Source: Burkholderiales bacterium
GTDB taxonomy: Bacteria; Pseudomonadota; Gammaproteobacteria; Burkholderiales; Burkholderiaceae_C
Reading direction: 5' to 3'
Length of the DNA: 64,000 bases
Assembly (NCBI GenBank): GCA_947453625.1
Contig: CANGHK010000023.1
Location: forward strand, 1-64,000
The translations under genes and the position numbers were made by a program. Below, piece by piece: positions 1 to 64,000 of this stretch; position 1 is the first letter of the stretch, and every line of letters starts with the position of its first letter. Under the pieces are notes generated by a model. It was given only the letters and a program-made list of their open reading frames with translations. It ran no database searches and had not been told where the DNA came from.

Positions 1-794
1 CCCAGCAGCATCACGCCGCTGAGCAGCGCGAACAACTCCAGCGCCAGCAGCGCCGGCAGGCGGGGATCGGCGAACAGATCGCCGCTGACCAGCGAGGTCA
101 GGCGCACCGCCAGCATGTTGGCATTGCTGCCCGCCAGCGCGAACGGCGTGGCGTAGGCCGCGGCGGCATTGGCCAACAGCAGCACGGCCGTCTCGATCAG
201 GCTGGGCAGCAGCAGCGGCAGCGCCACCCGACGCCAGTAGCGGGCACGGCCCGCGCCCAGCGTGGCAGCGGCCTCCTCCAGGTGGGGGTCCAGCAGTTGC
301 ACCGGCGCCAGCAGCAGCAGCGCGGCCAGCGGCACCTGGAAGCACAGATAGGCGACGAACAGCCCGCTGAAACCATCCAGCCGGACCGGCGCGAAGCCGG
401 CCAGCTGGGTGATCACGCCCTGCACGCCGAACATCAGGGTGAAGGCCAGCGCCAGCGGGACACCGGCAAAGTTGGCGCCCAGGCTGCCCAGCAGGCGCAG
501 GCGCTGCACCCAGGCCGGCTGGCGCACGGCCGCGGCGCAGGCCGCCAAGGCCAGCGGCAGCGCCAGCAGCGTGGACCCGCCGGCGATCAGCCCGGTGTTG
601 AGCAAGGCCTGCAGGTAGTAGGGCGTGACCAGCGCTTCACAGCCGGGCTCGCGCACACAGCCCAGCAAGGCTTGGGCGCTGCGCCAGACGAACGGCCCCA
701 GCACCACCGACCCGGTCAGCAGCAGCAGCGGCAGTGCGAACCACCAGGCCTGGCCGGCGCGGTGGCGCTGCCGCGCCGTGCCCACGCCAGTCAC
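1..794 (-). CDS. ABC transporter permease (partial, runs off left edge)
   Basis: Inner-membrane permease of a binding-protein-dependent importer. Reading the reverse strand gives an open frame to the window edge. It has several strongly hydrophobic leucine-rich segments and a cytoplasmic-loop sequence EEAAATLGAGRARYWRRVALP, which matches the EAA loop that contacts the ATPase in PotB/PhnU/CysT-type permeases. The GTG start at 794 overlaps the TGA of the upstream phosphatase gene as GTGA, so the two are translationally coupled. The C-terminus and any ATPase gene lie outside the window. The substrate is probably phosphorus-related, judged from the operon (phoD, binding protein, phosphatase). Confidence 0.8.
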   Translation of the reverse strand, partial: MTGVGTARQRHRAGQAWWFALPLLLLTGSVVLGPFVWRSAQALLGCVREPGCEALVTPYYLQALLNTGLIAGGSTLLALPLALAACAAAVRQPAWVQRLRLLGSLGANFAGVPLALAFTLMFGVQGVITQLAGFAPVRLDGFSGLFVAYLCFQVPLAALLLLAPVQLLDPHLEEAAATLGAGRARYWRRVALPLLLPSLIETAVLLLANAAAAYATPFALAGSNANMLAVRLTSLVSGDLFADPRLPALLALELFALLSGVMLL

Positions 795-1615
795 GCGCTG
801 GCCTGTGCGCCCAGGCGCTGGCGGTGCAGCCTGACGAAGTCGCGCAGCCCGAGGCTGCTGTCGGGCAGCGGCAGATCCAGCAGCCGGGTGGGGGCATCGG
901 TGCGCGGCATCCAGACAAAGGGCACTCGGCGCTCGCTCGGCACATCCCCGCCGTGCATGCGGTCGCGGCCCATGCCGTGGTCGCTGGTCAGCAGCACGTC
1001 ATAGCCTTGCGCATGCCATAGCGGCACCGCATGGGCCAGCAGGCCGTCGAGTCGCCTGGCGCACATCCGGTACTCATCGGATTCACCGCCGTGGCGGTGG
1101 CCGCGGTCGTCGGGCCCCATCGGATGGACCAGCAGCAGCTCGGGCTGGTGGCGCTGGCGCAGGCTTTCGGCATCGGCAAAGGTGTGGCTGTCGGGATAGC
1201 CGTCCTCGAAATACCAGGCCGCGTCGGCGATGCCCAGACCGGCCGGCACCGCGTGCCGATGCGCCAGGGGGTTGAAGCGCTCGCCGGTCAGCAGCTCGTA
1301 GAACCAGTGGTAGGCCACCACCACGCTGCGCAGGCCCTCGGCATGGGCATCGTGCAGCAGCGTCGCGCCGCAGGCCCGGCCATCCTCGTTGGTGACGATG
1401 CCATGGTCGACCGGCAGGCGCCCGGTCAGCAGCGAGGCGTAGAGCGGCCGCGACATGCCGGGCAGCGCGCAGGCGTACTGCGTTGCCCTGGCCCGGCCGG
1501 CCTCGACCAGGGCGCTGACATAGCCCATCGCCGTGGCGGCCACGTCGGCGCGCAGGCCATCGGCGATCACGATGACCAGCCTGGCGGCGCCCGGCCGGTT
1601 GGCGTTGACGCTCAC
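791..1615 (-). CDS. Alkaline-phosphatase-superfamily phosphodiesterase/pyrophosphatase-like enzyme
   Basis: A 274-residue protein of the alkaline phosphatase/nucleotide pyrophosphatase superfamily. Near the N-terminus IADGLRAD matches the metal-binding Asp motif. The segment PGMSRPLYASLLTG sits where the Ser/Thr nucleophile lies in this superfamily. Later come HPMGPDDRGHRHG and TSDHGMG, which supply metal-binding Asp and His residues. There is no clear signal peptide, so it is probably cytoplasmic and acts on an imported phospho-compound. The GTG start overlaps the TGA of the binding-protein gene, and its own stop overlaps the permease start. Lying between a binding protein and its permease suggests its substrate is what the transporter carries. 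The substrate cannot be read from sequence; phosphonoacetate hydrolase (PhnA) belongs to the same superfamily. Confidence 0.75.
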   Translation of the reverse strand: MSVNANRPGAARLVIVIADGLRADVAATAMGYVSALVEAGRARATQYACALPGMSRPLYASLLTGRLPVDHGIVTNEDGRACGATLLHDAHAEGLRSVVVAYHWFYELLTGERFNPLAHRHAVPAGLGIADAAWYFEDGYPDSHTFADAESLRQRHQPELLLVHPMGPDDRGHRHGGESDEYRMCARRLDGLLAHAVPLWHAQGYDVLLTSDHGMGRDRMHGGDVPSERRVPFVWMPRTDAPTRLLDLPLPDSSLGLRDFVRLHRQRLGAQASA

Positions 1616-2682
1616 TTGGCGCCGGCCAGCACGGCCGACTGCCAGCGGCTGCCCAGGGTCTTGGTGGCCTCGGTCCATTCGGCGTTGCGAATCGGCCGCG
1701 CGGCCTTGTATTGCGCCGACTCCAGCAGTCGCGACTTGACTTCGGCCGGGATCACCAGGTGGTCGAAGCGCACGGGCCGGGCGTAGCCGCGCGCCAGGTT
1801 CAACTGGCCGGCGTCGCTGAAGATGTACTCGCGGGCCAGCCGGGCGGCCTGCGGGTGGGGCGCATGGGTGTTGATGATCGTGGTGTAGCCGCTGGTCACG
1901 GTGCCGTCGGTGGGGATCAGCACGGTGTAGTCGGCCTTGTTGGGCAGCTTGTCGCGGTAGGCCAGCGCGTTGAAGTCCCACATCACGAAGACGTCGGCCT
2001 CGCCACGTTCCATCAGCGCGGGCGAGGGGTTGACCGACACCAGCCGGCCCTGCCTGGCGAGCTGCGCGAACGCGGCCAGGGCCGGGTCGAGCCGGGTCTC
2101 GTCGCCGCCCAGCGCCACGGCGGCGGCCAGCACGCCCGCATTGGCCTGCGCGGCGCGGCCCACTTCGCCGATGTCGACCCGGGCGCTGCTGGCCAGCAAA
2201 TCCTTCCACGAGCGCGGCACGGTGGGCAGGCGCTTGGTGTTGACCGCAAAGGCGATGGTGCCGGTGTAGGCCAGCGCCCAGTGACCATCGGTATCCTTGG
2301 CCCAGGCGGGTATCTGGGCCCAGGTGCTGGGCTTGTAGGCCGCGGTGACGCCACGGCTGTGGGCGATGGCGCCGAATTCGAAGCCGACGTCACCGATGTC
2401 CACGCTGCCGTTCTTGCCTTCGGCCAGCATCTTGGCAATCTCCTCGGCGCTGCTCATGTCGGTGTCGACATGGACCAGGCCGTAGCGCTTGCCCATCTCG
2501 GCCCAGCTGTCCTTCCAGTTGGCCCAGTCATCGGGCATGCCCACGCTGGTGATCTTGCCTTCGGCGCGGGCGCCGCGCTCCAGGGCGGCAAGGTCCTGGG
2601 CCAGCACGGCCAGGGACGGCAGCAAGCTCAGTGCGGCCGCGGCGACCAGGGTGCGCAGCGATGGCGCGAAGGAAGAAGTCAT
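1612..2682 (-). CDS. Periplasmic ABC transporter substrate-binding protein
   Basis: A 356-residue extracellular solute-binding protein of the AfuA/PhnS/PotD-like class. The N-terminus is a signal peptide (residues 1 to about 28, hydrophobic core then AVLAQ). The body has features typical of the class, such as LAEGKNGSVDIGDVG and PRSWKDLL. It follows phoD by 54 bases and precedes the phosphatase gene with a 4-base overlap, so it sits inside one operon. It would deliver the ligand to the permease at the left edge. Given the Pho-box-like site upstream of phoD, a phosphonate or phosphate ester is the favoured ligand, but iron or polyamine cannot be excluded from sequence alone. Confidence 0.82.
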   Translation of the reverse strand: MTSSFAPSLRTLVAAAALSLLPSLAVLAQDLAALERGARAEGKITSVGMPDDWANWKDSWAEMGKRYGLVHVDTDMSSAEEIAKMLAEGKNGSVDIGDVGFEFGAIAHSRGVTAAYKPSTWAQIPAWAKDTDGHWALAYTGTIAFAVNTKRLPTVPRSWKDLLASSARVDIGEVGRAAQANAGVLAAAVALGGDETRLDPALAAFAQLARQGRLVSVNPSPALMERGEADVFVMWDFNALAYRDKLPNKADYTVLIPTDGTVTSGYTTIINTHAPHPQAARLAREYIFSDAGQLNLARGYARPVRFDHLVIPAEVKSRLLESAQYKAARPIRNAEWTEATKTLGSRWQSAVLAGAK

Positions 2683-2736
2683 GGACGGGTTTCCGGGGAG
2701 GGGGTGGCGGGAAAAGTGGAGGCTTCGTGGGCAGGC

Positions 2737-3900
2737 TCAGCCGCGCGGCAGGCGCAGGCTGTCGAGCGCCAGCGTGCGCGACAGGCGCACGCCGCCGTCG
2801 ACGCCGCGTATCGACAGCGTCAGCGCCGCAGCCTGCCAGTCGATCTCGATCAGGCCGAAGTTGGGCTCGGCCACCACGGCGGACGCGCGGCGGGCGTTGG
2901 GCGTGGGCACCGCCCAGACCTCGGTCAGGCCGCTGGACGTCAGGTCCCAGATCGGGTACAGGCCTGGCGCGTCCAGGCGGGACAACTCGCCGTAGTGCAT
3001 GTCGCCGCTGATGACGATCAAGCCCTCGACGCGCCGGCGCCGCAGCAGGGTCAGCAGCCGCAGGCGCTCGGCCGGAAAGTTCCACCAGCATTCCCAGCCC
3101 GTCCCCTCGGCCGCCAGTTGCACCGATGAGCCCAGGATGCGCAGGTCGGCCGGTTGTGAGAGCTGTTCGTCCAGCCACTGCCACTGGGCCTCGCCCAGCA
3201 GGCTGGCCGACGGATCGGGGTTGGGCATGTACCAACCCGGAATCGGCTCCTTGCTGCCTTGCCTGGCGGCGGCCATCATGCGCTCGTAGCCGGTGCGCTT
3301 GGCCGGGTCGGCCAGCAGCGGGCTGCGGTTGAAGCGCAGGTCGGGCAGGATCAGCTGCACCGTGCGGCCCGCTGCGTTCAGGCGGTAGGACTGGAAGACG
3401 CCGGCGCGCTGGCGCCGCACTGAGTCGGCCGGCTCGCCCCAGGCATCGCAGAACAGCTGCTGCGAAAGTTGCTTGTGCGGGTACTCCGCGCCGGCATCGT
3501 CGACGCCGTAGTCATGGTCGTCCCAGATCGCAACGTGAGCGTGCTCACGCCGGAATCGCTGCAGCGCGTCGACCTGCCCGAACGCGGCGTACGCGGCGCG
3601 CAGCATCTCCGGCGTGGTGGCGTCGCCGTAGAAGTTGTCGCCGAGAAAGGCGAACAGATGGGGCTGCGCGGCGGCCACCGCCGACCAGATCGGCTGTGGC
3701 TTGTCCTGCTTGGCGCAGGAGCCGAACGCCAGGCGCCAGGGCGCACCCGGGACCAGGCCGGTCAAGGCGATGGTCTGCGCGGCGTCGACCGCCGGCATGG
3801 CGGCACCGGCGGCCAAGGCGATCGGCAGCGCTGCACCGGCGCGCAGGACGGCGCGCCGGTGCAGCGTGATCGGTGTTGGCAGCGGCGTCGGATGACTCAT
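2737..3900 (-). CDS. phoD: PhoD-like secreted phosphatase/phosphodiesterase
   Basis: A 387-residue metallophosphatase of the PhoD family, which hydrolyses phosphate mono- and diesters outside the cytoplasm. The N-terminus has paired arginines followed by a hydrophobic stretch (HRRAVLRAGAALPIALAAGAAMPAVDAA), consistent with Tat export as is usual for PhoD. Metal-binding motifs are visible: FGSCAKQDKPQPIW, FLGDNFYGDA, IWDDHDYG and VISGDMHYGE. It is the first gene of the leftward operon and diverges from a TonB-dependent receptor. A Pho-box-like element lies 47 bases upstream of its start. It probably releases phosphate or a phospho-organic product for the ABC system behind it. Confidence 0.9.
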   Translation of the reverse strand: MSHPTPLPTPITLHRRAVLRAGAALPIALAAGAAMPAVDAAQTIALTGLVPGAPWRLAFGSCAKQDKPQPIWSAVAAAQPHLFAFLGDNFYGDATTPEMLRAAYAAFGQVDALQRFRREHAHVAIWDDHDYGVDDAGAEYPHKQLSQQLFCDAWGEPADSVRRQRAGVFQSYRLNAAGRTVQLILPDLRFNRSPLLADPAKRTGYERMMAAARQGSKEPIPGWYMPNPDPSASLLGEAQWQWLDEQLSQPADLRILGSSVQLAAEGTGWECWWNFPAERLRLLTLLRRRRVEGLIVISGDMHYGELSRLDAPGLYPIWDLTSSGLTEVWAVPTPNARRASAVVAEPNFGLIEIDWQAAALTLSIRGVDGGVRLSRTLALDSLRLPRG

Positions 3901-3946
3901 GGCGGGCAGGCTTTACAAAGGCAAAGGGTCACCTTATTCCGCGAAT

Positions 3947-3964
3947 ATGAAACGCCGATGACAG
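3947..3964 (-). promoter_or_regulatory. Predicted Pho box upstream of phoD
   Basis: On the minus strand the sequence reads CTGTCAT, CGGC, GTTTCAT: two 7-base direct repeats separated by 4 bases (11-base period). This is the architecture and near-consensus sequence of a PhoB-binding Pho box. It lies 47 bases upstream of phoD. Function is inferred from this match and from the gene it precedes. Confidence 0.72.
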
Positions 3965-3981
3965 ACTGTTCCAAGCGCGCA

Positions 3982-3999
3982 ACGTCACAGATAGTTCAC
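3982..3999 (+). promoter_or_regulatory. Predicted second Pho box, upstream of the TonB-dependent receptor
   Basis: On the plus strand the sequence reads ACGTCAC, AGAT, AGTTCAC: again two 7-base half sites 11 bases apart, resembling the CTGTCAC form of the Pho half site. It points towards the receptor gene whose ATG is at 4117. It is weaker than the phoD-side box but oriented as expected for a divergent PhoB-controlled pair. Confidence 0.55.
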
Positions 4000-4116
4000 G
4001 TTGAATGATTAAGCTTTGTTGAGTGATGTTGTGCGCCTTTGGTGTCGCAACCCGGATCGCCGGCCCGCTGCCTTCTGGCGGACCGCCCCACCTTTGCCCT
4101 TGCCGAGACCAATCCC

Positions 4117-6369
4117 ATGTCCGTTCAATTCCGCCTTCGCCCGACCGTCGCCGCCGCCCTCATTGCGGCCATCGCCGCGCCCACCGCCGCCCTGGCCCAG
4201 TCGACCGATACCCAGCAAGTCAACATAACGGCCAATGGACGTGGTCAATCGCGCCAGGTCGAGGCCATTTCAGCGCTCGAGCTCAGCCAATTGGCGCCGG
4301 GCTCCAGCCCGCTGATGGCGGTGGCCCGTCTGCCGTCGGTCAACTTCCAATCGGCTGACACCTTTGGCGCTTATGAATGGTCGACCCGCATCACGGTGCG
4401 CGGCTTCAACCAGAACCAGCTCGGCTTCACGCTTGACGATGTTCCGCTGGGCGACATGTCCTATGCCAACTTCAATGGCCTGCACATCAGCCGTGCCATC
4501 GCCACCGAGAACATCGGGCGTGCCGTGCTGTCGGCGGGCACCGGATCGCTGAGCACCGCCTCGTCTAGCAACCTGGGCGGCACGCTGCAGTTCTACTCGG
4601 TCGATCCGTCCGACAAGGCCGGCGGCATGGGCAGCGTTGGCCTGGGCAGCGACAGCAATACCCATTTGTTCGCCCGCCTGGAGACCGGCCAGACCGCATT
4701 CGGCAAGGCCTACCTGAGCGTGACCGACCAGCGCTCGGACAAGTGGAAAGGCAGCGGCCAGCAAAAGCAGCAGCAATTGAACTTCAAGGCCGTCACGCAA
4801 GTCGGCCAGGGCAAGCTCAGCGCCTTTGCCAACCTGTCGCGCCGCAACGAGATCGATTACCAGGACATGTCCAAGGAGATGATCGGCCGCCTGGGCGATC
4901 GCTTCGACAACACCTTCCCGGATTTCAACGCCGCGCTCAAGATCGCCACCAACTCTTGCGGCAACACCGTCAAGGGCGTGGCCAGCAGTTACAGCGCGGC
5001 CTGCGACGAAGCCTATTACGCCGGCTCTGGCCTGCGCAACGACGAGTTGTACGGCGCCAGCTACGACACCCGCATCGGCGAGGCAGCCCATCTGAAGGCC
5101 ACCGTCTACCACCACCACAACAAGGGCGCGGGGCTCTGGTACACGCCGTACACGCCTTCGCCCGACGGCACGCCGATCTCGGTGCGGACCACCGAATACG
5201 CGATCAATCGCCAGGGCGTGGTCGGCGCGTTCGACTACGCGCTGGGCGCCCATGCGCTGAAGGCCGGGCTCTGGCTGGAGGACAACCAGTTCGACCAGGC
5301 GCGGCGCTTCTATGCCACGTCGGCCGCCGCCGTGCCCTCGCCCTATGACTTCCCGACCAATCCGTTCTTCACCCAGTGGCAGTACGGCTTCAAGACCAAG
5401 ACGACCCAGTTCTCGCTCGAGGACTCGTTTGCGCTGAGCCCGGGCGTGACGGTCAACGCCGGCTTCAAGTCGCTCGATGTCAAGACCAGCGCCAGCCGCC
5501 AGGTCGGCGATCCGGCCAGCAATCCGCAAGGCGATATCGCCTCCCGCAAGGCCTTCCTGCCGCAGATCGGCGCGACGATGGCGCTCGACGCCCGCAGCGA
5601 ACTGTTTGTCGGCTATGCGCAGAACATGCGGGCCTTCCAGGCATCGCACACCGGGGCATCGCCGTTCAACACCACGCAAGCGGGTTTCAACGCCATCGCC
5701 GGGTCGCTCAAGCCCGAGACTTCGCAGACGTTCGAAGGCGGCTGGCGCCTGAACACCCGCGATGTGGAGGCGGTGGTGGCGGCTTATGTGGTGAAGTTCA
5801 ACGACCGCTTGCTGGCGATTCAGCAAGGCCCGGGCATCGTGGGCAATCCGGCGGTGCTGGCCAACGTGGGCAACGCACAGTTGGCTGGCGTCGACGCCTC
5901 GGCCTCGTTCCGCCTGGGTGGCGGGCTGTCCTGGTACAACGGGCTGAGCCTGAACAAGAGCCAGTACAAGAGCGACTACACCAGCAACGGCGTGACCTAC
6001 GCCACCAACGGCAAGACGATCATCGACATGCCCAGCACGATGTTCAAGTCGGTGCTGAGCTACGAGATGGGCGGGCTGTTCGCCAACATCGGACTCGACC
6101 ACCAGGGCAAGCGCTACTACACCTACCTCAACGAGGGTGAAGTCAGCGGCCGCACCTTGTTCAACGGCTCGCTCGGCTACCGGATGGGGTCGCTGTCCGG
6201 CCTGCGCGAGGTCACGCTGCAAGGCGGCGTCACCAACCTGACCAACCAGCGATATGTGTCCACCGTGGGCAGCAATGGTTTCGTCAACAAGGATGCGGCG
6301 GGCACTGAACAGACCATCCTGCCGGGCGCGCCGCGCGCGTTCTCGCTGAGCGTCTCGGCCAAGATCTGA
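4117..6369 (+). CDS. TonB-dependent outer-membrane receptor
   Basis: A 750-residue TonB-dependent receptor. The start at 4117 is chosen because it gives a normal signal peptide (RLRPTVAAALIAAIAAPTAALAQ); an upstream in-frame ATG at 4039 would add 26 unlikely residues. The plug domain covers roughly residues 30-170 with the motif STRITVRGFNQNQLGFTLDD. The rest is a beta-barrel rich in alternating aromatic strands, and the C-terminus is AFSLSVSAKI, close to the terminal aromatic signature of outer-membrane barrels. It diverges from phoD and shares a spacer with two predicted Pho boxes, so the ligand is probably a phosphorus-containing organic compound rather than a siderophore. An 8-bp-arm hairpin follows the stop. 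Confidence 0.88.
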   Translation: MSVQFRLRPTVAAALIAAIAAPTAALAQSTDTQQVNITANGRGQSRQVEAISALELSQLAPGSSPLMAVARLPSVNFQSADTFGAYEWSTRITVRGFNQNQLGFTLDDVPLGDMSYANFNGLHISRAIATENIGRAVLSAGTGSLSTASSSNLGGTLQFYSVDPSDKAGGMGSVGLGSDSNTHLFARLETGQTAFGKAYLSVTDQRSDKWKGSGQQKQQQLNFKAVTQVGQGKLSAFANLSRRNEIDYQDMSKEMIGRLGDRFDNTFPDFNAALKIATNSCGNTVKGVASSYSAACDEAYYAGSGLRNDELYGASYDTRIGEAAHLKATVYHHHNKGAGLWYTPYTPSPDGTPISVRTTEYAINRQGVVGAFDYALGAHALKAGLWLEDNQFDQARRFYATSAAAVPSPYDFPTNPFFTQWQYGFKTKTTQFSLEDSFALSPGVTVNAGFKSLDVKTSASRQVGDPASNPQGDIASRKAFLPQIGATMALDARSELFVGYAQNMRAFQASHTGASPFNTTQAGFNAIAGSLKPETSQTFEGGWRLNTRDVEAVVAAYVVKFNDRLLAIQQGPGIVGNPAVLANVGNAQLAGVDASASFRLGGGLSWYNGLSLNKSQYKSDYTSNGVTYATNGKTIIDMPSTMFKSVLSYEMGGLFANIGLDHQGKRYYTYLNEGEVSGRTLFNGSLGYRMGSLSGLREVTLQGGVTNLTNQRYVSTVGSNGFVNKDAAGTEQTILPGAPRAFSLSVSAKI

Positions 6370-6378
6370 GCGTCAGGA

Positions 6379-6401
6379 GGTCCCCCGCGGCAAGGGGGAC
6401 C
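6379..6401 (+). terminator. Hairpin after the TonB-dependent receptor gene
   Basis: GGTCCCCC and GGGGGACC form a perfect 8-bp stem with a 7-base loop, starting 9 bases after the receptor stop codon. There is no T-run behind it, so intrinsic termination is possible but not certain. Confidence 0.4.
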
Positions 6402-6405
6402 CAAG

Positions 6406-6915
6406 GGGCAGGCCGGCAAGCTCTGGCAGCACGTGATGGCCACCCCCGTGCTCGGGAATATCCGCTTCCATATGCCGGCCGGACGAGGCCGACGGGCGAG
6501 CTGGGTCGAGCAGCAACTGCGGGCTAAACGCGTGGTGCTCAAGGTGGGCTGCCGGGTCGAGCAACTGCAGTTGGGTCACATCGATCGGATCTATACGGCG
6601 CTGGCGCTGTACATGGTGGTGGCTTGGCGGATCAACCTCCTGATGCGTCTGGGTCGACAACTGCCCGATCTGCCGGCAGACCTGTTGTTCGACGACGACG
6701 AGTGGCAAGCCGCGTTCATCCTGAACCGAAAGAAGCCTCCCAAGGAAGCGCCGCCGCTCAACACCGTGGTGCGCCTGGTGACCCAACTCGGCGGCTTCCT
6801 AGGGCGCAAGGGCGACGGCGAACCCGGCGCCAAGACCCTCTGGCTGGGTCTGCGTGAGATTGCCATCTTCGTCCAGGGCATCAGGTTCGCCAGGGAGCTG
6901 GGGACTTATTTGTAA
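6406..6915 (+). pseudogene. IS4/Tn5-type transposase remnant (C-terminal part, internally deleted)
   Basis: The frame from about 6406 reads GQAGKLWQHVMATPVLGNI, then a PAGRGRR segment, then KVGCRVEQLQLG, DRIYTALALYMVVAWRIN and a tail VVRLVTQLGGFLGRKGDGEPG. These match the C-terminal half of IS4-family (Tn5-like) transposases. The N-terminal half with the first catalytic Asp residues is absent. Between QQLRAKRVVL and KVGCRVE the usual catalytic-Glu segment appears to be missing, which indicates an internal deletion. No terminal inverted repeats were recognised. It cannot encode an active transposase and marks the left side of a decayed patch. Confidence 0.75.
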
Positions 6916-7516
6916 TGCGATGGTTTAGCCCAACGGGATCTTTTGCCTGGCGGACGCGGCGCGCAGTTATTTCGTTCTTCGACAGTCAGATACCTTGATG
7001 CATGTGCCGGTTGTAGCGTTCGAACTGGTCGTAGAAGGCGACCATCAAGGGTTCTCGACGAGCCATTTGCACCTGTAATTGCTGCATGTGATTGGCATTG
7101 AGTGAGGCCGGCTAACCTGCGTCGGGCCGAAAAGGCTACGGTCGCGTCACAGCGCGGCAACGGAACGAGATTGTCGAGCCATGCGACTTAGTTCGGTGCG
7201 CCCGAAGGCCTTGAACCTATCGGTGCAGGGCAATGTCGGCTTCGCCGCGAGCTAGGCTCACCCTGCCCAGCCATTTCCGGACCTCCGATCGGCCGTAGAC
7301 TGATCTCATGAAGGACGGCTTTGAATGTATAGTCTGCCCCAGGCCGACGGCCGCTCGAAGCCGCTGATCCTCCGTGAAGTGAAGCGAAACTGCGCGGCAC
7401 CGAACACTTGCATTACCGCAAGTTCGTCTGGCGTTCTGCGCTGAACTATCGGCGCAGGCCCCTTCGAGGCTCACAGGCACAGTTGGTCACTTGAGTTCTC
7501 TTTGTTCAATCACCGC
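6916..7516. other. Gene-poor decayed spacer
   Basis: About 600 bases with no convincing full gene. On the minus strand around 6990-7100 a short open stretch reads NANHMQQLQVQMARREPLM and continues to FYDQFERYNRHMHQGI before a stop; it looks protein-like but is too short to identify. The remainder shows no codon bias, and base composition is more even than the surrounding genome. It is best regarded as degenerate sequence between the transposase remnant and the mipA pseudogene. Confidence 0.4.
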
Positions 7517-7654
7517 ATGACCCACTCAGCCCTGCCCAAACTTTTCAACAACCCGCAGGCTGCGCCGCCGGTCACGAAAACGGTGATCTCGCTGCTGGCC
7601 GGCGAGAGCCACACCCGCACGTCAGGCGAATTCATCGCGGCGGCGAAACGTTGA
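7517..7654 (+). CDS. Possible 45-residue small ORF before the mipA pseudogene
   Basis: An ATG-started frame of 45 codons beginning MTHSALPKLFNN and ending FIAAAKR, with a stop that overlaps the TTG at which the mipA-like frame opens (TTGA). I do not recognise the product. It may be the remnant of an upstream gene once coupled to mipA, or chance. Confidence 0.2.
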   Translation: MTHSALPKLFNNPQAAPPVTKTVISLLAGESHTRTSGEFIAAAKR

Positions 7655-8466
7655 CAGCATCCGCCCACGCAGTCGGCTTGTGCATCGCGCTGTCCCTGGC
7701 CCCGGCCGCGCCTTTCAGCCATGCCAACCAGCCGCTGTGGGAACTAGGCCTGGGCGTCGGCGCTCTCAGCCTGCCGCACTATCGCGGCAGCGACCGCACA
7801 TGTCAGTGGCTGCTGCCAGTGCCTTATTTTGTCTGCCGGGGCGAAGTCTTCCGCGCCACGCGCGAAGGCGCTCGCACCGTGCTGCTGGAAAGCGATCGCT
7901 TTGACCTCAGCGTCACGGCCAGAGCGCTCGTCGACAGCGGCGACAATCCGGCACGCCGCGTCATGCCCGATTTGCCGCCTACGGTCGAGTTCGGTCCGAA
8001 CGTGAATTTCAGTGCGGCCAAGGGCGTGGACTGGAAGCTCGATCTGCGGCTGCCCGTGCGCGCTGTCTTCACGCTTGGCAGCTGTGCGCGCGGCATCGGT
8101 TGGACGATCAGCCCGGCGCTCAACCTCGACCTGCGGTTGCATGGCTGGAACATCGGCCTGCAGGGCGGTCCGATGTGGGGCAGCCAAGCTCACCACGCAT
8201 ACCTCTACGACGTAGGGACCGCCTATGCGACTAGCTAACGTGCTGCCTATCAGGCAAGCGGCGGCCGTGCCGGCTGGCGCGCCACGCTGGGGCTGTAGCG
8301 CCGCTTCAGTCGGTTGTGGGTGGGCGGTTTCGTGCGAGCCGACAGCGTCGCCAACGCGGTGTTCGAAGCCAGCCCGCTGGTGCGAAGTCGCGACAACCTG
8401 TCCTTCGGTATCGTGCTGAACTCGGTACTGCTGAACTCTGGCACCCTTGTCTCCGATGAACGCTGA
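7651..8466 (+). pseudogene. MipA/OmpV-family outer-membrane protein pseudogene with two in-frame stop codons
   Basis: The frame gives a signal-peptide-like start and then family-typical segments: LWELGLGVGALSLPHYRGSD, LLPVPYF, PPTVEFGPNVNFS, WKLDLRLPVRA and HAYLYDVGTAYAT. At 8236 a TAA interrupts it. The same frame continues with RAAYQASGGRAGWRATLGL, a TAG at about 8296, and then RRFSRLWVGGFVRADSVANA and a VFEASPLVR segment, ending at a normal stop at 8466. Without the two nonsense codons this would be a full-length MipA/OmpV barrel of about 270 residues. Two unusual Cys residues occur where Arg or Tyr would be expected. The gene is therefore most likely inactive. Confidence 0.82.
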
Positions 8467-8559
8467 CCGGCCATCGATGTCCTCGCCGCACGTCTTGCGC
8501 CGCTTCGCCTGGCTGACTCAGCCGTCACACCCGTGGCTGAGGAAGCCGATGGCAGCAGA

Positions 8560-9768
8560 ATGAGGCGGGTGGTCGTCACCGGCGCCGGCACGGTCAACCC
8601 ATTGGGGTCGGATGTGGCCAGCAGCTTTGCCGCTCTTGCGGCGGGCCGGGTCGCGATTGGGCCGCTGGACATTCCCGACCTGGATCGGCTGTCGATCAAG
8701 ATTGGCGCACAGGTGCAGGCCTGGCAGGCTGATGCACATTTCACCCGATCGACACTGACACAGTTGGACCGGAACGCGCAGTTTGCGCTGGTGTCGGCGC
8801 GGCAGGCGGTGGAACAAGCGGGACTCATCTTCGACGCCGATCTGGGCGTGCAGACGGCAGTGATCATGGGCACGGCGGGGGGAGGGTTGACCACGTCCGA
8901 CAACGCCTATCGCGCCGTTTATGCCGAGGGCAAGGCCCGCGTCCATCCCTTCACCGTGCCGCGCTTGATGCACTCATCGGCGGCCAGTCAGATTTCCATC
9001 GCGCACGGACTGACGGGCCCGGCGTTTTGCGTCTCGACCGCCTGTGCCTCATCGAACCACGCCATGGGGCTGGCTTTTCAGATGCTGCGCGCGGGCTCGG
9101 TGGTGGTTGCGCTGGCGGGTGGGTCCGAGGCGATGCTGTCCTTTGGCGGCATGAAGGCCTGGGAGGGATTGCGCGTCATGTCGCCCGATGCCTGCCGCCC
9201 TTTCTCGGCGGGGCGCAATGGTATGGTGCAGGGCGAAGGGGCAGCGGTTTTCGTGTTCGAAGAACGGGATCACGCCCTCCGGCGAGGCGCGAAGATACTG
9301 GCAGAGGTGATCGGTTTTTCCATGACATCCGACGCCTCCGACATCGTTCTACCGAACCCCGACGGGGCTGTAAGGGCCATGCGGGGGGCTTTGAAGGACG
9401 CGGGGCTTGAGCCCGAAGCGGTAACCCATGTCAACGCCCACGGCACCGGCACCCTGGCCAATGACCGCAGTGAGTCGGCGGCGATGGCGCAGGTGTTCGG
9501 CGCGCATTTGCCCAAAGTGGCGGTCACGGCGACGAAATCGCTGCATGGCCATCTAATCGGTGCGGCGGGTGCGGTGGAGATGCTGGCCTGCCTCCTGGCC
9601 CTGCAAGATGGTGTCATCGCGCCCACGGCGAGCTTTCTCGGCCCCGATCCCGAATGCGCGGTGGATCTGGTGACGGGACAGGCGCGGCGTGCCGACATCC
9701 AGGTGTGCCTGTCGAACGCGTTTGCCTTCGGCGGCCTCAACGCGGTTCTAGCGCTGCGCCGCGCATGA
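8560..9768 (+). CDS. NodE/FabF-like beta-ketoacyl-ACP synthase
   Basis: A 402-residue condensing enzyme of the FabF family, close in style to rhizobial NodE. The catalytic Cys is at about residue 162 in STACASSN, followed by the His motifs NAHGTGT and KSLHGHLIGAAG, so the triad is complete. The ATG at 8560 (MRRVVVTGAG) is the conventional start; a GTG at 8533 in the same frame is an alternative. It stands alone between a broken mipA gene and a lipoprotein gene, without ACP or reductase partners, about 1 kb from the aryl-polyene locus and on the opposite strand from that locus's nearest ketosynthase. Whether it serves the polyene pathway is unknown. Confidence 0.82.
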   Translation: MRRVVVTGAGTVNPLGSDVASSFAALAAGRVAIGPLDIPDLDRLSIKIGAQVQAWQADAHFTRSTLTQLDRNAQFALVSARQAVEQAGLIFDADLGVQTAVIMGTAGGGLTTSDNAYRAVYAEGKARVHPFTVPRLMHSSAASQISIAHGLTGPAFCVSTACASSNHAMGLAFQMLRAGSVVVALAGGSEAMLSFGGMKAWEGLRVMSPDACRPFSAGRNGMVQGEGAAVFVFEERDHALRRGAKILAEVIGFSMTSDASDIVLPNPDGAVRAMRGALKDAGLEPEAVTHVNAHGTGTLANDRSESAAMAQVFGAHLPKVAVTATKSLHGHLIGAAGAVEMLACLLALQDGVIAPTASFLGPDPECAVDLVTGQARRADIQVCLSNAFAFGGLNAVLALRRA

Positions 9769-9944
9769 GAGAGTCGCCTCCGCATCGGACTTTCCAAACT
9801 GATCACAGACTAACTCAGTCGCGGCCGCTTCATGCCCCCTGTGGTAGCATATTTATTGCCCGCTGCTTCGTCGAAGAAATGGTCATTATGGGCTTGGCGC
9901 CTTAGTCGCTTTGGGCAATAAAGTTACCTAAAAAGTGATCCTTC

Positions 9945-9959
9945 TGGCTGAATCAGCCA
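9945..9959. promoter_or_regulatory. 15-bp palindrome upstream of the lipoprotein gene
   Basis: TGGCTGA, A, TCAGCCA: perfect 7-bp arms around one central base, ending 39 bases before the lipoprotein ATG. The surrounding bases are AT-rich for this genome. It could be an operator; no regulator was identified. Confidence 0.35.
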
Positions 9960-9998
9960 CTTGGCACTCGATATTACAACCCACCACGAAAGATCCCA

Positions 9999-10463
9999 AT
10001 GCAGTTCTCACGTATTTTGGTAATTGCCTGCGCTGTGATTCTCAGCACTGGGTGCTCCACTACCCAGCAGGTGACCCTGGCAAAAGTTTCTGTGCCAAAG
10101 AAATTCTCGACGGTAGCCCAGGTTGCGGCAGATGGAAACTCTGCCCAGATGGACACCAATCTGGAAGCAGCAATGACAAAAGAGGGACTGTCGGTAAGAG
10201 GGAAGCTTCTTCCGGCAGGCACGAAGACCGCCAAGGATGTCGATGCGCTGGTGAGCTATGTGGACGTTTGGCGCTGGGACATCGTGATGTACATGAAAAA
10301 TCTCACCGTCAAATTCCACGATGCAGACACCGGTGATCTTCTGGCGATTGGTGAGTGGTCTGACTCCGCGTTCCACGGATTCCGGGACGCCAAGTTGGTC
10401 ATGGAGGGAGTTGTTGCTGAGGTCCTCGCCAAGGTACGCGCCAGCGCCAAGCCCGAAAAGTGA
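9999..10463 (+). CDS. Small predicted lipoprotein of unknown function
   Basis: A 154-residue protein with a lipoprotein signal peptide (MQFSRILVIACAVILSTGC, lipobox LSTGC, Cys19). The mature part is soluble, mixed alpha/beta, and contains DALVSYVDVWRWDIVMYMKN and FHDADTGDLLAIGEWSDS; no catalytic motif is evident. It is predicted to sit in the outer or inner membrane facing the periplasm. The gene is visibly less GC-rich than its neighbours, which suggests transfer. It is convergent with the ketosynthase gene that begins the aryl-polyene locus. Confidence 0.7.
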   Translation: MQFSRILVIACAVILSTGCSTTQQVTLAKVSVPKKFSTVAQVAADGNSAQMDTNLEAAMTKEGLSVRGKLLPAGTKTAKDVDALVSYVDVWRWDIVMYMKNLTVKFHDADTGDLLAIGEWSDSAFHGFRDAKLVMEGVVAEVLAKVRASAKPEK

Positions 10464-10535
10464 TGTCCCCGGGGGAGTTTCCCGCTGGGTGACCAGATCG
10501 TCTTCACCGCCTCGGTGAGAGCGCCGATACGGCAC

Positions 10536-11759
10536 TCACCATGACGCTCCAACGCCATCGGCGCGCTGGAAAAGCAAGACCGAGTTGGTGCCGCCAAAGG
10601 CAAAAGAACTGCTCATGGCCGCATGCAGGTGCGGTGCTGCCGTATCCGTTTGCCGCACGAGATTCAGGCCCAGCGAGGTATCAGGGTTGGCGCAGTGCGC
10701 GTTGGGCGGCAACTGGCCGTGGTGCACGGCGAGGATGGTGACCACGGCCTCCAAGGCACCGGCCGCACCCAGCAGGTGGCCGTGCAGGGCCTTGGTCGAA
10801 CTGACCTGCAGTTTGTCGATGGCCCGGCCCCATACCGCGCGAAGCGCTTCAGCTTCGACAGCGTCGCCAATCCTGGTGGCGGTGCCGTGGGCATTGCAGT
10901 AGCCAACGTCCGAGGGCTGCAGCCCGGCCATACGAAGCGCAGTACCCAGGGCGCGCTGCTGACCGGCGGCATCGGGCTTGGTCAGGTGGGTGGCGTCGCA
11001 GCCCATGCCCCAGCCAGACAGGCTGGCATATACGCGAGCCTGCCGGGCTCGCGCGTGTGCTGCCGATTCGAGAACGAGGAAGGCCGCCCCCTCGCCCAGC
11101 ACGAAGCCGCTGCGGTCGGTGGCGAAAGGCCGGCAGGCGGTGGCCGCCTCGCCGGGCTGGAAGCCGGCCAGCGTCATCATCGCCTGCCATGCCAGCACCA
11201 CGCTGGGCACGAGCATGGCTTCGCTTCCGCCGGCGATGGCCACGTCCACCTCGCCGCTGCGCACGGCCTTGGCCGCTTCGGCAATGGCCACGGATGACGA
11301 GGCACAGGCCACGGAGTAGGTGAGGACCGGTCCCATCACCCTCTGGCGCATCGCAACGTGCGAGGCCGGCGCGTTGGCCATGAAGGCAGGAACCGTGAGT
11401 GGCGGCACACGGCCGGCGCTGCGATAGGCCGCCTCCAGCGCGGCCGCTCCGCCCATTCCGCAGCCGACATAGAGACCAACGCGCTCGCGATCCATATCGC
11501 CGAGGCCGCCGGCGTCTCGCAGGGCCAAATCGGCGGCCGCCACGGCGAGTTGGCTCACCCGGTCGACGCCCGCCAACTGCAGTTTGTTAAACCAGGGCGT
11601 TTCGTTGAAGGCCACTACGGCCGCAGCAGCGGGCCGTGCCAGCTCTGGGAATATCGGATGCACCGCCGATTCGCCGCGTACCAGCGCTTTGAACATCGAC
11701 TGTGCGTCGGCGCCGTGTGGCGAAACGACGCCCAGACCCGAAACCAAGACCTCGTTCAC
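10536..11759 (-). CDS. Beta-ketoacyl-ACP synthase (FabF-type, aryl-polyene locus)
   Basis: A 407-residue condensing enzyme. The catalytic Cys is at about residue 152 (YSVACASSS), and the His residues lie in CNAHGTATRIGD and TKALHGHLLGAAGA, so it should be active. Its GTG start overlaps the ACP stop codon as GTGA, so ACP and KS are translationally coupled and probably interact. It is the third complete KS in the cluster. The role is likely chain initiation or elongation of the polyene, comparable with the FabF-like ApeR of E. coli aryl-polyene clusters, though that assignment is inferred. Confidence 0.88.
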   Translation of the reverse strand: MNEVLVSGLGVVSPHGADAQSMFKALVRGESAVHPIFPELARPAAAAVVAFNETPWFNKLQLAGVDRVSQLAVAAADLALRDAGGLGDMDRERVGLYVGCGMGGAAALEAAYRSAGRVPPLTVPAFMANAPASHVAMRQRVMGPVLTYSVACASSSVAIAEAAKAVRSGEVDVAIAGGSEAMLVPSVVLAWQAMMTLAGFQPGEAATACRPFATDRSGFVLGEGAAFLVLESAAHARARQARVYASLSGWGMGCDATHLTKPDAAGQQRALGTALRMAGLQPSDVGYCNAHGTATRIGDAVEAEALRAVWGRAIDKLQVSSTKALHGHLLGAAGALEAVVTILAVHHGQLPPNAHCANPDTSLGLNLVRQTDTAAPHLHAAMSSSFAFGGTNSVLLFQRADGVGASW

Positions 11760-12007
11760 TGCGGCGTGGCGGCGATCTGCGCGGCGCGTAACAAATCCAC
11801 GATCTCGGCCAGTTCAGCGAGGGTGTCTAGGTTGGGGTTGTTGTCAGGGATGGAGATGTTGAACTTCTCTTCCACATCGAAAATGAACTCGACCAAGGCC
11901 AACGAGTCGACGCCAGTGGCGCGCATCGAGGCGTGAGGCTCCAGCATAGCCGGGTCAAGCCCGTACTTCGCCTGGATCAGGTCCTGCAATTCCTTGAGTG
12001 AACTCAT
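11756..12007 (-). CDS. Acyl carrier protein (second ACP of the cluster)
   Basis: An 83-residue ACP. The phosphopantetheine Ser is at position 35 in TGVDSLALVEF, within the usual helix. The start at 12007 (MSSLKEL) is preferred over an upstream in-frame start at 12058. It forms a two-gene unit with the downstream ketosynthase. Aryl-polyene clusters usually carry two ACPs side by side; here the two are about 21 kb apart. Confidence 0.92.
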   Translation of the reverse strand: MSSLKELQDLIQAKYGLDPAMLEPHASMRATGVDSLALVEFIFDVEEKFNISIPDNNPNLDTLAELAEIVDLLRAAQIAATPQ

Positions 12008-12112
12008 TGTTCTAATTCTAATCCCCCGCCGCTCCGTAAACCTATGCGACCTGTGCAACAGCCCGCATGGTGATGCGACATCGAGACGCGCAATGGATGA
12101 GATCCGTTCGCT

Positions 12113-12805
12113 TCAGCACGACTGTCCCCGGCCGACCCATGGGCTGAGCCAGATCGACATTCCAGCGAACAAAGTCCCGAGCGCTGTGCCGGCCACTGCG
12201 TCAAGCACCACATGTTGGCGGATGGCCACGGTCGACCACACGATGGCCAGCATCCACACCAGGTTCAGCAGGCGCAGCGGCGCCGGCGCGCCGACGATGC
12301 GCATCAGGCGTTCGACCCAGATCGCTGTGAACACGGCCGCTGCTACGTGCAATGACGGGCAGGCGTTGCCAGCGGCGTCGACGCCCTGCAGCATGGCAAA
12401 TCCCGGATACCTGCTGACCTCTACGTCAGGCGGCGGTACAGCGGTGGGCCAGAAGTGGAAGATCAACAGCCCGCAGCCGCACATCGCGGCCGCCCACAGG
12501 CCATAGACGACGAGCTCGCGCAGACGCAGCAGCAGCCCTGGCGCCACGCCAACATAGACCCACAGCGACGCATAGGCCGCCAGCGCCGCTGGCTGGAAAG
12601 ACACAAGGGCGTCCAGTGCCGTCGTGGGCATCTCGAACACCGGGTAGACTGGGTGCCTCAGCGTTTGGAAGTAGCCGAGAAAGAAAATCCACATGAAGCT
12701 GCTGATGCCCAGCACCTTCAACTGCAGGTAGCGCCAGAATCGAACCCGCAAGTCTGCCCAAGAGGCGGCTGCGGCGAGCCGGGGCCCGGTGACGGTGGCG
12801 TTCAT
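12113..12805 (-). CDS. PAP2-family membrane phosphatase
   Basis: A 230-residue integral-membrane protein with about six hydrophobic segments. It carries PAP2 motifs NACPSLHVAA (PSxH) and IRQHVVLDAVAG (the HxxxD motif), typical of lipid-phosphate phosphatases and inositolphosphotransferase-like enzymes. It lies 105 bases upstream of the ACP gene on the same strand and diverges from the chorismatase gene, so it is probably part of the aryl-polyene locus. It may dephosphorylate a lipid carrier or glycerolipid to which the polyene is attached. That role is inferred. Confidence 0.78.
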   Translation of the reverse strand: MNATVTGPRLAAAASWADLRVRFWRYLQLKVLGISSFMWIFFLGYFQTLRHPVYPVFEMPTTALDALVSFQPAALAAYASLWVYVGVAPGLLLRLRELVVYGLWAAAMCGCGLLIFHFWPTAVPPPDVEVSRYPGFAMLQGVDAAGNACPSLHVAAAVFTAIWVERLMRIVGAPAPLRLLNLVWMLAIVWSTVAIRQHVVLDAVAGTALGTLFAGMSIWLSPWVGRGQSC

Positions 12806-13012
12806 TCGGGTGGCTTTGCATTAATCCAAGAACTTGAAACAGGTTCCACGTATTCAACCACACGCCACTGTCTTCGGCCCCAAGAGCAACTGCACGCCGT
12901 GGCCCACCAGCCTCCGAACGTGAACCGTCATGACTGCGGTGACCCCTACCTCCTTCGATTCTGAGCCCTGGCGCGCAAGGCGCAAGATGCCCTGCCAGCT
13001 CGGCGTTGTGCG
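12806..13012. other. Divergent spacer between PAP2 and chorismatase genes
   Basis: A 207-base region that must hold promoters for both directions if the two units are independently transcribed. I see no clear operator. A plus-strand ATG frame at 12986 begins MPCQLGVVRCEDVIVRVSRR and ends after 24 codons; it is in a different frame from the chorismatase and may reflect uncertainty in that gene's N-terminus. Confidence 0.3.
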
Positions 13013-14101
13013 GTGCGAGGACGTCATCGTCCGCGTCTCGAGACGGACAACGTGCTCCTGACGCGCGACCAGCCGCCGCGCGCCGTGCACAGTTTGCAGG
13101 CCATGCGGCTGAGCCAGTCCGCATGGCAGCAGAAGGCTTCGTCGCAACCGGCGCTGTGTGGCCTGGCCTGGGGCTGGGACGGCGCCGGGGCCAGCACACC
13201 CGCTGACCTGGCCGGGCTGTGCGGTCTGGCGTCGCTGGCCAAGCCGCTGCTTGGCGCCACCACGCCGTGGGTCGACGCCTGGGCTGGAGGAGGCACTGCG
13301 CTGCGCCTGTGCCACAGCGGGGCCGCGCACTGGCAGACCGATGTTGACTGGGCCTTCGGCCAACTGCACCTTCCCGAGGCCGCCGGCGCGCTGGATGCCA
13401 CCGCCTACCGCGACCTGTTCGCGGCCTTGCAGGACTGCGCTTGCCCGCAGGTGCTTCGCCTGTGGAACTACCTGCCGCGCATCAACGCCGACGGCGGCGG
13501 GCTGGAGCGCTACCGGCAGTTCGACATCGGCCCCCAGCAGGCCTTCATCGACGCCGGGCGCGATGCCTTCGAGGGCGCGCCAGCGGCCTGCGCGCTGGGC
13601 ACCGTCGGCGATGCCGCGGGCGGCCTGAGCCTCTGCTTTCTCGCCGGGCGCGTGGCGCCGCGGCCGGTGGACAACCCGCGGCACGTGCCGGCCTACCGCT
13701 ACACCAGCCGCTACGAGCCACGGGCGCCGAGATTCTCGCGTGCGGCCTTGGCCGACACAGGCGGTGGCCGCGTGGCCTTGCTGGTCTCGGGCACTTCCAG
13801 CATCGTGGGCGAACACACCGTGCACCTCGGCGACGTGGTCGCGCAAACGCATGAAACGCTGCGCAACCTGCGGGCAGTCATCGACAGCGCGCACCGTGCA
13901 TGCAACGCGAGCCTCACGCTGGCCGACCTACAGCCCACTGTCTACTTGCGGCACGCGGCCGATCACGCCAAGGTGCTGGACCTGCTGGCCCAGGCCGTGC
14001 CCGCCTGGCAGGCGTCCCCTTGCGTGCAGGTCGAGATCTGCCGTGACGGCATTCTGGTGGCGATTGAAGCTCACGCCGTGGCCCCGGGGACACTGGCGTG
14101 A
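13013..14101 (+). CDS. xanB2: Chorismatase (XanB2/Hyg5/FkbO family), hydroxybenzoate starter synthesis
   Basis: A 362-residue protein of the chorismatase family (formerly called pteridine-dependent deoxygenase-like). Family signatures include YRYTSRYEPRAPRFSRAAL, SGTSSIVGEHTVHLGD and AQTHETLRNLRAVID, with a C-terminal CVQVEICRDGILVAIE. In Xanthomonas XanB2 converts chorismate to 3- and 4-hydroxybenzoate, and the former is the xanthomonadin starter. The same role fits here because an AMP ligase and ACPs are present. It is the first gene of a rightward three-gene operon with overlapping stop/start. The N-terminus is uncertain: GTG at 13013 gives residues MRGRHRPRL unlike the family; ATG at 13103 is an alternative. 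Confidence 0.83.
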   Translation: MRGRHRPRLETDNVLLTRDQPPRAVHSLQAMRLSQSAWQQKASSQPALCGLAWGWDGAGASTPADLAGLCGLASLAKPLLGATTPWVDAWAGGGTALRLCHSGAAHWQTDVDWAFGQLHLPEAAGALDATAYRDLFAALQDCACPQVLRLWNYLPRINADGGGLERYRQFDIGPQQAFIDAGRDAFEGAPAACALGTVGDAAGGLSLCFLAGRVAPRPVDNPRHVPAYRYTSRYEPRAPRFSRAALADTGGGRVALLVSGTSSIVGEHTVHLGDVVAQTHETLRNLRAVIDSAHRACNASLTLADLQPTVYLRHAADHAKVLDLLAQAVPAWQASPCVQVEICRDGILVAIEAHAVAPGTLA

Positions 14102-14868
14102 AGCACTTACTCTGGCTCCTGCTGCCGCTGCAGTGGCTGGTCCTGCAGCAGATGCTGCTGCTGCTGGGGCTTGGCTCGCTGCTGTGGTGCGGGGTGGCGT
14201 TGCTGCTCTATCCGCTGCTGCCGCAGGCCGCGGGCCGGCATATCGGGCGCGTGACCATCGCCGCCGGTTACCGCGCCTTCTGGGGGCTGGCACGCGGCGC
14301 CGGCATGATGCGTCTGCACTCGCAGTCGCTGGACGCGCTGCGTGACGAGCCGGGGCTCATCGTCGTGGCCAACCACCCCAGCATGCTGGACGCGATGATG
14401 CTGGTGGCGCGGCTACCGCGAAGCGCCTGCATCATGAAGGCCAGCCTGATGCGCAACCCCTTCCTTGCGCCGGGCGCGCGCCTGGCACGCTACATCCGCA
14501 ACGACTCGCCTCGCGGCGTGGTGACCCTGGCCGTGCAAGACCTGCAGCAAGGCGGGCAACTGGTGCTGTTCCCGGAGGGCACGCGCACCACCACGCGGCC
14601 CGTGAACCCCTTCCGCGGCGGGGTGTCGCTCATAGCCAAGCGCGCCGGCGCCCCCATCCAGACGGTGTTCATCGACGCCCACTCGCCCTACCTCTGCAAC
14701 GGCTGGCCGCTGTGGCGGCTGCCGCCGCTGCCCATCGAGTTCACGGTGCGCCTGGGCCGGCGCTTTGCGCCCTCCGAGGACGTCGCTGCGCAGTTGCGCG
14801 AGCTCGAGGCCTACTTCGCCGCCGGCGTGCGCCAAACACCGGTCTGCACTGATCGCGCCCGCCTATGA
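14098..14868 (+). CDS. PlsC-like 1-acyl-glycerol-phosphate acyltransferase
   Basis: A 256-residue membrane-associated acyltransferase. The catalytic NHPSMLD (NHxxxxD, residues 92-98) and the acceptor-binding FPEGTRT motif are both present, preceded by a hydrophobic N-terminal segment of about 40 residues. The GTG start overlaps the chorismatase stop (GTGA) and the stop overlaps the following glycosyltransferase start, so the three genes are one translationally coupled operon. In aryl-polyene systems acyltransferases attach the polyene acid to a lipid or sugar head group; that is the expected role. Confidence 0.88.
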   Translation: MKHLLWLLLPLQWLVLQQMLLLLGLGSLLWCGVALLLYPLLPQAAGRHIGRVTIAAGYRAFWGLARGAGMMRLHSQSLDALRDEPGLIVVANHPSMLDAMMLVARLPRSACIMKASLMRNPFLAPGARLARYIRNDSPRGVVTLAVQDLQQGGQLVLFPEGTRTTTRPVNPFRGGVSLIAKRAGAPIQTVFIDAHSPYLCNGWPLWRLPPLPIEFTVRLGRRFAPSEDVAAQLRELEAYFAAGVRQTPVCTDRARL

Positions 14869-15641
14869 CCCCGAGTTCCACCACGCACCTGGTGCTGATC
14901 CCCAGCTACAACACCGGTGAGCAGGTCTACGCGACCGTGCGTGCCGCGCGTGCGCAGTGGACGCCGGTGTGGGTGGTAGTCGACGGCAGCACCGACGGCA
15001 CGGCCGAGGGCCTGCAAGCCCTGGCCCGGCAAGACCCAGGCCTGCGCGTGTGGGTGCTACCGCAAAACGGCGGCAAGGGCTCAGCGGTGTGGCACGGTTT
15101 GCAGCAAGCGCAGGCTGCCGGCTACACCCACGCGCTGGCGATGGACAGCGACGGTCAGCACCCGGCTGATCTCATCCCGGCCTTCATGCAGACCTCGCTG
15201 GCACGGCCCGACACCATGGTGCTGGGCCGCCCGATCTTCGACGCCAGCGCGCCGCTGCTGCGCGTGCGCGGCCGGCGCGTCTCGAACTGGTGGACTAAGC
15301 TCGAGACGCTGGGTGCGGGCGTCGCCGATTCACTCTACGGATTCCGCGTCTACCCGGTGGACGCACTGGCCGCGGTAATGAAGAACCAACCCTGGATGCG
15401 CCGTTTCGATTTCGACACCGAGGCCGTCGTGCGATTGGCTTGGCGCGGCATCAAGCCGGTGAACCTGGATGCGCCGGTGAAGTACCTGCGCGCCGATGAA
15501 GGCGGCGTCTCGCACTTCCGCTACGGGCGCGACAACGTGCTGCTGAGCTGGATGCACACCCGGCTGATGGTCGAGTTCGTCCTGCGCCTGCCGGCGTTGC
15601 TGTGGCGCAAGGCGACGCGCCGGCCGCCTTTCCAGCGCTGA
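14865..15641 (+). CDS. Family 2 glycosyltransferase
   Basis: A 258-residue GT-A fold glycosyltransferase. The N-terminus LVLIPSYNTGEQV is the nucleotide-sugar strand, VVVDGSTDGTAEG follows, and MDSDGQHPADL carries the DxD-type metal motif of dolichol-phosphate-mannose-synthase-like GT2 enzymes. It is the third gene of the operon starting with the chorismatase and starts on ATGA overlapping the acyltransferase stop. It may glycosylate the aryl head group or the lipid anchor. It is convergent with the halogenase gene. Confidence 0.88.
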   Translation: MTPSSTTHLVLIPSYNTGEQVYATVRAARAQWTPVWVVVDGSTDGTAEGLQALARQDPGLRVWVLPQNGGKGSAVWHGLQQAQAAGYTHALAMDSDGQHPADLIPAFMQTSLARPDTMVLGRPIFDASAPLLRVRGRRVSNWWTKLETLGAGVADSLYGFRVYPVDALAAVMKNQPWMRRFDFDTEAVVRLAWRGIKPVNLDAPVKYLRADEGGVSHFRYGRDNVLLSWMHTRLMVEFVLRLPALLWRKATRRPPFQR

Positions 15642-15650
15642 AGGATCGGG

Positions 15651-15677
15651 CGGACGACAGCGCCTGCGCGCTGTCCG
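15651..15677. terminator. Imperfect hairpin between convergent glycosyltransferase and halogenase genes
   Basis: CGGAC-GACAGCGC pairs with GCGCTGTCCG across a short loop, with a 3-base bulge. It lies in the 37-base space between the two convergent stop codons. No T-run is present, so it is only a weak terminator candidate. Confidence 0.25.
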
Positions 15678-15678
15678 T

Positions 15679-17349
15679 TCAGGCCGCCAGCGCCTCGGCG
15701 CTCGGGAAGAGCAGGCTCTGCGCGGGCATTTCCAGCATCTGCGGCGGCAGCAGGGCCCGCAACGCGCGGCCGTCCAGGTCCGGGTGCTCGTGCAGGCTGC
15801 GCTGCAATAGTTCACCGGCCAACTGCTGCAGCGTCAGCGCGGCCTGGCGGATGCGCTGACGGAAATCGTCGTCGCTGAGTGCGCCGTCCTGCAGGCTGCG
15901 GTTGAGCTCGACGAACCACGGCACCGAAGCCTGGTCCAGCATCACCGGCAGGTTGCGGCGCTGGCTCACGGCGCCCCAGGCGCGCAGGAAGTGCTGCACC
16001 TCCACGTTCAGCTGCTGGCATGCCGCGAGTTCGTCGCGCAGGCGGCCCAGCGAGGCCAGGTCGGTCAGGCGCTGCTGGCAGAACAGCTGTGCCAGCACGC
16101 TCCAGTAGTAGGTGTAGTCCCAGATCACCTTGATGGGCAGCACCTCGGGGTCGCCAAAGAGGCCGTACTGGTCGACGTAAAGCGCCAGCGTGCTGTCGTA
16201 GAAGCTGCGGAAGACCTGCTCGTAGATCTGCGTGTGCGCGGCCAGGCGCTGGCCTGCACGATCGCGCGCGATCAGCTCGGTGATGTAGGTGTTGCCGATG
16301 GCGATGAAGTCGCTGCCGGGCGAGTAAAAAGGGTCGAGGAAACGACCGGCCTCACCGGCCAGGGCCCAGCGGTGTTCGCTGAAGACCTGGCTGCAGTCGT
16401 AGCTGAAGCGCTTGAAGAAAGCGAAGTCCTGCAGCTTGTCGCGCTTGCCGTCGAGGTCGTCGAAGAGCGCCGGCTGGAACTCGCGCAGCCAGCCCATCGC
16501 CTTCTCGAAGGTGTTCATGCGCTCCAGCGGGTGGTAATTCGGGTCGGCGACGATGCCCACCGAGTGCGAGCCCGAGGCCAGCGGGATCAGCCACACCCAG
16601 TAGCCCGCGCCGACCAGGTGGTTGGTGGACAGCCAGCGCGTGGGCGTCACACAGCGTTCGCGCCATGCCTGCGCGGCCTCGGCGTTGCCCGCATCGTCAC
16701 CGTCCAGCGGCCAGGCGTCGATGTGGATGCGCTCGCTGATACGGAACCACACCGCGTGCGCCGCATGCGCATTCTCGCGCGCCAGGCCCAGCTTGCGCTT
16801 GAGGAGGCCGGCGCGGCCGCAGGCGTCGACCACCCAGCGCGCGCGCGTCTGCTGCGGCTCGTCGCCGGCCTGCTGCCAGTGCACGGTGTGAGGGCTGCCG
16901 TCTTCCGTCAGGTCGACCTGGCGGATCAGCGCTTCATCGACGAAGCGGATGCCGCGGCGCTGGCACTCCTGGCCGAGGAAGTTCTCGAACAGGCCGCGGT
17001 CGATCTGGTAGCTGGGCACCGGCAGCGGCCGGCTGGCACCGAGTTCGGTGACGCGGTGCAGGTCGCGCCGGCCTTCGCTGAAGAAGAAGCGGAAGCCGAA
17101 CTTGCGCAGTTGCTCGCCCTGCAGGTGCTGGCGCAGGCCCAGGGTGTGCTCGAAGTAGTGCGCGCCGATCTCGACACTGCTCTCGCCCACCTTGTGGCAG
17201 GCCAGCGGCACCGGGTGGGCGCGGCGTTCGAGCACCAGCACCTCGATGCCGGGCAGGCGCTGGCGCAGTTGCAGGGCCAGGGTCATGCCGGCGAGACCGC
17301 CACCCATGATCAGGACATCGGGCGCGGCAGGGGCGTGTTCGGTGGTCAT
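15679..17349 (-). CDS. Flavin-dependent halogenase-like oxidoreductase (xanthomonadin-type)
   Basis: A 556-residue flavoprotein of the tryptophan-halogenase superfamily. The FAD-binding motif GGGLAG is at residues 16-21, KVGESS follows, and the halogenase fingerprint WVWLIP (WxWxIP) is at 251-256. Lys83 lies where PrnA Lys79 is found. However, the segment FLDPFYSPGSDF carries Tyr where tryptophan halogenases have the catalytic Glu (PLESTG), so its exact chemistry is uncertain. Xanthomonadins are brominated aryl polyenes and their clusters carry a halogenase, so ring halogenation is a sensible prediction. It follows the chain-length-factor gene by 22 bases at the end of a leftward operon. Confidence 0.78.
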   Translation of the reverse strand: MTTEHAPAAPDVLIMGGGLAGMTLALQLRQRLPGIEVLVLERRAHPVPLACHKVGESSVEIGAHYFEHTLGLRQHLQGEQLRKFGFRFFFSEGRRDLHRVTELGASRPLPVPSYQIDRGLFENFLGQECQRRGIRFVDEALIRQVDLTEDGSPHTVHWQQAGDEPQQTRARWVVDACGRAGLLKRKLGLARENAHAAHAVWFRISERIHIDAWPLDGDDAGNAEAAQAWRERCVTPTRWLSTNHLVGAGYWVWLIPLASGSHSVGIVADPNYHPLERMNTFEKAMGWLREFQPALFDDLDGKRDKLQDFAFFKRFSYDCSQVFSEHRWALAGEAGRFLDPFYSPGSDFIAIGNTYITELIARDRAGQRLAAHTQIYEQVFRSFYDSTLALYVDQYGLFGDPEVLPIKVIWDYTYYWSVLAQLFCQQRLTDLASLGRLRDELAACQQLNVEVQHFLRAWGAVSQRRNLPVMLDQASVPWFVELNRSLQDGALSDDDFRQRIRQAALTLQQLAGELLQRSLHEHPDLDGRALRALLPPQMLEMPAQSLLFPSAEALAA

Positions 17350-17371
17350 GGGGTGTAGCGCGCGGTGGCGC

Positions 17372-18208
17372 TCAATCGGGCGGCGGGCGCATTATGCGCA
17401 GGTGCAGCAGACCGCTCGGGCCCAGGGGCAGAGGGATGTCTTCCGCAGCGCCGCCTGCCTCCAGGCGCGCCAGCGCTTCGAAGAGCGGCAAGGCATCGGC
17501 CAGCGCGTTGCCGGCGAGGGCGTTGCCGGCAGGGCTCTGCAGCGCCGGCAGCGCGGCAGCGCCGGGCGCCACGGACCACTCAAGCGCGGCGCGGGCCGCG
17601 GCGCTGCGCTCGGGGGCCATCACCAGCGCCGCGCCGAGCAGGCCGCGGCTGCGCGTGACCGAGGCCAGCGCGCCGCGCGCCTCGGTGTCGAAGCCGGCCA
17701 GCAGCACCGGCGTGTGCTCGGTAACGGCCTGGGTGGCGGCTTCCAGCAAGCCGAGCGCGAAGCTGGCCTCGAAGCCCGCTACCGCGCTGCTGGGCGCGTG
17801 GCAGCCGGTGACCATGGCCCAGTAACCCGAGGCCGCGTTGTGCACCGAGTGGTGGAAGCGCGTGGGCGAAAGCAGCGTGGGGTCGGCCGCCAGCGTGCTG
17901 CACAGCCCGTCGACGATGGCCAGGTCGCCATGCGCCGAGGTGAAGACGCTGGGCAGCGTGGCGGCGTCGCGCCCGGCCATGGCCACGGCGGCGGCGGCCA
18001 CTTCCAGGGCCACCAGCACGCCGTCGGGGGCGCGGCGGCGTTCATTGGCGGCCAGCAGGGCGGGGCTGGGGCGGGCGGCGGGCGGGGCGTCGACGAGGGG
18101 CATAGGCTCGCCGCGCAAGGCGGGCGCTGCCACGGCCCAGTCGGGCAGCGCGGGCGACCACAGCGCCAGACCTTCGACGTAGAGCCTGTGCACGGGCGCC
18201 GTGATCAT
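17372..18208 (-). CDS. Ketosynthase-like chain-length factor (second CLF)
   Basis: A 278-residue thiolase-fold protein shorter than a full ketosynthase. It has FTSAHGDL, SPTRFHHSVHNAASGYW and SSAVAGFEASFALGLLEA, typical of the chain-length-factor-like partner (ApeC type) in aryl-polyene clusters. The catalytic Cys of the STACSS motif is absent, so it cannot condense on its own. The ATG overlaps the stop of the preceding KS gene (ATGA), implying coupled translation and heterodimer formation. Confidence 0.85.
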   Translation of the reverse strand: MITAPVHRLYVEGLALWSPALPDWAVAAPALRGEPMPLVDAPPAARPSPALLAANERRRAPDGVLVALEVAAAAVAMAGRDAATLPSVFTSAHGDLAIVDGLCSTLAADPTLLSPTRFHHSVHNAASGYWAMVTGCHAPSSAVAGFEASFALGLLEAATQAVTEHTPVLLAGFDTEARGALASVTRSRGLLGAALVMAPERSAAARAALEWSVAPGAAALPALQSPAGNALAGNALADALPLFEALARLEAGGAAEDIPLPLGPSGLLHLRIMRPPPD

Positions 18209-19467
18209 GCCTTCGCCTGCGCCGCATGCCCGAAGACGAGCACGCCGTTGTTGCCGCCGAAGCCGAAGGAATGGCTGGCCGCGAAGCGCACCGGCCCCGT
18301 GGCGGGCTGCCGCCGCAGCTGCTGCGCGAAGACGGGGCCGAAGGCGGGGTCGGCCGCCGACGTATGGGCGCTGCCGGCGCGGCCCAGGCCTCGCAGCGCC
18401 AGCAGGCATATCACCGCCTCCAGCAGCCCCGCCGCGCCCATAGTGTGGCCCGTCAGGCCCTTGGTGGCGCAGGCGTGCACCGTGGGTGGGTAGCGGCGCG
18501 CCACGAGCGCAGCTTCCACCGCGTCGTTGGCCGGCGTTGCGGTGCCGTGCAGGTTGACGAAATCGATCTCCTCCGCCTGCAGCCCGGCGCGCGCCAGCGC
18601 CGCATCCAGCGCAAGCTCGGCGCCCAGGCCCTGCGGGTGCGGGGCCGACATGTGGTGCGCGTCGTTGGCCTCGCCGTCGCCCAGCAGGCACAGGGCGTCG
18701 GGCCGCGTGGCGGCCTTGTGCCGTTGCAGCAGCGCAAAAGCCGCCGCCTCGCCCAGGCTGATGCCCTTGCGCGCTGTTCCAAAAGGCTGGCAGGGCGCCT
18801 CGGCCACCAGGCCCAGCGCGCGGAAACCGAAGAGCAGGCTGGCGCTGAGCGCTTCCACGCCGGCCACCACCACCGCGTCGACCACGCCGGCCTGCAGCCA
18901 GCGCCGTGCGCTGCCGCAGGCCTTGGCGCTGGACGAGCAGGCAGTGGACACCGTGACCGCCGGCCCCGCCAGCCCCAGCGCGGCCTGCACGAAGGCGGCC
19001 AGCGCATGCGGCGTGTTGAGGCGTGGGTTGCGGCGGCCGGCAGGGAAGCCGCCGTCGGCGTCGAGCTGGCGGTAGGCGGCCTCGGAATCGCCTATCGTCG
19101 AGGCCGAGGTACCCAGCACCAAACCCACACGGGCCGCTCCCCAACGCAGACGCGCCGCGTCCACGGCCTGGATGAAACCGTCTTGCTGCAAGGCCTGCCA
19201 AGCCAGCCGCGTGGGGCGACAGTCCCACGCGGAGAGCGGTGCTGGGAGCGGCTGCGCGGCCAGGTCGTCCAGCGCGCCTACCCAGGCAGCAGGCACGCGG
19301 GCCGTGCCGGCCCAGGCGGGGGGGGCATCGGTTTGCAGTGGCTGCAGCCCGCTTGTGTTGGTGCGCAGCGCCTCGGCCAGCGCCGCCAAGCCCACGCCAG
19401 CGGCGCACGAGGCAGTGTGCGCCACCACCACCAGAGGCACCATCGGCGCAGGTGCGGGGGATGTCAT
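18205..19467 (-). CDS. Beta-ketoacyl-ACP synthase (second KS of a KS/CLF pair)
   Basis: A 420-residue condensing enzyme. The nucleophile is Cys177 in VSTACSSSAK, followed by NLHGTATPANDA and TKGLTGHTMGAAG with the two His residues. It should be catalytically competent. It starts on ATGA overlapping the upstream hydrolase stop and ends overlapping the CLF start. Together with that CLF it forms the second KS/CLF pair of the locus. The paralogous pair lies at 22.8-24.8 kb. Confidence 0.9.
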   Translation of the reverse strand: MTSPAPAPMVPLVVVAHTASCAAGVGLAALAEALRTNTSGLQPLQTDAPPAWAGTARVPAAWVGALDDLAAQPLPAPLSAWDCRPTRLAWQALQQDGFIQAVDAARLRWGAARVGLVLGTSASTIGDSEAAYRQLDADGGFPAGRRNPRLNTPHALAAFVQAALGLAGPAVTVSTACSSSAKACGSARRWLQAGVVDAVVVAGVEALSASLLFGFRALGLVAEAPCQPFGTARKGISLGEAAAFALLQRHKAATRPDALCLLGDGEANDAHHMSAPHPQGLGAELALDAALARAGLQAEEIDFVNLHGTATPANDAVEAALVARRYPPTVHACATKGLTGHTMGAAGLLEAVICLLALRGLGRAGSAHTSAADPAFGPVFAQQLRRQPATGPVRFAASHSFGFGGNNGVLVFGHAAQAKA

Positions 19468-20285
19468 GCGGCGGGAGCCGCCGCGCAGCGGGCGCCGGCC
19501 AGCAGGTCCTGGCCCAGCCAGTCTCCCCACAGCGCACGCCAGGCCGGCCAGTCGTGGCCGCCCGGGGCGGTGCGCACTCGCTCGGGGGGCAGCAGTTCGG
19601 CAAAGCGGCGGTGCGCGCCGGCAAAGCGGTCGTCGAGGCCGTACCCCAGGTGCACCGGCGGCAACGGCGGCTGTCCCCCGACGGGGCCGGAGAAGGTGCG
19701 CCAGAGCTCGCGGTCGAGTTCGTCGCTGGCGTCGGGCGCACTCGTGTCCAGGCCCGCGGCGCGCCAGGCGCGCGGGCCGCCCGCCGCTGCCATCTCCTGC
19801 GTCAGCCGGCGCGGACCCAGGTAAGGCGCGAGGGCCAGCACACCGTCGATCTCGCTGCCGTGGCGCACGGCGTAGCCCAGGGCGCCGAAGCCGCCCAGCG
19901 AGATGCCCACCAGCCACACCCGACGGTACCCCTGCGCGCGCGCTGGCAGCACCACCTCTTCGCGCAGGCGGCGCAGCGCACTGCCGTCGGTGAAGTAGCC
20001 GAGGTGGCTGTCGACGATGAGCACGTCGGCGTTGCTGCCGCGTTCGCGCAGCGCCTGCGGAAAGCCGGCCTCCACGAACTCGGGCGGCCGGCTGTAGGCG
20101 CCGGGCAGCAAAACCACCAGGGTGTCGGAGCGACTCGGGCAGGGCCCGGGCAAGCGCAGTGAGTCCATGCGGGGGAGAACAGGTGGAATGAGCAGGCTGC
20201 AGCCGCCCAGGGTGGTGGCCGTGGCTAGGGCGGCGGCGGCCAGTAGCAAGTGGTGGCGCGGCCACGGGCGTGGCGGCACGTGCAT
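19464..20285 (-). CDS. Lipoprotein-anchored alpha/beta hydrolase
   Basis: A 273-residue protein with a lipoprotein signal (PRHHLLLAAAALATATTLGGC) and an alpha/beta-hydrolase core. The nucleophile elbow is GISLGGFGALGYA (GxSxG) and a likely catalytic His lies in PGGHDWPAW. The start at 20285 (MHVPPRP) is chosen because it places the signal peptide at the N-terminus. It is probably a periplasmic esterase or thioesterase attached to a membrane. It opens the leftward operon hydrolase-KS-CLF-halogenase and so may release or transfer the polyene at the envelope; the substrate is not shown by sequence. Confidence 0.78.
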   Translation of the reverse strand: MHVPPRPWPRHHLLLAAAALATATTLGGCSLLIPPVLPRMDSLRLPGPCPSRSDTLVVLLPGAYSRPPEFVEAGFPQALRERGSNADVLIVDSHLGYFTDGSALRRLREEVVLPARAQGYRRVWLVGISLGGFGALGYAVRHGSEIDGVLALAPYLGPRRLTQEMAAAGGPRAWRAAGLDTSAPDASDELDRELWRTFSGPVGGQPPLPPVHLGYGLDDRFAGAHRRFAELLPPERVRTAPGGHDWPAWRALWGDWLGQDLLAGARCAAAPAA

Positions 20286-20388
20286 CACGCCAGGCCCCGG
20301 GCGCAGCGTGCGGGCAGAACGGTGAGGCCAGCACGCTGCCAAGGGTGGTCCATGGTGTCGGTGTACAGGAGACGGGTGCTGAAGGGCC

Positions 20389-20401
20389 GTTGAAGTTCAA
20401 C
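20389..20401. promoter_or_regulatory. Short palindrome in divergent spacer
   Basis: GTTGAA, G, TTCAAC: 6-bp arms with one central base, midway in the 245-base spacer between the hydrolase gene (leftward, start 20285) and the lipoprotein gene (rightward, start 20531). Possibly an operator for both; low certainty because the arms are short. Confidence 0.25.
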
Positions 20402-20530
20402 AGATGGTATCGGAATCACCATGCCGCCGGCCGCGTGCACGGGTTTCAGCGGCTTGTTATCGTGCGCGGGCGCTGCCCGGATTCGCCAGCCATCTTGCTG
20501 AAGAATACCGCATGGGGCGCGCCCACCGAG

Positions 20531-21499
20531 ATGCCTACCGTGATGCCCGCCATTCCGTCTGCCCACCCGTCAGCCTGCCCTCCTGAGTCCCCGCTGCGTC
20601 CTGCAACGGACCTCACCCGACGCCGCCTGCTGCTGGCCGGTGCGGCGCTGCCGGCGCTGGGCCTGGCCGGCTGCGGCACGCCGCTTGCCCTGATGGGCAC
20701 GCCGACGCACGACCCCGCGGCCGAGCGCCTGCTGCAGCAAAGCGCCGACGAGCACGGCTGGGCGGCCTACCGCCAACTGCGCGACATCAACGTGCGCTAC
20801 GACGGCACCTGGCGCCCGCTGATCGACCGCATCCAGCCGGTGGTGGTGGACAAGGGCTACCGTGGCTGGTCGGAAGAACGGCTGATGCCGCAGGCCGGCA
20901 TGGTGGCGCAGGCCTACACCGGGCCGGCAGGCCAGAAGCACGTGTGGTGGCAGCGCAGCGACGGGAGCGCGCAGCGGCCGGGCGAGGTGGCCGTCTGGTA
21001 CGGCGGCCAGCCGTGCACGAGCGCCGACGCGCGCACTGCCTCGGCGCTGGTGGCCGAGGCTTACGGCCTCTTCCTGCTGGGCCCGCTGTGGCTGGCCGGC
21101 CAGGGCCATGTGATGCAGATGGGCGGCACGGCGCGCGTCGACGGTCGCGCCTGCCGCGTGGTGCAGGTGTGGAAGCGCCCCGGCCTTGGCCGCGCGACGT
21201 TGGACCGCGTGGCGGTGTTCATCGATACCGACCTCGGCATCACGCGCCGCGTGCAGTTCACGCTGGAAGGTTTTGACAGCACCCAGGGCGCGGTGGCCGA
21301 GACCGACACCTTCGAGCACCAGCGCCGCTTCGGTGTGCTGTGGCCGATGCGCAGCTACGAAGAGGTGGTGCACCCATTGCGCGTGCCCGCGCACGACTGG
21401 CACATCACCGGGCTGGACGTGAACCGCGGCTACGACGCTACGGCGCTGCGCGGGCCGGTGTTCACGGGCGCGGCCGCGGCACCGGCCGCGGCGCTGTGA
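20531..21499 (+). CDS. Tat-type predicted lipoprotein, function unknown
   Basis: A 322-residue protein. The N-terminal region TRRRLLLAGAALPALGLAGC has consecutive arginines and a lipobox (LAGC), so Tat-dependent lipoprotein export is predicted. The mature part has many beta-strand-like segments (for example GQGHVMQMGGTARVDGRACR and ITRRVQFTLEGFDSTQGAV), which is compatible with a LolA/LolB-like lipid-binding fold, but no definite family was recognised. It is the only plus-strand gene inside the leftward aryl-polyene block and is convergent with the ketoreductase gene. Its placement suggests a role in handling the pigment at the envelope. Start codons at 20531 and 20543 are both possible. Confidence 0.7.
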   Translation: MPTVMPAIPSAHPSACPPESPLRPATDLTRRRLLLAGAALPALGLAGCGTPLALMGTPTHDPAAERLLQQSADEHGWAAYRQLRDINVRYDGTWRPLIDRIQPVVVDKGYRGWSEERLMPQAGMVAQAYTGPAGQKHVWWQRSDGSAQRPGEVAVWYGGQPCTSADARTASALVAEAYGLFLLGPLWLAGQGHVMQMGGTARVDGRACRVVQVWKRPGLGRATLDRVAVFIDTDLGITRRVQFTLEGFDSTQGAVAETDTFEHQRRFGVLWPMRSYEEVVHPLRVPAHDWHITGLDVNRGYDATALRGPVFTGAAAAPAAAL

Positions 21500-21510
21500 A
21501 GCGCAGTCCA

Positions 21511-21546
21511 GCGGTCAGTACAGCGGTCAGTACAGCGGTCAGTACA
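21511..21546. repeat. Three tandem 12-bp repeats at the 3' end of the ketoreductase gene
   Basis: The unit GCGGTCAGTACA occurs three times without mismatch. The innermost copy contains the ketoreductase stop codon on the minus strand, and each outer copy repeats that stop. The array lies between two convergent genes. It probably arose by slippage or unequal exchange and does not change the encoded protein. Confidence 0.9.
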
Positions 21547-22282
21547 GCCCGCCATTGACCGAGATGATCTGCCCCGTGATGTAGCCGGCTTCTGGGCTGG
21601 CCAGAAAACCGGCCAGCGCCGCCACTTCGTCCGGCGTGCCGGCGCGTTTGGCGGGCACGATGCGCTCGATCGTCGCCTTGTCGAAGCTGCCGTCGGCCAT
21701 CGGAGAGGCGATGATGCCCGGCGCGATGGCGTTGACCGTGACGCCGCGGCTGGCCACTTCCTGGCTCAGCGACTTGGTGGCGCTGTTCAGCGCGCCCTTG
21801 GCAGCCGCGTAGTTCACCTGCCCGCGGTTGCCCGACAGCGCGGCCACCGACGAGATGTTGATCACCCGCCCCCAGCGTGTGCGCAGCATCGGCAGCATCA
21901 GCGGCTGCGTGACGCGGAAGAAGCCGTGCAGCGAGACGTCGATGACGCGGTGCCACTGCTCGGCGCGCATGCCAGGGAAGATGGCGTCGTCGTGGATGCC
22001 GGCGTTGTTGACGACTATCTGCACCGCGCCGCCGGCCAGCATGTGCGCCACGGCCGCGGCAGTGGCTTCGTCGCTGGTGAGGTCGAAGACACAAGTCTCG
22101 GCCGTGCCGCCGGCGGCCCTCAGTTCTTCGGCCAGTCCCTGCACCGCGTTGGCGTTGGCGTTGGCATGCAGCAGCAGCTGGGCGCCGTCGGCGGCCAGGC
22201 GGCGCGCGATGGCTGAACCCAGGGCGCCGCTGGCGCCGGTGACGAGGGCGCGTTTGCCGTGCAGGGAAAGTGCGGAACTCAT
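21539..22282 (-). CDS. 3-ketoacyl-ACP reductase (FabG-type, ApeQ-like)
   Basis: A 247-residue short-chain dehydrogenase. The NADPH-binding GASGALGSA is at the N-terminus, NNAG follows, and the catalytic Ser-Tyr-Lys is seen as ISSVAALSGNRGQVNYAAAKGAL. It reduces 3-keto intermediates during polyene chain building. It starts on ATGA overlapping the dehydratase stop. Its stop codon lies within a 12-bp tandem repeat. Confidence 0.92.
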   Translation of the reverse strand: MSSALSLHGKRALVTGASGALGSAIARRLAADGAQLLLHANANANAVQGLAEELRAAGGTAETCVFDLTSDEATAAAVAHMLAGGAVQIVVNNAGIHDDAIFPGMRAEQWHRVIDVSLHGFFRVTQPLMLPMLRTRWGRVINISSVAALSGNRGQVNYAAAKGALNSATKSLSQEVASRGVTVNAIAPGIIASPMADGSFDKATIERIVPAKRAGTPDEVAALAGFLASPEAGYITGQIISVNGGLY

Positions 22283-22773
22283 CAGGCGCCTTCGGTAGTT
22301 CGGTTCGGGGACAAGGGGGTGTTGAGCACGACGGTGGCGCGCCCGTCGACCAGCAGGCGGCCGGCTTCGTCGTGCAGTTCGAAGCGGTAGAGCGCCTGCT
22401 CGTCGGCACCGGCCAGGCGCGTGACGGCGACCCTCAGCCAGCCCGGCACGTCGTCGAGCCGCGCCACGTGCAGGTTCACGCCGCGCGCCGCGGCCAGGAA
22501 ACCGGCCGAAGGCACGCTGCCCGGCAGCGCCGTCAACGCGCCGTGCAGGGCCATGGCCTGCGAGGCGTATTCGATGGCCACGGGCGCCAGCAGCCCGCCG
22601 GGCGAACGCAGCGGGTTCGTGGCGTCGCGGTGGCTGCGGGCGCGGCACAGCGCGTGTTCGGCGTCCCAGCTGAGCAGGCCGTCGAGCAGGCACATGCTGC
22701 CGCTGTGCGGGATGCGCGCGGCGATGCCGTCGCGGTCGAGCGTGGCGGGCGGGGCCTGTGTCGCGTGGCTCAT
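22282..22773 (-). CDS. 3-hydroxyacyl-ACP dehydratase (hotdog fold, ApeP-like)
   Basis: A 163-residue single hotdog domain. It has ARIPHSGSMCLLD near the N-terminus (His in the HxGxM-type motif of ApeP/FabZ-like dehydratases) and PVAIEYASQAMALHG in the central helix, as in the 3-hydroxylacyl-ACP dehydratases of aryl-polyene clusters. It catalyses dehydration to the double bond retained in the polyene. Start and stop overlap the neighbouring CLF and ketoreductase genes by 4 bases and 1 base respectively. Confidence 0.87.
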   Translation of the reverse strand: MSHATQAPPATLDRDGIAARIPHSGSMCLLDGLLSWDAEHALCRARSHRDATNPLRSPGGLLAPVAIEYASQAMALHGALTALPGSVPSAGFLAAARGVNLHVARLDDVPGWLRVAVTRLAGADEQALYRFELHDEAGRLLVDGRATVVLNTPLSPNRTTEGA

Positions 22774-23570
22774 GCCGGGCACCCCAGGGTCACGGCCAGA
22801 CTCAGCCCTGGCAGACCTTCGAGCACCAGGCGGGCCGCGTCGCCGCGCGCCAGCGCCTGCAGCAGCGGCAGCGCGCGCGCCGCCGGCACGCCACGACGCA
22901 GGCGGTCCAGGCCTTCGTGGCCGCACGCGGTGGCTGCGGTCTCGGGCACCTGTTCTAGGGTGAGGGCGCGACCCGGGCCTTCGTCCGGCGCCAGCACCAG
23001 CGCCACGCCGAAAGCATCTGGCGTGGGCCGCTTGGCGTCCAGCGGCGCGGGGTAGGGCACGTCGGCGGCCACCAGCAGCACCGGCGCGCCGGTGGCGACC
23101 ACCTGCGTCATCGCCTCCAGCAGGCCGGCGCCGAAGCTGGCGTCGTGCGCAGCTAGGCTGGTCGAAGGTGCCATGCCCTGCACCGCGATGTGCCAGTAGC
23201 CGCCCGGCGCGTTGTGCACCGAATTCGTGAAGCGCGTGGGCGACACCATGCGCTCGGGCGCCGCCAGCGCCTCGCACAAGGCGTGGCAGTTCGACGGCTC
23301 GCCCGTGGACGAGGTGAAGACGGTGGCCAGCGAAGCCGCTGCCAGCCCCGCGGCGGCCACAGCTTGGTCGGCGGCCACCAAGCTCACCTTCACCACCGGC
23401 CCGGCCCGGCGGCGCTCGGTGGGCGGCAGGCGCTGCGGCGGCGGCACCACCGTGGGAGTGCCGGGCCAGTTGGCGGGTTCGCGCAGCAGCGCGGCGCCCT
23501 GGGCCCAGTCGGGCAGGCCAGGGCCGAGCAGGCCGATGCCGAGGATGCGGACCTGCAAACGTGTCGTCAT
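22770..23570 (-). CDS. Ketosynthase-like chain-length factor (first CLF, ApeC-like)
   Basis: A 266-residue thiolase-fold protein with TVFTSSTGEPSN, SPTRFTNSVHNAPGGYW and PSTSLAAHDASFGAGLLEAM. The active-site Cys of true ketosynthases is missing. It matches the inactive partner of the KS heterodimer described for aryl-polyene synthesis. It begins on ATGA overlapping the KS stop codon. It is clearly paralogous to the CLF at 17.4-18.2 kb. Confidence 0.86.
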   Translation of the reverse strand: MTTRLQVRILGIGLLGPGLPDWAQGAALLREPANWPGTPTVVPPPQRLPPTERRRAGPVVKVSLVAADQAVAAAGLAAASLATVFTSSTGEPSNCHALCEALAAPERMVSPTRFTNSVHNAPGGYWHIAVQGMAPSTSLAAHDASFGAGLLEAMTQVVATGAPVLLVAADVPYPAPLDAKRPTPDAFGVALVLAPDEGPGRALTLEQVPETAATACGHEGLDRLRRGVPAARALPLLQALARGDAARLVLEGLPGLSLAVTLGCPA

Positions 23571-24757
23571 GCCACTGCCCCGAAGATCAGGCTGGCGTTG
23601 CTGCCGCCGAAGCCGAAAGAGTTGCTGGCCACGACCTTCAAGGCGGCCTGCAGCGGCTCGCGCAGCAGGCTTGCGTGCAGTGCCGGGTCCTGCATCTGCA
23701 GGTTCAGGCTGGGCGGGGCCAGCCCGTGTTCCAGCGCCAGCAGCGCGATGCCGGCTTCCACGCCGCCGGCCGCGCCCAGTGTGTGGCCGGTGTAGCCCTT
23801 GGTGCTGCTGCAGGGCGTGGCGCTGCCGAAGACGGCGCAGACGGCGCGGTCTTCGGCAGCGTCGTTGCCGGGCGTGGCGGTGCCGTGCAGGTTGAGGTAG
23901 TCCACCTGCGCGGGCTGCAACCCGGCCTGGGCGAGCGCGGCGCGCATGGCCAGCGCGGCGCCGGCGCCTTCGGGGTGCGGGCTGCTCATGTGGTGGCCAT
24001 CGCTGCTTTCGCCGGCGCCGAGCAGCCAGCCCATCGGCCGCGCCGGGCCGCCTTCTCGTTCCAGCAGCGCGAAGGCCGCGGCCTCGCCTATGGACAGGCC
24101 GGCTCGTTCGGCGTCCCAGGGGCGGCAAACCTCGCCCGAGGTCAGCTCCAACGCCTTGAAGCCGTAGAGCGTGGTCATGCAGAGGCTGTCGACGCCACCC
24201 ACCACGGCGGCGTCGACAAGGCCCAGGCGGATGGCGCGTTCGGCCGCGGCGAACACTTTGGCGCTGGACGAGCAGGCCGTGGAGACCACGTGCGCCGGCC
24301 CCTGCAGGCCCAGCGCCGCGCGCACGTAGCGCGCCACCGACGCGGTGTTGTGGGTTTCGCCGTAGTGCAGGCTGTCGGGCAAGGCGCCGGTGGCGGCGTC
24401 GCGCTCGCGGTAAGCGAGTTCGGTCTGCAGGATGCCCGAGGTGCTGGTGCCCAGGAACACGCCCATGCGCCGCGCACCCCAGCGCGCGGCGGCGGCCCGC
24501 ACGGCTTCGGCGAAGCCGTCGGTGCGCAGTGCCAGTTCGGCCAGGCGGTTGTTGCGGCAGTCGTAGGCGGCCAGGTCTTGGCGCCAGTCGAGGGCGTCCA
24601 GCCCGTCGACCACGCCCAGCCACGAGCCGATGTCGGCGGTCTCGAAGCCGCGCCGCGCCAGGCCGCTGCGGCCGCTGCGCAGGGCCTCGAAGGTGGCGGC
24701 GCGGCCGTGGCCCATTGCCGTGACGAGGGTGTGGTGGGTGATCGCAAGCGGAGTCAT
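23567..24757 (-). CDS. Beta-ketoacyl-ACP synthase (first KS of a KS/CLF pair, ApeO-like)
   Basis: A 396-residue condensing enzyme with Cys162 in VVSTACSSSAK, and the His motifs LHGTATPGNDA and STKGYTGHTLGAAG. The ATG at 24757 (MTPLAITHHT) is taken as the start; a TTG at 24775 would add six residues. It should form an elongating heterodimer with the CLF encoded immediately downstream. The spacing and overlaps place it in the long leftward operon that begins with the ACP at 33.2 kb. Confidence 0.9.
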   Translation of the reverse strand: MTPLAITHHTLVTAMGHGRAATFEALRSGRSGLARRGFETADIGSWLGVVDGLDALDWRQDLAAYDCRNNRLAELALRTDGFAEAVRAAAARWGARRMGVFLGTSTSGILQTELAYRERDAATGALPDSLHYGETHNTASVARYVRAALGLQGPAHVVSTACSSSAKVFAAAERAIRLGLVDAAVVGGVDSLCMTTLYGFKALELTSGEVCRPWDAERAGLSIGEAAAFALLEREGGPARPMGWLLGAGESSDGHHMSSPHPEGAGAALAMRAALAQAGLQPAQVDYLNLHGTATPGNDAAEDRAVCAVFGSATPCSSTKGYTGHTLGAAGGVEAGIALLALEHGLAPPSLNLQMQDPALHASLLREPLQAALKVVASNSFGFGGSNASLIFGAVA

Positions 24758-24771
24758 GGTGTGCCGGGATG

Positions 24772-25548
24772 TCAAAGCGTGGCCACCAACAGCACGTTGG
24801 CAAACGGCGTGCCGGCGCTCATGGGCACGGCGCGCACGTCAAAGCCTAGCGCCTGAAGCGCCGCCTGCCATTGCACGAAGGGGCGGCCGTAGGTTGGCAG
24901 GGCGCGGTGGCCGCGCAGCCAGGTGACGACGATGTCGACCCACTGGCTGATGCGGAAGCCGCGCCGCGCGTCCATGTCGCCGACGCGCAGCAGCAACCGG
25001 CCGCTGGGCCGCAGCGCGTCGCGCACGCGCGCCAGCAGCGCGTCCTGCGCGGCGTAGTCGACGTAGTGCAGCACGTCGAGGATGACCACCAGGTCGCAGG
25101 GCGGCAGCGCGGTGTGGCACATGTCGCCGCAGACGAACTGCGGCCGCTCACCGCCCGGCAGCACGAGGCCGCCCACGGCGGCCTGCGCGCGCTGCACGTC
25201 GCGCGGCATCAGCTCGATGCCGGTGTAGGCCGTGACCGCCGGCGCCGTCGGCCAGCCCGTGGGCCAGTGGCCTGCCTGGGCCAGCGCGCCGCAGCGCTGC
25301 AGCAGGCTGACCAGCAGGCCCTGGCCGCAGCCGATGTCGGCGACGCGGCCGCCGTGCTGGAAGTCGCCACGCTCCAGCATGCCGCGGAAGACCGGGTCTC
25401 GCCCGAGCTTGCCGCGCGCGAAGTGCCAGGCGAAGCGGCCGGCGGCGCGGTAAGGCGCGGTGGTCTCGTCGAGCACGCGCCGCCAGAAGCCGTTGCTGGC
25501 GGCGTTGCGCGGGGGCTGCGTGGGCAGCGGAAGGTCAGGGTGGTGCAT
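24772..25548 (-). CDS. SAM-dependent class I methyltransferase
   Basis: A 258-residue methyltransferase. Motif I is VADIGCGQGLL, then YTGIELM, and motif IV is LVVILDVLHYVD. In aryl-polyene pathways the corresponding methyltransferase decorates the aromatic head group, for example as methoxy or C-methyl. It lies between the polysaccharide deacetylase and the first KS in the same direction. The target atom cannot be told from the sequence. Confidence 0.86.
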   Translation of the reverse strand: MHHPDLPLPTQPPRNAASNGFWRRVLDETTAPYRAAGRFAWHFARGKLGRDPVFRGMLERGDFQHGGRVADIGCGQGLLVSLLQRCGALAQAGHWPTGWPTAPAVTAYTGIELMPRDVQRAQAAVGGLVLPGGERPQFVCGDMCHTALPPCDLVVILDVLHYVDYAAQDALLARVRDALRPSGRLLLRVGDMDARRGFRISQWVDIVVTWLRGHRALPTYGRPFVQWQAALQALGFDVRAVPMSAGTPFANVLLVATL

Positions 25549-25562
25549 TCGAAGGAGAGGGG

Positions 25563-26438
25563 TCAGGTGTGGCCGCGCGCCGGCAGCGCAGCACGCAGCG
25601 TGGTGGCTTGCAGGCCGAAGGCGCGGGCCGCGGCCAGCAGCGGCGGCAGCACCGCCAGCAGCACCGGCTGGCCGGCGGGGCTTCGGCGCGCATGGCCGTC
25701 GTGCACCAGCAGGATGTCGCCGGCGGCCAACTGGCGGCCCTGCGGGCCAATCAGGCGGGCCAGCACGCGGGTGGGGTCGCCGTCGCGTGTGTCGAAGCCG
25801 CGGCGCGTCCAGCTCACGAGGTGCAGGCCCAGGCGGTGCAGCACGGGGTCGAGCAGCGGGTTGCGCAGCCCCGCCGGCGCGCGAAAGCAATGCGGGCGCT
25901 GGCCGGTCAGATCGGCGAGCAGGTCCTGCGCCGCGCCGATCTCCTGCGCCAGGCCGCGCGGGCCGCGCATCGAAAAGTCGTGGCGGTGCAGGTGGCTGTG
26001 GTTCTGCACGTCGTGGCCGCGCCGCACCGTCTCTCGCAGCAGCGCGGCGTGTTGCGCGGCGCAGCGCGCGATGACGAAGAAGGTGGCCTTGACGCCGGCC
26101 TCGTCGAGCAGGTCGAGCACGGCGGGCGTGACCTCAGGATCGGGCCCGTCGTCCAGCGTCAGCGCGAACTCGCGGCGCGCCGCGGCGGCGGGCAGTCGCG
26201 TGACGTTAGGCCCCAGCAGCGCGCTGCGGGGCCACAGCCCCGCGGCCGTGAGACCCAGGTGGTTGAGCACCACGCTGCACAGGGCCCAGGGCGCAGCACC
26301 CGGCACCAGCAGTGCCGCCGCGCCAGCGGCGGCGTGCAGGCCGACGCTGGCCCGCAACGCGGCCGGCCAGGGCCAGGCGGCCGGCCGGGCGGCCGCTTGA
26401 GGTGGGAACGGCGGAGGGGTGGGAACGGGCGGCGTCAT
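25563..26438 (-). CDS. Polysaccharide deacetylase family protein (NodB-like)
   Basis: A 291-residue protein with two hydrophobic segments near the N-terminus and a NodB homology domain. LTLDDGPDPEVT provides the Asp-Asp metal/catalytic motif, ETVRRGHDVQNHSHLHRHDF supplies the His-rich metal site, and RAPAGLRNP matches motif 3. It probably removes N-acetyl groups from a glycan on the outer face of the inner membrane. Its presence within a polyene export operon suggests that a sugar or lipid anchor is modified, but this is inferred. The start at 26438 gives the family length. Confidence 0.83.
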   Translation of the reverse strand: MTPPVPTPPPFPPQAAARPAAWPWPAALRASVGLHAAAGAAALLVPGAAPWALCSVVLNHLGLTAAGLWPRSALLGPNVTRLPAAAARREFALTLDDGPDPEVTPAVLDLLDEAGVKATFFVIARCAAQHAALLRETVRRGHDVQNHSHLHRHDFSMRGPRGLAQEIGAAQDLLADLTGQRPHCFRAPAGLRNPLLDPVLHRLGLHLVSWTRRGFDTRDGDPTRVLARLIGPQGRQLAAGDILLVHDGHARRSPAGQPVLLAVLPPLLAAARAFGLQATTLRAALPARGHT

Positions 26439-26535
26439 GGGGAGGTGAAGGGGCCGACGGTCATGTCGGGCGGGCCGACCCGCAATGCGAGATGCACTGC
26501 GGCACGCAGAGCCGGCCCGGTCGCGAAAAATTCTG

Positions 26536-28953
26536 TCACGGCCGGTCCTGGCCCGGTATCGGCAAGGCCGGCCCGGGACGTGCCAACGCCGGCGCGAAGG
26601 CCGCCGCCAGCACCAGGGCCAGCAAGGCGCCCGGCGCCACCACGCTGCCAATCGCCGACAAGGCCTTGATGTCCGACACCGCGATGAGCCCGAAACCCAG
26701 CACCGTGGTGACGTTGGCCAGCAGCAGCGAGGCCAGCGTGTCGTCGTCGGCCACGCCGCCGTGCTGCAGCATGTCGAAGAAGAGCGCGTAGTTCGAGCCC
26801 ACGGCCACCACCAGAAGCAGCCCCACCAGGTGCAGTATGCCCATCGGCACCTGCAGCAGCGCCAGCCCGCCCAGGCATAGCAGCACCGCCAGCAGCAGCG
26901 GCTGGCTCACGGCCAGCACGCGGCGCCAGTTGCGCAGCGCCAGCGCCATCACCAGCAGCACGCCCAGTCCGCCCAGGGCCGCCTGCGTGCGCGCTTCGCC
27001 CAGGTAGCGGGTGTACATGCGGCCGAGTTCGCCGCCGATGTCCAGCACCTGGGTCTGCGGCAGGCCTTGCACCGCAGCCTGCACGCGCGCGATGTCCACC
27101 GCCTCGCCCAAGGGTTGCAGCGGCAGCAGCACGGTCCAGCGGCCGTCGGGGTGCTTCAGCGTCAGCGCATCCAGCAGCGGCGCCAGCGCGCTGGCGCGCG
27201 CCATCTCGGGCGTGGCCAGGGGCAGGCTGCGCGCCTGCGCCACCGCCTGCACGAAGGGCGCCAGCCGCTCGGCGCGCAGCGGGCCGCCGGCCGTGGCCTC
27301 GGCCAGCGCAGCCTGCAGCGCCGCGGCTTCGGGCAGGGCCGCCTGGCGCTGGCGCTGCGTCTGCAGGCTGGGCAGGAAGCGGGTGACGCTGTCGAAACCA
27401 GCGATGACCTGCGTGTTGACCAAGGCTTCCAGCCGCGCTGACGCCGCCTCCGCACGCTGCAGGCTGGTTTCGGCATCGGGGCCTTGCACGACGACGAAGG
27501 CGCCACCGTCGCCGCCGCTGGTTATGTCGGCGCGCAAGCTGGCGTCGAGCGCCAGCGCTTCCGGCGACACCGGACTCAGCGACGAGAGCTCGGCCTTCCA
27601 TAGTCCGTCACGCTGCCACACCAGCACCAGCGAGGCCAGGCCCAGAACCAGCCACAGGCCCCGCGTGCGCGGCAGCACGGCCATCGCGCCGCGCGCCAGG
27701 CGGCCCAGCGGCCGGCGCAGGCCCTGGCCGCGGGTGCCGTCGGGCATCAGCACCGGCAGCACGAAACGCGTGGTGAGCACCGCGCCCACCAGCCCGGCCA
27801 GCGAGAACACCCCCAACTGCTGCAGCCCCGGAAAGCCCGAGAACAGCAGCGCCGTGAAGCCGCACAGTGAGGTCAGCAGCCCCAGGCGCACCGTCGGCCA
27901 GTTGCCACGCAGCCATTGCTGCCAACCGGTGCCGCCCTGGCCGCCTGCCTGGATGAGGTAGTAGATGGCGTAATCCACCGCTTCGCCGATCAACGTCGAG
28001 CCGAAGCCCAAGGTGACGCCGTGCACGTTGCCGAAGCTCAGGCTTACGGCGACGATGCCGGCCAGGATGCCACTGGCCACCGGCATCAGCGCCACGCCCA
28101 GCGCCACCGGCGACGCGAACGCCGCCAGCAGCAGCGCGCTCATCACCAAGGTGCCGGTCATTGCAAGCCATTCCACCTCGCCCTTGATCTGCGCGCGGCT
28201 GTCGACCGAGAACACCGGCGCGCCGCTGACCCGCAGCAGAAGGCCCGGCGCTGGCCCGGACACGGCGGTGAAGCTCTGGCGCACGGTGTCGATGGCGTCC
28301 TGCTGAGCGTCCAGGTCGCCGCCGTCGCCGCGGATACCGGCCAGCAGCAGCGCGCGCGGCGGCGTGCCGCCGGTTTCGCGCGAGACCCAGACACCGTCGT
28401 CGGTGCGCGGCGACGTCACCGGGATCATGCTTTCGGCGATGCGTTGCACCTCGCCGGTGGGGTCCTGCTCCAGCAGCGGCTTGAGCGCCAGGCCTGCGGG
28501 CGTGCCCAGCAGGGACAGCGTCTCGCCGATGCCCTCGCGCAGGCCCTCGGGCGTGAAGCGTTCGGGCGCGACGGCCGGGCTCAGCAGGTAGCGGCGCTCC
28601 ACCATCCAGCGGCCGACGCCGGCCCAGGCGCCGTTCTCGCCGTTGCTGACCTGATCGAAGCGGCCGCTGGCGCGCAAGGCCGCCGCGAGCCGCTTCGAGG
28701 CCGCCACGCGCGCCGCCGCATCGCCCCCCTCGATGCCTATGAAGAGCGTGCGCGCCGGCGCGCCGCTGCGGATCTGGTCGATCAGCACCTGCTGCTGCGC
28801 ATCGGCCGTGGCGGGCAGGAAGGCCGAGAGATCGGCGGTGAAAGGCGTGCGCGTGATCTGCCAGGCGGCCAGCGCCAGCGCCGTCAGCCACAGCAGCAGC
28901 ACGGCCGCGCGGTGGCGCGAGCTCATGGCGCTGAGGCCGCGGGCGGGCTTCAC
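26536..28953 (-). CDS. MMPL/RND-family exporter (ApeM-like)
   Basis: An 805-residue inner-membrane transporter with the RND layout: one N-terminal membrane helix, a periplasmic loop, five to six helices from about residue 255 to 430, a second large loop, then a second helix bundle to the C-terminus. Family hallmarks are GFGSTLIGEAVDYAIYYLI and VAVGSNYALFFDML in the helices equivalent to the proton-relay region. It probably extrudes the lipid-linked aryl polyene across or out of the inner membrane with the LolA-like protein encoded just upstream. The start overlaps the lolA-like stop by 4 bases. Confidence 0.9.
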   Translation of the reverse strand: MKPARGLSAMSSRHRAAVLLLWLTALALAAWQITRTPFTADLSAFLPATADAQQQVLIDQIRSGAPARTLFIGIEGGDAAARVAASKRLAAALRASGRFDQVSNGENGAWAGVGRWMVERRYLLSPAVAPERFTPEGLREGIGETLSLLGTPAGLALKPLLEQDPTGEVQRIAESMIPVTSPRTDDGVWVSRETGGTPPRALLLAGIRGDGGDLDAQQDAIDTVRQSFTAVSGPAPGLLLRVSGAPVFSVDSRAQIKGEVEWLAMTGTLVMSALLLAAFASPVALGVALMPVASGILAGIVAVSLSFGNVHGVTLGFGSTLIGEAVDYAIYYLIQAGGQGGTGWQQWLRGNWPTVRLGLLTSLCGFTALLFSGFPGLQQLGVFSLAGLVGAVLTTRFVLPVLMPDGTRGQGLRRPLGRLARGAMAVLPRTRGLWLVLGLASLVLVWQRDGLWKAELSSLSPVSPEALALDASLRADITSGGDGGAFVVVQGPDAETSLQRAEAASARLEALVNTQVIAGFDSVTRFLPSLQTQRQRQAALPEAAALQAALAEATAGGPLRAERLAPFVQAVAQARSLPLATPEMARASALAPLLDALTLKHPDGRWTVLLPLQPLGEAVDIARVQAAVQGLPQTQVLDIGGELGRMYTRYLGEARTQAALGGLGVLLVMALALRNWRRVLAVSQPLLLAVLLCLGGLALLQVPMGILHLVGLLLVVAVGSNYALFFDMLQHGGVADDDTLASLLLANVTTVLGFGLIAVSDIKALSAIGSVVAPGALLALVLAAAFAPALARPGPALPIPGQDRP

Positions 28954-29624
28954 TTCGCGGCCGCGGCGGCCGTCGGGGCCGATGCCGACTTCGCCGCCAA
29001 GGGCTCCACCAGCATCAGCGCGCGGTCGCCGCCCACCAGGCGCAGATCGACGCTGCGCACATCGGGGCCGAGGCCAGCCATCTCCAACTGCTGCACGCTG
29101 CGCGCCAGGCGGCTGTCCAGCGGCGTGAGCAGCAACACCCAGCGCGTAGCGTTGCCGCTGACCTGGGCGCGGAAGTGGCGCTGCAGCGCCTGCGCGTCAC
29201 CGCCCAGCGTGCCGCGCATCGCATCGGCCAGCGCGGCCAGCTCGGGCACGGCGTCCAGCGCCATCTGGCGCGTGCGGCTGCCGCGCCGCAGCAGCACCTG
29301 ATTGCCCTGCACCTCCATGCTTTCGGTGGTGGGCTCTTCGGTGTAACGCGCGAAGCGGTCGGGCGCCTGGAAGCTGAGACGGCCGCTGGAGCGCAGCGTG
29401 TTGTCGAGGCTGCTGACAGTGCGCTCTTCGGTGAAGCGCGCTTCCCCCTGCTTGCGCTGGGCCAGCACGGCCATCAGCTCCGGCAGCTCGAAAGCCGCCG
29501 GCTGGGAGGGGGCGCTAGGCTGCGCGTTCACGGCCCCCGTGCCCAGAGCCAGCAGGCTCAACGCGGTGGTCAGGCAGGCGCGCCGGCCGCGCTCAGGCGG
29601 CTTCGTCTTTATGCCAGTAGTCAT
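28950..29624 (-). CDS. LolA-like periplasmic lipid carrier (ApeL-like)
   Basis: A 224-residue secreted protein. The start at 29624 (MTTGIKTK) gives a signal peptide ending near GAVNAQ; a longer frame to 29801 has no protein-like content. The mature part shows LolA-family features such as EARFTEERTVSSLDNTLRSS, GRLSFQAPDRFARY and VLLLTPLD. It overlaps the acyltransferase gene by 32 bases upstream and the MMPL gene by 4 bases downstream. It likely shuttles the lipidated polyene through the periplasm. Confidence 0.85.
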   Translation of the reverse strand: MTTGIKTKPPERGRRACLTTALSLLALGTGAVNAQPSAPSQPAAFELPELMAVLAQRKQGEARFTEERTVSSLDNTLRSSGRLSFQAPDRFARYTEEPTTESMEVQGNQVLLRRGSRTRQMALDAVPELAALADAMRGTLGGDAQALQRHFRAQVSGNATRWVLLLTPLDSRLARSVQQLEMAGLGPDVRSVDLRLVGGDRALMLVEPLAAKSASAPTAAAAAK

Positions 29625-30537
29625 AGAAGTTGAACCAGTTGTAGGGGGCCTCGCGGCACAGCGCTTCGAGCCGGCGCACGTAGTCGGACACGGTGGCCCG
29701 CACCAGGGCTTCCCTCTCGGCGGGGTCGGCGGGCACCTCGCTGAAGTCGGCCAGCGCCTCGAAGCGCACTTCATAGCGCCGGCCGCCACGGTACAGGCCA
29801 ACCATGAAGATGACGCGGCGGCGCAGCATCATCGCCAGGCGCACGGGGCCGTCGGTGAAGCGCGCAGGGCAGCCCAGGAAGGGCAGCTCGACGCTGCTGC
29901 CGTGCACCGAGTCGCTGGCCACGTAGCGGTCGCCCATCAGGCCGGTGAGGCCGCCCTTGTCTAGGAAATCGCGGATGGCCAGCGCCGAGCCGCGCTGGCC
30001 GATGGGGATGATGCTGACGTCGAAGTCCGGCGCCAGCGCCTGCAGCACGGTGTGGATCATGCGGGCGTTCTGCGGGTACATCACCATCGCCACCGGCAAG
30101 CCGGGGTGGCTCAGGCCCACGGCGTGCAGCGCCTCGAAGCTGCCGATATGCGCACCCAGCAGGTAGACGCCGCGGCCTTCGGCCAGCTCGGCTTCCATCA
30201 GGGGGCTGCCGCTGATGGGCATGTCGAACAGGTCCATGCGGCCGGCGGCGAACCAGATGCGGTCCATCGCCACCGAGGCGAAGGCGTGGATGTGGCGGTA
30301 GAGGTCGGCACAGCCGGCGGGCCGACCCAGGGCCCGGCCCAGGTAGCGGCGCGACGCGCGGCGCGCCACCGGCGCGAATAGCAGGTAGTACAGCGCGATG
30401 GGGTGCAGCACCAGCCGCGCCACCGGCCGGCCCAGATGCATGGCGATCCACGCGATGGCGCGGATGGCACGTAGGTTGCTGCGCTCGGGCGTGGCGCTCC
30501 AGTCGCGCACATGGCGGGTGTCGGCGGGCACGGTCAC
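29593..30537 (-). CDS. LpxL/HtrB-type acyltransferase
   Basis: A 314-residue membrane acyltransferase of the lipid-A acyltransferase type. It has a hydrophobic N-terminal region, the catalytic-type motif LLGAHIGSFEAL (HxxxxE), GLMGDRYVASDS and the C-terminal NWFNFYDYW. In aryl-polyene clusters such an enzyme is thought to join the polyene acyl chain to its lipid anchor. It starts on GTGA overlapping the ligase-dehydratase stop codon, and its 3' end overlaps the LolA-like gene. Confidence 0.88.
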   Translation of the reverse strand: MTVPADTRHVRDWSATPERSNLRAIRAIAWIAMHLGRPVARLVLHPIALYYLLFAPVARRASRRYLGRALGRPAGCADLYRHIHAFASVAMDRIWFAAGRMDLFDMPISGSPLMEAELAEGRGVYLLGAHIGSFEALHAVGLSHPGLPVAMVMYPQNARMIHTVLQALAPDFDVSIIPIGQRGSALAIRDFLDKGGLTGLMGDRYVASDSVHGSSVELPFLGCPARFTDGPVRLAMMLRRRVIFMVGLYRGGRRYEVRFEALADFSEVPADPAEREALVRATVSDYVRRLEALCREAPYNWFNFYDYWHKDEAA

Positions 30538-32267
30538 GTCGCGGCTCCCGCCGGGGCCCCGGCCGTTAGCAGGCCCTTAGCGACCACGCCGGCAGCCCTG
30601 TCGCCGTCACGCCGCACCTCGAAACCCACGCCCCCGCCCTGCGGTTGCAGCAGCACCTGCAGCGCGGTGTCCGGCATGACGGGGCTGATGAACTTCACGT
30701 TGCCGATCTGTGGCACGGCCCCCAGGCGGGCGCGCAGTTCGGGCTGCTCGTCCAGCGTGCGCATCACGAAGGCCAGCAGCGCCACGCCAGGGAGCACCGG
30801 CTGGCCAGGGAAGTGGCCGGGGAAGGCCGGGTGGTCGGCGCCCACGACGTAGCGCCCGCCTTCGGCCAGCGCGTCCCGCGCAAACCGCGCCAGGCCCTGA
30901 GCGGTGAGCTTGCCGGTGGCCTCGCGCGGGAGGGACCGCACGTGCACCACGCGGCGCGGCACGAAGGCCGGCTCGAGGTGCTCGCGCAACGCCTCGATGA
31001 GCTGACGCGCAGAGCGCGTGGGCGCCACCACGAAGGCCACCGGCCGCGCGACACCGTCGGCCTGCTCGTCAGGCATCCAGAGCGCGCCGTCTTCCACGCC
31101 AGGAATGCGGTTGAGGTGGAAGTTCAGGTGCGCCAGCGAGCTGCGCTTGCCCGCCACGTGGATGAGATCGTTGGCACGGCCCAGCAGTCGGAAGTGGGTG
31201 GCGTCCTCGAACTCCAGGACGTCGGCCAGCGGCGTGGGCTCGAGCACGTGGCCGCCGTGCACCAGGAAACGTTCGTCGTCGGCCCGCGCGTCGCGCGCCA
31301 CCCGCAGGTCGCCCAGCGTGTGCCAGGTCTCGCCGGCGGTGGTGCGGCGCGTCGCGACCTGGCCAGCTTCGGTGCAACCGTAGATCTCGACCAGCGTGCC
31401 GCCCGTGGCCGCCTCGGCCTGCTGCGCCAGTTGCAGCGACAGCGGCGCCGTGGCCGAGAGCAGCAGCGCCACCGGCGGCAGCGCCACGCCGGCCAGCAAC
31501 AGCGTCTTCAGGTGGAAAGGCGTCGTGACCAGCGCGCGCGGAGCCGGCACGGTGGCCAGCGCCGCAGCGATGTCGGCCGGGTAGAAGGGCCGGCCGGCGT
31601 CGAAGCAGGCGCCGCCCAGCAGCGCCAGCAGCACCGTCGACTCGAAACCGTAGCTGTGCTGCGCCGGTACCGTGCCCAGCAAGGTCAGGCCTTGCAGCGT
31701 CGGCCGGCCGCACAGCGCGGCCAGGCGTTCGGCCTCGGCGGCGATGTTCACCACAAGCGCGCTCCAGCGTTTGCCGTGAGGCTGCGGCGCGCCCGTGCTG
31801 CCGCTGGTGAGGAGGCGCACGGCTTCCAGCCCGGCGGGGATCGACGGCACGGCCCCGACGGGCTGCGCAGCCTCGTCGGGCTCGATGAACACGCGATGCA
31901 GGCCGCCGACGTCGAGCGCCGCATCATCCACCATCGCATAGGGCGTGTCGGCCGCCCCGGTGCCCGACCCGTGCAGGGCGCGCAGCGTTTCGGGCAGCGC
32001 GTTGGGGGGCATCAGGCTGGTTTGGCCGCGCAGCAGCGCCGCGGCCAGGCCCAAGGCGAAGCGGTAACGGTCCTGGCACAGATTGATGGGTCGGCCGGCG
32101 GCGGGAAGCTGGCACGCCAGCGCCTGGGCCTGGCCCAGGAAGGCGGCGGCGCTGACCGCCTCGCCGCGCCGCCAGGCCAGCGGCGCGGCGAGGTCGCGCG
32201 CGGACAGCAGCGGCAGCGCGGGAGCGGACGTCAGGGCGGCAGCAGTAGCAGGCATCGTGTGCGGCAA
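30534..32267 (-). CDS. AMP-dependent aryl-acid ligase fused to a C-terminal dehydratase (ApeH-ApeI fusion)
   Basis: A 577-residue two-domain protein. Residues 1 to about 460 are an adenylate-forming ligase with LLTSGSTGAPQPHGKRW (P-loop-like), IYGCTEAG (ANL motif) and a hinge and catalytic lysine near LPREATGKLT. Residues from about 475 to the end are a FabA/FabZ-like hotdog domain with VGADHPAFPGHFPGQPVLPG. The ligase would activate the hydroxybenzoate starter and load it on an ACP. The dehydratase would act during elongation. In E. coli these are the separate genes apeH and apeI; here they are one continuous frame. It follows the COG4648 gene by 34 bases. Confidence 0.9.
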   Translation of the reverse strand: MPHTMPATAAALTSAPALPLLSARDLAAPLAWRRGEAVSAAAFLGQAQALACQLPAAGRPINLCQDRYRFALGLAAALLRGQTSLMPPNALPETLRALHGSGTGAADTPYAMVDDAALDVGGLHRVFIEPDEAAQPVGAVPSIPAGLEAVRLLTSGSTGAPQPHGKRWSALVVNIAAEAERLAALCGRPTLQGLTLLGTVPAQHSYGFESTVLLALLGGACFDAGRPFYPADIAAALATVPAPRALVTTPFHLKTLLLAGVALPPVALLLSATAPLSLQLAQQAEAATGGTLVEIYGCTEAGQVATRRTTAGETWHTLGDLRVARDARADDERFLVHGGHVLEPTPLADVLEFEDATHFRLLGRANDLIHVAGKRSSLAHLNFHLNRIPGVEDGALWMPDEQADGVARPVAFVVAPTRSARQLIEALREHLEPAFVPRRVVHVRSLPREATGKLTAQGLARFARDALAEGGRYVVGADHPAFPGHFPGQPVLPGVALLAFVMRTLDEQPELRARLGAVPQIGNVKFISPVMPDTALQVLLQPQGGGVGFEVRRDGDRAAGVVAKGLLTAGAPAGAAT

Positions 32268-32301
32268 GGGGCAGCGGCGGCGCAGCAGGGCGGTGCGGCG
32301 T

Positions 32302-32922
32302 TCAGCGCCCGGTGGCGCGCCAGGCCTGCACCACCTGCGTCAGCCTCACGCGTTCGAACTCGGGGTGACGCTGATAGCGCAGCACGTGCTCCACCGCGAG
32401 GAAGAGCCCGGCCGCCAGCGGCGTGAGGACGCTGCAGTAGAAGGACCACCAGGTCCACGGCGCCAGCAGATAGAGGGCGAAGGACACGCCGATCATGGCC
32501 ACGAAGTACAGCACCCACAGCCCCGTGAGCCAGCGCGTGTAGTCGCGCATGGACGGCGTGAAGTCGCGGTGGATGCGCTCGGCCATCGTAGTGATCAGCG
32601 GCGTGGCACCCGGGCGCAGCGTGACCGCGAAGCCCCAGCCCAGCAGCGCGTGGATACCGGCGTGCTGCAGCACGTAGAGTCTGTTGACATCCGCACCGCC
32701 GCGCTGGAGCACGGCCGCCAGCAGCGCCACGAGCGCCACCGCGCCGGCCAGCGAAGGTCCATGGCGCTTGGCGATACCGGCCACCAACAGCGGCAACAGC
32801 AAGGGGCCGAATAGCGCGGCCACGGCCCACGGGCTATCCGGCCACCAGGCCATCAAGGCCCAGGAGATCAGCGCGTAGGCCGTAAAGACGGCTGCGGCGG
32901 CCAGCAGGCGCCAGCGGGGCAT
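32302..32922 (-). CDS. COG4648-type membrane protein (ApeG-like)
   Basis: A 206-residue integral-membrane protein with about six hydrophobic helices. The start at 32922 (MPRWRLLAAAAVF) is preferred to an in-frame start at 32961 that would lie inside the ACP gene. It has conserved features of the COG4648 family found in aryl-polyene clusters (RDYTRWLTGLWVLYF and a C-terminal EHVLRYQRHPEFERV). Its function is not established. The stop-to-start gap from the upstream ACP gene is 4 bases. Confidence 0.82.
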   Translation of the reverse strand: MPRWRLLAAAAVFTAYALISWALMAWWPDSPWAVAALFGPLLLPLLVAGIAKRHGPSLAGAVALVALLAAVLQRGGADVNRLYVLQHAGIHALLGWGFAVTLRPGATPLITTMAERIHRDFTPSMRDYTRWLTGLWVLYFVAMIGVSFALYLLAPWTWWSFYCSVLTPLAAGLFLAVEHVLRYQRHPEFERVRLTQVVQAWRATGR

Positions 32923-32926
32923 CGGC

Positions 32927-33232
32927 CTACTTGGTGCGGTGCTGGGCGACGTGCACCGCAAGGGTGCGCAACGAGCGGAATATCTGGTGGTTTTTCTCGT
33001 CGTCGGAGCGCAACTGGAAGCCGTAGCGGTGCGAGACCTCGAGCGCCACTTCCAGGATGTCGATGGAGTCCAAGCCGAGGTCGTCGAAGAGTGACGCAGC
33101 GGGGTCGATCTCGACGGACGGCGTTTCCAGGTTCAGCGCCGTCACGAAAAGTTCGGCAAGCTCATGCTCAAGCGCGGGGAGATCCAACCCGACTGCAGGG
33201 GACGCAAGTGAAACAGGGTTCGGCTCGGACAC
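32927..33232 (-). CDS. Acyl carrier protein (first gene of the aryl-polyene operon)
   Basis: A 101-residue ACP with the phosphopantetheine Ser at position 56 in DLGLDSIDILEVALEV. The GTG start at 33232 has a good ribosome-binding site, GAGGTGA, 6 bases upstream on the minus strand. It heads the long leftward operon (ACP, COG4648, ligase-dehydratase, acyltransferase, LolA-like, MMPL, deacetylase, methyltransferase, KS, CLF, dehydratase, ketoreductase). It is longer than the second ACP because of an N-terminal extension of about 16 residues. Confidence 0.93.
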   Translation of the reverse strand: MSEPNPVSLASPAVGLDLPALEHELAELFVTALNLETPSVEIDPAASLFDDLGLDSIDILEVALEVSHRYGFQLRSDDEKNHQIFRSLRTLAVHVAQHRTK

Positions 33233-33879
33233 GGGAAGTCACCTCTACAGGAGTTGGCAGTAACACCACGAAAGAGCGCAAATTGTAGGTGGGCCCGACG
33301 CGCCGGCGCCGGGGGTGTCACCGATCGCCGTAATGTAGCCACCGATGTTCGGCGTATTGGAGCCAGTAACAGGTGGGTAGACGGACGTCCCGAGGGGATT
33401 GCTCCGGGATGGATTTTGAAGGCTTTTAGTGGGTTTGGTGTCCCCGGCGATTTGCTTGGATGCCCAGTAGGCCGCGTTGCCGGTGGTGTAGGAGTACCTT
33501 ACGACTTGCCCCGAGTTGTTGATGGGGGTTGCTACGTGTCACGACACCGACCAGCGCTGGAGTCAGTACGCAAAGCGTACGGTACGCAGGAGATCGCACC
33601 TTGTCTAGCTGGCCAGGTGGCCACGACCCAGGGTGACAGGCCAACGCTGTGTCCAAGTAGATCGTGACAAGTCAGCGAACCTAGCATTCATGCGGCCTGC
33701 AGCGGTTTTCTTACTTCTTGCATCGAAATGACGCCGAGACTGGCAGGCCAGACAGGGGCCGGTCTGGACACGCTGCAGCAGGACAAGGCGGCCGAGGCTC
33801 GACGCTGCGACGGCTGTCGTCACGCCGGTTGATCAACAAGCCGCCGTGAACGACTTGCCGCACAGGCCCTGCGATGCTT
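33233..33879. other. Gene-poor gap between the polyene cluster and the two-component system
   Basis: About 650 bases with a more even base composition than flanking genes. The promoter of the leftward polyene operon must lie at its left end. On the minus strand from about 33538 to 33247 one frame is open and reads protein-like (GQVVRYSYTTGNAAYWASKQ, then a Pro/Gly/Asn-rich stretch), but it has no convincing start and no recognised family. A 15-bp palindrome (GTACGC, AAA, GCGTAC) lies at 33566-33580. It may be the remnant of a lost gene. Confidence 0.4.
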
Positions 33880-34635
33880 TCAGGCACTGCCGTCGGTGCC
33901 TGCCTTGGCGCCAGCCAGCGCGACGGCTGCGGCCGGTTCGTCGAGGGGAAGGTCGAAGCGGTAGCCCAGGCCGTAGACGCTGACGATGCCATCGTGCTCG
34001 GGCAGCGCGGCCTGCAGCTTGCGGCGAAGGTTCTTCACATGGCTGTCCACCGCGCGATCGCTGACATCGCGAAAGTCGGCATGGATGGCGTCGAGCAGTT
34101 GCGCGCGGGCGAGCACCCGCCCCGGTGGCTGCAGCAGCGCGCGCAGCAGCCGGAACTCGACCGGCGTGAGCGGCAAGGCCCGGTCTCGCCACCAGGCACG
34201 CAGGCCGGGCTCGTCGAACAAGAACCCGCCCACGCTGGCGCGCTGACCGGCCCCGCCTGCCAGCGCGCCATCGGCGCGGCGCAGCAGGGCGCGCACGCGC
34301 GCCACCACTTCGCGCGGGCTGTAGGGCTTGCACAGGTAGTCGTCGGCGCCGATCTCCAGGCCGAGCAGGCGATCGACTTCGTCCACCCGCGCCGTCAGCA
34401 TCAGGATGGGCACGTCGCTGGCGCGGCGCAGCCGCCGGCAGACCTCCAGGCCGTCCAGGCCCGGCAGGTTCAGGTCGAGCAGCACCACGGCGGGGGCCAG
34501 CGCGGCGAAGGCGGCCAGCGCGCCGTGGCCGTCGGCCACGGCATGCGGGGCGTAGCCGCTGGCGCGCAGGTAGTCGCACAGCAGGGCCGCCAGCTTGGGC
34601 TCGTCCTCGACGACCAGGATGGGGCGGGGGGTCAT
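33880..34635 (-). CDS. OmpR-family response regulator (BaeR-like)
   Basis: A 251-residue two-component response regulator. The receiver domain has DE at positions 11-12, phospho-acceptor Asp54 in VVLLDLNLPG, and the conserved Thr and Lys in MLTAR and LCKPYSP. A winged-helix DNA-binding domain follows (PLTPVEFRLLRALLQPPG, VSDRAVDSHVKNLRRKL, SVYGLGYRF). It starts on ATGA overlapping... the kinase gene lies upstream and overlaps by 4 bases, so the pair forms one operon. Targets are unknown; the divergent cytochrome c peroxidase gene is a candidate. Confidence 0.92.
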   Translation of the reverse strand: MTPRPILVVEDEPKLAALLCDYLRASGYAPHAVADGHGALAAFAALAPAVVLLDLNLPGLDGLEVCRRLRRASDVPILMLTARVDEVDRLLGLEIGADDYLCKPYSPREVVARVRALLRRADGALAGGAGQRASVGGFLFDEPGLRAWWRDRALPLTPVEFRLLRALLQPPGRVLARAQLLDAIHADFRDVSDRAVDSHVKNLRRKLQAALPEHDGIVSVYGLGYRFDLPLDEPAAAVALAGAKAGTDGSA

Positions 34636-36161
34636 CGCAGCCCCTGTGGCTGCAGCGGCAGGACCACCTCGATGCGCAGCCCGCCCAGTGGCGACGCGGC
34701 GGCGGCGATGCGGCCGCCATGACTGCGCACGATGGCCTGGGCGATCGCCAGCCCCAGGCCACTGCCGCCCGATTGCCGGCTGCGCGAGGCGTCGGCGCGG
34801 AACAGCGGCTCGAACAGCCTGGCCTGGCTGGCCGGCGGCACGCCAGGGGCGCTGTCGTCCAGCGTCAGCCGGGCGCCGTCGCGGCCGGCCGGCTCCAGCA
34901 GCCCATGGATGTGGCCGGGCGCATTCGTGTAACGCACGCTGTTCTCCAGCAGGTTGTCCAGCAACTGCCCGATGCGCTGGCGGTCCCAGCTGGCGTGCAG
35001 CGGCGCGGGCGGCGTGGTGCAGACCAGGGCCAGCCCGGCGGCCGCGGCCCGGGTCGTGAAACGGGCCATCGCCTGTTGCAGCAGCGCGCCCGCCTCCAGC
35101 GGCGCAAAGCTGCAGGGCAGGGCCCGCAGGTCCGACAAGGCCAGTTGGTGAAAGTCCTCCACCAGCCGGGTCAGCCGAGACACCTCGTCTTGCAGCGACC
35201 GCAGTGCGGCGCCATCCAGCGGCCGCAGGCCGTCGATCAGGCACTCCACCTCGCCGCGCAGCACCGCCAGCGGCGTGCGCATCTCGTGGGACAGTTCGGC
35301 GATCCAGCGCCGGCGACTGGCTTCCAGTTGCTGCAGCGACCCGGCCATGGCGTTGATGTCCTGCGCCAGGCCGGCCAGCTCGTCGCTGCCGCGCGGCACC
35401 AGACGCGTGTCGAAGGCGCCCTCGGCGATGCGGTGCGCCGCCTGCCGCGCTTCCTGCACCGGACGCAGCCAGCGCCGGCCCACCCACCAGGCGCCCGCCA
35501 CGGCCAGCGCCACCAGGGCCAGCCCGGCCAGCAGGATGCCGCGGTACTGGCGCGCCAGGAAGGCGGCATCCACGCCCTGGGTGGGCGGCGGACCGGCTTC
35601 GAGTCGCGCGATGGCCACGACCTGTCCGTCCACGACGATGGTCTGCTCGACCCGGTCGGCCCCCGGGGCTGGCGGCCTGCCCGCCAGCGGCCGGCCGTCG
35701 GCGGCGACCAGCGACAGGCGCGGGGCATAGCGCTGAGCGCCCGGTGGCAGGCGGTGAGGCGGCGGGTTGGGGTCGTCTCGCCAGGGCGGCGGCGGTTCTC
35801 CACGCGGGCCAGCGGCCGGCGGGCCGTCGTCGGGCGGCGGGCGGCGAAACCCACCGCGCGGCGGCGCTTGTCCGGGAAAATCGGCCCGCGGGTCGGGCGG
35901 TCCCGCGGCGATGAACAAGTCGTCCAGGCTGCCCGGCGGGCCGTCGAGGGCCGCGGCCAGCCCCTGGCGCGCCACCGCCTCGGCCGCCACCCCGGCGAAG
36001 CGCTGCAGCCAGGCCTGGTCCTGCAGCCGCAGGTAGTCGGAAAAACCGCTGCGCAGGTTCCAGGCCACCACGCCACCCAGGCCGGTGACCGCGATCAGCA
36101 CCGCCGCCACCAGCAGCAGCACGGTCTGGTGCACGAGGGATAGGCGCAGGGCTGCAGGCAT
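34632..36161 (-). CDS. Sensor histidine kinase (BaeS-like) with a proline-rich sensor region
   Basis: A 509-residue membrane kinase. There is one N-terminal transmembrane helix, a periplasmic region, a second helix (LLAGLALVALAVAGAWWVG), then HAMP, HisKA with the phospho-acceptor in IAELSHEMRTPL, and an ATPase domain with LDNLLENSVRYT, DSAPGVPP and GSGLGLAIAQ. The periplasmic part contains an unusual run rich in Pro, Gly and Arg around residues 115-150, unlike typical BaeS. The start at 36161 (MPAALRL) is preferred to 36224, which would overlap the divergent peroxidase region. It probably senses envelope or metal stress. Confidence 0.9.
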   Translation of the reverse strand: MPAALRLSLVHQTVLLLVAAVLIAVTGLGGVVAWNLRSGFSDYLRLQDQAWLQRFAGVAAEAVARQGLAAALDGPPGSLDDLFIAAGPPDPRADFPGQAPPRGGFRRPPPDDGPPAAGPRGEPPPPWRDDPNPPPHRLPPGAQRYAPRLSLVAADGRPLAGRPPAPGADRVEQTIVVDGQVVAIARLEAGPPPTQGVDAAFLARQYRGILLAGLALVALAVAGAWWVGRRWLRPVQEARQAAHRIAEGAFDTRLVPRGSDELAGLAQDINAMAGSLQQLEASRRRWIAELSHEMRTPLAVLRGEVECLIDGLRPLDGAALRSLQDEVSRLTRLVEDFHQLALSDLRALPCSFAPLEAGALLQQAMARFTTRAAAAGLALVCTTPPAPLHASWDRQRIGQLLDNLLENSVRYTNAPGHIHGLLEPAGRDGARLTLDDSAPGVPPASQARLFEPLFRADASRSRQSGGSGLGLAIAQAIVRSHGGRIAAAASPLGGLRIEVVLPLQPQGLR

Positions 36162-36281
36162 GGGCCGACCGATGTTAGCGGCGGGGTCGCGCGCGATTGC
36201 GGAGGCGGTCTCCACAGTTTGCACATGCTGGCTACACGCTGGCTCGGCATGCTCGACGCCTCCTCACCGCCGCCCCAAGCC

Positions 36282-37496
36282 ATGACATTCGCTCGCATCT
36301 GCCTGCCCCGCTGGTCGTTCAGTCTCGCCCTTGCCGCTCTCCTGGCTGGCTGCGGGGGCGGTGGCCCCGCGGGTACGGCCGACAAGGTCAGCCCGGCGTC
36401 AACGTCCATCGCCCAGCCCACGGCCGCCGACCGCGTGGCCGTGGGCGAGACGCTGTTTCACGACCCGGGCCTGGCCGCCAACGGCAGCCAGGCCTGCGCC
36501 AGTTGCCACGCGGTGGCCAACGCGCACGCCGACGCCGCCGGCGGGTTCCTGCCCCTGGGCGGGCCGCTGCTCGACCAGCAGGGGCTGCGCAGTTCGCCGA
36601 GCTTGAACTACCTCAACGGCAACAGCGGGTTCCGCTTCGACGCCCAGGGCCAGCCGGTGGGCGGGTTCACCTGGGACGGCCGCGCCGACAACCGTGCCGA
36701 CCAGAGCCTGGGCCCCTTGCTGGCAGCCAAAGAGATGGCGCATGCCGACACCGCGGCCGTGGTGCGGACGCTGCGTGCGCGGCCCGCCTTCAGCGCGTTG
36801 CAATTCGCGTTTGCGCTGCCCGCCAGTGCCACCGACGCGCAGGTGCTGCAGGCCTTGCAGCAAGCGCTGTCGGACTACCAGTCGGCCGACCCGGACTACC
36901 AGCCCTACAGCAGCAAGTTCGACTTCGTGCAGCAGGGTCGCACCGCTTTCACCATGCAGGAAGCGCGCGGGCTGGCGCTCTTCAATGACCCGCGGCGCGG
37001 CGCCTGTGCCGCCTGCCACACCAGCGACGCGGCCGTCGGACAGCCGGCCGCGGCGTTCACCAACTTCGGCTATTTCGCCCTCGGCGTGCCCCGCAACAGC
37101 AGCAGCGCCACGGCCGACCCGAATTTCTTCGACATGGGACTTTGCGGCCCGCTGCGCACCGACCTGGCCCACCGCACCGACTTGTGCGGCCGGTTCAAGG
37201 TGCCCACGCTGCGCAACGTGGCGCTGACCGGCCCGTACTTCCACAACGGCGCGGTGGCCACGCTGGAAGAGGCCGTTGCCTTCTACGCCACGCGCGATAT
37301 CGACCCCGGGCGCTGGTACCCGACCGTGGCGGGCGTGGTCCAGCGCTTCAACGACCTGCCGACAGCCTACCGCGGCAACGTGACGCAGCAGGCGCCATTC
37401 GGCCAGCAGGCAGGTGATGCGCCGCGGCTGTCGGCGCAGGACGCCAGCGACATCGTGGCCTTCCTGCGCACGCTCAGCGACGGCTACACGCCCTGA
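36282..37496 (+). CDS. Di-haem cytochrome c peroxidase family lipoprotein
   Basis: A 404-residue protein of the CcpA/MauG family. The start at 36282 (MTFARICLP) gives a lipoprotein signal ending LAALLAGC. Two c-type haem motifs are visible, CASCH and CAACH, with the family segments SSPSLNYLNGNSGFRFDAQG and VPTLRNVALTGPYFHNGAVATL. It would reduce peroxide, or oxidise a partner, in the periplasm. It diverges from the two-component system. Its stop codon is only two bases from that of the convergent antiporter gene. Confidence 0.9.
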   Translation: MTFARICLPRWSFSLALAALLAGCGGGGPAGTADKVSPASTSIAQPTAADRVAVGETLFHDPGLAANGSQACASCHAVANAHADAAGGFLPLGGPLLDQQGLRSSPSLNYLNGNSGFRFDAQGQPVGGFTWDGRADNRADQSLGPLLAAKEMAHADTAAVVRTLRARPAFSALQFAFALPASATDAQVLQALQQALSDYQSADPDYQPYSSKFDFVQQGRTAFTMQEARGLALFNDPRRGACAACHTSDAAVGQPAAAFTNFGYFALGVPRNSSSATADPNFFDMGLCGPLRTDLAHRTDLCGRFKVPTLRNVALTGPYFHNGAVATLEEAVAFYATRDIDPGRWYPTVAGVVQRFNDLPTAYRGNVTQQAPFGQQAGDAPRLSAQDASDIVAFLRTLSDGYTP

Positions 37497-37498
37497 GC

Positions 37499-39496
37499 TC
37501 AGCCCTTCAGCAGCTTGGCTTCGGCCAGTGCCAGCGACTCGGGCAGGCCAGACAGCACCAGGGTGTCGCCGCCGGCCGGCAGCAGGCTGTCGTCGGCGGC
37601 CACCACCCGGCCGTTGGCCAGCCGCACCGACACCACATGCACGCCTATCGCGTGCAGCGCCTGGTCGGCCAGCGGCCGGCCCAGGCAGGCCGCGGCCAGC
37701 GGCAGCGTGACGCTGGTCAGCCTGGCCTGCTCGAGTTCCGCGACGGTGTCGTCGTCGCTGCCGTGGAAGTAGCCGCGCAGCAGGCCGTAGCGGGCGTCGC
37801 GCGCGTCGCGCGTCAACCGGATCACGCGGCGCATCGGCACGCCCACCAGCGCCAGCGCCTGCGCCGCCAGCATCAGCGAGCCCTCGATCGCCTCGGGCAC
37901 CACCTCGGTGGCGCCGGCGTCGCGCAAGCGCCCGATGTCGCTGTCGTCGAGCGTGCGAACGATCACCGGCACGCGCGGCGCATGCTCGCGCACCAGGCGC
38001 AGGATCTTCAGCGCCGACGGCGTGTCGTGGTAGCTGATGACCACCGCGCTGGCCCGCGCCAGGCCGGCGGCCATCAGGCTCTGCAGCCGGGCGGCGTCGC
38101 CGAACACCACGCTCTGGCCGGCGGCGGCAGCCTGGCGCACCCGGTCGGGGTCGAGGTCGAGCGCGATGTAGGGGATGGCCTCCTGGACCAGCATGCGCGC
38201 CAAGTTCTGGCCGCTGCGGCCGTAGCCGGCGATGATCACATGGGACTCGGTGCGGATGGCCTTCTTGGCGATCGTCGTCAGCTGCACCGACTGCAGCAAC
38301 CACTCGTTGCCCGACAGCGTCATCACCACCCGGTTCGCGCCCAGGACCAGGAAGGGCGAGGCCAGCATCGACAACACCATGCAGGCCAGCACCGGGCTGA
38401 GCCAGCGCGCGTCGACCAGGCCCTCGGCAGCGCCCAGCGTCAGCAGCACGAAGCCGAACTCACCAGCCTGTGCCAGGTACAGCCCGGTGCGTATCGCCAC
38501 CCCCGGCGTGGCCCGGAAGAGCCAGGCCAGACCGGCCACCAACAGCGCCTTGACGAGCACCGGCAGCACGCTGAGCAGCAACACCAGGAACCACTGGTCG
38601 ATCACCGGGTGCCAATCCAGCTTCATGCCGATGGTGATGAAGAACAGGCCGAGCAGCACGTCGTGGAAAGGCCGGATGTCGGTTTCCACCTGGTGCTTGA
38701 ATTCGGTCTCGGCCACCAGCATGCCGGCCACGAAGGCACCCAGCGCCAGCGACAGCCCGGCATGCTCGGTCAACCAGGCCAGCCCCAGCGTGATGAGCAG
38801 CAGGTTGAGCACGAACAGCTCTTCGCTCTTGCGCCGCGCCACCAGGGTCAACCACCAGCGCATCGCGCGCTGGCCGCCCACCAGCAACAGGGTCAGCAGC
38901 ACCGCCGCCTTGACCAGCGCCAGCCCGAGCGCGCGCGCCATGTCCGGGCCGCTGTCGCCCAGCGCCGGGATCAGCACCAGCAGCGGCACCACCGCCAGAT
39001 CCTGAAACAACAGCACGCCCATCACCCGGCGGCCATGCTCGCTTTCCAGTTCCAGCCGTTCGGCCATCAGCTTGACGACGATGGCCGTGGACGACATCGC
39101 GAAGGCCGAGCCCAGCACCACCGCGCCCTGCCAGCCCAGGTCCCAGCGCAGGCCCAGCCCGCCGAAGCCCAGTGCCAGCAGCGCATTGCCCAGCACCGCG
39201 CCCAGCACGGTGAGCCCCACCTGCGACAAGCCCAGCCCGAACACCAGCGTGCGCATGCTGCGCAACTTGGGCAGGTTGAACTCCAGCCCGATCACGAACA
39301 TCAGGAACACGACGCCGAACTCGGCCAGGTACTTCACGCCCGCGGTGTCCTTGGCCAGCGCCAGCGCGTTGGGGCCGATCAGCACGCCCACCGCCAGATA
39401 GCCCAGCATCGGCGGCAGCCGCAGCAGGCGACAGACCACCACGCCCAGCACCGCGGCCGCAAGGTAGAGCAGGACGAGTTCGAGGGTGGTGGCCAT
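37499..39496 (-). CDS. CPA2-family K+/H+ (cation:proton) antiporter, KefC/YbaL-like
   Basis: A 665-residue antiporter. The first 390 residues form 12-13 membrane helices (MLGYLAVGVLIGPNALAL, GVVFLMFVIGLEF, AMSSTAIVVKLMAERLELES typical of the NhaA/Kef core). A TrkA-N NAD-binding domain follows (HVIIAGYGRSGQNLARMLVQ) and a TrkA-C domain lies at the C-terminus (SVTLPLAAACLGRPLADQA). It exports potassium in exchange for protons, gated by NAD(H) or a thiol adduct. It is divergent from kdsD, an arrangement common in Burkholderiales. Confidence 0.92.
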   Translation of the reverse strand: MATTLELVLLYLAAAVLGVVVCRLLRLPPMLGYLAVGVLIGPNALALAKDTAGVKYLAEFGVVFLMFVIGLEFNLPKLRSMRTLVFGLGLSQVGLTVLGAVLGNALLALGFGGLGLRWDLGWQGAVVLGSAFAMSSTAIVVKLMAERLELESEHGRRVMGVLLFQDLAVVPLLVLIPALGDSGPDMARALGLALVKAAVLLTLLLVGGQRAMRWWLTLVARRKSEELFVLNLLLITLGLAWLTEHAGLSLALGAFVAGMLVAETEFKHQVETDIRPFHDVLLGLFFITIGMKLDWHPVIDQWFLVLLLSVLPVLVKALLVAGLAWLFRATPGVAIRTGLYLAQAGEFGFVLLTLGAAEGLVDARWLSPVLACMVLSMLASPFLVLGANRVVMTLSGNEWLLQSVQLTTIAKKAIRTESHVIIAGYGRSGQNLARMLVQEAIPYIALDLDPDRVRQAAAAGQSVVFGDAARLQSLMAAGLARASAVVISYHDTPSALKILRLVREHAPRVPVIVRTLDDSDIGRLRDAGATEVVPEAIEGSLMLAAQALALVGVPMRRVIRLTRDARDARYGLLRGYFHGSDDDTVAELEQARLTSVTLPLAAACLGRPLADQALHAIGVHVVSVRLANGRVVAADDSLLPAGGDTLVLSGLPESLALAEAKLLKG

Positions 39497-39618
39497 GCCG
39501 ATGGGTTCAGGGTCGGGTTCGGACGGGCGCCGGGCAGGGCAGGCCTAGAATCGAAACCGAACGGGCTTGATCCTAAGCCAGCGCTTCAAACCGACCTGGC
39601 ACCCCCGCCCCGGACACC

Positions 39619-40632
39619 GTGACCCCAACTGCAGCCTTCAACCCCGCACGCGCGCTGCAACTGGCCGCCGAGACCTTCGAGATCGAGGCCCGCGCGCTGC
39701 TGGGGCTGGCCGCGCGCCAGGGTGACGGTTTTGCCGGCGCGGTGGCGGCGATGCTGGCCTGCGGCGGCAGGGTGATCGTGATGGGCATGGGCAAGAGCGG
39801 CCATGTGGGCCGCAAGATCGCCGCCACGCTGGCCTCGACCGGCACCCCCGCGTTCTTCGTGCACCCGGCCGAAGCCAGCCACGGCGACCTCGGCATGGTG
39901 CAGTCGGGCGACGTGGTGCTGGCGATCTCCAACAGCGGCGAGAGCGAGGAGTTGGCCGCCGTGATGCCGGCGCTGCGCCGGCTGGGCACGACGCTGGTGG
40001 CGATGACCGGCAAGCCCGCATCGACCCTGGCGCGCCACGCCGACCACCTGCTGAACAGCGCGGTCGACCAGGAAGCCTGCCCGCTCAACCTGGCGCCCAC
40101 GGCCAGCACCACCGCGCAGATGGCGCTGGGCGACGCGCTGGCGGTGGCGCTGCTGGACGCGCGCGGCTTCAAGGCAGAAGACTTCGCCCGCTCGCACCCG
40201 GGCGGCGCGCTGGGCCGCAAGCTGCTGGTGCATGTGGCCGACCTGATGGTCCGGGGCGACGCCTTGCCGCGGGTGGCCGCCGAGACGACCGCGATCGCGA
40301 TGATGCGCGAGATGTCGGCCAAGGGCCTGGGTGCGGCGCTGGTGGTCGAAGCGGTGGCGGGGTCGGATCACGATGGCGGGCAACGCCTGCTGGGCATCTT
40401 CACCGACGGCGACCTGCGGCGTCAGGTCGAACGCGGCGCCGACCTGCGCACCCTGACCGCCGGCGCGGTGATGCACCGCATGCCGCGCACCATCCGGGCC
40501 GACGCGCTGGCGGTGGCCGCGGCAGAGTTGATGGAGTTGCACCGCATCACCTCGGTCGCGGTGCTCGATGGCGACGGCTGGCTGGTGGGCCTGCTGACCA
40601 TCGGCGACCTGATGCGCGCCAAGGTAGTGTGA
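39619..40632 (+). CDS. kdsD: D-arabinose-5-phosphate isomerase
   Basis: A 337-residue KpsF/GutQ-family isomerase that makes arabinose 5-phosphate for KDO synthesis. A SIS domain covers residues 1-200 (IVMGMGKSGHVGRKIAATLAS, HGDLGMV, AISNSGESEEL) and two CBS domains follow (LMVRGDALPRV, MHRMPRTIRADAL, SVAVLDGDGWLVGLLTIGDL). It starts with GTG. It heads the LPS-core block kdsD-kdsC-lptC, but a 216-base repeat-containing spacer separates it from kdsC. Confidence 0.95.
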   Translation: MTPTAAFNPARALQLAAETFEIEARALLGLAARQGDGFAGAVAAMLACGGRVIVMGMGKSGHVGRKIAATLASTGTPAFFVHPAEASHGDLGMVQSGDVVLAISNSGESEELAAVMPALRRLGTTLVAMTGKPASTLARHADHLLNSAVDQEACPLNLAPTASTTAQMALGDALAVALLDARGFKAEDFARSHPGGALGRKLLVHVADLMVRGDALPRVAAETTAIAMMREMSAKGLGAALVVEAVAGSDHDGGQRLLGIFTDGDLRRQVERGADLRTLTAGAVMHRMPRTIRADALAVAAAELMELHRITSVAVLDGDGWLVGLLTIGDLMRAKVV

Positions 40633-40848
40633 TGACCCACCCCCGAAGCGGCTGCGCCGCCCTTGCAGGTCGCGCTGGGCCAGAGCCCCAGCCCTTCGGC
40701 AGGCACAAACGGCGCGCCGTTTGTGCCCGGCCTCAGCCCCCTCAAGGGGGCGCCGCCATCGGACCGGCCAAGCCCGATCCGCGGCGGCCGCTAGATGGCA
40801 GCAGTCCGTCGATCCAGTTTGGCGCTGCTTCGCCTGAGGCCGACTGAG
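40633..40848. repeat. Dispersed repeat copy A between kdsD and kdsC
   Basis: On the plus strand the segment opens with ATGACCCACCCCCGAAGCGG and closes with GCGGCGGCCGCTAGATGGCAGC. It aligns, with a roughly 70-base extra block in the middle, to the repeat at about 53455-53558 read on the minus strand. Both have matched blocks for CGAAGCGGCT-CGCCGC, CCCC-AGGGGGCG, and CCGCTGGATGGCAGC-like ends. The extra block contains a perfect 26-bp palindrome at 40702-40727. This is an intergenic repeat family of a type I recall as common in Burkholderiales. Confidence 0.75.
40702..40727. repeat. Perfect 26-bp palindrome inside repeat copy A
   Basis: GGCACAAACGGCG followed directly by CGCCGTTTGTGCC. Every base pairs with its mirror partner. 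It would form a strong cruciform or RNA hairpin between kdsD and kdsC. It has no T-run, so it is more likely a repeat component or an RNA-processing signal than a classic terminator. Confidence 0.85.
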
Positions 40849-41421
40849 ATGGGTCAGGAACCGCGGTTCCCGCCCGAACTGCTGCTGCGCGCCCAGGGCG
40901 GCGCGCTGGGCATGCGCGCGGCGATCTTCGACGTCGACGGCGTGCTGACCGACGGCAGGCTCTACATCGGCGAGCAGGGCGAGGTGTTCAAGGCCTTCCA
41001 TGTGCTGGACGGCCATGGCCTGAAGCTGCTGGCGCAGGCCGGCATCGCGACTATCGTGATCACCGGCCGAGATTCGGCGGCGGTGCGCCGGCGCATGGCC
41101 GATCTCGGCCTGGCCGACGCGCATTTCGGCATCAGCGACAAGCTGGGGCTGGCCCAGGCGCTGCTGGCCGAACGCGGCCTGGCCTGGGCCGAGGTGGCGG
41201 CGATGGGCGACGACTGGCCCGACCTGCCGCTGCTGGCGCGCGCCGGTTTTGCCTGCGCGCCCGCCAATGCCCATGCCGAGGCCAGGGCGCTGGCCCACCA
41301 TGTCACCGCGGCGCGCGGCGGCGAGGGCGCGGCGCGCGAGTTCTGCGATCTGCTGCTGATGGCATCGGGCCGCTACGCCGCGCTGCTGGCCGCGCACCAG
41401 GGCACGCTGGACGGCCGATGA
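40849..41421 (+). CDS. kdsC: 3-deoxy-D-manno-octulosonate 8-phosphate phosphatase
   Basis: A 190-residue HAD-superfamily phosphatase of KDO biosynthesis. Motif I is FDVDGVLTDG (nucleophile Asp), then DGHGLKLL, TGRDS (motif II) and MGDDWPDLPLL (motif IV). The start at 40849 (MGQEPRF) is preferred to an in-frame start at 40795, which lies within the upstream repeat. It is followed by lptC after 31 bases. Confidence 0.94.
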   Translation: MGQEPRFPPELLLRAQGGALGMRAAIFDVDGVLTDGRLYIGEQGEVFKAFHVLDGHGLKLLAQAGIATIVITGRDSAAVRRRMADLGLADAHFGISDKLGLAQALLAERGLAWAEVAAMGDDWPDLPLLARAGFACAPANAHAEARALAHHVTAARGGEGAAREFCDLLLMASGRYAALLAAHQGTLDGR

Positions 41422-41452
41422 GCCTGCTTGAACGCCGCAAGGCGCGGCCGGC

Positions 41453-42208
41453 ATGACGCCGAACCCGGCGCGCGGCCTGCACCTGCCCGACCTGCCCGAG
41501 GTCTCGGTGCTGATCGGCAGCGTGTCCGACGGCCTCGACGTGGCGCAAGGGGCCGAGCCGACCCCGCGGCCCGCGCGGGGCTACCGGCTGCGCCAGGCGC
41601 TGTCGTCCTACCTGCCGCTGCTGCTGATGGGCTTGCTGGCGGTCAGCACCGGCTGGCTGGTCAAGAACACGCCGCAGATCCCTGGGCCGATGGCGGCCGG
41701 CCCGGTGCGCCAGGACCCCGACTACACGATGACGGGGTTCTCGATCTCGCGTTTCGACCCGCAGGGCCGCGAGGTGCTGCGCATCGCCGGCGACCTGCTG
41801 CGCCACTACCCGGCCACCGACCAACTCGACATAGAGGGCGTGCGCATCCATGCGATCGCGCCGGATGGCCGGGTCACCGACGCCAGCGCGCGCCGCGCCC
41901 TGGCCAACGGCGACGGCAGCGAGGTGCAGCTGCTGGGCGGCGCGCGGGTCACCAGTCAGGTCGAGGGCGCCGACACGCTGGAGATGGAGGGCGAGTTCCT
42001 GCATGCCTTCACGCGTTTCGAACGGCTGCGCTCGCACCTGCCCGTGCGGGTGCGGCACGGCGGTGCCGAGACGCATGCCGGCGGCCTGGACTACGACCAC
42101 CTGGCGCGCCAGTTGCAGTTTCTCGGCCCGGTGCGCACCACCTTGCTGCCCGGGCGCCATGCCGGCGCCGCCAGCGCAACCCCGCCACTGAAGGAGATCC
42201 GCCGATGA
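41453..42208 (+). CDS. lptC: LPS export protein LptC
   Basis: A 251-residue bitopic protein with an unusually long cytoplasmic N-terminus of about 50 residues, one membrane helix (LSSYLPLLLMGLLAVSTGWL), then the periplasmic LptC beta-jellyroll (DYTMTGFSISRFDPQGREVLRIAGD). It belongs to the LptBFGC transporter that passes LPS to LptA. In many Burkholderiales lptA and lptB follow directly; here an SDR gene follows instead. Its stop overlaps the SDR ATG by 4 bases. Confidence 0.9.
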   Translation: MTPNPARGLHLPDLPEVSVLIGSVSDGLDVAQGAEPTPRPARGYRLRQALSSYLPLLLMGLLAVSTGWLVKNTPQIPGPMAAGPVRQDPDYTMTGFSISRFDPQGREVLRIAGDLLRHYPATDQLDIEGVRIHAIAPDGRVTDASARRALANGDGSEVQLLGGARVTSQVEGADTLEMEGEFLHAFTRFERLRSHLPVRVRHGGAETHAGGLDYDHLARQLQFLGPVRTTLLPGRHAGAASATPPLKEIRR

Positions 42209-42984
42209 CGCCGTCGCCCCTGGTCCTGATCACCGGCGCCTCCAGCGGCATAGGCCAGGCGCTGGCGCTGCGCTGCTGCCAGGCCGGCTGGCGGCTGGCG
42301 CTGGTGGCGCGCAACGCCGACGCGTTGCGGCTCTGGGCCACCGCCCAGGGTCTGGCCGACGACCGCGTGGCGGTATACGCCGCCGACGTACGCGATGTGG
42401 CCTCGATCACCGCGGCCGGCAGGGCCTGCATCGCCAACCAGGGACTGCCCGACGTGGTGATTGCCAACGCCGGCATCAGCGTGGGCATGGACAGCGCCGA
42501 CGCCGCCGACCTGGAGGTGATGCGCGCCACCTTCGAGACCAACAACATCGGCATGGCGGCCACCTTCCAGCCTTTCGTGGCGGCGATGTGCCAGCGCGGC
42601 AGCGGCGCCCTGGTGGGCATCGCCAGCGTGGCCGGCATCCGCGGCCTGCCCGGCCACGCCGCCTACTGCGCCAGCAAGGCCGCGGTGATCACCTACTGCG
42701 AGAGCCTGCGCGGCGAGTGCCGGCCCTTCGGCGTCAAGGTGGTGACGATCGCGCCGGGCTACATCGACACCCCGCTGACCCGGCGCAACCCTTACCGCAT
42801 GCCGTTCCTGATGCGTGCCGAGGACTTTGCCGAGCGCGCCTTGCGCAGCATAGCGGCCGGCGACCGCTTTCGCGTCATCCCCTGGCAGATGGGCGTGGTG
42901 GCGGGCTTGATGCGGGTCTTGCCGGGCAGCTTGTTCGACCGCCTGTTTGCCGGCCGACCACGCAAGCGGCGCCAGCACGAGTAG
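42205..42984 (+). CDS. Short-chain dehydrogenase/reductase
   Basis: A 259-residue SDR. The nucleotide-binding GASSGIGQA is at the N-terminus, NAGIS follows, and catalytic Ser-Tyr-Lys appear as GIASVAGIRGLPGHAAYCASKAA. A good ribosome-binding site (AAGGAG) precedes the ATG at 42205. It is coupled to lptC and ends before a strong terminator, so it is the last gene of the kds-lpt block. The substrate is not evident; SDR genes in LPS loci may act on lipids or sugars. Confidence 0.9.
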   Translation: MTPSPLVLITGASSGIGQALALRCCQAGWRLALVARNADALRLWATAQGLADDRVAVYAADVRDVASITAAGRACIANQGLPDVVIANAGISVGMDSADAADLEVMRATFETNNIGMAATFQPFVAAMCQRGSGALVGIASVAGIRGLPGHAAYCASKAAVITYCESLRGECRPFGVKVVTIAPGYIDTPLTRRNPYRMPFLMRAEDFAERALRSIAAGDRFRVIPWQMGVVAGLMRVLPGSLFDRLFAGRPRKRRQHE

Positions 42985-43025
42985 GGCGCGATTGGGGCGG
43001 GATTGGGCCGCTCTCGACGTCCCAT

Positions 43026-43052
43026 AAAAAAGGCGCCTTGCGGCGCCTTTTT
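43026..43052. terminator. Bidirectional intrinsic terminator
   Basis: A run of A, GGCGCC, loop TTGC, GGCGCC, then a run of five T. It is symmetric and works in both directions. It sits between the convergent SDR gene (stop 42984) and the RNA-binding protein gene (stop 43074). Confidence 0.9.
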
Positions 43053-43073
43053 GCTGATCAGACCTGGGGACTA

Positions 43074-43649
43074 TCAATAACCCTGGCTGCCACCGCCGTA
43101 GCCGCCACCACCGCTGCTGCCGCCACCGCGCGGGCCGCCACGGCCGGTACCGTAGGGGCTGCGGCCACCGCCGCCACCGCCTGCACCACCACCGCCGCCG
43201 GCACCACCGCCGTAGCCGCCGCCGCCACTGCGGCCACCGCCGCCGCCGCCGTAGCCGCCACCGCCACCGCCGGTACCGCCACCACCTCCGTAGCCCCCGC
43301 CGCCGGAACCGCCACCGTAGCCACCGCCGCCACCGCTGCGGCCACCGCCACCGCCGCCGTAACCGCCACCACCATAGCCACCACCGCCGGCCGGACGCTC
43401 TTCGCGCGGACGGGCTTCGTTGACGACGATAGCCCGGCCTTCGAGGGGCTGACCATTCATGCCGTTCATCGCGGCCTGCGCTTCGGCGTCAGACGCCATC
43501 TCGACGAAACCGAAGCCCTTGGAACGGCCGGTTTCGCGGTCCATCATCACCTTCGCAGACGTCACGGTACCGAATTGGCCGAACGATTGCTGCAGGGATT
43601 CATCACGCACCGAGTACGCGAGGTTGCCGACGTAAAGCTTGTTTCCCAT
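43074..43649 (-). CDS. Glycine-rich RRM RNA-binding protein
   Basis: A 191-residue protein. Residues 1-85 are one RRM domain with RNP2 (LYVGNL) and RNP1 (KGFGFVEM). The rest is a low-complexity tail built from GGYGGGG-type repeats with interspersed RS and SPYG segments. Such proteins bind RNA and are often cold-induced in cyanobacteria and proteobacteria; the tail may drive self-association. The ribosome-binding site AAGGAG lies 9 bases before the ATG on the minus strand. Confidence 0.92.
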   Translation of the reverse strand: MGNKLYVGNLAYSVRDESLQQSFGQFGTVTSAKVMMDRETGRSKGFGFVEMASDAEAQAAMNGMNGQPLEGRAIVVNEARPREERPAGGGGYGGGGYGGGGGGRSGGGGGYGGGSGGGGYGGGGGTGGGGGGYGGGGGGRSGGGGYGGGAGGGGGAGGGGGGRSPYGTGRGGPRGGGSSGGGGYGGGSQGY

Positions 43650-44122
43650 GGCGGGAAGCTCCTTCTCAATAAAAGTAATCCATGTGGAGCTTCAACCCAG
43701 CGTGAAACACTCAAGCTACAGGCGCCGTCTCCAGACACGGGCCGGGAGCATCTTCGCCCCGCGAGAACATTATGGTGGCAAATCGCGTACCACCACCAGT
43801 CTGTCCGGACCGGGTTAAACCCGCAAGTATCATGAGTGTTGTCATGCGGGTACAAACAGTCGGCCGATGGACCCTGAGCGCGCTCAATTCCTTGCCTCCA
43901 GGCATCGAATCGATGCGAAATTCACTGGTTTTTGCCCGGATGCTGGGTTTGCCCCGTTCGCGCCCGCGACTGGCGCTGGCGCAGGCGCGCTGACCCTCGA
44001 TGTGGGGGATCGATGCCTGGTGGGCCACCGCGGCCTCCCGGGTGTTGTTTTATGGCAGCAATGCCCCCCCCGCTGGACCAAGCCGAGTCCGGCAGCCGAT
44101 TCGACCCTGACCCGAGCGCCCG
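43650..44122. other. Spacer between the RRM gene and marC
   Basis: About 470 bases without a supported gene. The right half shows only shadow frames. The left 150-200 bases probably form a long 5' leader for the RRM gene, which is usual for cold-responsive RNA-binding proteins; a CATAAT motif at about 43768-43773 on the minus strand is a possible -10 element. No riboswitch was recognised. Confidence 0.35.
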
Positions 44123-44779
44123 ATGCCCGCACCCTCGATGGACTTGTTCAAGCCGCTGATCGCCTTGCTGGCGATCGTCAACCCGGTTGGCGCGGTGCCG
44201 TTCTTCCTGGCCTTCACCCAGGGCCTGAGCCGCCAGGAGCGGCAGCGCACGCTGCGCGTGAGTTCGTTCGCGGCCTTCTGCGTCATCGCGGTCAGCGGCA
44301 TCGCCGGGCTCAGGATCATCAGTTTCTTCGGCATCTCGATCGCCTCGTTCCAGGTCGGCGGCGGCATGCTGCTGCTGATGTCGTCGCTGCACATGCTCAA
44401 TGCCCAGCCGGCCGAAAGCGGCAAGGACGACCTGGTCGAGGGTCAGACCAAGGTCGACGCCGGCGCCAGCGTGGCGGTGGTGCCACTGACGATCCCGCTG
44501 CTGACCGGCCCGGCCACCATCTCGACGATGGTGATCTACGCCGAGAAGACCCGCAGCATCTGGGAACATGCGGTGCTGGTGGGCTATGGCGTGGTGATCG
44601 GGCTGGCCACCTACGCCACCTTTGCCGCCTCGGGACGCATCGCCCGCGTGCTGGGACGCACCGGCATCAACGTGATGACCCGGCTGATGGGCCTGATACT
44701 GGCGGCGATGGCGGTGGAGTTGCTGGCCGACGGGCTGGTCAAGCTCTTCCCCATCCTCGCCAGCCCCACGCTTCGCTGA
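44123..44779 (+). CDS. MarC-family integral membrane protein
   Basis: A 218-residue protein with six predicted membrane helices. Family signatures are LLAIVNPVGAVPFFLAFTQGL and a central VPLTIPLLTGPATISTMVIYAE. The function of MarC proteins is not settled. An alternative start at 44138 (MDLFKPL) would match the usual family N-terminus better. The GMC oxidoreductase gene follows after 29 bases in the same direction. Confidence 0.88.
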   Translation: MPAPSMDLFKPLIALLAIVNPVGAVPFFLAFTQGLSRQERQRTLRVSSFAAFCVIAVSGIAGLRIISFFGISIASFQVGGGMLLLMSSLHMLNAQPAESGKDDLVEGQTKVDAGASVAVVPLTIPLLTGPATISTMVIYAEKTRSIWEHAVLVGYGVVIGLATYATFAASGRIARVLGRTGINVMTRLMGLILAAMAVELLADGLVKLFPILASPTLR

Positions 44780-44808
44780 ACGAACTTCGCTGAACGGACG
44801 CCCCGCCG

Positions 44809-46506
44809 ATGACCGCTTCCAACCCTGTCTACGACCACATCATCGTCGGCGCCGGCACCGCCGGCTGCCTGCTGGCCAACCGGCTCAGCGCCGACCCCAC
44901 CAAGCGGGTGCTGCTGATCGAGGCCGGCGGCAACGACGACTACCTGTGGGTGCATATCCCGGTGGGCTACCTGTACTGCATAGGCAACCCGCGCACCGAC
45001 TGGCTGTACTTCACCGAGCCCGACGCCGGGCTGAACGGCCGCAAACTGCGCTACCCGCGCGGCAAGGTGCTGGGCGGCTGCTCCAGCATCAACGGCATGA
45101 TCTACATGCGCGGCCAGAGCCGCGACTACGACAGTTGGGCGGCGACCACCGGCGACGCGCGTTGGCGCTGGGACGACTGCCTGGACTTCTTCAAGCAGCA
45201 CGAAGACCACTGGCGCGGCGCCGACACCCACCATGGCGCACCCGGTTTCGACCCCACTGGCGCGCGCGCCGGGGGCGAATGGCGGGTCGACAGGCAGCGC
45301 CTGTCCTGGGAGATCCTCGACGCCTTCGGCGCCGCCGCGCAAGAGGCCGGCATCCCGGCGACCGCTGATTTCAACCGCGGCAACAACGAGGGCGTGGGCT
45401 ACTTCGAGGTCAACCAGCGCGGCGGCATGCGCTGGAACACGACCAAGGCCTTTCTGCGCCCGGTGCAGCAGCGCGACAACCTGCAGGTCTGGACCGGGGC
45501 CCAGGTGACGCGGCTGATCACGGCGCGCGACGACGGCGGCCTGCGCGTGACAGGGGTAGAGGTGCGACCCGAGGGCCACGGTCACAACCGGGGCGCTCCG
45601 CTGGTGGCCCGACTGCGCGGCGATGGCCGGCCCGGCAGCGGCGAGGTGGTGATGGCGGCCGGTGCGATAGGCACGCCGCAGATCCTGCAGCTCTCGGGCA
45701 TAGGCCCGGGCGCGCTGCTGCAGCGCCACGGCATCAGCGTCCAGCACGACCTGCCGGGGGTCGGCGCAAACCTGCAAGACCACCTGCAGATCCGCGCGGT
45801 GTTCGAGGTCGAGGGCGTCAAGACCCTGAACAAGATGGCCAATTCGATCTGGGGCAAGGGCATGATCGGGCTGGAATACCTGCTGCGGCGCAGCGGGCCT
45901 ATGAGCATGGCGCCGTCGCAGCTGGGCTGCTTCACGCGCTCGGCGCCAGGTTTCGAATGGCCGAACGTCGAATTCCATGTCCAGCCGCTGTCGCTGGACG
46001 CCTTTGGCGAGCCGCTGCACCGCTTCAACGCCTTCACGGCCAGTGTCTGCAACCTCAACCCGACCTCGCGCGGCACGGTGCAGATCCGCTCACCGCGGCC
46101 CGAGGACGCGCCGGCCATCGCCGCCAACTACCTGTCGACCGAGGCCGACCGCCAGGTGGCGGCCGACTCGCTGCGGCTGACGCGGCGCATTGCGGCCCAG
46201 CCGGCGCTGGCCAAATACCGGCCGCGCGAGGTCAAGCCAGGGGTCCAGTTCCAGAGCGACGACGACCTGGCCAGGCTGGCCGGCGACATCGGCACCACCA
46301 TCTTCCACCCGGTGGGCACCTGCCGCATGGGCCGCACCGACGATCCGGCGGCGGTGGTCGACAGCGAGTTGCGGGTGCGCGGCGTGGCCGGGCTGCGCAT
46401 CGCCGATGCCAGCGTGATGCCCACCATCACCAGCGGCAACACCAACTCGCCCACGCTGATGATCGCCGAGCGGGCGGCGCATTGGCTGCGCCAGTCCAGC
46501 GGCTGA
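44809..46506 (+). CDS. GMC-family FAD-dependent oxidoreductase (choline/alcohol dehydrogenase-like)
   Basis: A 565-residue flavoenzyme. The FAD-binding segment [16 protein letters not shown] is at the N-terminus, followed by [15 protein letters not shown], the second GMC signature [18 protein letters not shown], and the C-terminal catalytic His region [10 protein letters not shown] with [16 protein letters not shown]. It oxidises an alcohol to an aldehyde with electrons passed to a quinone or oxygen; the substrate could be choline, an alkanol or another polyol. It is probably cotranscribed with the MarC gene. Confidence 0.92.
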
Positions 46507-46583
46507 CGCCCGCGGCGGCGGCATGCCACCGGAGCCCGACTGTGGCGGCCGGGCCGAAACGGCGGGTTATCCCGGGATGACGC

Positions 46584-46598
46584 TGGCACGGGAGCTGC
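46584..46598 (+). promoter_or_regulatory. Predicted sigma-54 promoter
   Basis: TGGCACG, GGAG, CTGC: GG at 46585-46586 and GC at 46597-46598 with exactly 10 bases between, as required for sigma-54. It differs from the consensus TGGCACG-N4-TTGC by one base. Transcription would start near 46610, heading into an intergenic stretch that ends in a strong terminator. Confidence 0.6.
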
Positions 46599-46609
46599 CT
46601 AAAGTCCGC

Positions 46610-46780
46610 CCACTCGGCCAGTGCGCGTCGGTGGGTCAGACCGCACAAGCCTGGGGGACTGAGGAGACAGAGACAAACCAGAAGATGCGGGCGACTGACC
46701 GGGCGCAAGAAAAAGACAAAGCGCCCACAGGCCAGCTCCCACCCTGGGCGCCAGGCTTCACGGCCTGGCGCCTTTTTTTT
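46610..46780 (+). ncRNA. Candidate sigma-54-dependent small RNA
   Basis: A roughly 170-base stretch lies between the predicted sigma-54 promoter and a perfect 10-bp-stem terminator, with no supported gene. It contains a purine-rich unpaired-looking segment (GAGGAGACAGAGAC). The start is inferred from the promoter spacing and the end from the terminator T-run. It could instead be an attenuated leader of the HDOD gene that begins at 46919. No known RNA family was recognised. Confidence 0.45.
46747..46780 (+). terminator. Strong intrinsic terminator
   Basis: GGCGCCAGGC, loop TTCACG, GCCTGGCGCC, followed by eight T. The 10-bp stem is perfect. It ends the candidate small RNA and lies 138 bases before the HDOD gene. 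Confidence 0.92.
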
Positions 46781-46918
46781 CTGGTTTTTCGCCTCGCCCG
46801 GCCGGCGCTGAACAACGCCGCTTTAGACCGTCGGATCGGCGCTTGTCGCCGGGCTCGCGCAGGCTAGGCTGGGCGCTTGTCGAACTCCACGGGCCGCGCT
46901 CAGGCCGCCCTGACCACC

Positions 46919-47761
46919 ATGTCCGTCGACCCGCAACTGCGCACGCTGGAGATCGACATCCCGACCCAGCCCGACGCGCTGGTCAAGTTGTCGCTGCTGC
47001 TGGCCGAAGACCCGGTCAACCAGCAGGCCGTCGGCGTCCTGGTGGAATCGGACATGGCGCTGGCGGCGGCGGTGATGATGGCAGTGAACTCATCGCTCTA
47101 CGGTCTGGCCGGCCGGGTCCGGAGCGTTCAGCAGGCGATCACCTACCTGGGCACGCGCGAGGTCTCGGCGATCACCTTCGAGATGGGGCTGCGGGCGGCG
47201 TTTCCGCCGGCGACCGAACTGGACGCCCTCTGGCGACGCGCCGCGCGCCGCGGCCTGCTGATGGGCCGGCTGGCCCAGTCGCTGGGCCTGGACGCCTGGG
47301 CCGCGCACTCGGCCGGCTTGTTCGAGGAATGCGGCAAGGCGGTGCTGTTCCGCCACGCGTCCGACCATTACCGCGCGATGCTGCGGGCCACGAGCAAGGA
47401 CGACGAACTGTGCCAGCTGGAGCGCACCGGTTTTGGCGTCAGCCACGATGCGCTGGGCGCGGCATTGTGCGACAGCTGGGGGCTGGGCCCGGTGGCCGTG
47501 GCCAGCGTGCGCCACCATGTCGCGGCCCAGTGCCTGAGCGAACTGCCAGTGCCGTCGGCGCGGCGCGGCGTGCTGGCCTTGTCGGTGATGGCCGCAGCAG
47601 CCCAGCGCGAACCGGCCACGCTGGACGGGGTCGTGGCCCAGGTTGCGCCGCTGGCGGACCTGGACCCCGCGCTGGCGCTGCACGCGCTGCGCCGGCTGAT
47701 GGCGCAGCTCGGCGCGATGTCGGGCCGGCTTGCGCCAACGCAATTTGGCGGCCCACCCTAA
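46919..47761 (+). CDS. HDOD domain signalling protein
   Basis: A 280-residue protein made mainly of one HDOD domain (residues about 15-215), with the typical VNSSLYGLAGRVRSVQQAITYLG and GLFEECGKAVLFRH segments. HDOD proteins are signalling or regulatory proteins related to HD phosphohydrolases but without the metal-binding HD dyad. The start at 46919 (MSVDPQLR) is taken as the natural one; a TTG at 46877 is possible. A long-chain acyl-CoA ligase gene follows after 81 bases. Confidence 0.85.
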   Translation: MSVDPQLRTLEIDIPTQPDALVKLSLLLAEDPVNQQAVGVLVESDMALAAAVMMAVNSSLYGLAGRVRSVQQAITYLGTREVSAITFEMGLRAAFPPATELDALWRRAARRGLLMGRLAQSLGLDAWAAHSAGLFEECGKAVLFRHASDHYRAMLRATSKDDELCQLERTGFGVSHDALGAALCDSWGLGPVAVASVRHHVAAQCLSELPVPSARRGVLALSVMAAAAQREPATLDGVVAQVAPLADLDPALALHALRRLMAQLGAMSGRLAPTQFGGPP

Positions 47762-47842
47762 GCTCGAAACCCCGCTGGGCAGCCCATCAGCACGGCGCTA
47801 CGCTGGCAGACAGTGCCGTCACTGCCGAGAAAGGGATGCATC

Positions 47843-49549
47843 ATGCGCCACACCCCAGTCGATCCCGCCAAGCTCGCGCTGCAGCGCCTCTACCACTGGG
47901 AGCAGGCGGCGCCGTCGCGCGTCGTGCTGACCCAGCCCATGGGAGGCGGGGCGGTCTCCACCTTCACCTGGTCCCAGGTGCTCGACGGCACGCGCAGGAT
48001 GGCCACGCACCTGAAGTCGCAAGGGCTGCAGCCCGGCGAACGGGTGGCGTTGATCTCGAAGAACACCGCCTGGTGGCTGATGGCCGACTTCGCGATCTGG
48101 ATGGCCGGCGGCGTGTCGGTGCCGCTCTACCCGACGCTGGCGGCCGAGACCATACGCCAGATCCTGGCGCACAGCGAAGCGCGCTGGCTGTTGATCGGCA
48201 AGCTCGATGGCTGGGACGGCATGCGCGCGGGTGTGCCGGCCGGGCTGCCCTGCATCCGCCTGCCGCTGGCACCGCCGATGTCGACCATGCCGGCAGGCAC
48301 AGAAGAATGGGACGCGATCATCGCGCGCAGCCCGCCGCTGCAGGGCAATCCGGTGCGCGACGGCGACGAGCTTTCCACCATCATGTACACCTCGGGCACG
48401 ACCGGCGCGCCCAAGGGCGTGATGCACAGTTTCGCCACCTTCGCCTGGTCGACCGAGGCCGGCCTGAAGCGGGTGGCCAAGATCGACGAGAACGCCCGCA
48501 TGCTGAGTTATCTGCCGCTGTCGCATGTGGCCGAGCGCACGCTGGTCGAGCATGGCCTGCTGGCCACCGGCATGCAGATCTTCTTCGCTGACAGCCTGGA
48601 GACCTTCGCGCAAGACCTGCAGCGCGCGCGGCCGACGGCGTTCTTCTCGGTGCCGCGGCTGTGGGTCAAGTTCCAGCAGGGCGTGAACGCCAAGATGCCA
48701 CCCGCCAAGCTCGACCGGCTGCTCAAGATCCCTATCATCAACCGCATCATCCGCAAGAAGATCCTGGGCGCGCTGGGGCTGGACCAGTGCAGCTTCGCCG
48801 CTGGCGGCGCCGCGCCGATGCCGCCGCAACTGCTGAACTGGTATGCCAGGATCGGCCTGCCCATCGTCGAGGTCTACGGCATGACCGAGAACTGCGGCGT
48901 CTCGCACGCCACGCTGCCGGGCGTTCAGCGCCCGGGCACGGTGGGCCCGACCTACGAAGGCGTGCAATGCAAGATCGACCCGGCCAACGGCGAGATCCTG
49001 GTCAAGAGCGACGGCCTGATGCTGGGCTATTACAAAGAGCCCGAGCTGACGCGCCAGGCGATCACGCCCGACGACTGGCTGCACACCGGCGACAAGGGCG
49101 CGATCGACGCCGAGGGCAACCTCAAGATCACCGGCCGGGTCAAGGACTTGTTCAAGACCAGCAAGGGCAAGTATGTCGCGCCCGCGCCCATCGAGGACAA
49201 GCTGGTGATGCACCGCGCCGTCGAGGCCTGCTGCGTCACCGGCGCCAACCTGGGTCAGCCTCTGGCGGTGGTGATGCTCAACGCCGACGCCATCGCCTCG
49301 AGCCGCAACCCCGCCGGGCGCGACGCGCTCAAGGCCTCGCTGGCTGCGCACCTGAAATCGATCAACGCCACGCTGGACCCGCATGAGCAACTCGACAGCC
49401 TGATCGTCGTCACCGATCCCTGGACGGTGGACAACGGCTTCATCACGCCGACCTTCAAGGTCAAGCGCAACCGGGTCGAGGAGATCTATAGCGCGCGCTA
49501 CGAGGCCTGGGCCCGGTCTCGCCAGATGGTGATCTGGGCCGATCGCTGA
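47843..49549 (+). CDS. Long-chain-fatty-acid--CoA ligase-like AMP-binding protein
   Basis: A 568-residue adenylate-forming enzyme. The P-loop-like motif is YTSGTTGAPKGVMHSF, then SYLPLSHVAER, VYGMTENCGVS, and the hinge WLHTGDKG with KDLFKTSKGKYVAPAPIE. The order and length match bacterial/eukaryotic long-chain acyl-CoA synthetases (FadD15/ACSL type). It activates fatty acids as CoA thioesters at the cytoplasmic face of the membrane. The ATG at 47843 has a GAGAAAGGGA ribosome-binding site. Confidence 0.9.
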   Translation: MRHTPVDPAKLALQRLYHWEQAAPSRVVLTQPMGGGAVSTFTWSQVLDGTRRMATHLKSQGLQPGERVALISKNTAWWLMADFAIWMAGGVSVPLYPTLAAETIRQILAHSEARWLLIGKLDGWDGMRAGVPAGLPCIRLPLAPPMSTMPAGTEEWDAIIARSPPLQGNPVRDGDELSTIMYTSGTTGAPKGVMHSFATFAWSTEAGLKRVAKIDENARMLSYLPLSHVAERTLVEHGLLATGMQIFFADSLETFAQDLQRARPTAFFSVPRLWVKFQQGVNAKMPPAKLDRLLKIPIINRIIRKKILGALGLDQCSFAAGGAAPMPPQLLNWYARIGLPIVEVYGMTENCGVSHATLPGVQRPGTVGPTYEGVQCKIDPANGEILVKSDGLMLGYYKEPELTRQAITPDDWLHTGDKGAIDAEGNLKITGRVKDLFKTSKGKYVAPAPIEDKLVMHRAVEACCVTGANLGQPLAVVMLNADAIASSRNPAGRDALKASLAAHLKSINATLDPHEQLDSLIVVTDPWTVDNGFITPTFKVKRNRVEEIYSARYEAWARSRQMVIWADR

Positions 49550-49650
49550 GTGCGCGCGGCCGCCAGGACCTGCGTGCTGGCGGCCGGCTCACGAAGGCTC
49601 TGCCCGCATGCTTGCAGGCAAGCTCTTGAGCCGGGGCCGCTTGCCGGCCT

Positions 49651-50658
49651 TCAGTCCACCTTCGCGCCCGAAGCCTTGACCACCGCGGCCCATTTTTTCG
49701 ATTCGGCGGCGATGAAGGCGGTGAAGTCGGCGCTGCTCATGCCGCTGGGAATCGCGCCCTGCGCCAGCAGCCGCTCCTTGAGCACCGGGCTGACCAGCGC
49801 CTTGGCGGTTTCCTGCTGGATCCGGGTCACCACCTCTGGCGGCGTGCCGGCAGGCGCCAGCAGGCCGAACCAGGAACTGGCCTCGTAGCCCTTGAGCGCG
49901 GAGCCGCCCGCCTCGGCGATGGTGGGCAACTCGGGGATGGCCGCCGAGCGGCTGGCGCTGGTCACGGCCAACGCCTTCAGCTTGCCGGCCTTGACCTGCG
50001 GCAACGCGGACGGCAGGTTGTCGAACATCAAGTCCACGCTGCCGCCGATCAGGTCGATCAGCGCCGGTCCCGAACCGCGGTACGGGAAATGCACCATGTA
50101 GGTCCCGGTCATGCTCTTGAACAACTCGCCCGACAGGTGGATCGAGGTGCCGTTGCCCGAGCTCGCCACGTTGAACTTGCCCGGGTTGGCCTTGGCCGCC
50201 TTGATGAAATCGGCCACGCTGTTGATGCCGTACTTCTGGGCGAAGGCAGGGTTGAGCACCATCACGTTGGGCACACCGGCCATCAGCGTGATCGGGGCGA
50301 AGTCCTTGACCGGGTCGAAGGGCATCTTGGGGTAGAGCGCGGCATTGATCGCGTGCGTGCCCACCGTGCCCATCAGCAGCGTGTAGCCGTCGGGGGCTGA
50401 CTTGGCCACCTCGTTGGCGCCCGAGTTGCCGCCGGCGCCCGGCTTGTTGTCGACCACGAAAGGCTGGCCGAAAGCCTTCTGCAGCTCGGGCGCCAGCGCG
50501 CGGGCCAGGATGTCGGTGGTGCCGCCGGCGGCAAAGGGCACGACGATGCGCACCGCCTTGCTGGGCCAGGCAGCCTGCGCCGAGGCCAGCGCGGGGCACA
50601 GCAGCGCGGCGGCCAGTGCCAGCGCGGTGGGGTGGAAGTGGCGGCGGTCTATCGTCAT
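49651..50658 (-). CDS. Bug/TctC-family periplasmic substrate-binding protein
   Basis: A 335-residue tripartite tricarboxylate transporter-type receptor. The signal peptide covers residues 1-28 ([19 protein letters not shown]). Family features are [42 protein letters not shown] and [16 protein letters not shown]. Bug proteins are highly expanded in Burkholderiales and often lack adjacent membrane components, as here. The ligand is unknown but is usually a carboxylate. It is convergent with the ligase gene. Confidence 0.92.
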
Positions 50659-50745
50659 GGGGATGTCTCCGGAATCGGGTTCGTCAGGGTCACGGCACGG
50701 TACACCCGCATTGGCCCCGCGCAAGCGGCTGCGGCCTGAGCCTCG

Positions 50746-52428
50746 TCAAACAGCGGCCGGCACCCAGCCGCGCGGCACCGCGCCCAGCAGCCGGCGGGTG
50801 TAGTCCTGCTGCGGCGCGGCCAGGATCTGCGCCGCGCTGGCCTGCTCCACCACTTGGCCGTCCTTCATCACCAGCACCTCATCGCTGATGAAACGCACCA
50901 CTGCCAGATCGTGGCTGATGAACACATAGGCCAGGCCGAGTTCGTCCTGAAGGTCGCGCAACAGGTTCAGCACCTGCGCCTGCACGCTCACATCGAGGGC
51001 GCTGACCGCCTCGTCGAGCACCAGCACCTCGGGGTTGAGCGTCAGGCAGCGCGCGATCGCCACCCGCTGACGCTGGCCGCCGGAGAACTCGTGCGGGTAT
51101 TTGCCGAAGCTGTCCTGGCTCAGGCCCACCTTGACCAGCAGGGCACGGGCGCGCGCTTCGCGCTCGGTGGCGTCTGTGCCTATGGCGTGGATCGTCATCG
51201 GTTCGACCAGGGTCTGGCCGACCGTGAAGCGCGGGTTCAGGCTGGCGTAGGGGTTCTGAAACACGATCTGTATGCGCCGGCGCATCGCCTGCCGCTCACG
51301 GTCGGACAGCGTGAGCAGGTTGCGGCCGTCGAAGATCACCTCGCCGCCGGTGGGCTCGTGCAATCGCAGCAGCGTCAAGCCCATCGTGGTCTTGCCCGAG
51401 CCCGACTCGCCCACCACGCCCAGCGTGTGGCCGCGGCGCAGCTCGAAGTTCACGCCCTGAACGGCCTTGAACTCGCGCTTGCCGAACAGGCCTCGTTTCA
51501 GGAAGAAGCTCTTGGCCAGCGCGCGCACCGCCAGCACCACCGGCGCGTCGGGGTTCTTGGCCAGGGCTGGAGCCTGGCTCCCGGTGGTGGCGCCGGCGAT
51601 GTGCTCATCGATCACCGCCAGCCGCGCCGGCGTGTCGGTCAGGCTGGGCCGGCAGGCCAGCAGCGCGCGGGTGTAGAGGTCTTGCGGCGCACTGAAGATC
51701 TGCGCGACCGGGCCGCGCTCGCGCACCACGCCGTGGCGCATCACGACCACGCTGTCGGCGATCTCGCCCACCAGCCCGAGGTCGTGGCTGATGAACAGCA
51801 CGCTCATCCGGTGCCGGGTCTTGAGGCCGGCGATCAGTTCCAGGATCTGGCGCTGGATGGTGACGTCCAGCGCGGTGGTGGGCTCGTCGGCGATCAGCAA
51901 CCTGGGCTCGCAGGACAGCGCCATCGCGATCATCACCCGCTGCTGCTGGCCGCCCGACAACTCATGCGGGTAGGCCGAGAGCCGCCGCTTGGGCTCGGGC
52001 ATGCCGACCTCGGCCAGCAGCGCTTCGGCGCGGGCCAGCGCGGCGCGGCGCCCCATGCCCAGATGCTTGATCAGCGGCTCGGCCAGCTGCGCGCCGACCG
52101 TGAACACCGGGTTCAGCGAGCTCATCGGGTCCTGGAACACGCAGGCGATCTCGCGTCCGCGCAGGCCTTGCAACTCGGCCCGGCTGGCCTGCAGCAGGTC
52201 TCGCCCCTGGTAGAGGATGGCGCCCGAGCGCCTGGCGTTGTCGGGCAGCAGGTTGAGGATGGACATCGCGGTCACGCTCTTGCCCGACCCCGATTCGCCG
52301 ACCAGCGCGACCGTGCTGTTCTCCGGGATGTCGAAGCTGACGCCCCTGACGGCCTGCGCCAGCGTGGTGGCGCCGCGCTCGCCAAGGCGGAAGGTGACCC
52401 TCAGGTCCTGGATGGACAACAGCATCAT
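50746..52428 (-). CDS. Fused double ATP-binding subunit of an oligopeptide ABC importer (OppD-OppF-like)
   Basis: A 560-residue protein with two complete ABC domains. The first has Walker A GESGSGKS, signature LSGGQQQRV, Walker B LLIADEP and His switch SHD; the second has GESGSGKT, FSGGQRQRV, VLVLDEAVS and SHDLAVV. This is the fused DppD-DppF arrangement seen in many proteobacteria. The start ATGATG overlaps the permease stop codon. It energises the importer formed with the two permeases encoded upstream. Confidence 0.94.
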   Translation of the reverse strand: MMLLSIQDLRVTFRLGERGATTLAQAVRGVSFDIPENSTVALVGESGSGKSVTAMSILNLLPDNARRSGAILYQGRDLLQASRAELQGLRGREIACVFQDPMSSLNPVFTVGAQLAEPLIKHLGMGRRAALARAEALLAEVGMPEPKRRLSAYPHELSGGQQQRVMIAMALSCEPRLLIADEPTTALDVTIQRQILELIAGLKTRHRMSVLFISHDLGLVGEIADSVVVMRHGVVRERGPVAQIFSAPQDLYTRALLACRPSLTDTPARLAVIDEHIAGATTGSQAPALAKNPDAPVVLAVRALAKSFFLKRGLFGKREFKAVQGVNFELRRGHTLGVVGESGSGKTTMGLTLLRLHEPTGGEVIFDGRNLLTLSDRERQAMRRRIQIVFQNPYASLNPRFTVGQTLVEPMTIHAIGTDATEREARARALLVKVGLSQDSFGKYPHEFSGGQRQRVAIARCLTLNPEVLVLDEAVSALDVSVQAQVLNLLRDLQDELGLAYVFISHDLAVVRFISDEVLVMKDGQVVEQASAAQILAAPQQDYTRRLLGAVPRGWVPAAV

Positions 52429-53558
52429 TCGGCTCCGCGCAGCTTGGGGTCGAGCGCGTCGCGCCAGGCGTCGGCCATCAGCGAGAACGCGGTGACGAAC
52501 AGCGCCATGAACAGCGTGGCGGTGGCGAGCTGCCACCAGTGGCCCAGGATAAGCTCGCTCTGCGCCTCGGCCAGCATCGTGCCCCAGCTGACCTGGTCGA
52601 TGGGCACGCCCAGCCCGAGGTAGGACAGGATCACCTCGCTCTTGATGAAACCCACCACCAGCAGGCTCATGCGCACCAGGATCACATGGCTGACGTTGGG
52701 CAGGATATGGCGGAACATCCGGCTCGCCAGGGTCGCGCCCATGGCCTCGGCGGCGCGCACATATTCGCGGCCCGAATGCTTGATGAATTCGGCCCGCACC
52801 TGGCGGTACAGCCCGGTCCAGCCGGTCAAGCCGAGTATCAGCACCACCGTGCCCACGCCCCGGCCCAGCACCGCGGCGAAAGCGAAGATCAGCAGGATGT
52901 CGGGGATGGCGGTGAAGACGTTGTAAAGCCACTCCAGGAAATCGCCAACCTTGGCGCCGAAGAAGCCGCTCAGCGCACCCAGCACGGTGCCGATCACGGT
53001 GGCCAGCAGGGCGGCCAGCACGCCGACGAAGACCGAGATCTCACAGCCCTTGATCGCCTTGGCCAGCACGTCGCGGCCGAGCCGGTCGGCGCCCAGCGGC
53101 AGGGTCAGGGCCTTGACGGTTTCGGTCGTCTGCATCTTGCTGGCGCGCTCAGCCCATTCCTGGTACCGCGGCGCGAGCGGGTCGATGTCGCTCAGGTCGA
53201 CCGGCGGCAAGGCCTTGGATTCCAGCCCGGCCATCGTGCCGGAGTCCTCGCCGGCGCGTGGACCCAGCAAGGTCGGCGGCGCGTTGGGCACCGCCAGCTC
53301 GCGCTGCCAGTCGCTGGCCACCAAGCCGGTGGCCGCGGCCGCAATCAGCAGCAGGAAGGCCAGCACGATCAGGCCAGCAACCAGGCCCACGCGGTCGTTG
53401 CGGTAGCGGCGCCAAGCGGTCAGCCACACCCCGGCCGACTGTTGCACCGGCGCGGCCTGTGCGCTGCCATCCAGCGGACGCCGCGGAACCGGCTCAGCCG
53501 GGCCGCTGGCGTCGCCCCCCTGGGGGGGAGCGGCGAAGCCGCTTCGGGGGGGGGTCAT
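52425..53558 (-). CDS. Oligopeptide ABC permease (OppC/DppC-like) with a repeat-derived N-terminus
   Basis: A 377-residue permease with six membrane helices and the EAA loop EYVRAAEAMGATLASRMFRHI. The first 37 or so residues (MTPPRSGFAAPPQGGDASGP and AEPVPRRPLDGS) are encoded by the dispersed repeat copy B, and they are unusual for the family. The ATG at 53558 overlaps the OppB stop (ATGA), so translation probably begins there. A GTG at 53447 (VQQSAGVWLTAWR) would give the normal family N-terminus. Confidence 0.9.
   Translation of the reverse strand: MTPPRSGFAAPPQGGDASGPAEPVPRRPLDGSAQAAPVQQSAGVWLTAWRRYRNDRVGLVAGLIVLAFLLLIAAAATGLVASDWQRELAVPNAPPTLLGPRAGEDSGTMAGLESKALPPVDLSDIDPLAPRYQEWAERASKMQTTETVKALTLPLGADRLGRDVLAKAIKGCEISVFVGVLAALLATVIGTVLGALSGFFGAKVGDFLEWLYNVFTAIPDILLIFAFAAVLGRGVGTVVLILGLTGWTGLYRQVRAEFIKHSGREYVRAAEAMGATLASRMFRHILPNVSHVILVRMSLLVVGFIKSEVILSYLGLGVPIDQVSWGTMLAEAQSELILGHWWQLATATLFMALFVTAFSLMADAWRDALDPKLRGAE
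53455..53558. repeat. Dispersed repeat copy B overlapping the 5' end of the OppC gene
   Basis: Read on the minus strand this is homologous to repeat copy A at 40633-40800: the same opening (ATGACCCxCCCCCGAAGCGGCT), the C-run/G-run block, the GGCCCGGCT-GAGCCGG-type block and the closing CCGCTGGATGGCAGC. It lacks the 70-base palindromic insert of copy A. Translated, both copies give M-T-x-PRSG-x-AA, PQGG and RRPLDGS, which confirms the match. Confidence 0.8.
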
Positions 53559-54493
53559 CTCAGCACCACGCGGGGGTCGACCACCTTGTAGAGCAGGTCG
53601 GTGGCCAGATTGATCAGCATCGTCAGCATCGCCAGGTAGACGGTGGCGGCCTGGATCACCGGGTAATCGCTGCGGTTGACCGCCAGCAAGACCTCGCGCC
53701 CCAGGCCGGGGATGGAAAAGAAGACCTCGATCAGGAACGAACCGACGAAGATGCCTGGCAGCGCCAGCCCGACGTTGGTCAGGATCGGGATCATCGCGTT
53801 GCGCAGCACATGCTTGAACAGCACCGCAGGCTCGGTCAGTCCCTTGGCGCGCGCGGTGCGCACATAGTCGTGGCCGAACTCATCGAGAAAGAAGCTGCGG
53901 TAGAGCCGGGTCTGCGGCGACACGCCCACCATCACCGCCAGCAGCACCGGCAGCGGCGCGTAAGTGCTCAGGTTCTGCACCAGGCTGTCGCTCCAGCCTT
54001 GCACCGGAAACCAGCCGAGCTGGAAGCCGAACAGGTACTGGCCGATGATGACGTAGACCAGGAAGCTGATCGACAGCGCCACCGTGGTGGCCACCATCAG
54101 CGCGCGGTCGGTCAGCGAGCCGCGCACATAGGCCACGCCCAGCGCGATCGGCACCGCCAGCAGCGTGTCGAGCAGCAGGATGGGCAGCATCACCGTCAGC
54201 GTGGCCGGCAGTCGCGTGGCGAACAAATGGGCCACCGCCTCGTTGGTGGCCCAACTGCGCCCCCATTCGAAGGTGGCGATCTGCTTGAGGAAGATGCCGA
54301 ACTGCACCCAGGCCGGCTGGTCCAGGCCGAGTTGCTGACGGATCGCCGCGATCTGCTCGGGCGTGGCGTTCTGCCCGGCCAGGATCACGCTCGGATCACT
54401 GCCGAAGAAATGGAACAGTGTGAACACCAGCGCCACCACGCCGAACAGCGTGGGCACCATCTGCCACAGACGTTTGATCACATAGGCCAGCAT
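53555..54493 (-). CDS. Oligopeptide ABC permease (OppB/DppB-like)
   Basis: A 312-residue permease with six predicted helices. It has the N-terminus MLAYVIKRLWQMVPTLFGV typical of OppB, the EAA loop DYVRTARAKGLTEPAVLFKHVLRNA and LPGIFVGSFLIEVFFSIPGLG. The start at 54493 removes 17 unlikely residues of the longer frame. It is the first gene of a leftward operon, divergent from two binding-protein genes. Confidence 0.93.
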   Translation of the reverse strand: MLAYVIKRLWQMVPTLFGVVALVFTLFHFFGSDPSVILAGQNATPEQIAAIRQQLGLDQPAWVQFGIFLKQIATFEWGRSWATNEAVAHLFATRLPATLTVMLPILLLDTLLAVPIALGVAYVRGSLTDRALMVATTVALSISFLVYVIIGQYLFGFQLGWFPVQGWSDSLVQNLSTYAPLPVLLAVMVGVSPQTRLYRSFFLDEFGHDYVRTARAKGLTEPAVLFKHVLRNAMIPILTNVGLALPGIFVGSFLIEVFFSIPGLGREVLLAVNRSDYPVIQAATVYLAMLTMLINLATDLLYKVVDPRVVLR

Positions 54494-54625
54494 CCGCGGC
54501 GTACTCCAGGGTTGGGGCGAGTCTAGGCGAAGCGTCCAAACCACTTAAGCTATCGCAAACCCCGTGCCGGGTCTGTAGGCGGGTTGGCAACGCTAGACTG
54601 CGCGCTTCGCTCCCCCGCCCGCGCC

Positions 54626-56470
54626 ATGTCCCTCAACCCGCGACGCCGTGCCCTGCTGGCGCTGCCCCTGGCCGCCGGGCTGCCAGCGCCCGCCCGGGCA
54701 GCCGATGCCGGCGGCCGGCCCAGGACGCTGCGGGTGATGTTCAACTCGGCCGAGACCAGCTTCGACCCGGCGCGCATCATCGACCTGTACTCGCGCACCG
54801 TCACCGCGCATGTCTTCGAGGCGCTGTACGGCTACGACGCGCTGGCCCGGCCGGCCAAGCTGGTGCCCAAGCTGGCGCTGGCGCTGCCCGAGTCGTCCGA
54901 CGATTTCCGGGTCTGGACGGTGAGGCTGCGCCGCGACGTCTTTTTCGCCGACGATCCAGCCTTCCAGGGCGCAACGCCCGGCCGGGGCCGCGCGCTGGTG
55001 GCCGACGACGTGCTCTACGCCTTCAAGCGCGTGGTCGACCCGGCCAACAAGAGCCCGGCCGCCACCTCGGTGCTGGACGAGGGCTTCGTCGGCCTGGCCG
55101 AGGCGCGCCAGGCGGCGCTGGCGAAACGCCTGCCCTTCGACTACGACGCGCCCATCGCCGGCCTGCAGGCACTCGATGCGCACACGCTGCGCTTCACGCT
55201 GAAAGCGCCGCGGCCGCGCTTCGTCCAGATCCTGGCCGCCGGCGACCTCCTGGGCGCACAGGCGCGCGAGGTGGTGGCGTTCTACGGCGAGTCCCTGGGT
55301 GAGCATCCGGTGGGCACCGGTCCGTTCCGCCTGGCGCAATGGGTGCGCGGCTCGAAGATCGTGCTCGAACGCAACCCGGGCTTCCGCGAGACGTTCTACG
55401 ACGGTCAGCCGGCCGCCGACGATGCTGAAGGCCAGGCCCTGCTGGCGCGTTTCAAGGGCAGGCGCCTGCCCATGGTCGACCGGGTGGAGGTGGCGATCAT
55501 CGAGGAGAACCAGCCGCAGTGGCTGTCCTTCCTGAACGCCGAGATCGACTGCCTGGCGTCCAACACCGGTTCGGTGCCGCTGGAGTTCGCGATGCTGGCG
55601 GTGCCCAACGGCAAGCTGGCGCCGAATCTGGCCCGGCGCGGCGTGCAGTTGCACCGCTCGCTGCGAGCGGACTGCGCGATGTTGTACTTCAACATGGACG
55701 ACCCGGTAGTCGGCGGCTACACGCCCGACAAAGTGGCGCTGCGCCGGGCGCTGTCGCTGGCCTACGACGTCGAGCGCGAGGTGCGGCTGGTGCGGCGCGG
55801 CCAGGCGGTGCCGGCGCAGTCGCCCCTCGTGCCAGGCACCGTGGGCTACGACCCGGCCTTCCGCAGCGAGATGAGTGAGCACAGCGTGGCCCGCGCCAAG
55901 GCCTTGCTCGACATGCATGGCTACCTCGACCGTGACGGCGACGGCTGGCGCGAACTGCCCGACGGCCGGCCGCTCAAGCTGACGATGTCGACCGAGCCCG
56001 AGCAGATCTACCGGCTTTTCAACGACGTCTGGCGGCGCTGCCTGGCGGCGGTGGGCGTGCGCTGCGAGTTCGAGATCGCGCAGTGGCCCTCGCACATGAA
56101 GTCGGCGCTGGGTGGCTCGCTGCAGATGTGGATGCTGGGCTCGTCGGCCGACGTGCCCGACGGCCAGAGCGCGCTGGCGCGCTGGTACGGCCCGCAAGCC
56201 GGCCAGCAGAACCTGGCGCGCTTCAAACTGCCAGCCTTCGACAGTATCTACGAGCGCATGCTGGCGCTGCCCGACGGCCCCGAGCGGGCCGCGCTGTTCC
56301 TGCAAGCCAAGCGGCTGGCGGTGGCCTACATGCCTTACAAGGTCTTGGTGCACCGCGTCGCCAACGAGTTGCTGCATCCCTGGGTGAGCGGCTACCGCCG
56401 CGCACCGTTCTGGTACGACTGGTGGCACCGGGTCGATGTCGATCCCGCCCGCCAGGCCGCCTCAATCTGA
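54626..56470 (+). CDS. Oligopeptide ABC substrate-binding protein (SBP family 5), first copy
   Basis: A 614-residue periplasmic binding protein. The start at 54626 (MSLNPRRRALLALPLAAG) gives a signal peptide with clustered arginines. SBP-5 features include FNSAETSFDPARIIDLYS and the segment GGYTPDKVALRRALSLAYD. It probably captures peptides or related amides for the permeases encoded divergently. It has a tandem paralogue immediately downstream. Confidence 0.9.
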   Translation: MSLNPRRRALLALPLAAGLPAPARAADAGGRPRTLRVMFNSAETSFDPARIIDLYSRTVTAHVFEALYGYDALARPAKLVPKLALALPESSDDFRVWTVRLRRDVFFADDPAFQGATPGRGRALVADDVLYAFKRVVDPANKSPAATSVLDEGFVGLAEARQAALAKRLPFDYDAPIAGLQALDAHTLRFTLKAPRPRFVQILAAGDLLGAQAREVVAFYGESLGEHPVGTGPFRLAQWVRGSKIVLERNPGFRETFYDGQPAADDAEGQALLARFKGRRLPMVDRVEVAIIEENQPQWLSFLNAEIDCLASNTGSVPLEFAMLAVPNGKLAPNLARRGVQLHRSLRADCAMLYFNMDDPVVGGYTPDKVALRRALSLAYDVEREVRLVRRGQAVPAQSPLVPGTVGYDPAFRSEMSEHSVARAKALLDMHGYLDRDGDGWRELPDGRPLKLTMSTEPEQIYRLFNDVWRRCLAAVGVRCEFEIAQWPSHMKSALGGSLQMWMLGSSADVPDGQSALARWYGPQAGQQNLARFKLPAFDSIYERMLALPDGPERAALFLQAKRLAVAYMPYKVLVHRVANELLHPWVSGYRRAPFWYDWWHRVDVDPARQAASI

Positions 56471-56479
56471 GCCAAGCCG

Positions 56480-58366
56480 ATGACGATGACCTTGAACCTG
56501 CGCGCCCGCCGACGCGGCATGACCCTGCTGGCCTGGCTGGCTGCCGCGTTGCTTCCCACCGCGCTGGTACCAGCCTTGCTACTACCCGCCGCGGCGCTGG
56601 CCGCCGACACCGCGCCGGCAGCGTCCGCCGCCATCAGTCACACCTTCCGCTACGCCTTCCGCGTCGCCGAGACCGGTTTCGACCCGGCCAAGATCTCCGA
56701 CCTGTACTCGCGCATCATCACCTCGCAGATCTTCGAGGGACTGTTCCTCTACGACCATCTGGCGCGGCCGGTCAAGATCAAACCCTTGACCGCGGCGGCG
56801 ATGCCCGAGGTCTCGGCCGACTTCCAGCGCTTCACGATCCACATCCGGCCCGGCATCTTTTTCGCCGACGACCCGGCGTTCAAGGGCGTGAGGCGTGAAC
56901 TGGTGGCGCAGGACTATGTCTACGCACTCAAGCGCTTTGCCGACCCGGCCACCAAGAGCCCCGCCTGGGGCGAGGTGGCCGAACTGACGCTGCTGGGGCT
57001 GGCGGCGCAGCGCAAGCAGGCGCTGGACCAGCGCATCGCCTTCGACTACGACCGCGTGCTGCCCGGGCTGCGCGCGATCGACCGCTACACGCTGCAACTC
57101 GAGACTGCCGAGCCGCGGCCGCGGCTGGTCGAGATCCTGGCGGACAACAGCCTGTACGGCGCTGTCGCGCGCGAGGTGGCCGAGTTCTACGGCGACAAGT
57201 TGGCCGAGCACCCGGTGGGCACTGGCGCGTTCCGGCTGGCGAGCTGGCGCCGCAGCTCGGAGATCGTGCTCGAACGCAGCCCCAGCTACCGGCTGCGTCA
57301 CTATGAGGACGAGGCCGAGCCGGCGCCCGGCGATGCCGAGGGCCAGGCCTTGCTGGCGAAATTCAAGGGCCGGCGCCTGCCCATGCTCGACCGGGTGGTG
57401 GTGTCCATCATCGAAGAGGCGCAGCCGGCCTGGCTGTCCTTCCTGAACCGGCAGCAGGATTTCATAGACCGCATGCCGCCGGAGTTCGCCAACACCGCGA
57501 TGCCGGGCGGCAAGCTCGCGCCCAACCTGGCCAAGCGCGGCATCACCGGTTACCGCACCATCGGCCCCGAGGGCGTGCTCACCGTCTACAACATGGACGA
57601 CCCGGTGGTGGGCGGCTACACGCCCGACAAAGTGGCCTTGCGCCGGGCCATCAATCTGGCGGTGGACATCCCGCGCGAGATCACGCTGGGCCGGCGCGGC
57701 CAGGCGATTCCGGCCCAATCGCCATCGGTGCCGCACACCACCGGCTACGACCCCGCTTACCGCAGCGAGATGGGCGAGTTCAGCCCGGCCAAGGCCAAAG
57801 CCTTGCTCGACCTCTACGGCTATGTCGACCGCGACGGTGACGGCTGGCGCGACATGCCCAACGGAGCGCCGCTGGTCTTGGTGCGCCACACCCAGCCCGA
57901 CGCCAGCCAGCGCCAGCTCGACGAGTTGTGGCAGAAGAACATGAACGCCGTCGGACTGAAGATCGCCTTCAAATTCGCCAAGTGGCCGGAAAACCTGAAG
58001 GCGATGCAGGCCGGCAAGCTGATGATCTGGGGCGTGGGCTCGTCGGCCACGCAACTCGATGGGCAGAGCGCGCTGCAACGGCTGTACGGGCCGTCCAGCG
58101 GCGGCGCCAACCTGTCACGCTTCAAGTCGGCCGAATTCGACGCGGTCTATGACCGCATGTCGGCGCTGCCCAACGGGCCTGAGCGCGACGGCCTGTTCCT
58201 GCAGGCCAAGCGGCTTTCGGCGGCCTACGCGCCCTACAAGCAGCATGTGCACCGCATCTACACCGACATGGCCCACCCCTGGTTGCTGGGCTACCGGCGG
58301 CCGCTGTTCTGGACCCGCTGGTGGCAGATGGTCGATGTCGAGCCCACCTCGAGGCCGGCCGATTGA
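56480..58366 (+). CDS. Oligopeptide ABC substrate-binding protein (SBP family 5), second copy
   Basis: A 628-residue paralogue of the preceding protein, with a signal peptide (WLAAALLPTALVPALLLPAAALAA). The two share order and many segments, for example FRVAETGFDPAKISDLYSR against the related first-copy segment, PVVGGYTPDKVALRRA, and a common C-terminal layout. The intergenic gap is 9 bases. The copies have diverged enough to suggest different ligand ranges for one importer. Confidence 0.9.
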   Translation: MTMTLNLRARRRGMTLLAWLAAALLPTALVPALLLPAAALAADTAPAASAAISHTFRYAFRVAETGFDPAKISDLYSRIITSQIFEGLFLYDHLARPVKIKPLTAAAMPEVSADFQRFTIHIRPGIFFADDPAFKGVRRELVAQDYVYALKRFADPATKSPAWGEVAELTLLGLAAQRKQALDQRIAFDYDRVLPGLRAIDRYTLQLETAEPRPRLVEILADNSLYGAVAREVAEFYGDKLAEHPVGTGAFRLASWRRSSEIVLERSPSYRLRHYEDEAEPAPGDAEGQALLAKFKGRRLPMLDRVVVSIIEEAQPAWLSFLNRQQDFIDRMPPEFANTAMPGGKLAPNLAKRGITGYRTIGPEGVLTVYNMDDPVVGGYTPDKVALRRAINLAVDIPREITLGRRGQAIPAQSPSVPHTTGYDPAYRSEMGEFSPAKAKALLDLYGYVDRDGDGWRDMPNGAPLVLVRHTQPDASQRQLDELWQKNMNAVGLKIAFKFAKWPENLKAMQAGKLMIWGVGSSATQLDGQSALQRLYGPSSGGANLSRFKSAEFDAVYDRMSALPNGPERDGLFLQAKRLSAAYAPYKQHVHRIYTDMAHPWLLGYRRPLFWTRWWQMVDVEPTSRPAD

Positions 58367-58422
58367 GTCGATCTGGACCAGACGACGGGATGCCGGCCCA
58401 GGCCGCCATCACGGGCCCACGT

Positions 58423-58563
58423 TCACTTCTTTTTCTTGCTGCGATCGGCTACCACGGTGGTGATGGGCGCGCTCAGCGCACCGGGTGACAGCGGCTTGGC
58501 GGTGCCGTCGTCCTTCTTGGGTTTCTTGGCTTCCTTGGTGCTGCGTTGCTGGCTCTTGGCCAT
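58423..58563 (-). CDS. Small basic hypothetical protein
   Basis: A 46-residue lysine-rich protein (MAKSQQRSTKEAKKPKKDD, ending RSKKKK). A clear ribosome-binding site (AGGAGAG) stands 6-7 bases before the ATG on the minus strand, which is the main reason to accept it. No domain is recognised. It could be a small nucleic-acid-binding protein. Confidence 0.6.
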   Translation of the reverse strand: MAKSQQRSTKEAKKPKKDDGTAKPLSPGALSAPITTVVADRSKKKK

Positions 58564-58707
58564 GGAGTCTCTCCTTGCGGTGCCGCTCCGGGATGGTGCG
58601 GGATGCGCCATGCTTGCGGCTGGCGGCGGGCTTGTCAATGCTTGCGGCTCAGTCGCGGCAACGCGCAGGCGTCGAACCGTCAGGCGTTGCAGCCTGTCGA
58701 CAACCTG

Positions 58708-59061
58708 TCAGGCAGCTGGCATCGCCGAGCGGGCTTTGGCTATCGCCTCGCGCGCCTGCAACTCGGTGGCCAGCGACGCCTCCAGCGGCGACCGGCACAG
58801 CCCCGCCTGGTCGTAGCGCATGTTCTCGTACAGCGCCGCGGCGGCCGGAAAAGTGCTCAGCAGCGCGTCCAGCCCGGGCCCCGGCGCCAAGCCGTCGAGC
58901 AAGTGCGACAGATGCTGCACCAGCCGCCGGTACTGCGCCGGCCCCACCCTCAGGGCGCTGGATTCGACGCGCTGCAACAACTCGGCCAGCGTGATCGCGG
59001 TCTTGAATTGACCGGCAGCGTACTGCGCCGACGGCGGGGTGGTGGGGCGGGCGGTTTGCAT
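58708..59061 (-). CDS. Hypothetical protein (116 residues)
   Basis: A predicted mostly helical protein starting MQTARPTTPPSAQYAAGQFK, with a strong ribosome-binding site (AAGGAG) about 7 bases before the ATG at 59061. No family was recognised. The sequence AALYENMRYDQAGLCRSPLE suggests a folded helical bundle. It is divergent from the pyrophosphohydrolase gene. Confidence 0.6.
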   Translation of the reverse strand: MQTARPTTPPSAQYAAGQFKTAITLAELLQRVESSALRVGPAQYRRLVQHLSHLLDGLAPGPGLDALLSTFPAAAALYENMRYDQAGLCRSPLEASLATELQAREAIAKARSAMPAA

Positions 59062-59251
59062 GCTGGAACTCCTTGGAGCCCGGTTCAGGCGGGCCCGATG
59101 AGCAGCAGATGGTGATGGCGGGCCAGGTTGCAAGATGCGCGGCGCGTCGGGCCAGGCGGGTCAGCGCGTAGGCTTGCAGCACGCGGGCAGACCGAAATCG
59201 CCGGCCCGACACGGATCCACCTTGGTCAACCCCGAACTGAAAGCTCCCGCC

Positions 59252-59629
59252 ATGGACATCGCCGCCCTGCAAGCCACCCTGCGCCAGTTTGCTGCCGACC
59301 GCGACTGGCAACCCTTCCAGACGCCCAAGAACCTGGCGATGGCGCTGATGGTCGAGACCGCCGAGCTGGCCGAGATCTTCCAGTGGCTGACGCCCGAACA
59401 GTCGCAGACCGCCCACCTCGATCCTGCCGTCAAGACCCATATCGGCGAGGAAATCGCCGACGTGCTGGTCTACTTGCTGCAGGTGGCCGACCACACCCAG
59501 TGCGACGTGGCGAGCGCCGTCGCCGACAAGTTGGTGAAGAATGCCCTCAAATACCCGCCGCTGCGCGCGCCGACCACGCCCGGGGCCGCGCTGCCAGACC
59601 CGGCTGCCGGCAAGCCAGACGGGGATTAG
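59252..59629 (+). CDS. MazG-like nucleotide pyrophosphohydrolase
   Basis: A 125-residue all-alpha NTP pyrophosphatase. Metal-binding acidic motifs ETAELAEIFQW (ExxE) and EEIADVLVYLLQVAD (ExxD) are present, as in the MazG/RS21-C6 group. It hydrolyses non-canonical or excess NTPs to NMP and pyrophosphate, acting as a housecleaning enzyme. The start at 59252 (MDIAALQA) matches the family length. Confidence 0.9.
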   Translation: MDIAALQATLRQFAADRDWQPFQTPKNLAMALMVETAELAEIFQWLTPEQSQTAHLDPAVKTHIGEEIADVLVYLLQVADHTQCDVASAVADKLVKNALKYPPLRAPTTPGAALPDPAAGKPDGD

Positions 59630-59648
59630 GCGAAGCAGTTGGAGCGGT

Positions 59649-60803
59649 TCACCAGCCGCCGAAGCGCGGCCATTCGGCCTGGATCTGATTCGCACCGTCC
59701 ACAACCTGGTAACTGCTGAACTGGGCGCAGGTCGCGCAGGCATGGTTGGGCAGGATGCGCAACAGCGTGCCCACCGGCAGGTCCAGCATCGCACCCTTAT
59801 CGCCGCTGCGATGGGCGATGGTGCCGTGCTCCTGGTTGGCGGCGATCACGGTGTAGTCGGGCAGCACAAGGCCCGCGACGTCGCAGACCAGGCCGTAGCC
59901 CTGGTCGACAGGCTGGGCGGCAGTGCCGCGGTCGCGCGACAGCGCCATCCAGCCGGCGTCGACCAGAGTCCAGCCCTTGGCGCGCTGGTGACCGACGACG
60001 CTGGTCAACACCGACACCGCGACGTCGTCGGGCGTGCAGACGCCCAGCCCGGCCATCACCAGGTCCTGGAACACATAGACCCCGGCGCGCAGTTCGGTCA
60101 CACCAGACAGTTGTTGCGCGAACAGCGCGCTGGGCGTCGAGCCCACGCTGACCACCGGCGCGGCGTGGCCGGCCGCACGCAACTGCTCGGCGGCCTGCAC
60201 CGCACCGGCACGCTCCTGCTCGGCTGCGGCGCGCAAGGCCTCGGGGCTGCGGCAGTCGTAGCTGGCGCCCAGGTGGGTGAGCACGCCCAGCAACTGCACC
60301 CGCGGGTGCGACAGCGCGGCGGCCACCGCCAGCAGCGTGGCGGCGTCGGCGGGCGCGATGCCGGCGCGGTGACCGTCGGTGTCGATCTCGATCAGCACGC
60401 CCACGGGCGCGGCGAAGGCGTCGGCGGCCTGCACCAGCGCCTGGGCGGCCGCCACGCTGTCGAGGATCAACCGCAGTTGCACGCCCTGGGCCAGCAGGCG
60501 CGCCACATGGCCCAGTTTGTTCGGCGTGATGCCCACCGCGTAGGTGATGTCGGCAAAGCCCTGGGCGGCAAATTCATCGGCCTCGCGCAGCGTCGAGACC
60601 GTGATCGCGCCGCTGGCCGCGCCCAGCATGGCTTGCGCCACGGCCAGGCTCTTGGCGGTCTTGACATGCGGCCGGAAGGCCACGCCCAGCGTGGCGATGC
60701 GCTGGCGCATGCGCTCAATATTGGCTGCCATGCGCGGCTGCGACAGCAGCAGCGCGGGGGTTTCGAGCGTGGCGAGGTCCGGCAGGGTGGGGGTATTTGA
60801 CAT
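59649..60803 (-). CDS. DSD1-family PLP-dependent enzyme (D-serine/D-threonine-type)
   Basis: A 384-residue alanine-racemase-fold enzyme. LETPALLLSQPRMAANI opens the barrel, RPHVKTAKS carries the PLP lysine, and GSTPS is the phosphate loop. Near the C-terminus PNHACATC matches the His-Cys zinc site of DSD1/D-threonine aldolase enzymes. It probably cleaves or dehydrates a D-3-hydroxy-amino acid. The start at 60803 (MSNTPTLPDL) is preferred to 60863. Confidence 0.87.
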   Translation of the reverse strand: MSNTPTLPDLATLETPALLLSQPRMAANIERMRQRIATLGVAFRPHVKTAKSLAVAQAMLGAASGAITVSTLREADEFAAQGFADITYAVGITPNKLGHVARLLAQGVQLRLILDSVAAAQALVQAADAFAAPVGVLIEIDTDGHRAGIAPADAATLLAVAAALSHPRVQLLGVLTHLGASYDCRSPEALRAAAEQERAGAVQAAEQLRAAGHAAPVVSVGSTPSALFAQQLSGVTELRAGVYVFQDLVMAGLGVCTPDDVAVSVLTSVVGHQRAKGWTLVDAGWMALSRDRGTAAQPVDQGYGLVCDVAGLVLPDYTVIAANQEHGTIAHRSGDKGAMLDLPVGTLLRILPNHACATCAQFSSYQVVDGANQIQAEWPRFGGW

Positions 60804-60923
60804 CGTGGCGCGACTGTAGCGCGGGCCACGTCCGGCCGGCAGTCGCACTGCCAACGGGGCCATCGCTTACAGTGGATCCGCGCCCGGTGGCCAAAGACGG
60901 CCCCCGTCCGGCAACCCCCTCGC

Positions 60924-61526
60924 ATGAGCAAGCTCTATTTCCGCTACGCCGCGATGAACGCGGGCAAATCCACCGCGCTGCTGCAGGTGGCGCACAACTA
61001 CGAGGAGCGCGGGCTGCGGGTTCTGCTGTTCACCGCCGCCCATGACGACCGGGTCGGCAACGGACAGATAGGCTCCCGGCTGGGACTGGTGCGGCCGGCG
61101 GCCACCTTCGGGCCCGACACCGCTTTCGAACGCGAACGCCTGGAACAGTTGGCCGGTTGCCCGCTGGCGTGCCTGCTGTTCGACGAGGCCCAGTTCCTCA
61201 GCCCCGATCAGGTACGCCAGTTGCACCGGATGGCGCACCTGCAACAGTTGCCGGTGATCTGCTGGGGGCTGCGCAGCGATTTCCGCGGAGAGGCCTTTGC
61301 CGGCGCAGCCACGCTGCTGACACTGGCCGACGATGTCGAAGAGATGAAAACCATCTGCGCCTGTGCCCGCAAGGCCACGATGAATCTGCGCATAGACGCC
61401 CAGGGCCGCCGCGTCCAGCAGGGCGAGCAGGTGGTGATCGGCGGCAACGAGCGCTACCGGGCAGTCTGCCCGGCCTGCTTCTATGCCGACGACGCCGGTA
61501 CGGTGGCGCCCGGGCTGTTCGGCTGA
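60924..61526 (+). CDS. tdk: Thymidine kinase (type II)
   Basis: A 200-residue thymidine kinase that phosphorylates thymidine for salvage. The P-loop is AAMNAGKST, the Walker-B-like segment is CLLFDEAQFL, WGLRSDFRGE follows, and zinc-binding Cys pairs lie in ICACARKATMNLR and VCPACF. Length and order are those of the bacterial tetrameric class. Confidence 0.94.
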   Translation: MSKLYFRYAAMNAGKSTALLQVAHNYEERGLRVLLFTAAHDDRVGNGQIGSRLGLVRPAATFGPDTAFERERLEQLAGCPLACLLFDEAQFLSPDQVRQLHRMAHLQQLPVICWGLRSDFRGEAFAGAATLLTLADDVEEMKTICACARKATMNLRIDAQGRRVQQGEQVVIGGNERYRAVCPACFYADDAGTVAPGLFG

Positions 61527-61581
61527 CGGTTCGTCTGACTACTTTTTGGACTGCCCCAGCGCAGCCTCAACCGTCCCCGGT

Positions 61582-62628
61582 TCAGAACGTCCGGGGGCGT
61601 GGCGGTGACGGCAGTGCGATCGCCTTGGCCTCGGCCACCCGGACCAGCGCGGCTTCCATCATCGCCCGGGCGGTGCCTGCCACCTGCATCAGATCGGCGT
61701 GCAGGAAGTCATCGGACGGGCTGCGCTGCAGGCATTCGGCGCTGTAGGTCTCGAAGTGGGCGAGTTGCTGCACCAGTTCGGCCAGGTGGCGCGGGCATTC
61801 GCAGGCCACCTTGTTGCTGGCCGCGACCAGTTGTGCCAGCGCCTCGTCGTCGAAGAGGCGGTCTGGCACGCGGGTGGTCGCCAAGACCGAAGTTGCGTCG
61901 ATCGGCGCTGAAGCAAGCGCAACACCGGTGCCGGGCCTCAGCGCGGCCAAGGCCTCGTCGACCAAAGCCCGCAGATCGGTGTCGGCCAGTGGCGCGCGCT
62001 GCAGGCGGCAACCCACGTCGCGCAGGCGCTGGGCGGCAGACTCGGCGCCGAAACCGTAAACCACCACGCTGCGCCGCACGCCCAACTGCCGCATCAACCG
62101 CAGCAAGCGGTCTGCCGACTCGGGCTGCAGCGTCGCCATCTCGGCCACCAGCAGGTCAGCCAGCGGACTGACGGTCGGCCCGTCGGAGTCGGCGGGAAGC
62201 GGCGGGTTCGCTGCCGCTTCGGCACCCGCCAGGTCGGCCCAGGTAGCCACGCGCTGCAGCGCGCAGCCCGCCAGCCGGCGCGGCAAGCCCAGCCCGAGCA
62301 GCGCGGCGCGCGGCCGCGCCGGCAATGGTGCAGCCGGCAAGGCCAAGGCCGCGCGGGCATCGGCGATGTCCTGCAGCGCTGGTGTGGGCAGGCGCGCCAG
62401 CGTGCCCACGGCATGGCCCAGACCTATCAATTGCCGGATCAACAGCAGCCGCTCGATGTCGGCGCCGGTGTAGAGGCGGTGGCCGCTTTCGGTCACCGAC
62501 GGACCGATCACCTGGTAACGGCGTTCCCAGATCCTCAGCGTCGACACCGGGATGCCCGCGATGCGGGCGACAGCGCCACTTCGGTACCGGGGTTGATCAC
62601 TTGAAACTGAAGTGAACATGTTTTGCAT
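61582..62628 (-). CDS. MerR-family transcriptional regulator
   Basis: A 348-residue regulator. The N-terminal winged helix is clear (YRSGAVARIAGIPVSTLRIWERRY, SGHRLYTGADIERL). The long C-terminal part of about 250 residues resembles the LitR/CarH layout in having a helical bundle followed by a Rossmann-like region (SVVVYGFGAESAAQRLRD), but I see no cobalamin-binding E/DxH motif. It diverges from ubiG with a perfect inverted repeat between them, so autoregulation and control of ubiG are likely. Confidence 0.88.
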   Translation of the reverse strand: MQNMFTSVSSDQPRYRSGAVARIAGIPVSTLRIWERRYQVIGPSVTESGHRLYTGADIERLLLIRQLIGLGHAVGTLARLPTPALQDIADARAALALPAAPLPARPRAALLGLGLPRRLAGCALQRVATWADLAGAEAAANPPLPADSDGPTVSPLADLLVAEMATLQPESADRLLRLMRQLGVRRSVVVYGFGAESAAQRLRDVGCRLQRAPLADTDLRALVDEALAALRPGTGVALASAPIDATSVLATTRVPDRLFDDEALAQLVAASNKVACECPRHLAELVQQLAHFETYSAECLQRSPSDDFLHADLMQVAGTARAMMEAALVRVAEAKAIALPSPPRPRTF

Positions 62629-62655
62629 CGCAATAGTCTACTAAAACAACCGAAG

Positions 62656-62679
62656 AATTTGAAAGAGTCGCTTCAAATT
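62656..62679. promoter_or_regulatory. Perfect inverted repeat in the merR-ubiG spacer (candidate MerR operator)
   Basis: AATTTGAA, AGAGTCGC, TTCAAATT: perfect 8-bp arms with an 8-base spacer, 24 bases in all. It lies between the divergent starts (62628 leftward, 62705 rightward) in a locally AT-rich region, which is where a MerR-type regulator would bind. Confidence 0.6.
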
Positions 62680-62704
62680 GAGGTCAATCAAGGACGATCG
62701 GACA

Positions 62705-63499
62705 GTGAACAACCATTCAAAGCCCTCTGTGGCTGCGGCTGACACCGCAACAGTGTCCACCGCCAGGGCCGACGAACTGCTGCGGTTCAACCGGCTGGCA
62801 AGCACCTGGTGGGATGCGCTGGGGCCGATGCGTCCGCTGCATGTGCTCAATGCGCTGCGCCAGTCGCGGGTGCAGACGCTGGCCGAGCGCCATTTCGGTC
62901 TGCCCCCTGGTACTGGGCTGGCCGGTCTGCGGGTACTGGACCTGGGTTGCGGCGCCGGGCTGTTGTGCGAGCCGCTGGCACGGGCCGGCGCCCGGGTCAC
63001 CGGCATCGATGCGGCGGTGCGCAGCATCGCGGTAGCCCGGCAACATGCTGCCGACCAGAAACTGGTGGTGGACTACCGCTGCGGCGATGCGGTCACCGCG
63101 CTGGCTGCCGGCGAGACCTTCGACCTGGTGTTGCTGCTGGAAGTGGTCGAACATGTGCAGGACATGCCGGCCTTCGTGGGGCAGGCCGCGGCGCATCTCG
63201 CACCAGGTGGACTGATGATCGCCTCGACGCTGAATCGCACCGCGCTGAGCTTTGTCCAGGCCATCGTCGGTGCCGAATGGCTGCTGCGTCTGCTGCCGCG
63301 CGGCACCCACCGCTGGCAACAGTTCGTCACCCCGGCCGAGCTGGCAGCGGCGATGGCCTGCTGCGGCCTGACGCAGCAAACGCTCACCGGAATCCGCTAT
63401 CAGCCACTGACGCACCGCGCGGCCTGGTGCGCCAGCACGGCAGTCAACTACCTCGCCAGCTACACACGGACGGCCGCTACAGTGCAGGCCGCAGTTTGA
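62705..63499 (+). CDS. ubiG: UbiG-like bifunctional ubiquinone O-methyltransferase
   Basis: A 264-residue SAM methyltransferase of ubiquinone synthesis. Family markers are RFNRLASTWWDALGPMRPLH, LDLGCGAGLLCEPLAR (motif I), EVVEHVQDM, and STLNRTALSFVQAIVGAEW. It methylates the polyprenyl-catechol and demethylubiquinol. The GTG at 62705 is taken as the start, with an AAGGACG stretch upstream; a TTG at 62678 would lie inside the predicted operator and is less likely. It may share a promoter region with the MerR gene. Confidence 0.86.
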   Translation: MNNHSKPSVAAADTATVSTARADELLRFNRLASTWWDALGPMRPLHVLNALRQSRVQTLAERHFGLPPGTGLAGLRVLDLGCGAGLLCEPLARAGARVTGIDAAVRSIAVARQHAADQKLVVDYRCGDAVTALAAGETFDLVLLLEVVEHVQDMPAFVGQAAAHLAPGGLMIASTLNRTALSFVQAIVGAEWLLRLLPRGTHRWQQFVTPAELAAAMACCGLTQQTLTGIRYQPLTHRAAWCASTAVNYLASYTRTAATVQAAV

Positions 63500-63590
63500 T
63501 TGAAGCTGCCTGAATGTTTTTCGATTCCCCGATACCGGCGCCGGAGCCGGAGCGGGGCTCCCTTTGATCCGGACCAGGACTTTCCCCACC

Positions 63591-63896
63591 ATGAACAGCC
63601 GCCGTCAATTCATCATCACCCTCGTTCCCGCCGCCGTCGCCCTGAGCGCGGCCACCCATGCGCTGGCCGCAGACAAGGTCGACGAGAACGATCCCACCGC
63701 CAAGGCCATCGGCTACAAGAACGACGCCACCAAGGTCGATGCCGCCAAGTACCCGGGCTACGCCAAGGGCAAGGTTTGCAGCAACTGCATGCTGTACCAG
63801 GGCAAGGCCGGCGACGCCGCAGGCGTCTGCCCGATCGTCGGCGGCAAGCTGGTCGCTGCCGGCGGTTGGTGCAGCGCCTGGGTCAAGAAGGCCTGA
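63591..63896 (+). CDS. High-potential iron-sulfur protein (HiPIP)
   Basis: A 101-residue periplasmic electron carrier. The N-terminus NSRRQFIITLVPAAVALSAA is a Tat signal, as is normal for HiPIP. Four Cys (63, 66, 80, 94) bind one [4Fe-4S] cluster in the pattern CSNC, then VCPI, then GWCS. Conserved Tyr/aromatic residues around YPGYAKG are also present. HiPIPs donate electrons to oxidases or photosynthetic reaction centres. It follows ubiG by 91 bases. Confidence 0.95.
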   Translation: MNSRRQFIITLVPAAVALSAATHALAADKVDENDPTAKAIGYKNDATKVDAAKYPGYAKGKVCSNCMLYQGKAGDAAGVCPIVGGKLVAAGGWCSAWVKKA

Positions 63897-63944
63897 TCAG
63901 TCTCTGAGCCCGGCCGCGACCGCCTGGCGCGGCGATGGCCGGGA

Positions 63945-63966
63945 GGGTCGGGTTCATACCCGACCC
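63945..63966 (+). terminator. Hairpin after the HiPIP gene
   Basis: GGGTCGGG, loop TTCATA, CCCGACCC: a perfect 8-bp stem 48 bases after the HiPIP stop. There is no T-run, so it may be a terminator or an mRNA-stabilising hairpin. Confidence 0.5.
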
Positions 63967-64000
63967 CGCTTGACCTGCGGGGGATGGCAGCGTCGCTGCT

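Follow-up and report, generated by a model that had tools for sequence, protein, structure and literature searches.

A probable complete xanthomonadin-type aryl-polyene cluster in a Burkholderiales bacterium near Rubrivivax

Twenty-three called genes occupying positions 10536-33187 of the window (the whole 64,000-nucleotide stretch of contig CANGHK010000023.1 that was analysed) very probably, at roughly 0.92, form a complete aryl-polyene cluster of the xanthomonadin (xan/arc) type in a member of the Burkholderiales close to Rubrivivax. The genes predict a membrane-bound yellow aryl-polyene pigment. Gene calling, with Pfam and NCBIfam scans of all 23 genes, recovers the parts that a preliminary description of this DNA had named. 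The borders also hold: the block shared with Rubrivivax rivuli KYPY4 (NZ_SACR01000003.1; 23 of 23 genes in the same order, 71-92% identity) starts at 10536 and ends at 33187, close to the 33232 given earlier. The proposed Burkholderiales origin fits the best named relatives of the halogenase, which belong to R. rivuli (89%) and Inhella (87%). The claim of a distinct architecture had to be dropped: the cluster is collinear with that of R. rivuli, and from methyltransferase to acyl carrier protein (ACP) it follows the order arcM-arcV given for Azoarcus, except for arcO. Nor is a cluster of this kind new, since the arcuflavin loci tabulated for Azoarcus sp. BH72 (PMC3949708) have the same parts and a single scan found 331 genome-contig stretches encoding relatives of the halogenase. 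Its less usual traits are two pairs of ketosynthase (KS) and chain-length factor (CLF), a ligase-dehydratase fusion and, at the edge, what is left of mipA and of another halogenase-like gene.

Building, anchoring and exporting the polyene

Reactions are assigned here by analogy with characterised relatives; genes lie on the minus strand unless a plus sign follows their coordinates. The pathway would begin with g15 (13052-14101, +), a XanB2/Hyg5-type (FkbO/Hyg5-type) chorismatase of the sort found in xan/arc clusters (PF21168; TIGR04444 below cut-off; best solved relatives 5ag3/5a3k), whose predicted product is 3-hydroxybenzoate. The ligase half of g32 (30534-32255; PF00501 and PF13193 over cut-off) would activate this acid and load it onto an ACP; the two ACPs encoded are g13 (11756-12007; PF00550; DSL motif in the sequence) and the arcV-like g34 (32927-33187; NF006617 above cut-off; DSI motif). 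A FabF-like beta-ketoacyl synthase, g12 (10536-11759; PF00109/PF02801; NCBIfam fabF below cut-off; 84% in R. rivuli), may start the chain and is possibly an ApeR-like starter KS; its GTG start overlaps the stop of g13 (family scans of g12 began at 11696, and its full N-terminus was read separately).

The ApeO/ApeC-like KS-CLF pairs would elongate the chain with malonyl units, and the FabG-like ketoreductase g23 (21539-22282; PF13561; NF004200 above cut-off) together with dehydratases would leave a conjugated polyene. The dehydratases of the preliminary description fared unequally. One stands as the C-terminal hotdog dehydratase-like domain of g32, which thereby equals arcT plus arcS; PF07977, PF01575 and PF22818 all score below cut-off there, and the fusion recurs in 3 of the 11 other genomes compared. 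The separate one, g24 (22282-22782), matches no Pfam or NCBIfam family and is probably an ArcI/ApeP-like dehydratase, judging by its place between CLF and ketoreductase, as for arcI, and by a non-significant match to the dehydratase 6qsr_B (E 0.84). The arcM-like SAM methyltransferase g27 (24772-25548; PF08241 and related models) and the flavin halogenase may decorate the ring.

Attachment of the polyene to lipid would fall to the PlsC-type acyltransferase g16 (14098-14868, +; PF01553), the lipid A-type, arcR-like acyltransferase g31 (29593-30537; PF03279), the arcE-like GT2 glycosyltransferase g17 (14865-15641, +; PF00535) and the PAP2-family membrane phosphatase g14 (12113-12805; PF14378/PF01569), whose type occurs in 18 of 80 halogenase loci. 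Export genes of the xan/arc kind are present: the arcP-like MMPL/RND exporter g29 (26536-28953; PF03176) and the arcQ-like LolA-like carrier g30 (28950-29624; PF19574; NF053544, flexirubin LolA2, below cut-off) would carry the pigment to the outer membrane. The block further encodes an arcN-like polysaccharide-deacetylase-family protein (g28, 25563-26357; PF01522), a membrane protein in the place of arcU (g33, 32302-32922; 88% in R. rivuli; no Pfam or NCBIfam family over cut-off), an alpha/beta hydrolase (g21, 19464-20285; PF00756; type found in 8 of 80 loci) and a lipoprotein of unknown fold (g22, 20531-21499, +; type found in 6 of 80 loci). The last shows a twin-arginine motif and a lipobox, both read by eye, and has no Pfam or NCBIfam match; its structure model (mean pLDDT 45.5) is too poor for use, and a LolB-like role is a guess. 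The phosphatase, deacetylase, glycosyltransferase, hydrolase and lipoprotein are all absent from the preliminary description, as is the second KS/CLF pair.

Decayed genes at 7.4-8.5 kb had likewise gone unrecorded: what remains of a second, decayed gene for a halogenase-like flavoprotein (7463-7621) is followed by an arcC-like mipA with two in-frame stops (the whole spanning 7463-8466, +). The second halogenase-like gene, which 19 of the 80 related loci carry, is here reduced to remnants. A possible weak remnant of its end lies just before the chorismatase (12969-13040, +; 54% over 24 aa), matched by 1 of 19 flavoprotein queries with E 0.003 in a 6.2 kb stretch and 0.028 in the whole window. 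Minus-strand matches at 10284-10436 (3 of 19 queries, E 0.02-0.06) are too weak and were taken as chance. The ketosynthase g10 (8569-9768) was rejected as a cluster gene: at the strict cut-off of E 1e-100 it is matched in its own genome only (1 of 60), and its best match around the R. rivuli cluster, at 37%, falls on other KS genes. On the other flank, a response regulator and histidine kinase (g35/g36, 33880-36215) adjoin the ACP as arcX/arcW do in the Azoarcus table; nothing beside the R. rivuli cluster matches them, and their standing as cluster regulators, which fits Azoarcus but not R. rivuli, is uncertain.

Two KS/CLF pairs and a halogenase homologue

Both pairs combine an NF006618 ketosynthase with a short, N-terminal-only PF13723 partner, as in ApeO/ApeC-type polyketide synthases. 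The first adjoins the ketoreductase and dehydratase: the ApeO-like KS g26 (23567-24757; NF006618 above cut-off) has 7f28_B and 6qsp_A as its best solved matches, and its CLF g25 (22770-23570; PF13723) has 6qsp_B and 7f28_A as its sole solved matches at E 0.01; 7f28 and 6qsp are themselves KS-CLF pairs. The second, consisting of the ApeO-like KS g20 (18205-19443; NF006618 above cut-off) and the CLF-like g19 (17372-18208; PF13723 and CLF alignments), adjoins the halogenase. The KS residues C-H-K-H are intact in 62 of 62 KS20-type sequences (the window plus those 61 of 65 loci with a match that was long enough to use) and in 19 of 19 KS26-type sequences. A glutamine 46 residues past the CLF loop serine is present in g19, in g25, and in 61 of 72 and 17 of 19 rows, and is missing at that place from 6qsp_B; it is likened to Lysobacter Q166 (serine S120) by spacing only, the Lysobacter sequence being unaligned.

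KS20 and KS26 are 47% identical, CLF19 and CLF25 42%, and two branches, supported at 83/92 and 98/79 (neither at the starred level), divide the KS20 rows from the KS26 rows; as far as sequences can tell, the pairs are anciently separate paralogues. Why, then, do some clusters keep both? Conceivably the two pairs make different products side by side (two polyene lengths, for example) instead of one pigment. Their age as paralogues speaks for this, as does the finding of a single KS type in 57 of 80 related loci (52 with KS20 alone, 5 with KS26 alone). Set against it are the block's single ketoreductase, ligase and export set, the co-location of both KS types in 13 of the 80 loci and in the window, and the sub-threshold support of both branches; two products seem rather unlikely. 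More speculative still, and improbable on present evidence, is the notion of KS20-CLF19-halogenase as a movable module apart from the main polyene pair KS26-CLF25, a dedicated pair whose substrate may be an aryl chain bearing a halogen or some other modification; were it true, a two-pair cluster would make two polyenes, or one polyene built in two stages. The parts of the literature on Variovorax and Rubrivivax/Piscinibacter clusters that were consulted yielded no mention of a two-pair cluster, which may still be published.

The flavin-dependent halogenase homologue g18 (15679-17349; PF04820 over cut-off, NF033113 far below) adjoins a KS/CLF pair, as in xan/arc clusters. Its signature (G-x-G-x-x-G, W-x-W-x-I-P and the lysine at position 83), which we take to be the mark of working halogenases, is invariant in 81 of 81 sequences, and this argues that it halogenates. 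Similarity to solved halogenases is low (the best, CmlS 3i3l, at E 8.7e-18), and arcuflavin is reported to be nonbrominated although its cluster contains the halogenase homologue arcA (PMC3949708). The conserved signature is therefore no proof of a halogenated product, and the arcuflavin case makes the gene a weaker marker for halogenation of the pigment. There is a little under an even chance that g18, through some other flavin chemistry or with no bromide at hand, leaves the pigment a non-halogenated xanthomonadin-like polyene. Does so strictly conserved a halogenase really halogenate in Betaproteobacteria?

Comparison with known systems

The E. coli apeA-apeR cluster (PMC8253772, Table 1) shares with the window ACPs, ligase, dehydratases, KS, CLF, ketoreductase, acyltransferases, LolA-like protein, RND exporter and methyltransferase. 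That table contains neither chorismatase nor halogenase, whereas the window encodes both, which bears out the assignment to the xanthomonadin type. Conversely, the E. coli set includes a thioesterase and a LolB-like protein, neither recognised in the block (no thioesterase family matched any of the 23 genes in the Pfam/NCBIfam scans). The Xanthomonas xanthomonadin and Lysobacter enzymogenes clusters (PMC3691225; Xanthomonas compared by description, not sequence) have the XanB2-type enzyme and a KS with ORF16-type CLF; the sections drawn upon mention no second pair. According to the legend of Figure 5 of that paper, halogenase genes lie near the KS/CLF pair, L. enzymogenes and Xylella being the exceptions, so that the window differs from Lysobacter in having one.

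Among the close systems are arcA-arcX of Azoarcus sp. BH72 (PMC3949708, Table 1): halogenase, XanB2, MipA, acyltransferase, glycosyltransferase, ketoreductase, dehydratase, CLF-like protein and KS recur, and methyltransferase, polysaccharide deacetylase, exporter, LolA, acyltransferase, dehydratase, ligase, hypothetical protein and ACP are ordered as g27-g34. Loss of colour followed insertion into arcK and into arcT, and ArcB produces both 3- and 4-hydroxybenzoate. Azoarcus, however, has two unlinked loci where the window has one block, separate arcT and arcS where the window has a fusion, one tabulated KS/CLF pair (plus darJ) where the window has two, and a MipA gene that in the window is broken; no gene is called at the place of arcO.

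Could dar genes at some other place in the genome nevertheless allow the cluster to make a hybrid of aryl polyene and dialkylresorcinol, similar to arcuflavin? DarB, as found in arcuflavin/flexirubin hybrids, is a KAS III-type enzyme. In the genome of the bacterium itself, which is 95.6% complete, PF08541 (the C-terminal domain of KAS III) turns up in only one gene, presumably the housekeeping FabH, and DarB therefore appears absent; Pfam scans of 30 window proteins gave no KAS III match. (Across 11 genomes KAS III genes number 1 to 3 each, a count that cannot tell DarB from other KAS III.) Despite the like gene content of the polyene part, and the precedent of Azoarcus and of the combined xan-like and DAR clusters of Dechloromonas, Variovorax paradoxus and Sideroxydans (PMC3949708), a hybrid was judged very unlikely on the strength of that single gene; the DAR part is probably lacking, unlike in Azoarcus.

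The R. rivuli cluster, finally, shares the ligase-dehydratase fusion; it differs in retaining, between chorismatase and PAP2 phosphatase, the second halogenase-like flavoprotein that the window does not. The cluster of the window is a further member of a pigment system found widely among bacteria, in a form conserved within the Rubrivivax group.

Content and borders of the cluster

Gene calling by codon usage places 23 genes (g12-g34) within 10536-33187, the start of g12 having been moved outward relative to the call. Scanning each of the 23 against Pfam and NCBIfam recovers the aryl-polyene parts named in the preliminary description; the hits comprise a flavin halogenase homologue, a chorismatase, an AMP ligase, a pair of ACPs, a KR, a methyltransferase, a FabF-like KS, two ApeO-like ketosynthases (each with a short PF13723 partner encoded after it), two acyltransferases, a GT2, a PAP2 protein, an alpha/beta hydrolase, a polysaccharide deacetylase, an MMPL protein and a LolA-like one. 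No Pfam or NCBIfam family exceeds the cut-off for g24 (dehydratase), g33 (membrane protein) or g22 (lipoprotein). AMP ligase g32 ends in a dehydratase-like domain, with FabA, MaoC and ApeI-like matches below the Pfam cut-off. Ligase and dehydratase share a single open frame in the window and likewise in three of 11 other genomes; in another three the match is continuous but holds one stop, in four the two parts match separately, and one of the 11 has no match.

All 23 genes recur in Rubrivivax rivuli with their order unchanged, at 71-92% identity. At E 1e-5, its contig 783000-832000 yields no further window gene with a place of its own except g60 (one 43% match, past the KS end of the cluster). 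The unit is therefore 10536-33187, and the borders, fixed by synteny, stand as first drawn. That the cluster belongs to a known family is well supported. The genome carrying the window (5.18 Mb, 127 contigs, 95.6% complete) offers the halogenase query no second place at E 0.001.

Two KS/CLF pairs

What is of interest in this cluster is its second KS/CLF pair (KS g20, CLF g19), together with its product chemistry. Among solved structures, KS g26 of the first pair is matched best by 7f28_B and 6qsp_A, and CLF g25, at E 0.01, by 6qsp_B and 7f28_A only; 6qsp is the Xenorhabdus aryl-polyene KS-CLF. The two KS are only 47% identical and the two CLF only 42%, so the pairs are old paralogues. In a KS tree of 83 rows (two rows containing stops excluded), branches with support 83/92 and 98/79 split KS20 from KS26 rows. 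Counting the window and leaving out loci with matches covering <60% of the query, the C-H-K-H residues are kept in 62/62 KS20-type and 19/19 KS26-type sequences.

Scanning genome contigs with the halogenase alignment yields 331 stretches encoding a relative, the best 80 of which were retained for comparison (many Variovorax; also Rubrivivax, Hydrogenophaga, Piscinibacter and others). Of these 80 loci, 71 have a CLF19-type gene, 65 a KS20-type and 18 a KS26-type gene; 13 have both KS types, 52 KS20 only, 5 KS26 only and 10 neither. The absences are upper bounds, since no flank exceeds 10 kb and many of the contigs are short. Do halogenase, KS20 and CLF19 form a strict module? The evidence is against it: a CLF19 match is missing from nine of the best 80 loci, and in six of these nine (L024, L054, L074, L079, L082, L094) the sequence extends 10 kb ahead of the halogenase. 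Among 200 family genomes, 56 carry a PF13723 gene, including all 14 with a halogenase at E 1e-50; at least two PF13723 matches are seen in five of the halogenase genomes (the other nine have one) versus none of the 42 other PF13723 genomes.

Lipoprotein g22 (20531-21499, forward strand), without known family, occurs in 6 of the best 80 loci, always adjoining the alpha/beta hydrolase (6/6); one might guess at a LolB-like acceptor.

Remnants and neighbours

Of the best 80 loci, 19 encode a second flavoprotein that shares 25-30% identity with the halogenase and always has GWFWFIP (19/19). Searched against a 6.2 kb stretch of the window, these queries detect a degraded piece at ~7463-7621 (16/19 at E <=0.1, best 1.8e-7) and a possible 24-residue end at 12969-13040 (1/19, E 0.003). 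The former adjoins a mipA homologue interrupted by two in-frame stops; when these are read as X, an intact relative is matched across 254 of 271 residues. Flavoprotein and mipA are possible losses at the cluster edge, or may reflect assembly errors. The remnants (7463-8466 and 12969-13040) lie at its lower-GC edge.

An extra FabF-like KS (8569-9768, forward strand) adjoins the mipA remnant; at E 1e-100 it matches its own genome alone among 60, and the GC of its stretch is ~64% versus 67-76% for most of the cluster. A TonB-dependent receptor (4042-6369, forward) lies upstream of the cluster, and a MauG/MbnH-like di-haem protein with a CCP_MauG domain (36249-37496, forward) adjoins a histidine kinase.

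Product chemistry and known systems

Chorismatase g15 aligns with 5ag3/5a3k across query residues 95-340 and retains the cysteine associated with 3-hydroxybenzoate formation, which is serine in 5a3k. Halogenase residues G16, G18, G21, K83, W251, W253, I255 and P256, a mark of flavin halogenases, are unchanged in 81/81 sequences, and CmlS is the best solved relative (E 8.7e-18). The pigment may be halogenated by g18; against this, the Azoarcus BH72 pigment arcuflavin is described as nonbrominated despite its halogenase homologue arcA (PMC3949708).

The E. coli APE table (PMC8253772) differs in having neither chorismatase nor halogenase. Halogenase genes near a KS-CLF pair were already shown for several genomes, with Variovorax in the comparison (PMC3691225). 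In PMC3949708, Dechloromonas, Variovorax paradoxus S110 and Sideroxydans are also named as having clusters, and arcK and arcT insertions in Azoarcus are reported to give colourless mutants. According to Table 1 of that paper, Azoarcus has the same parts as the window cluster, but over two loci; the order from arcM to arcV, arcO excepted, is that of g27 to g34.
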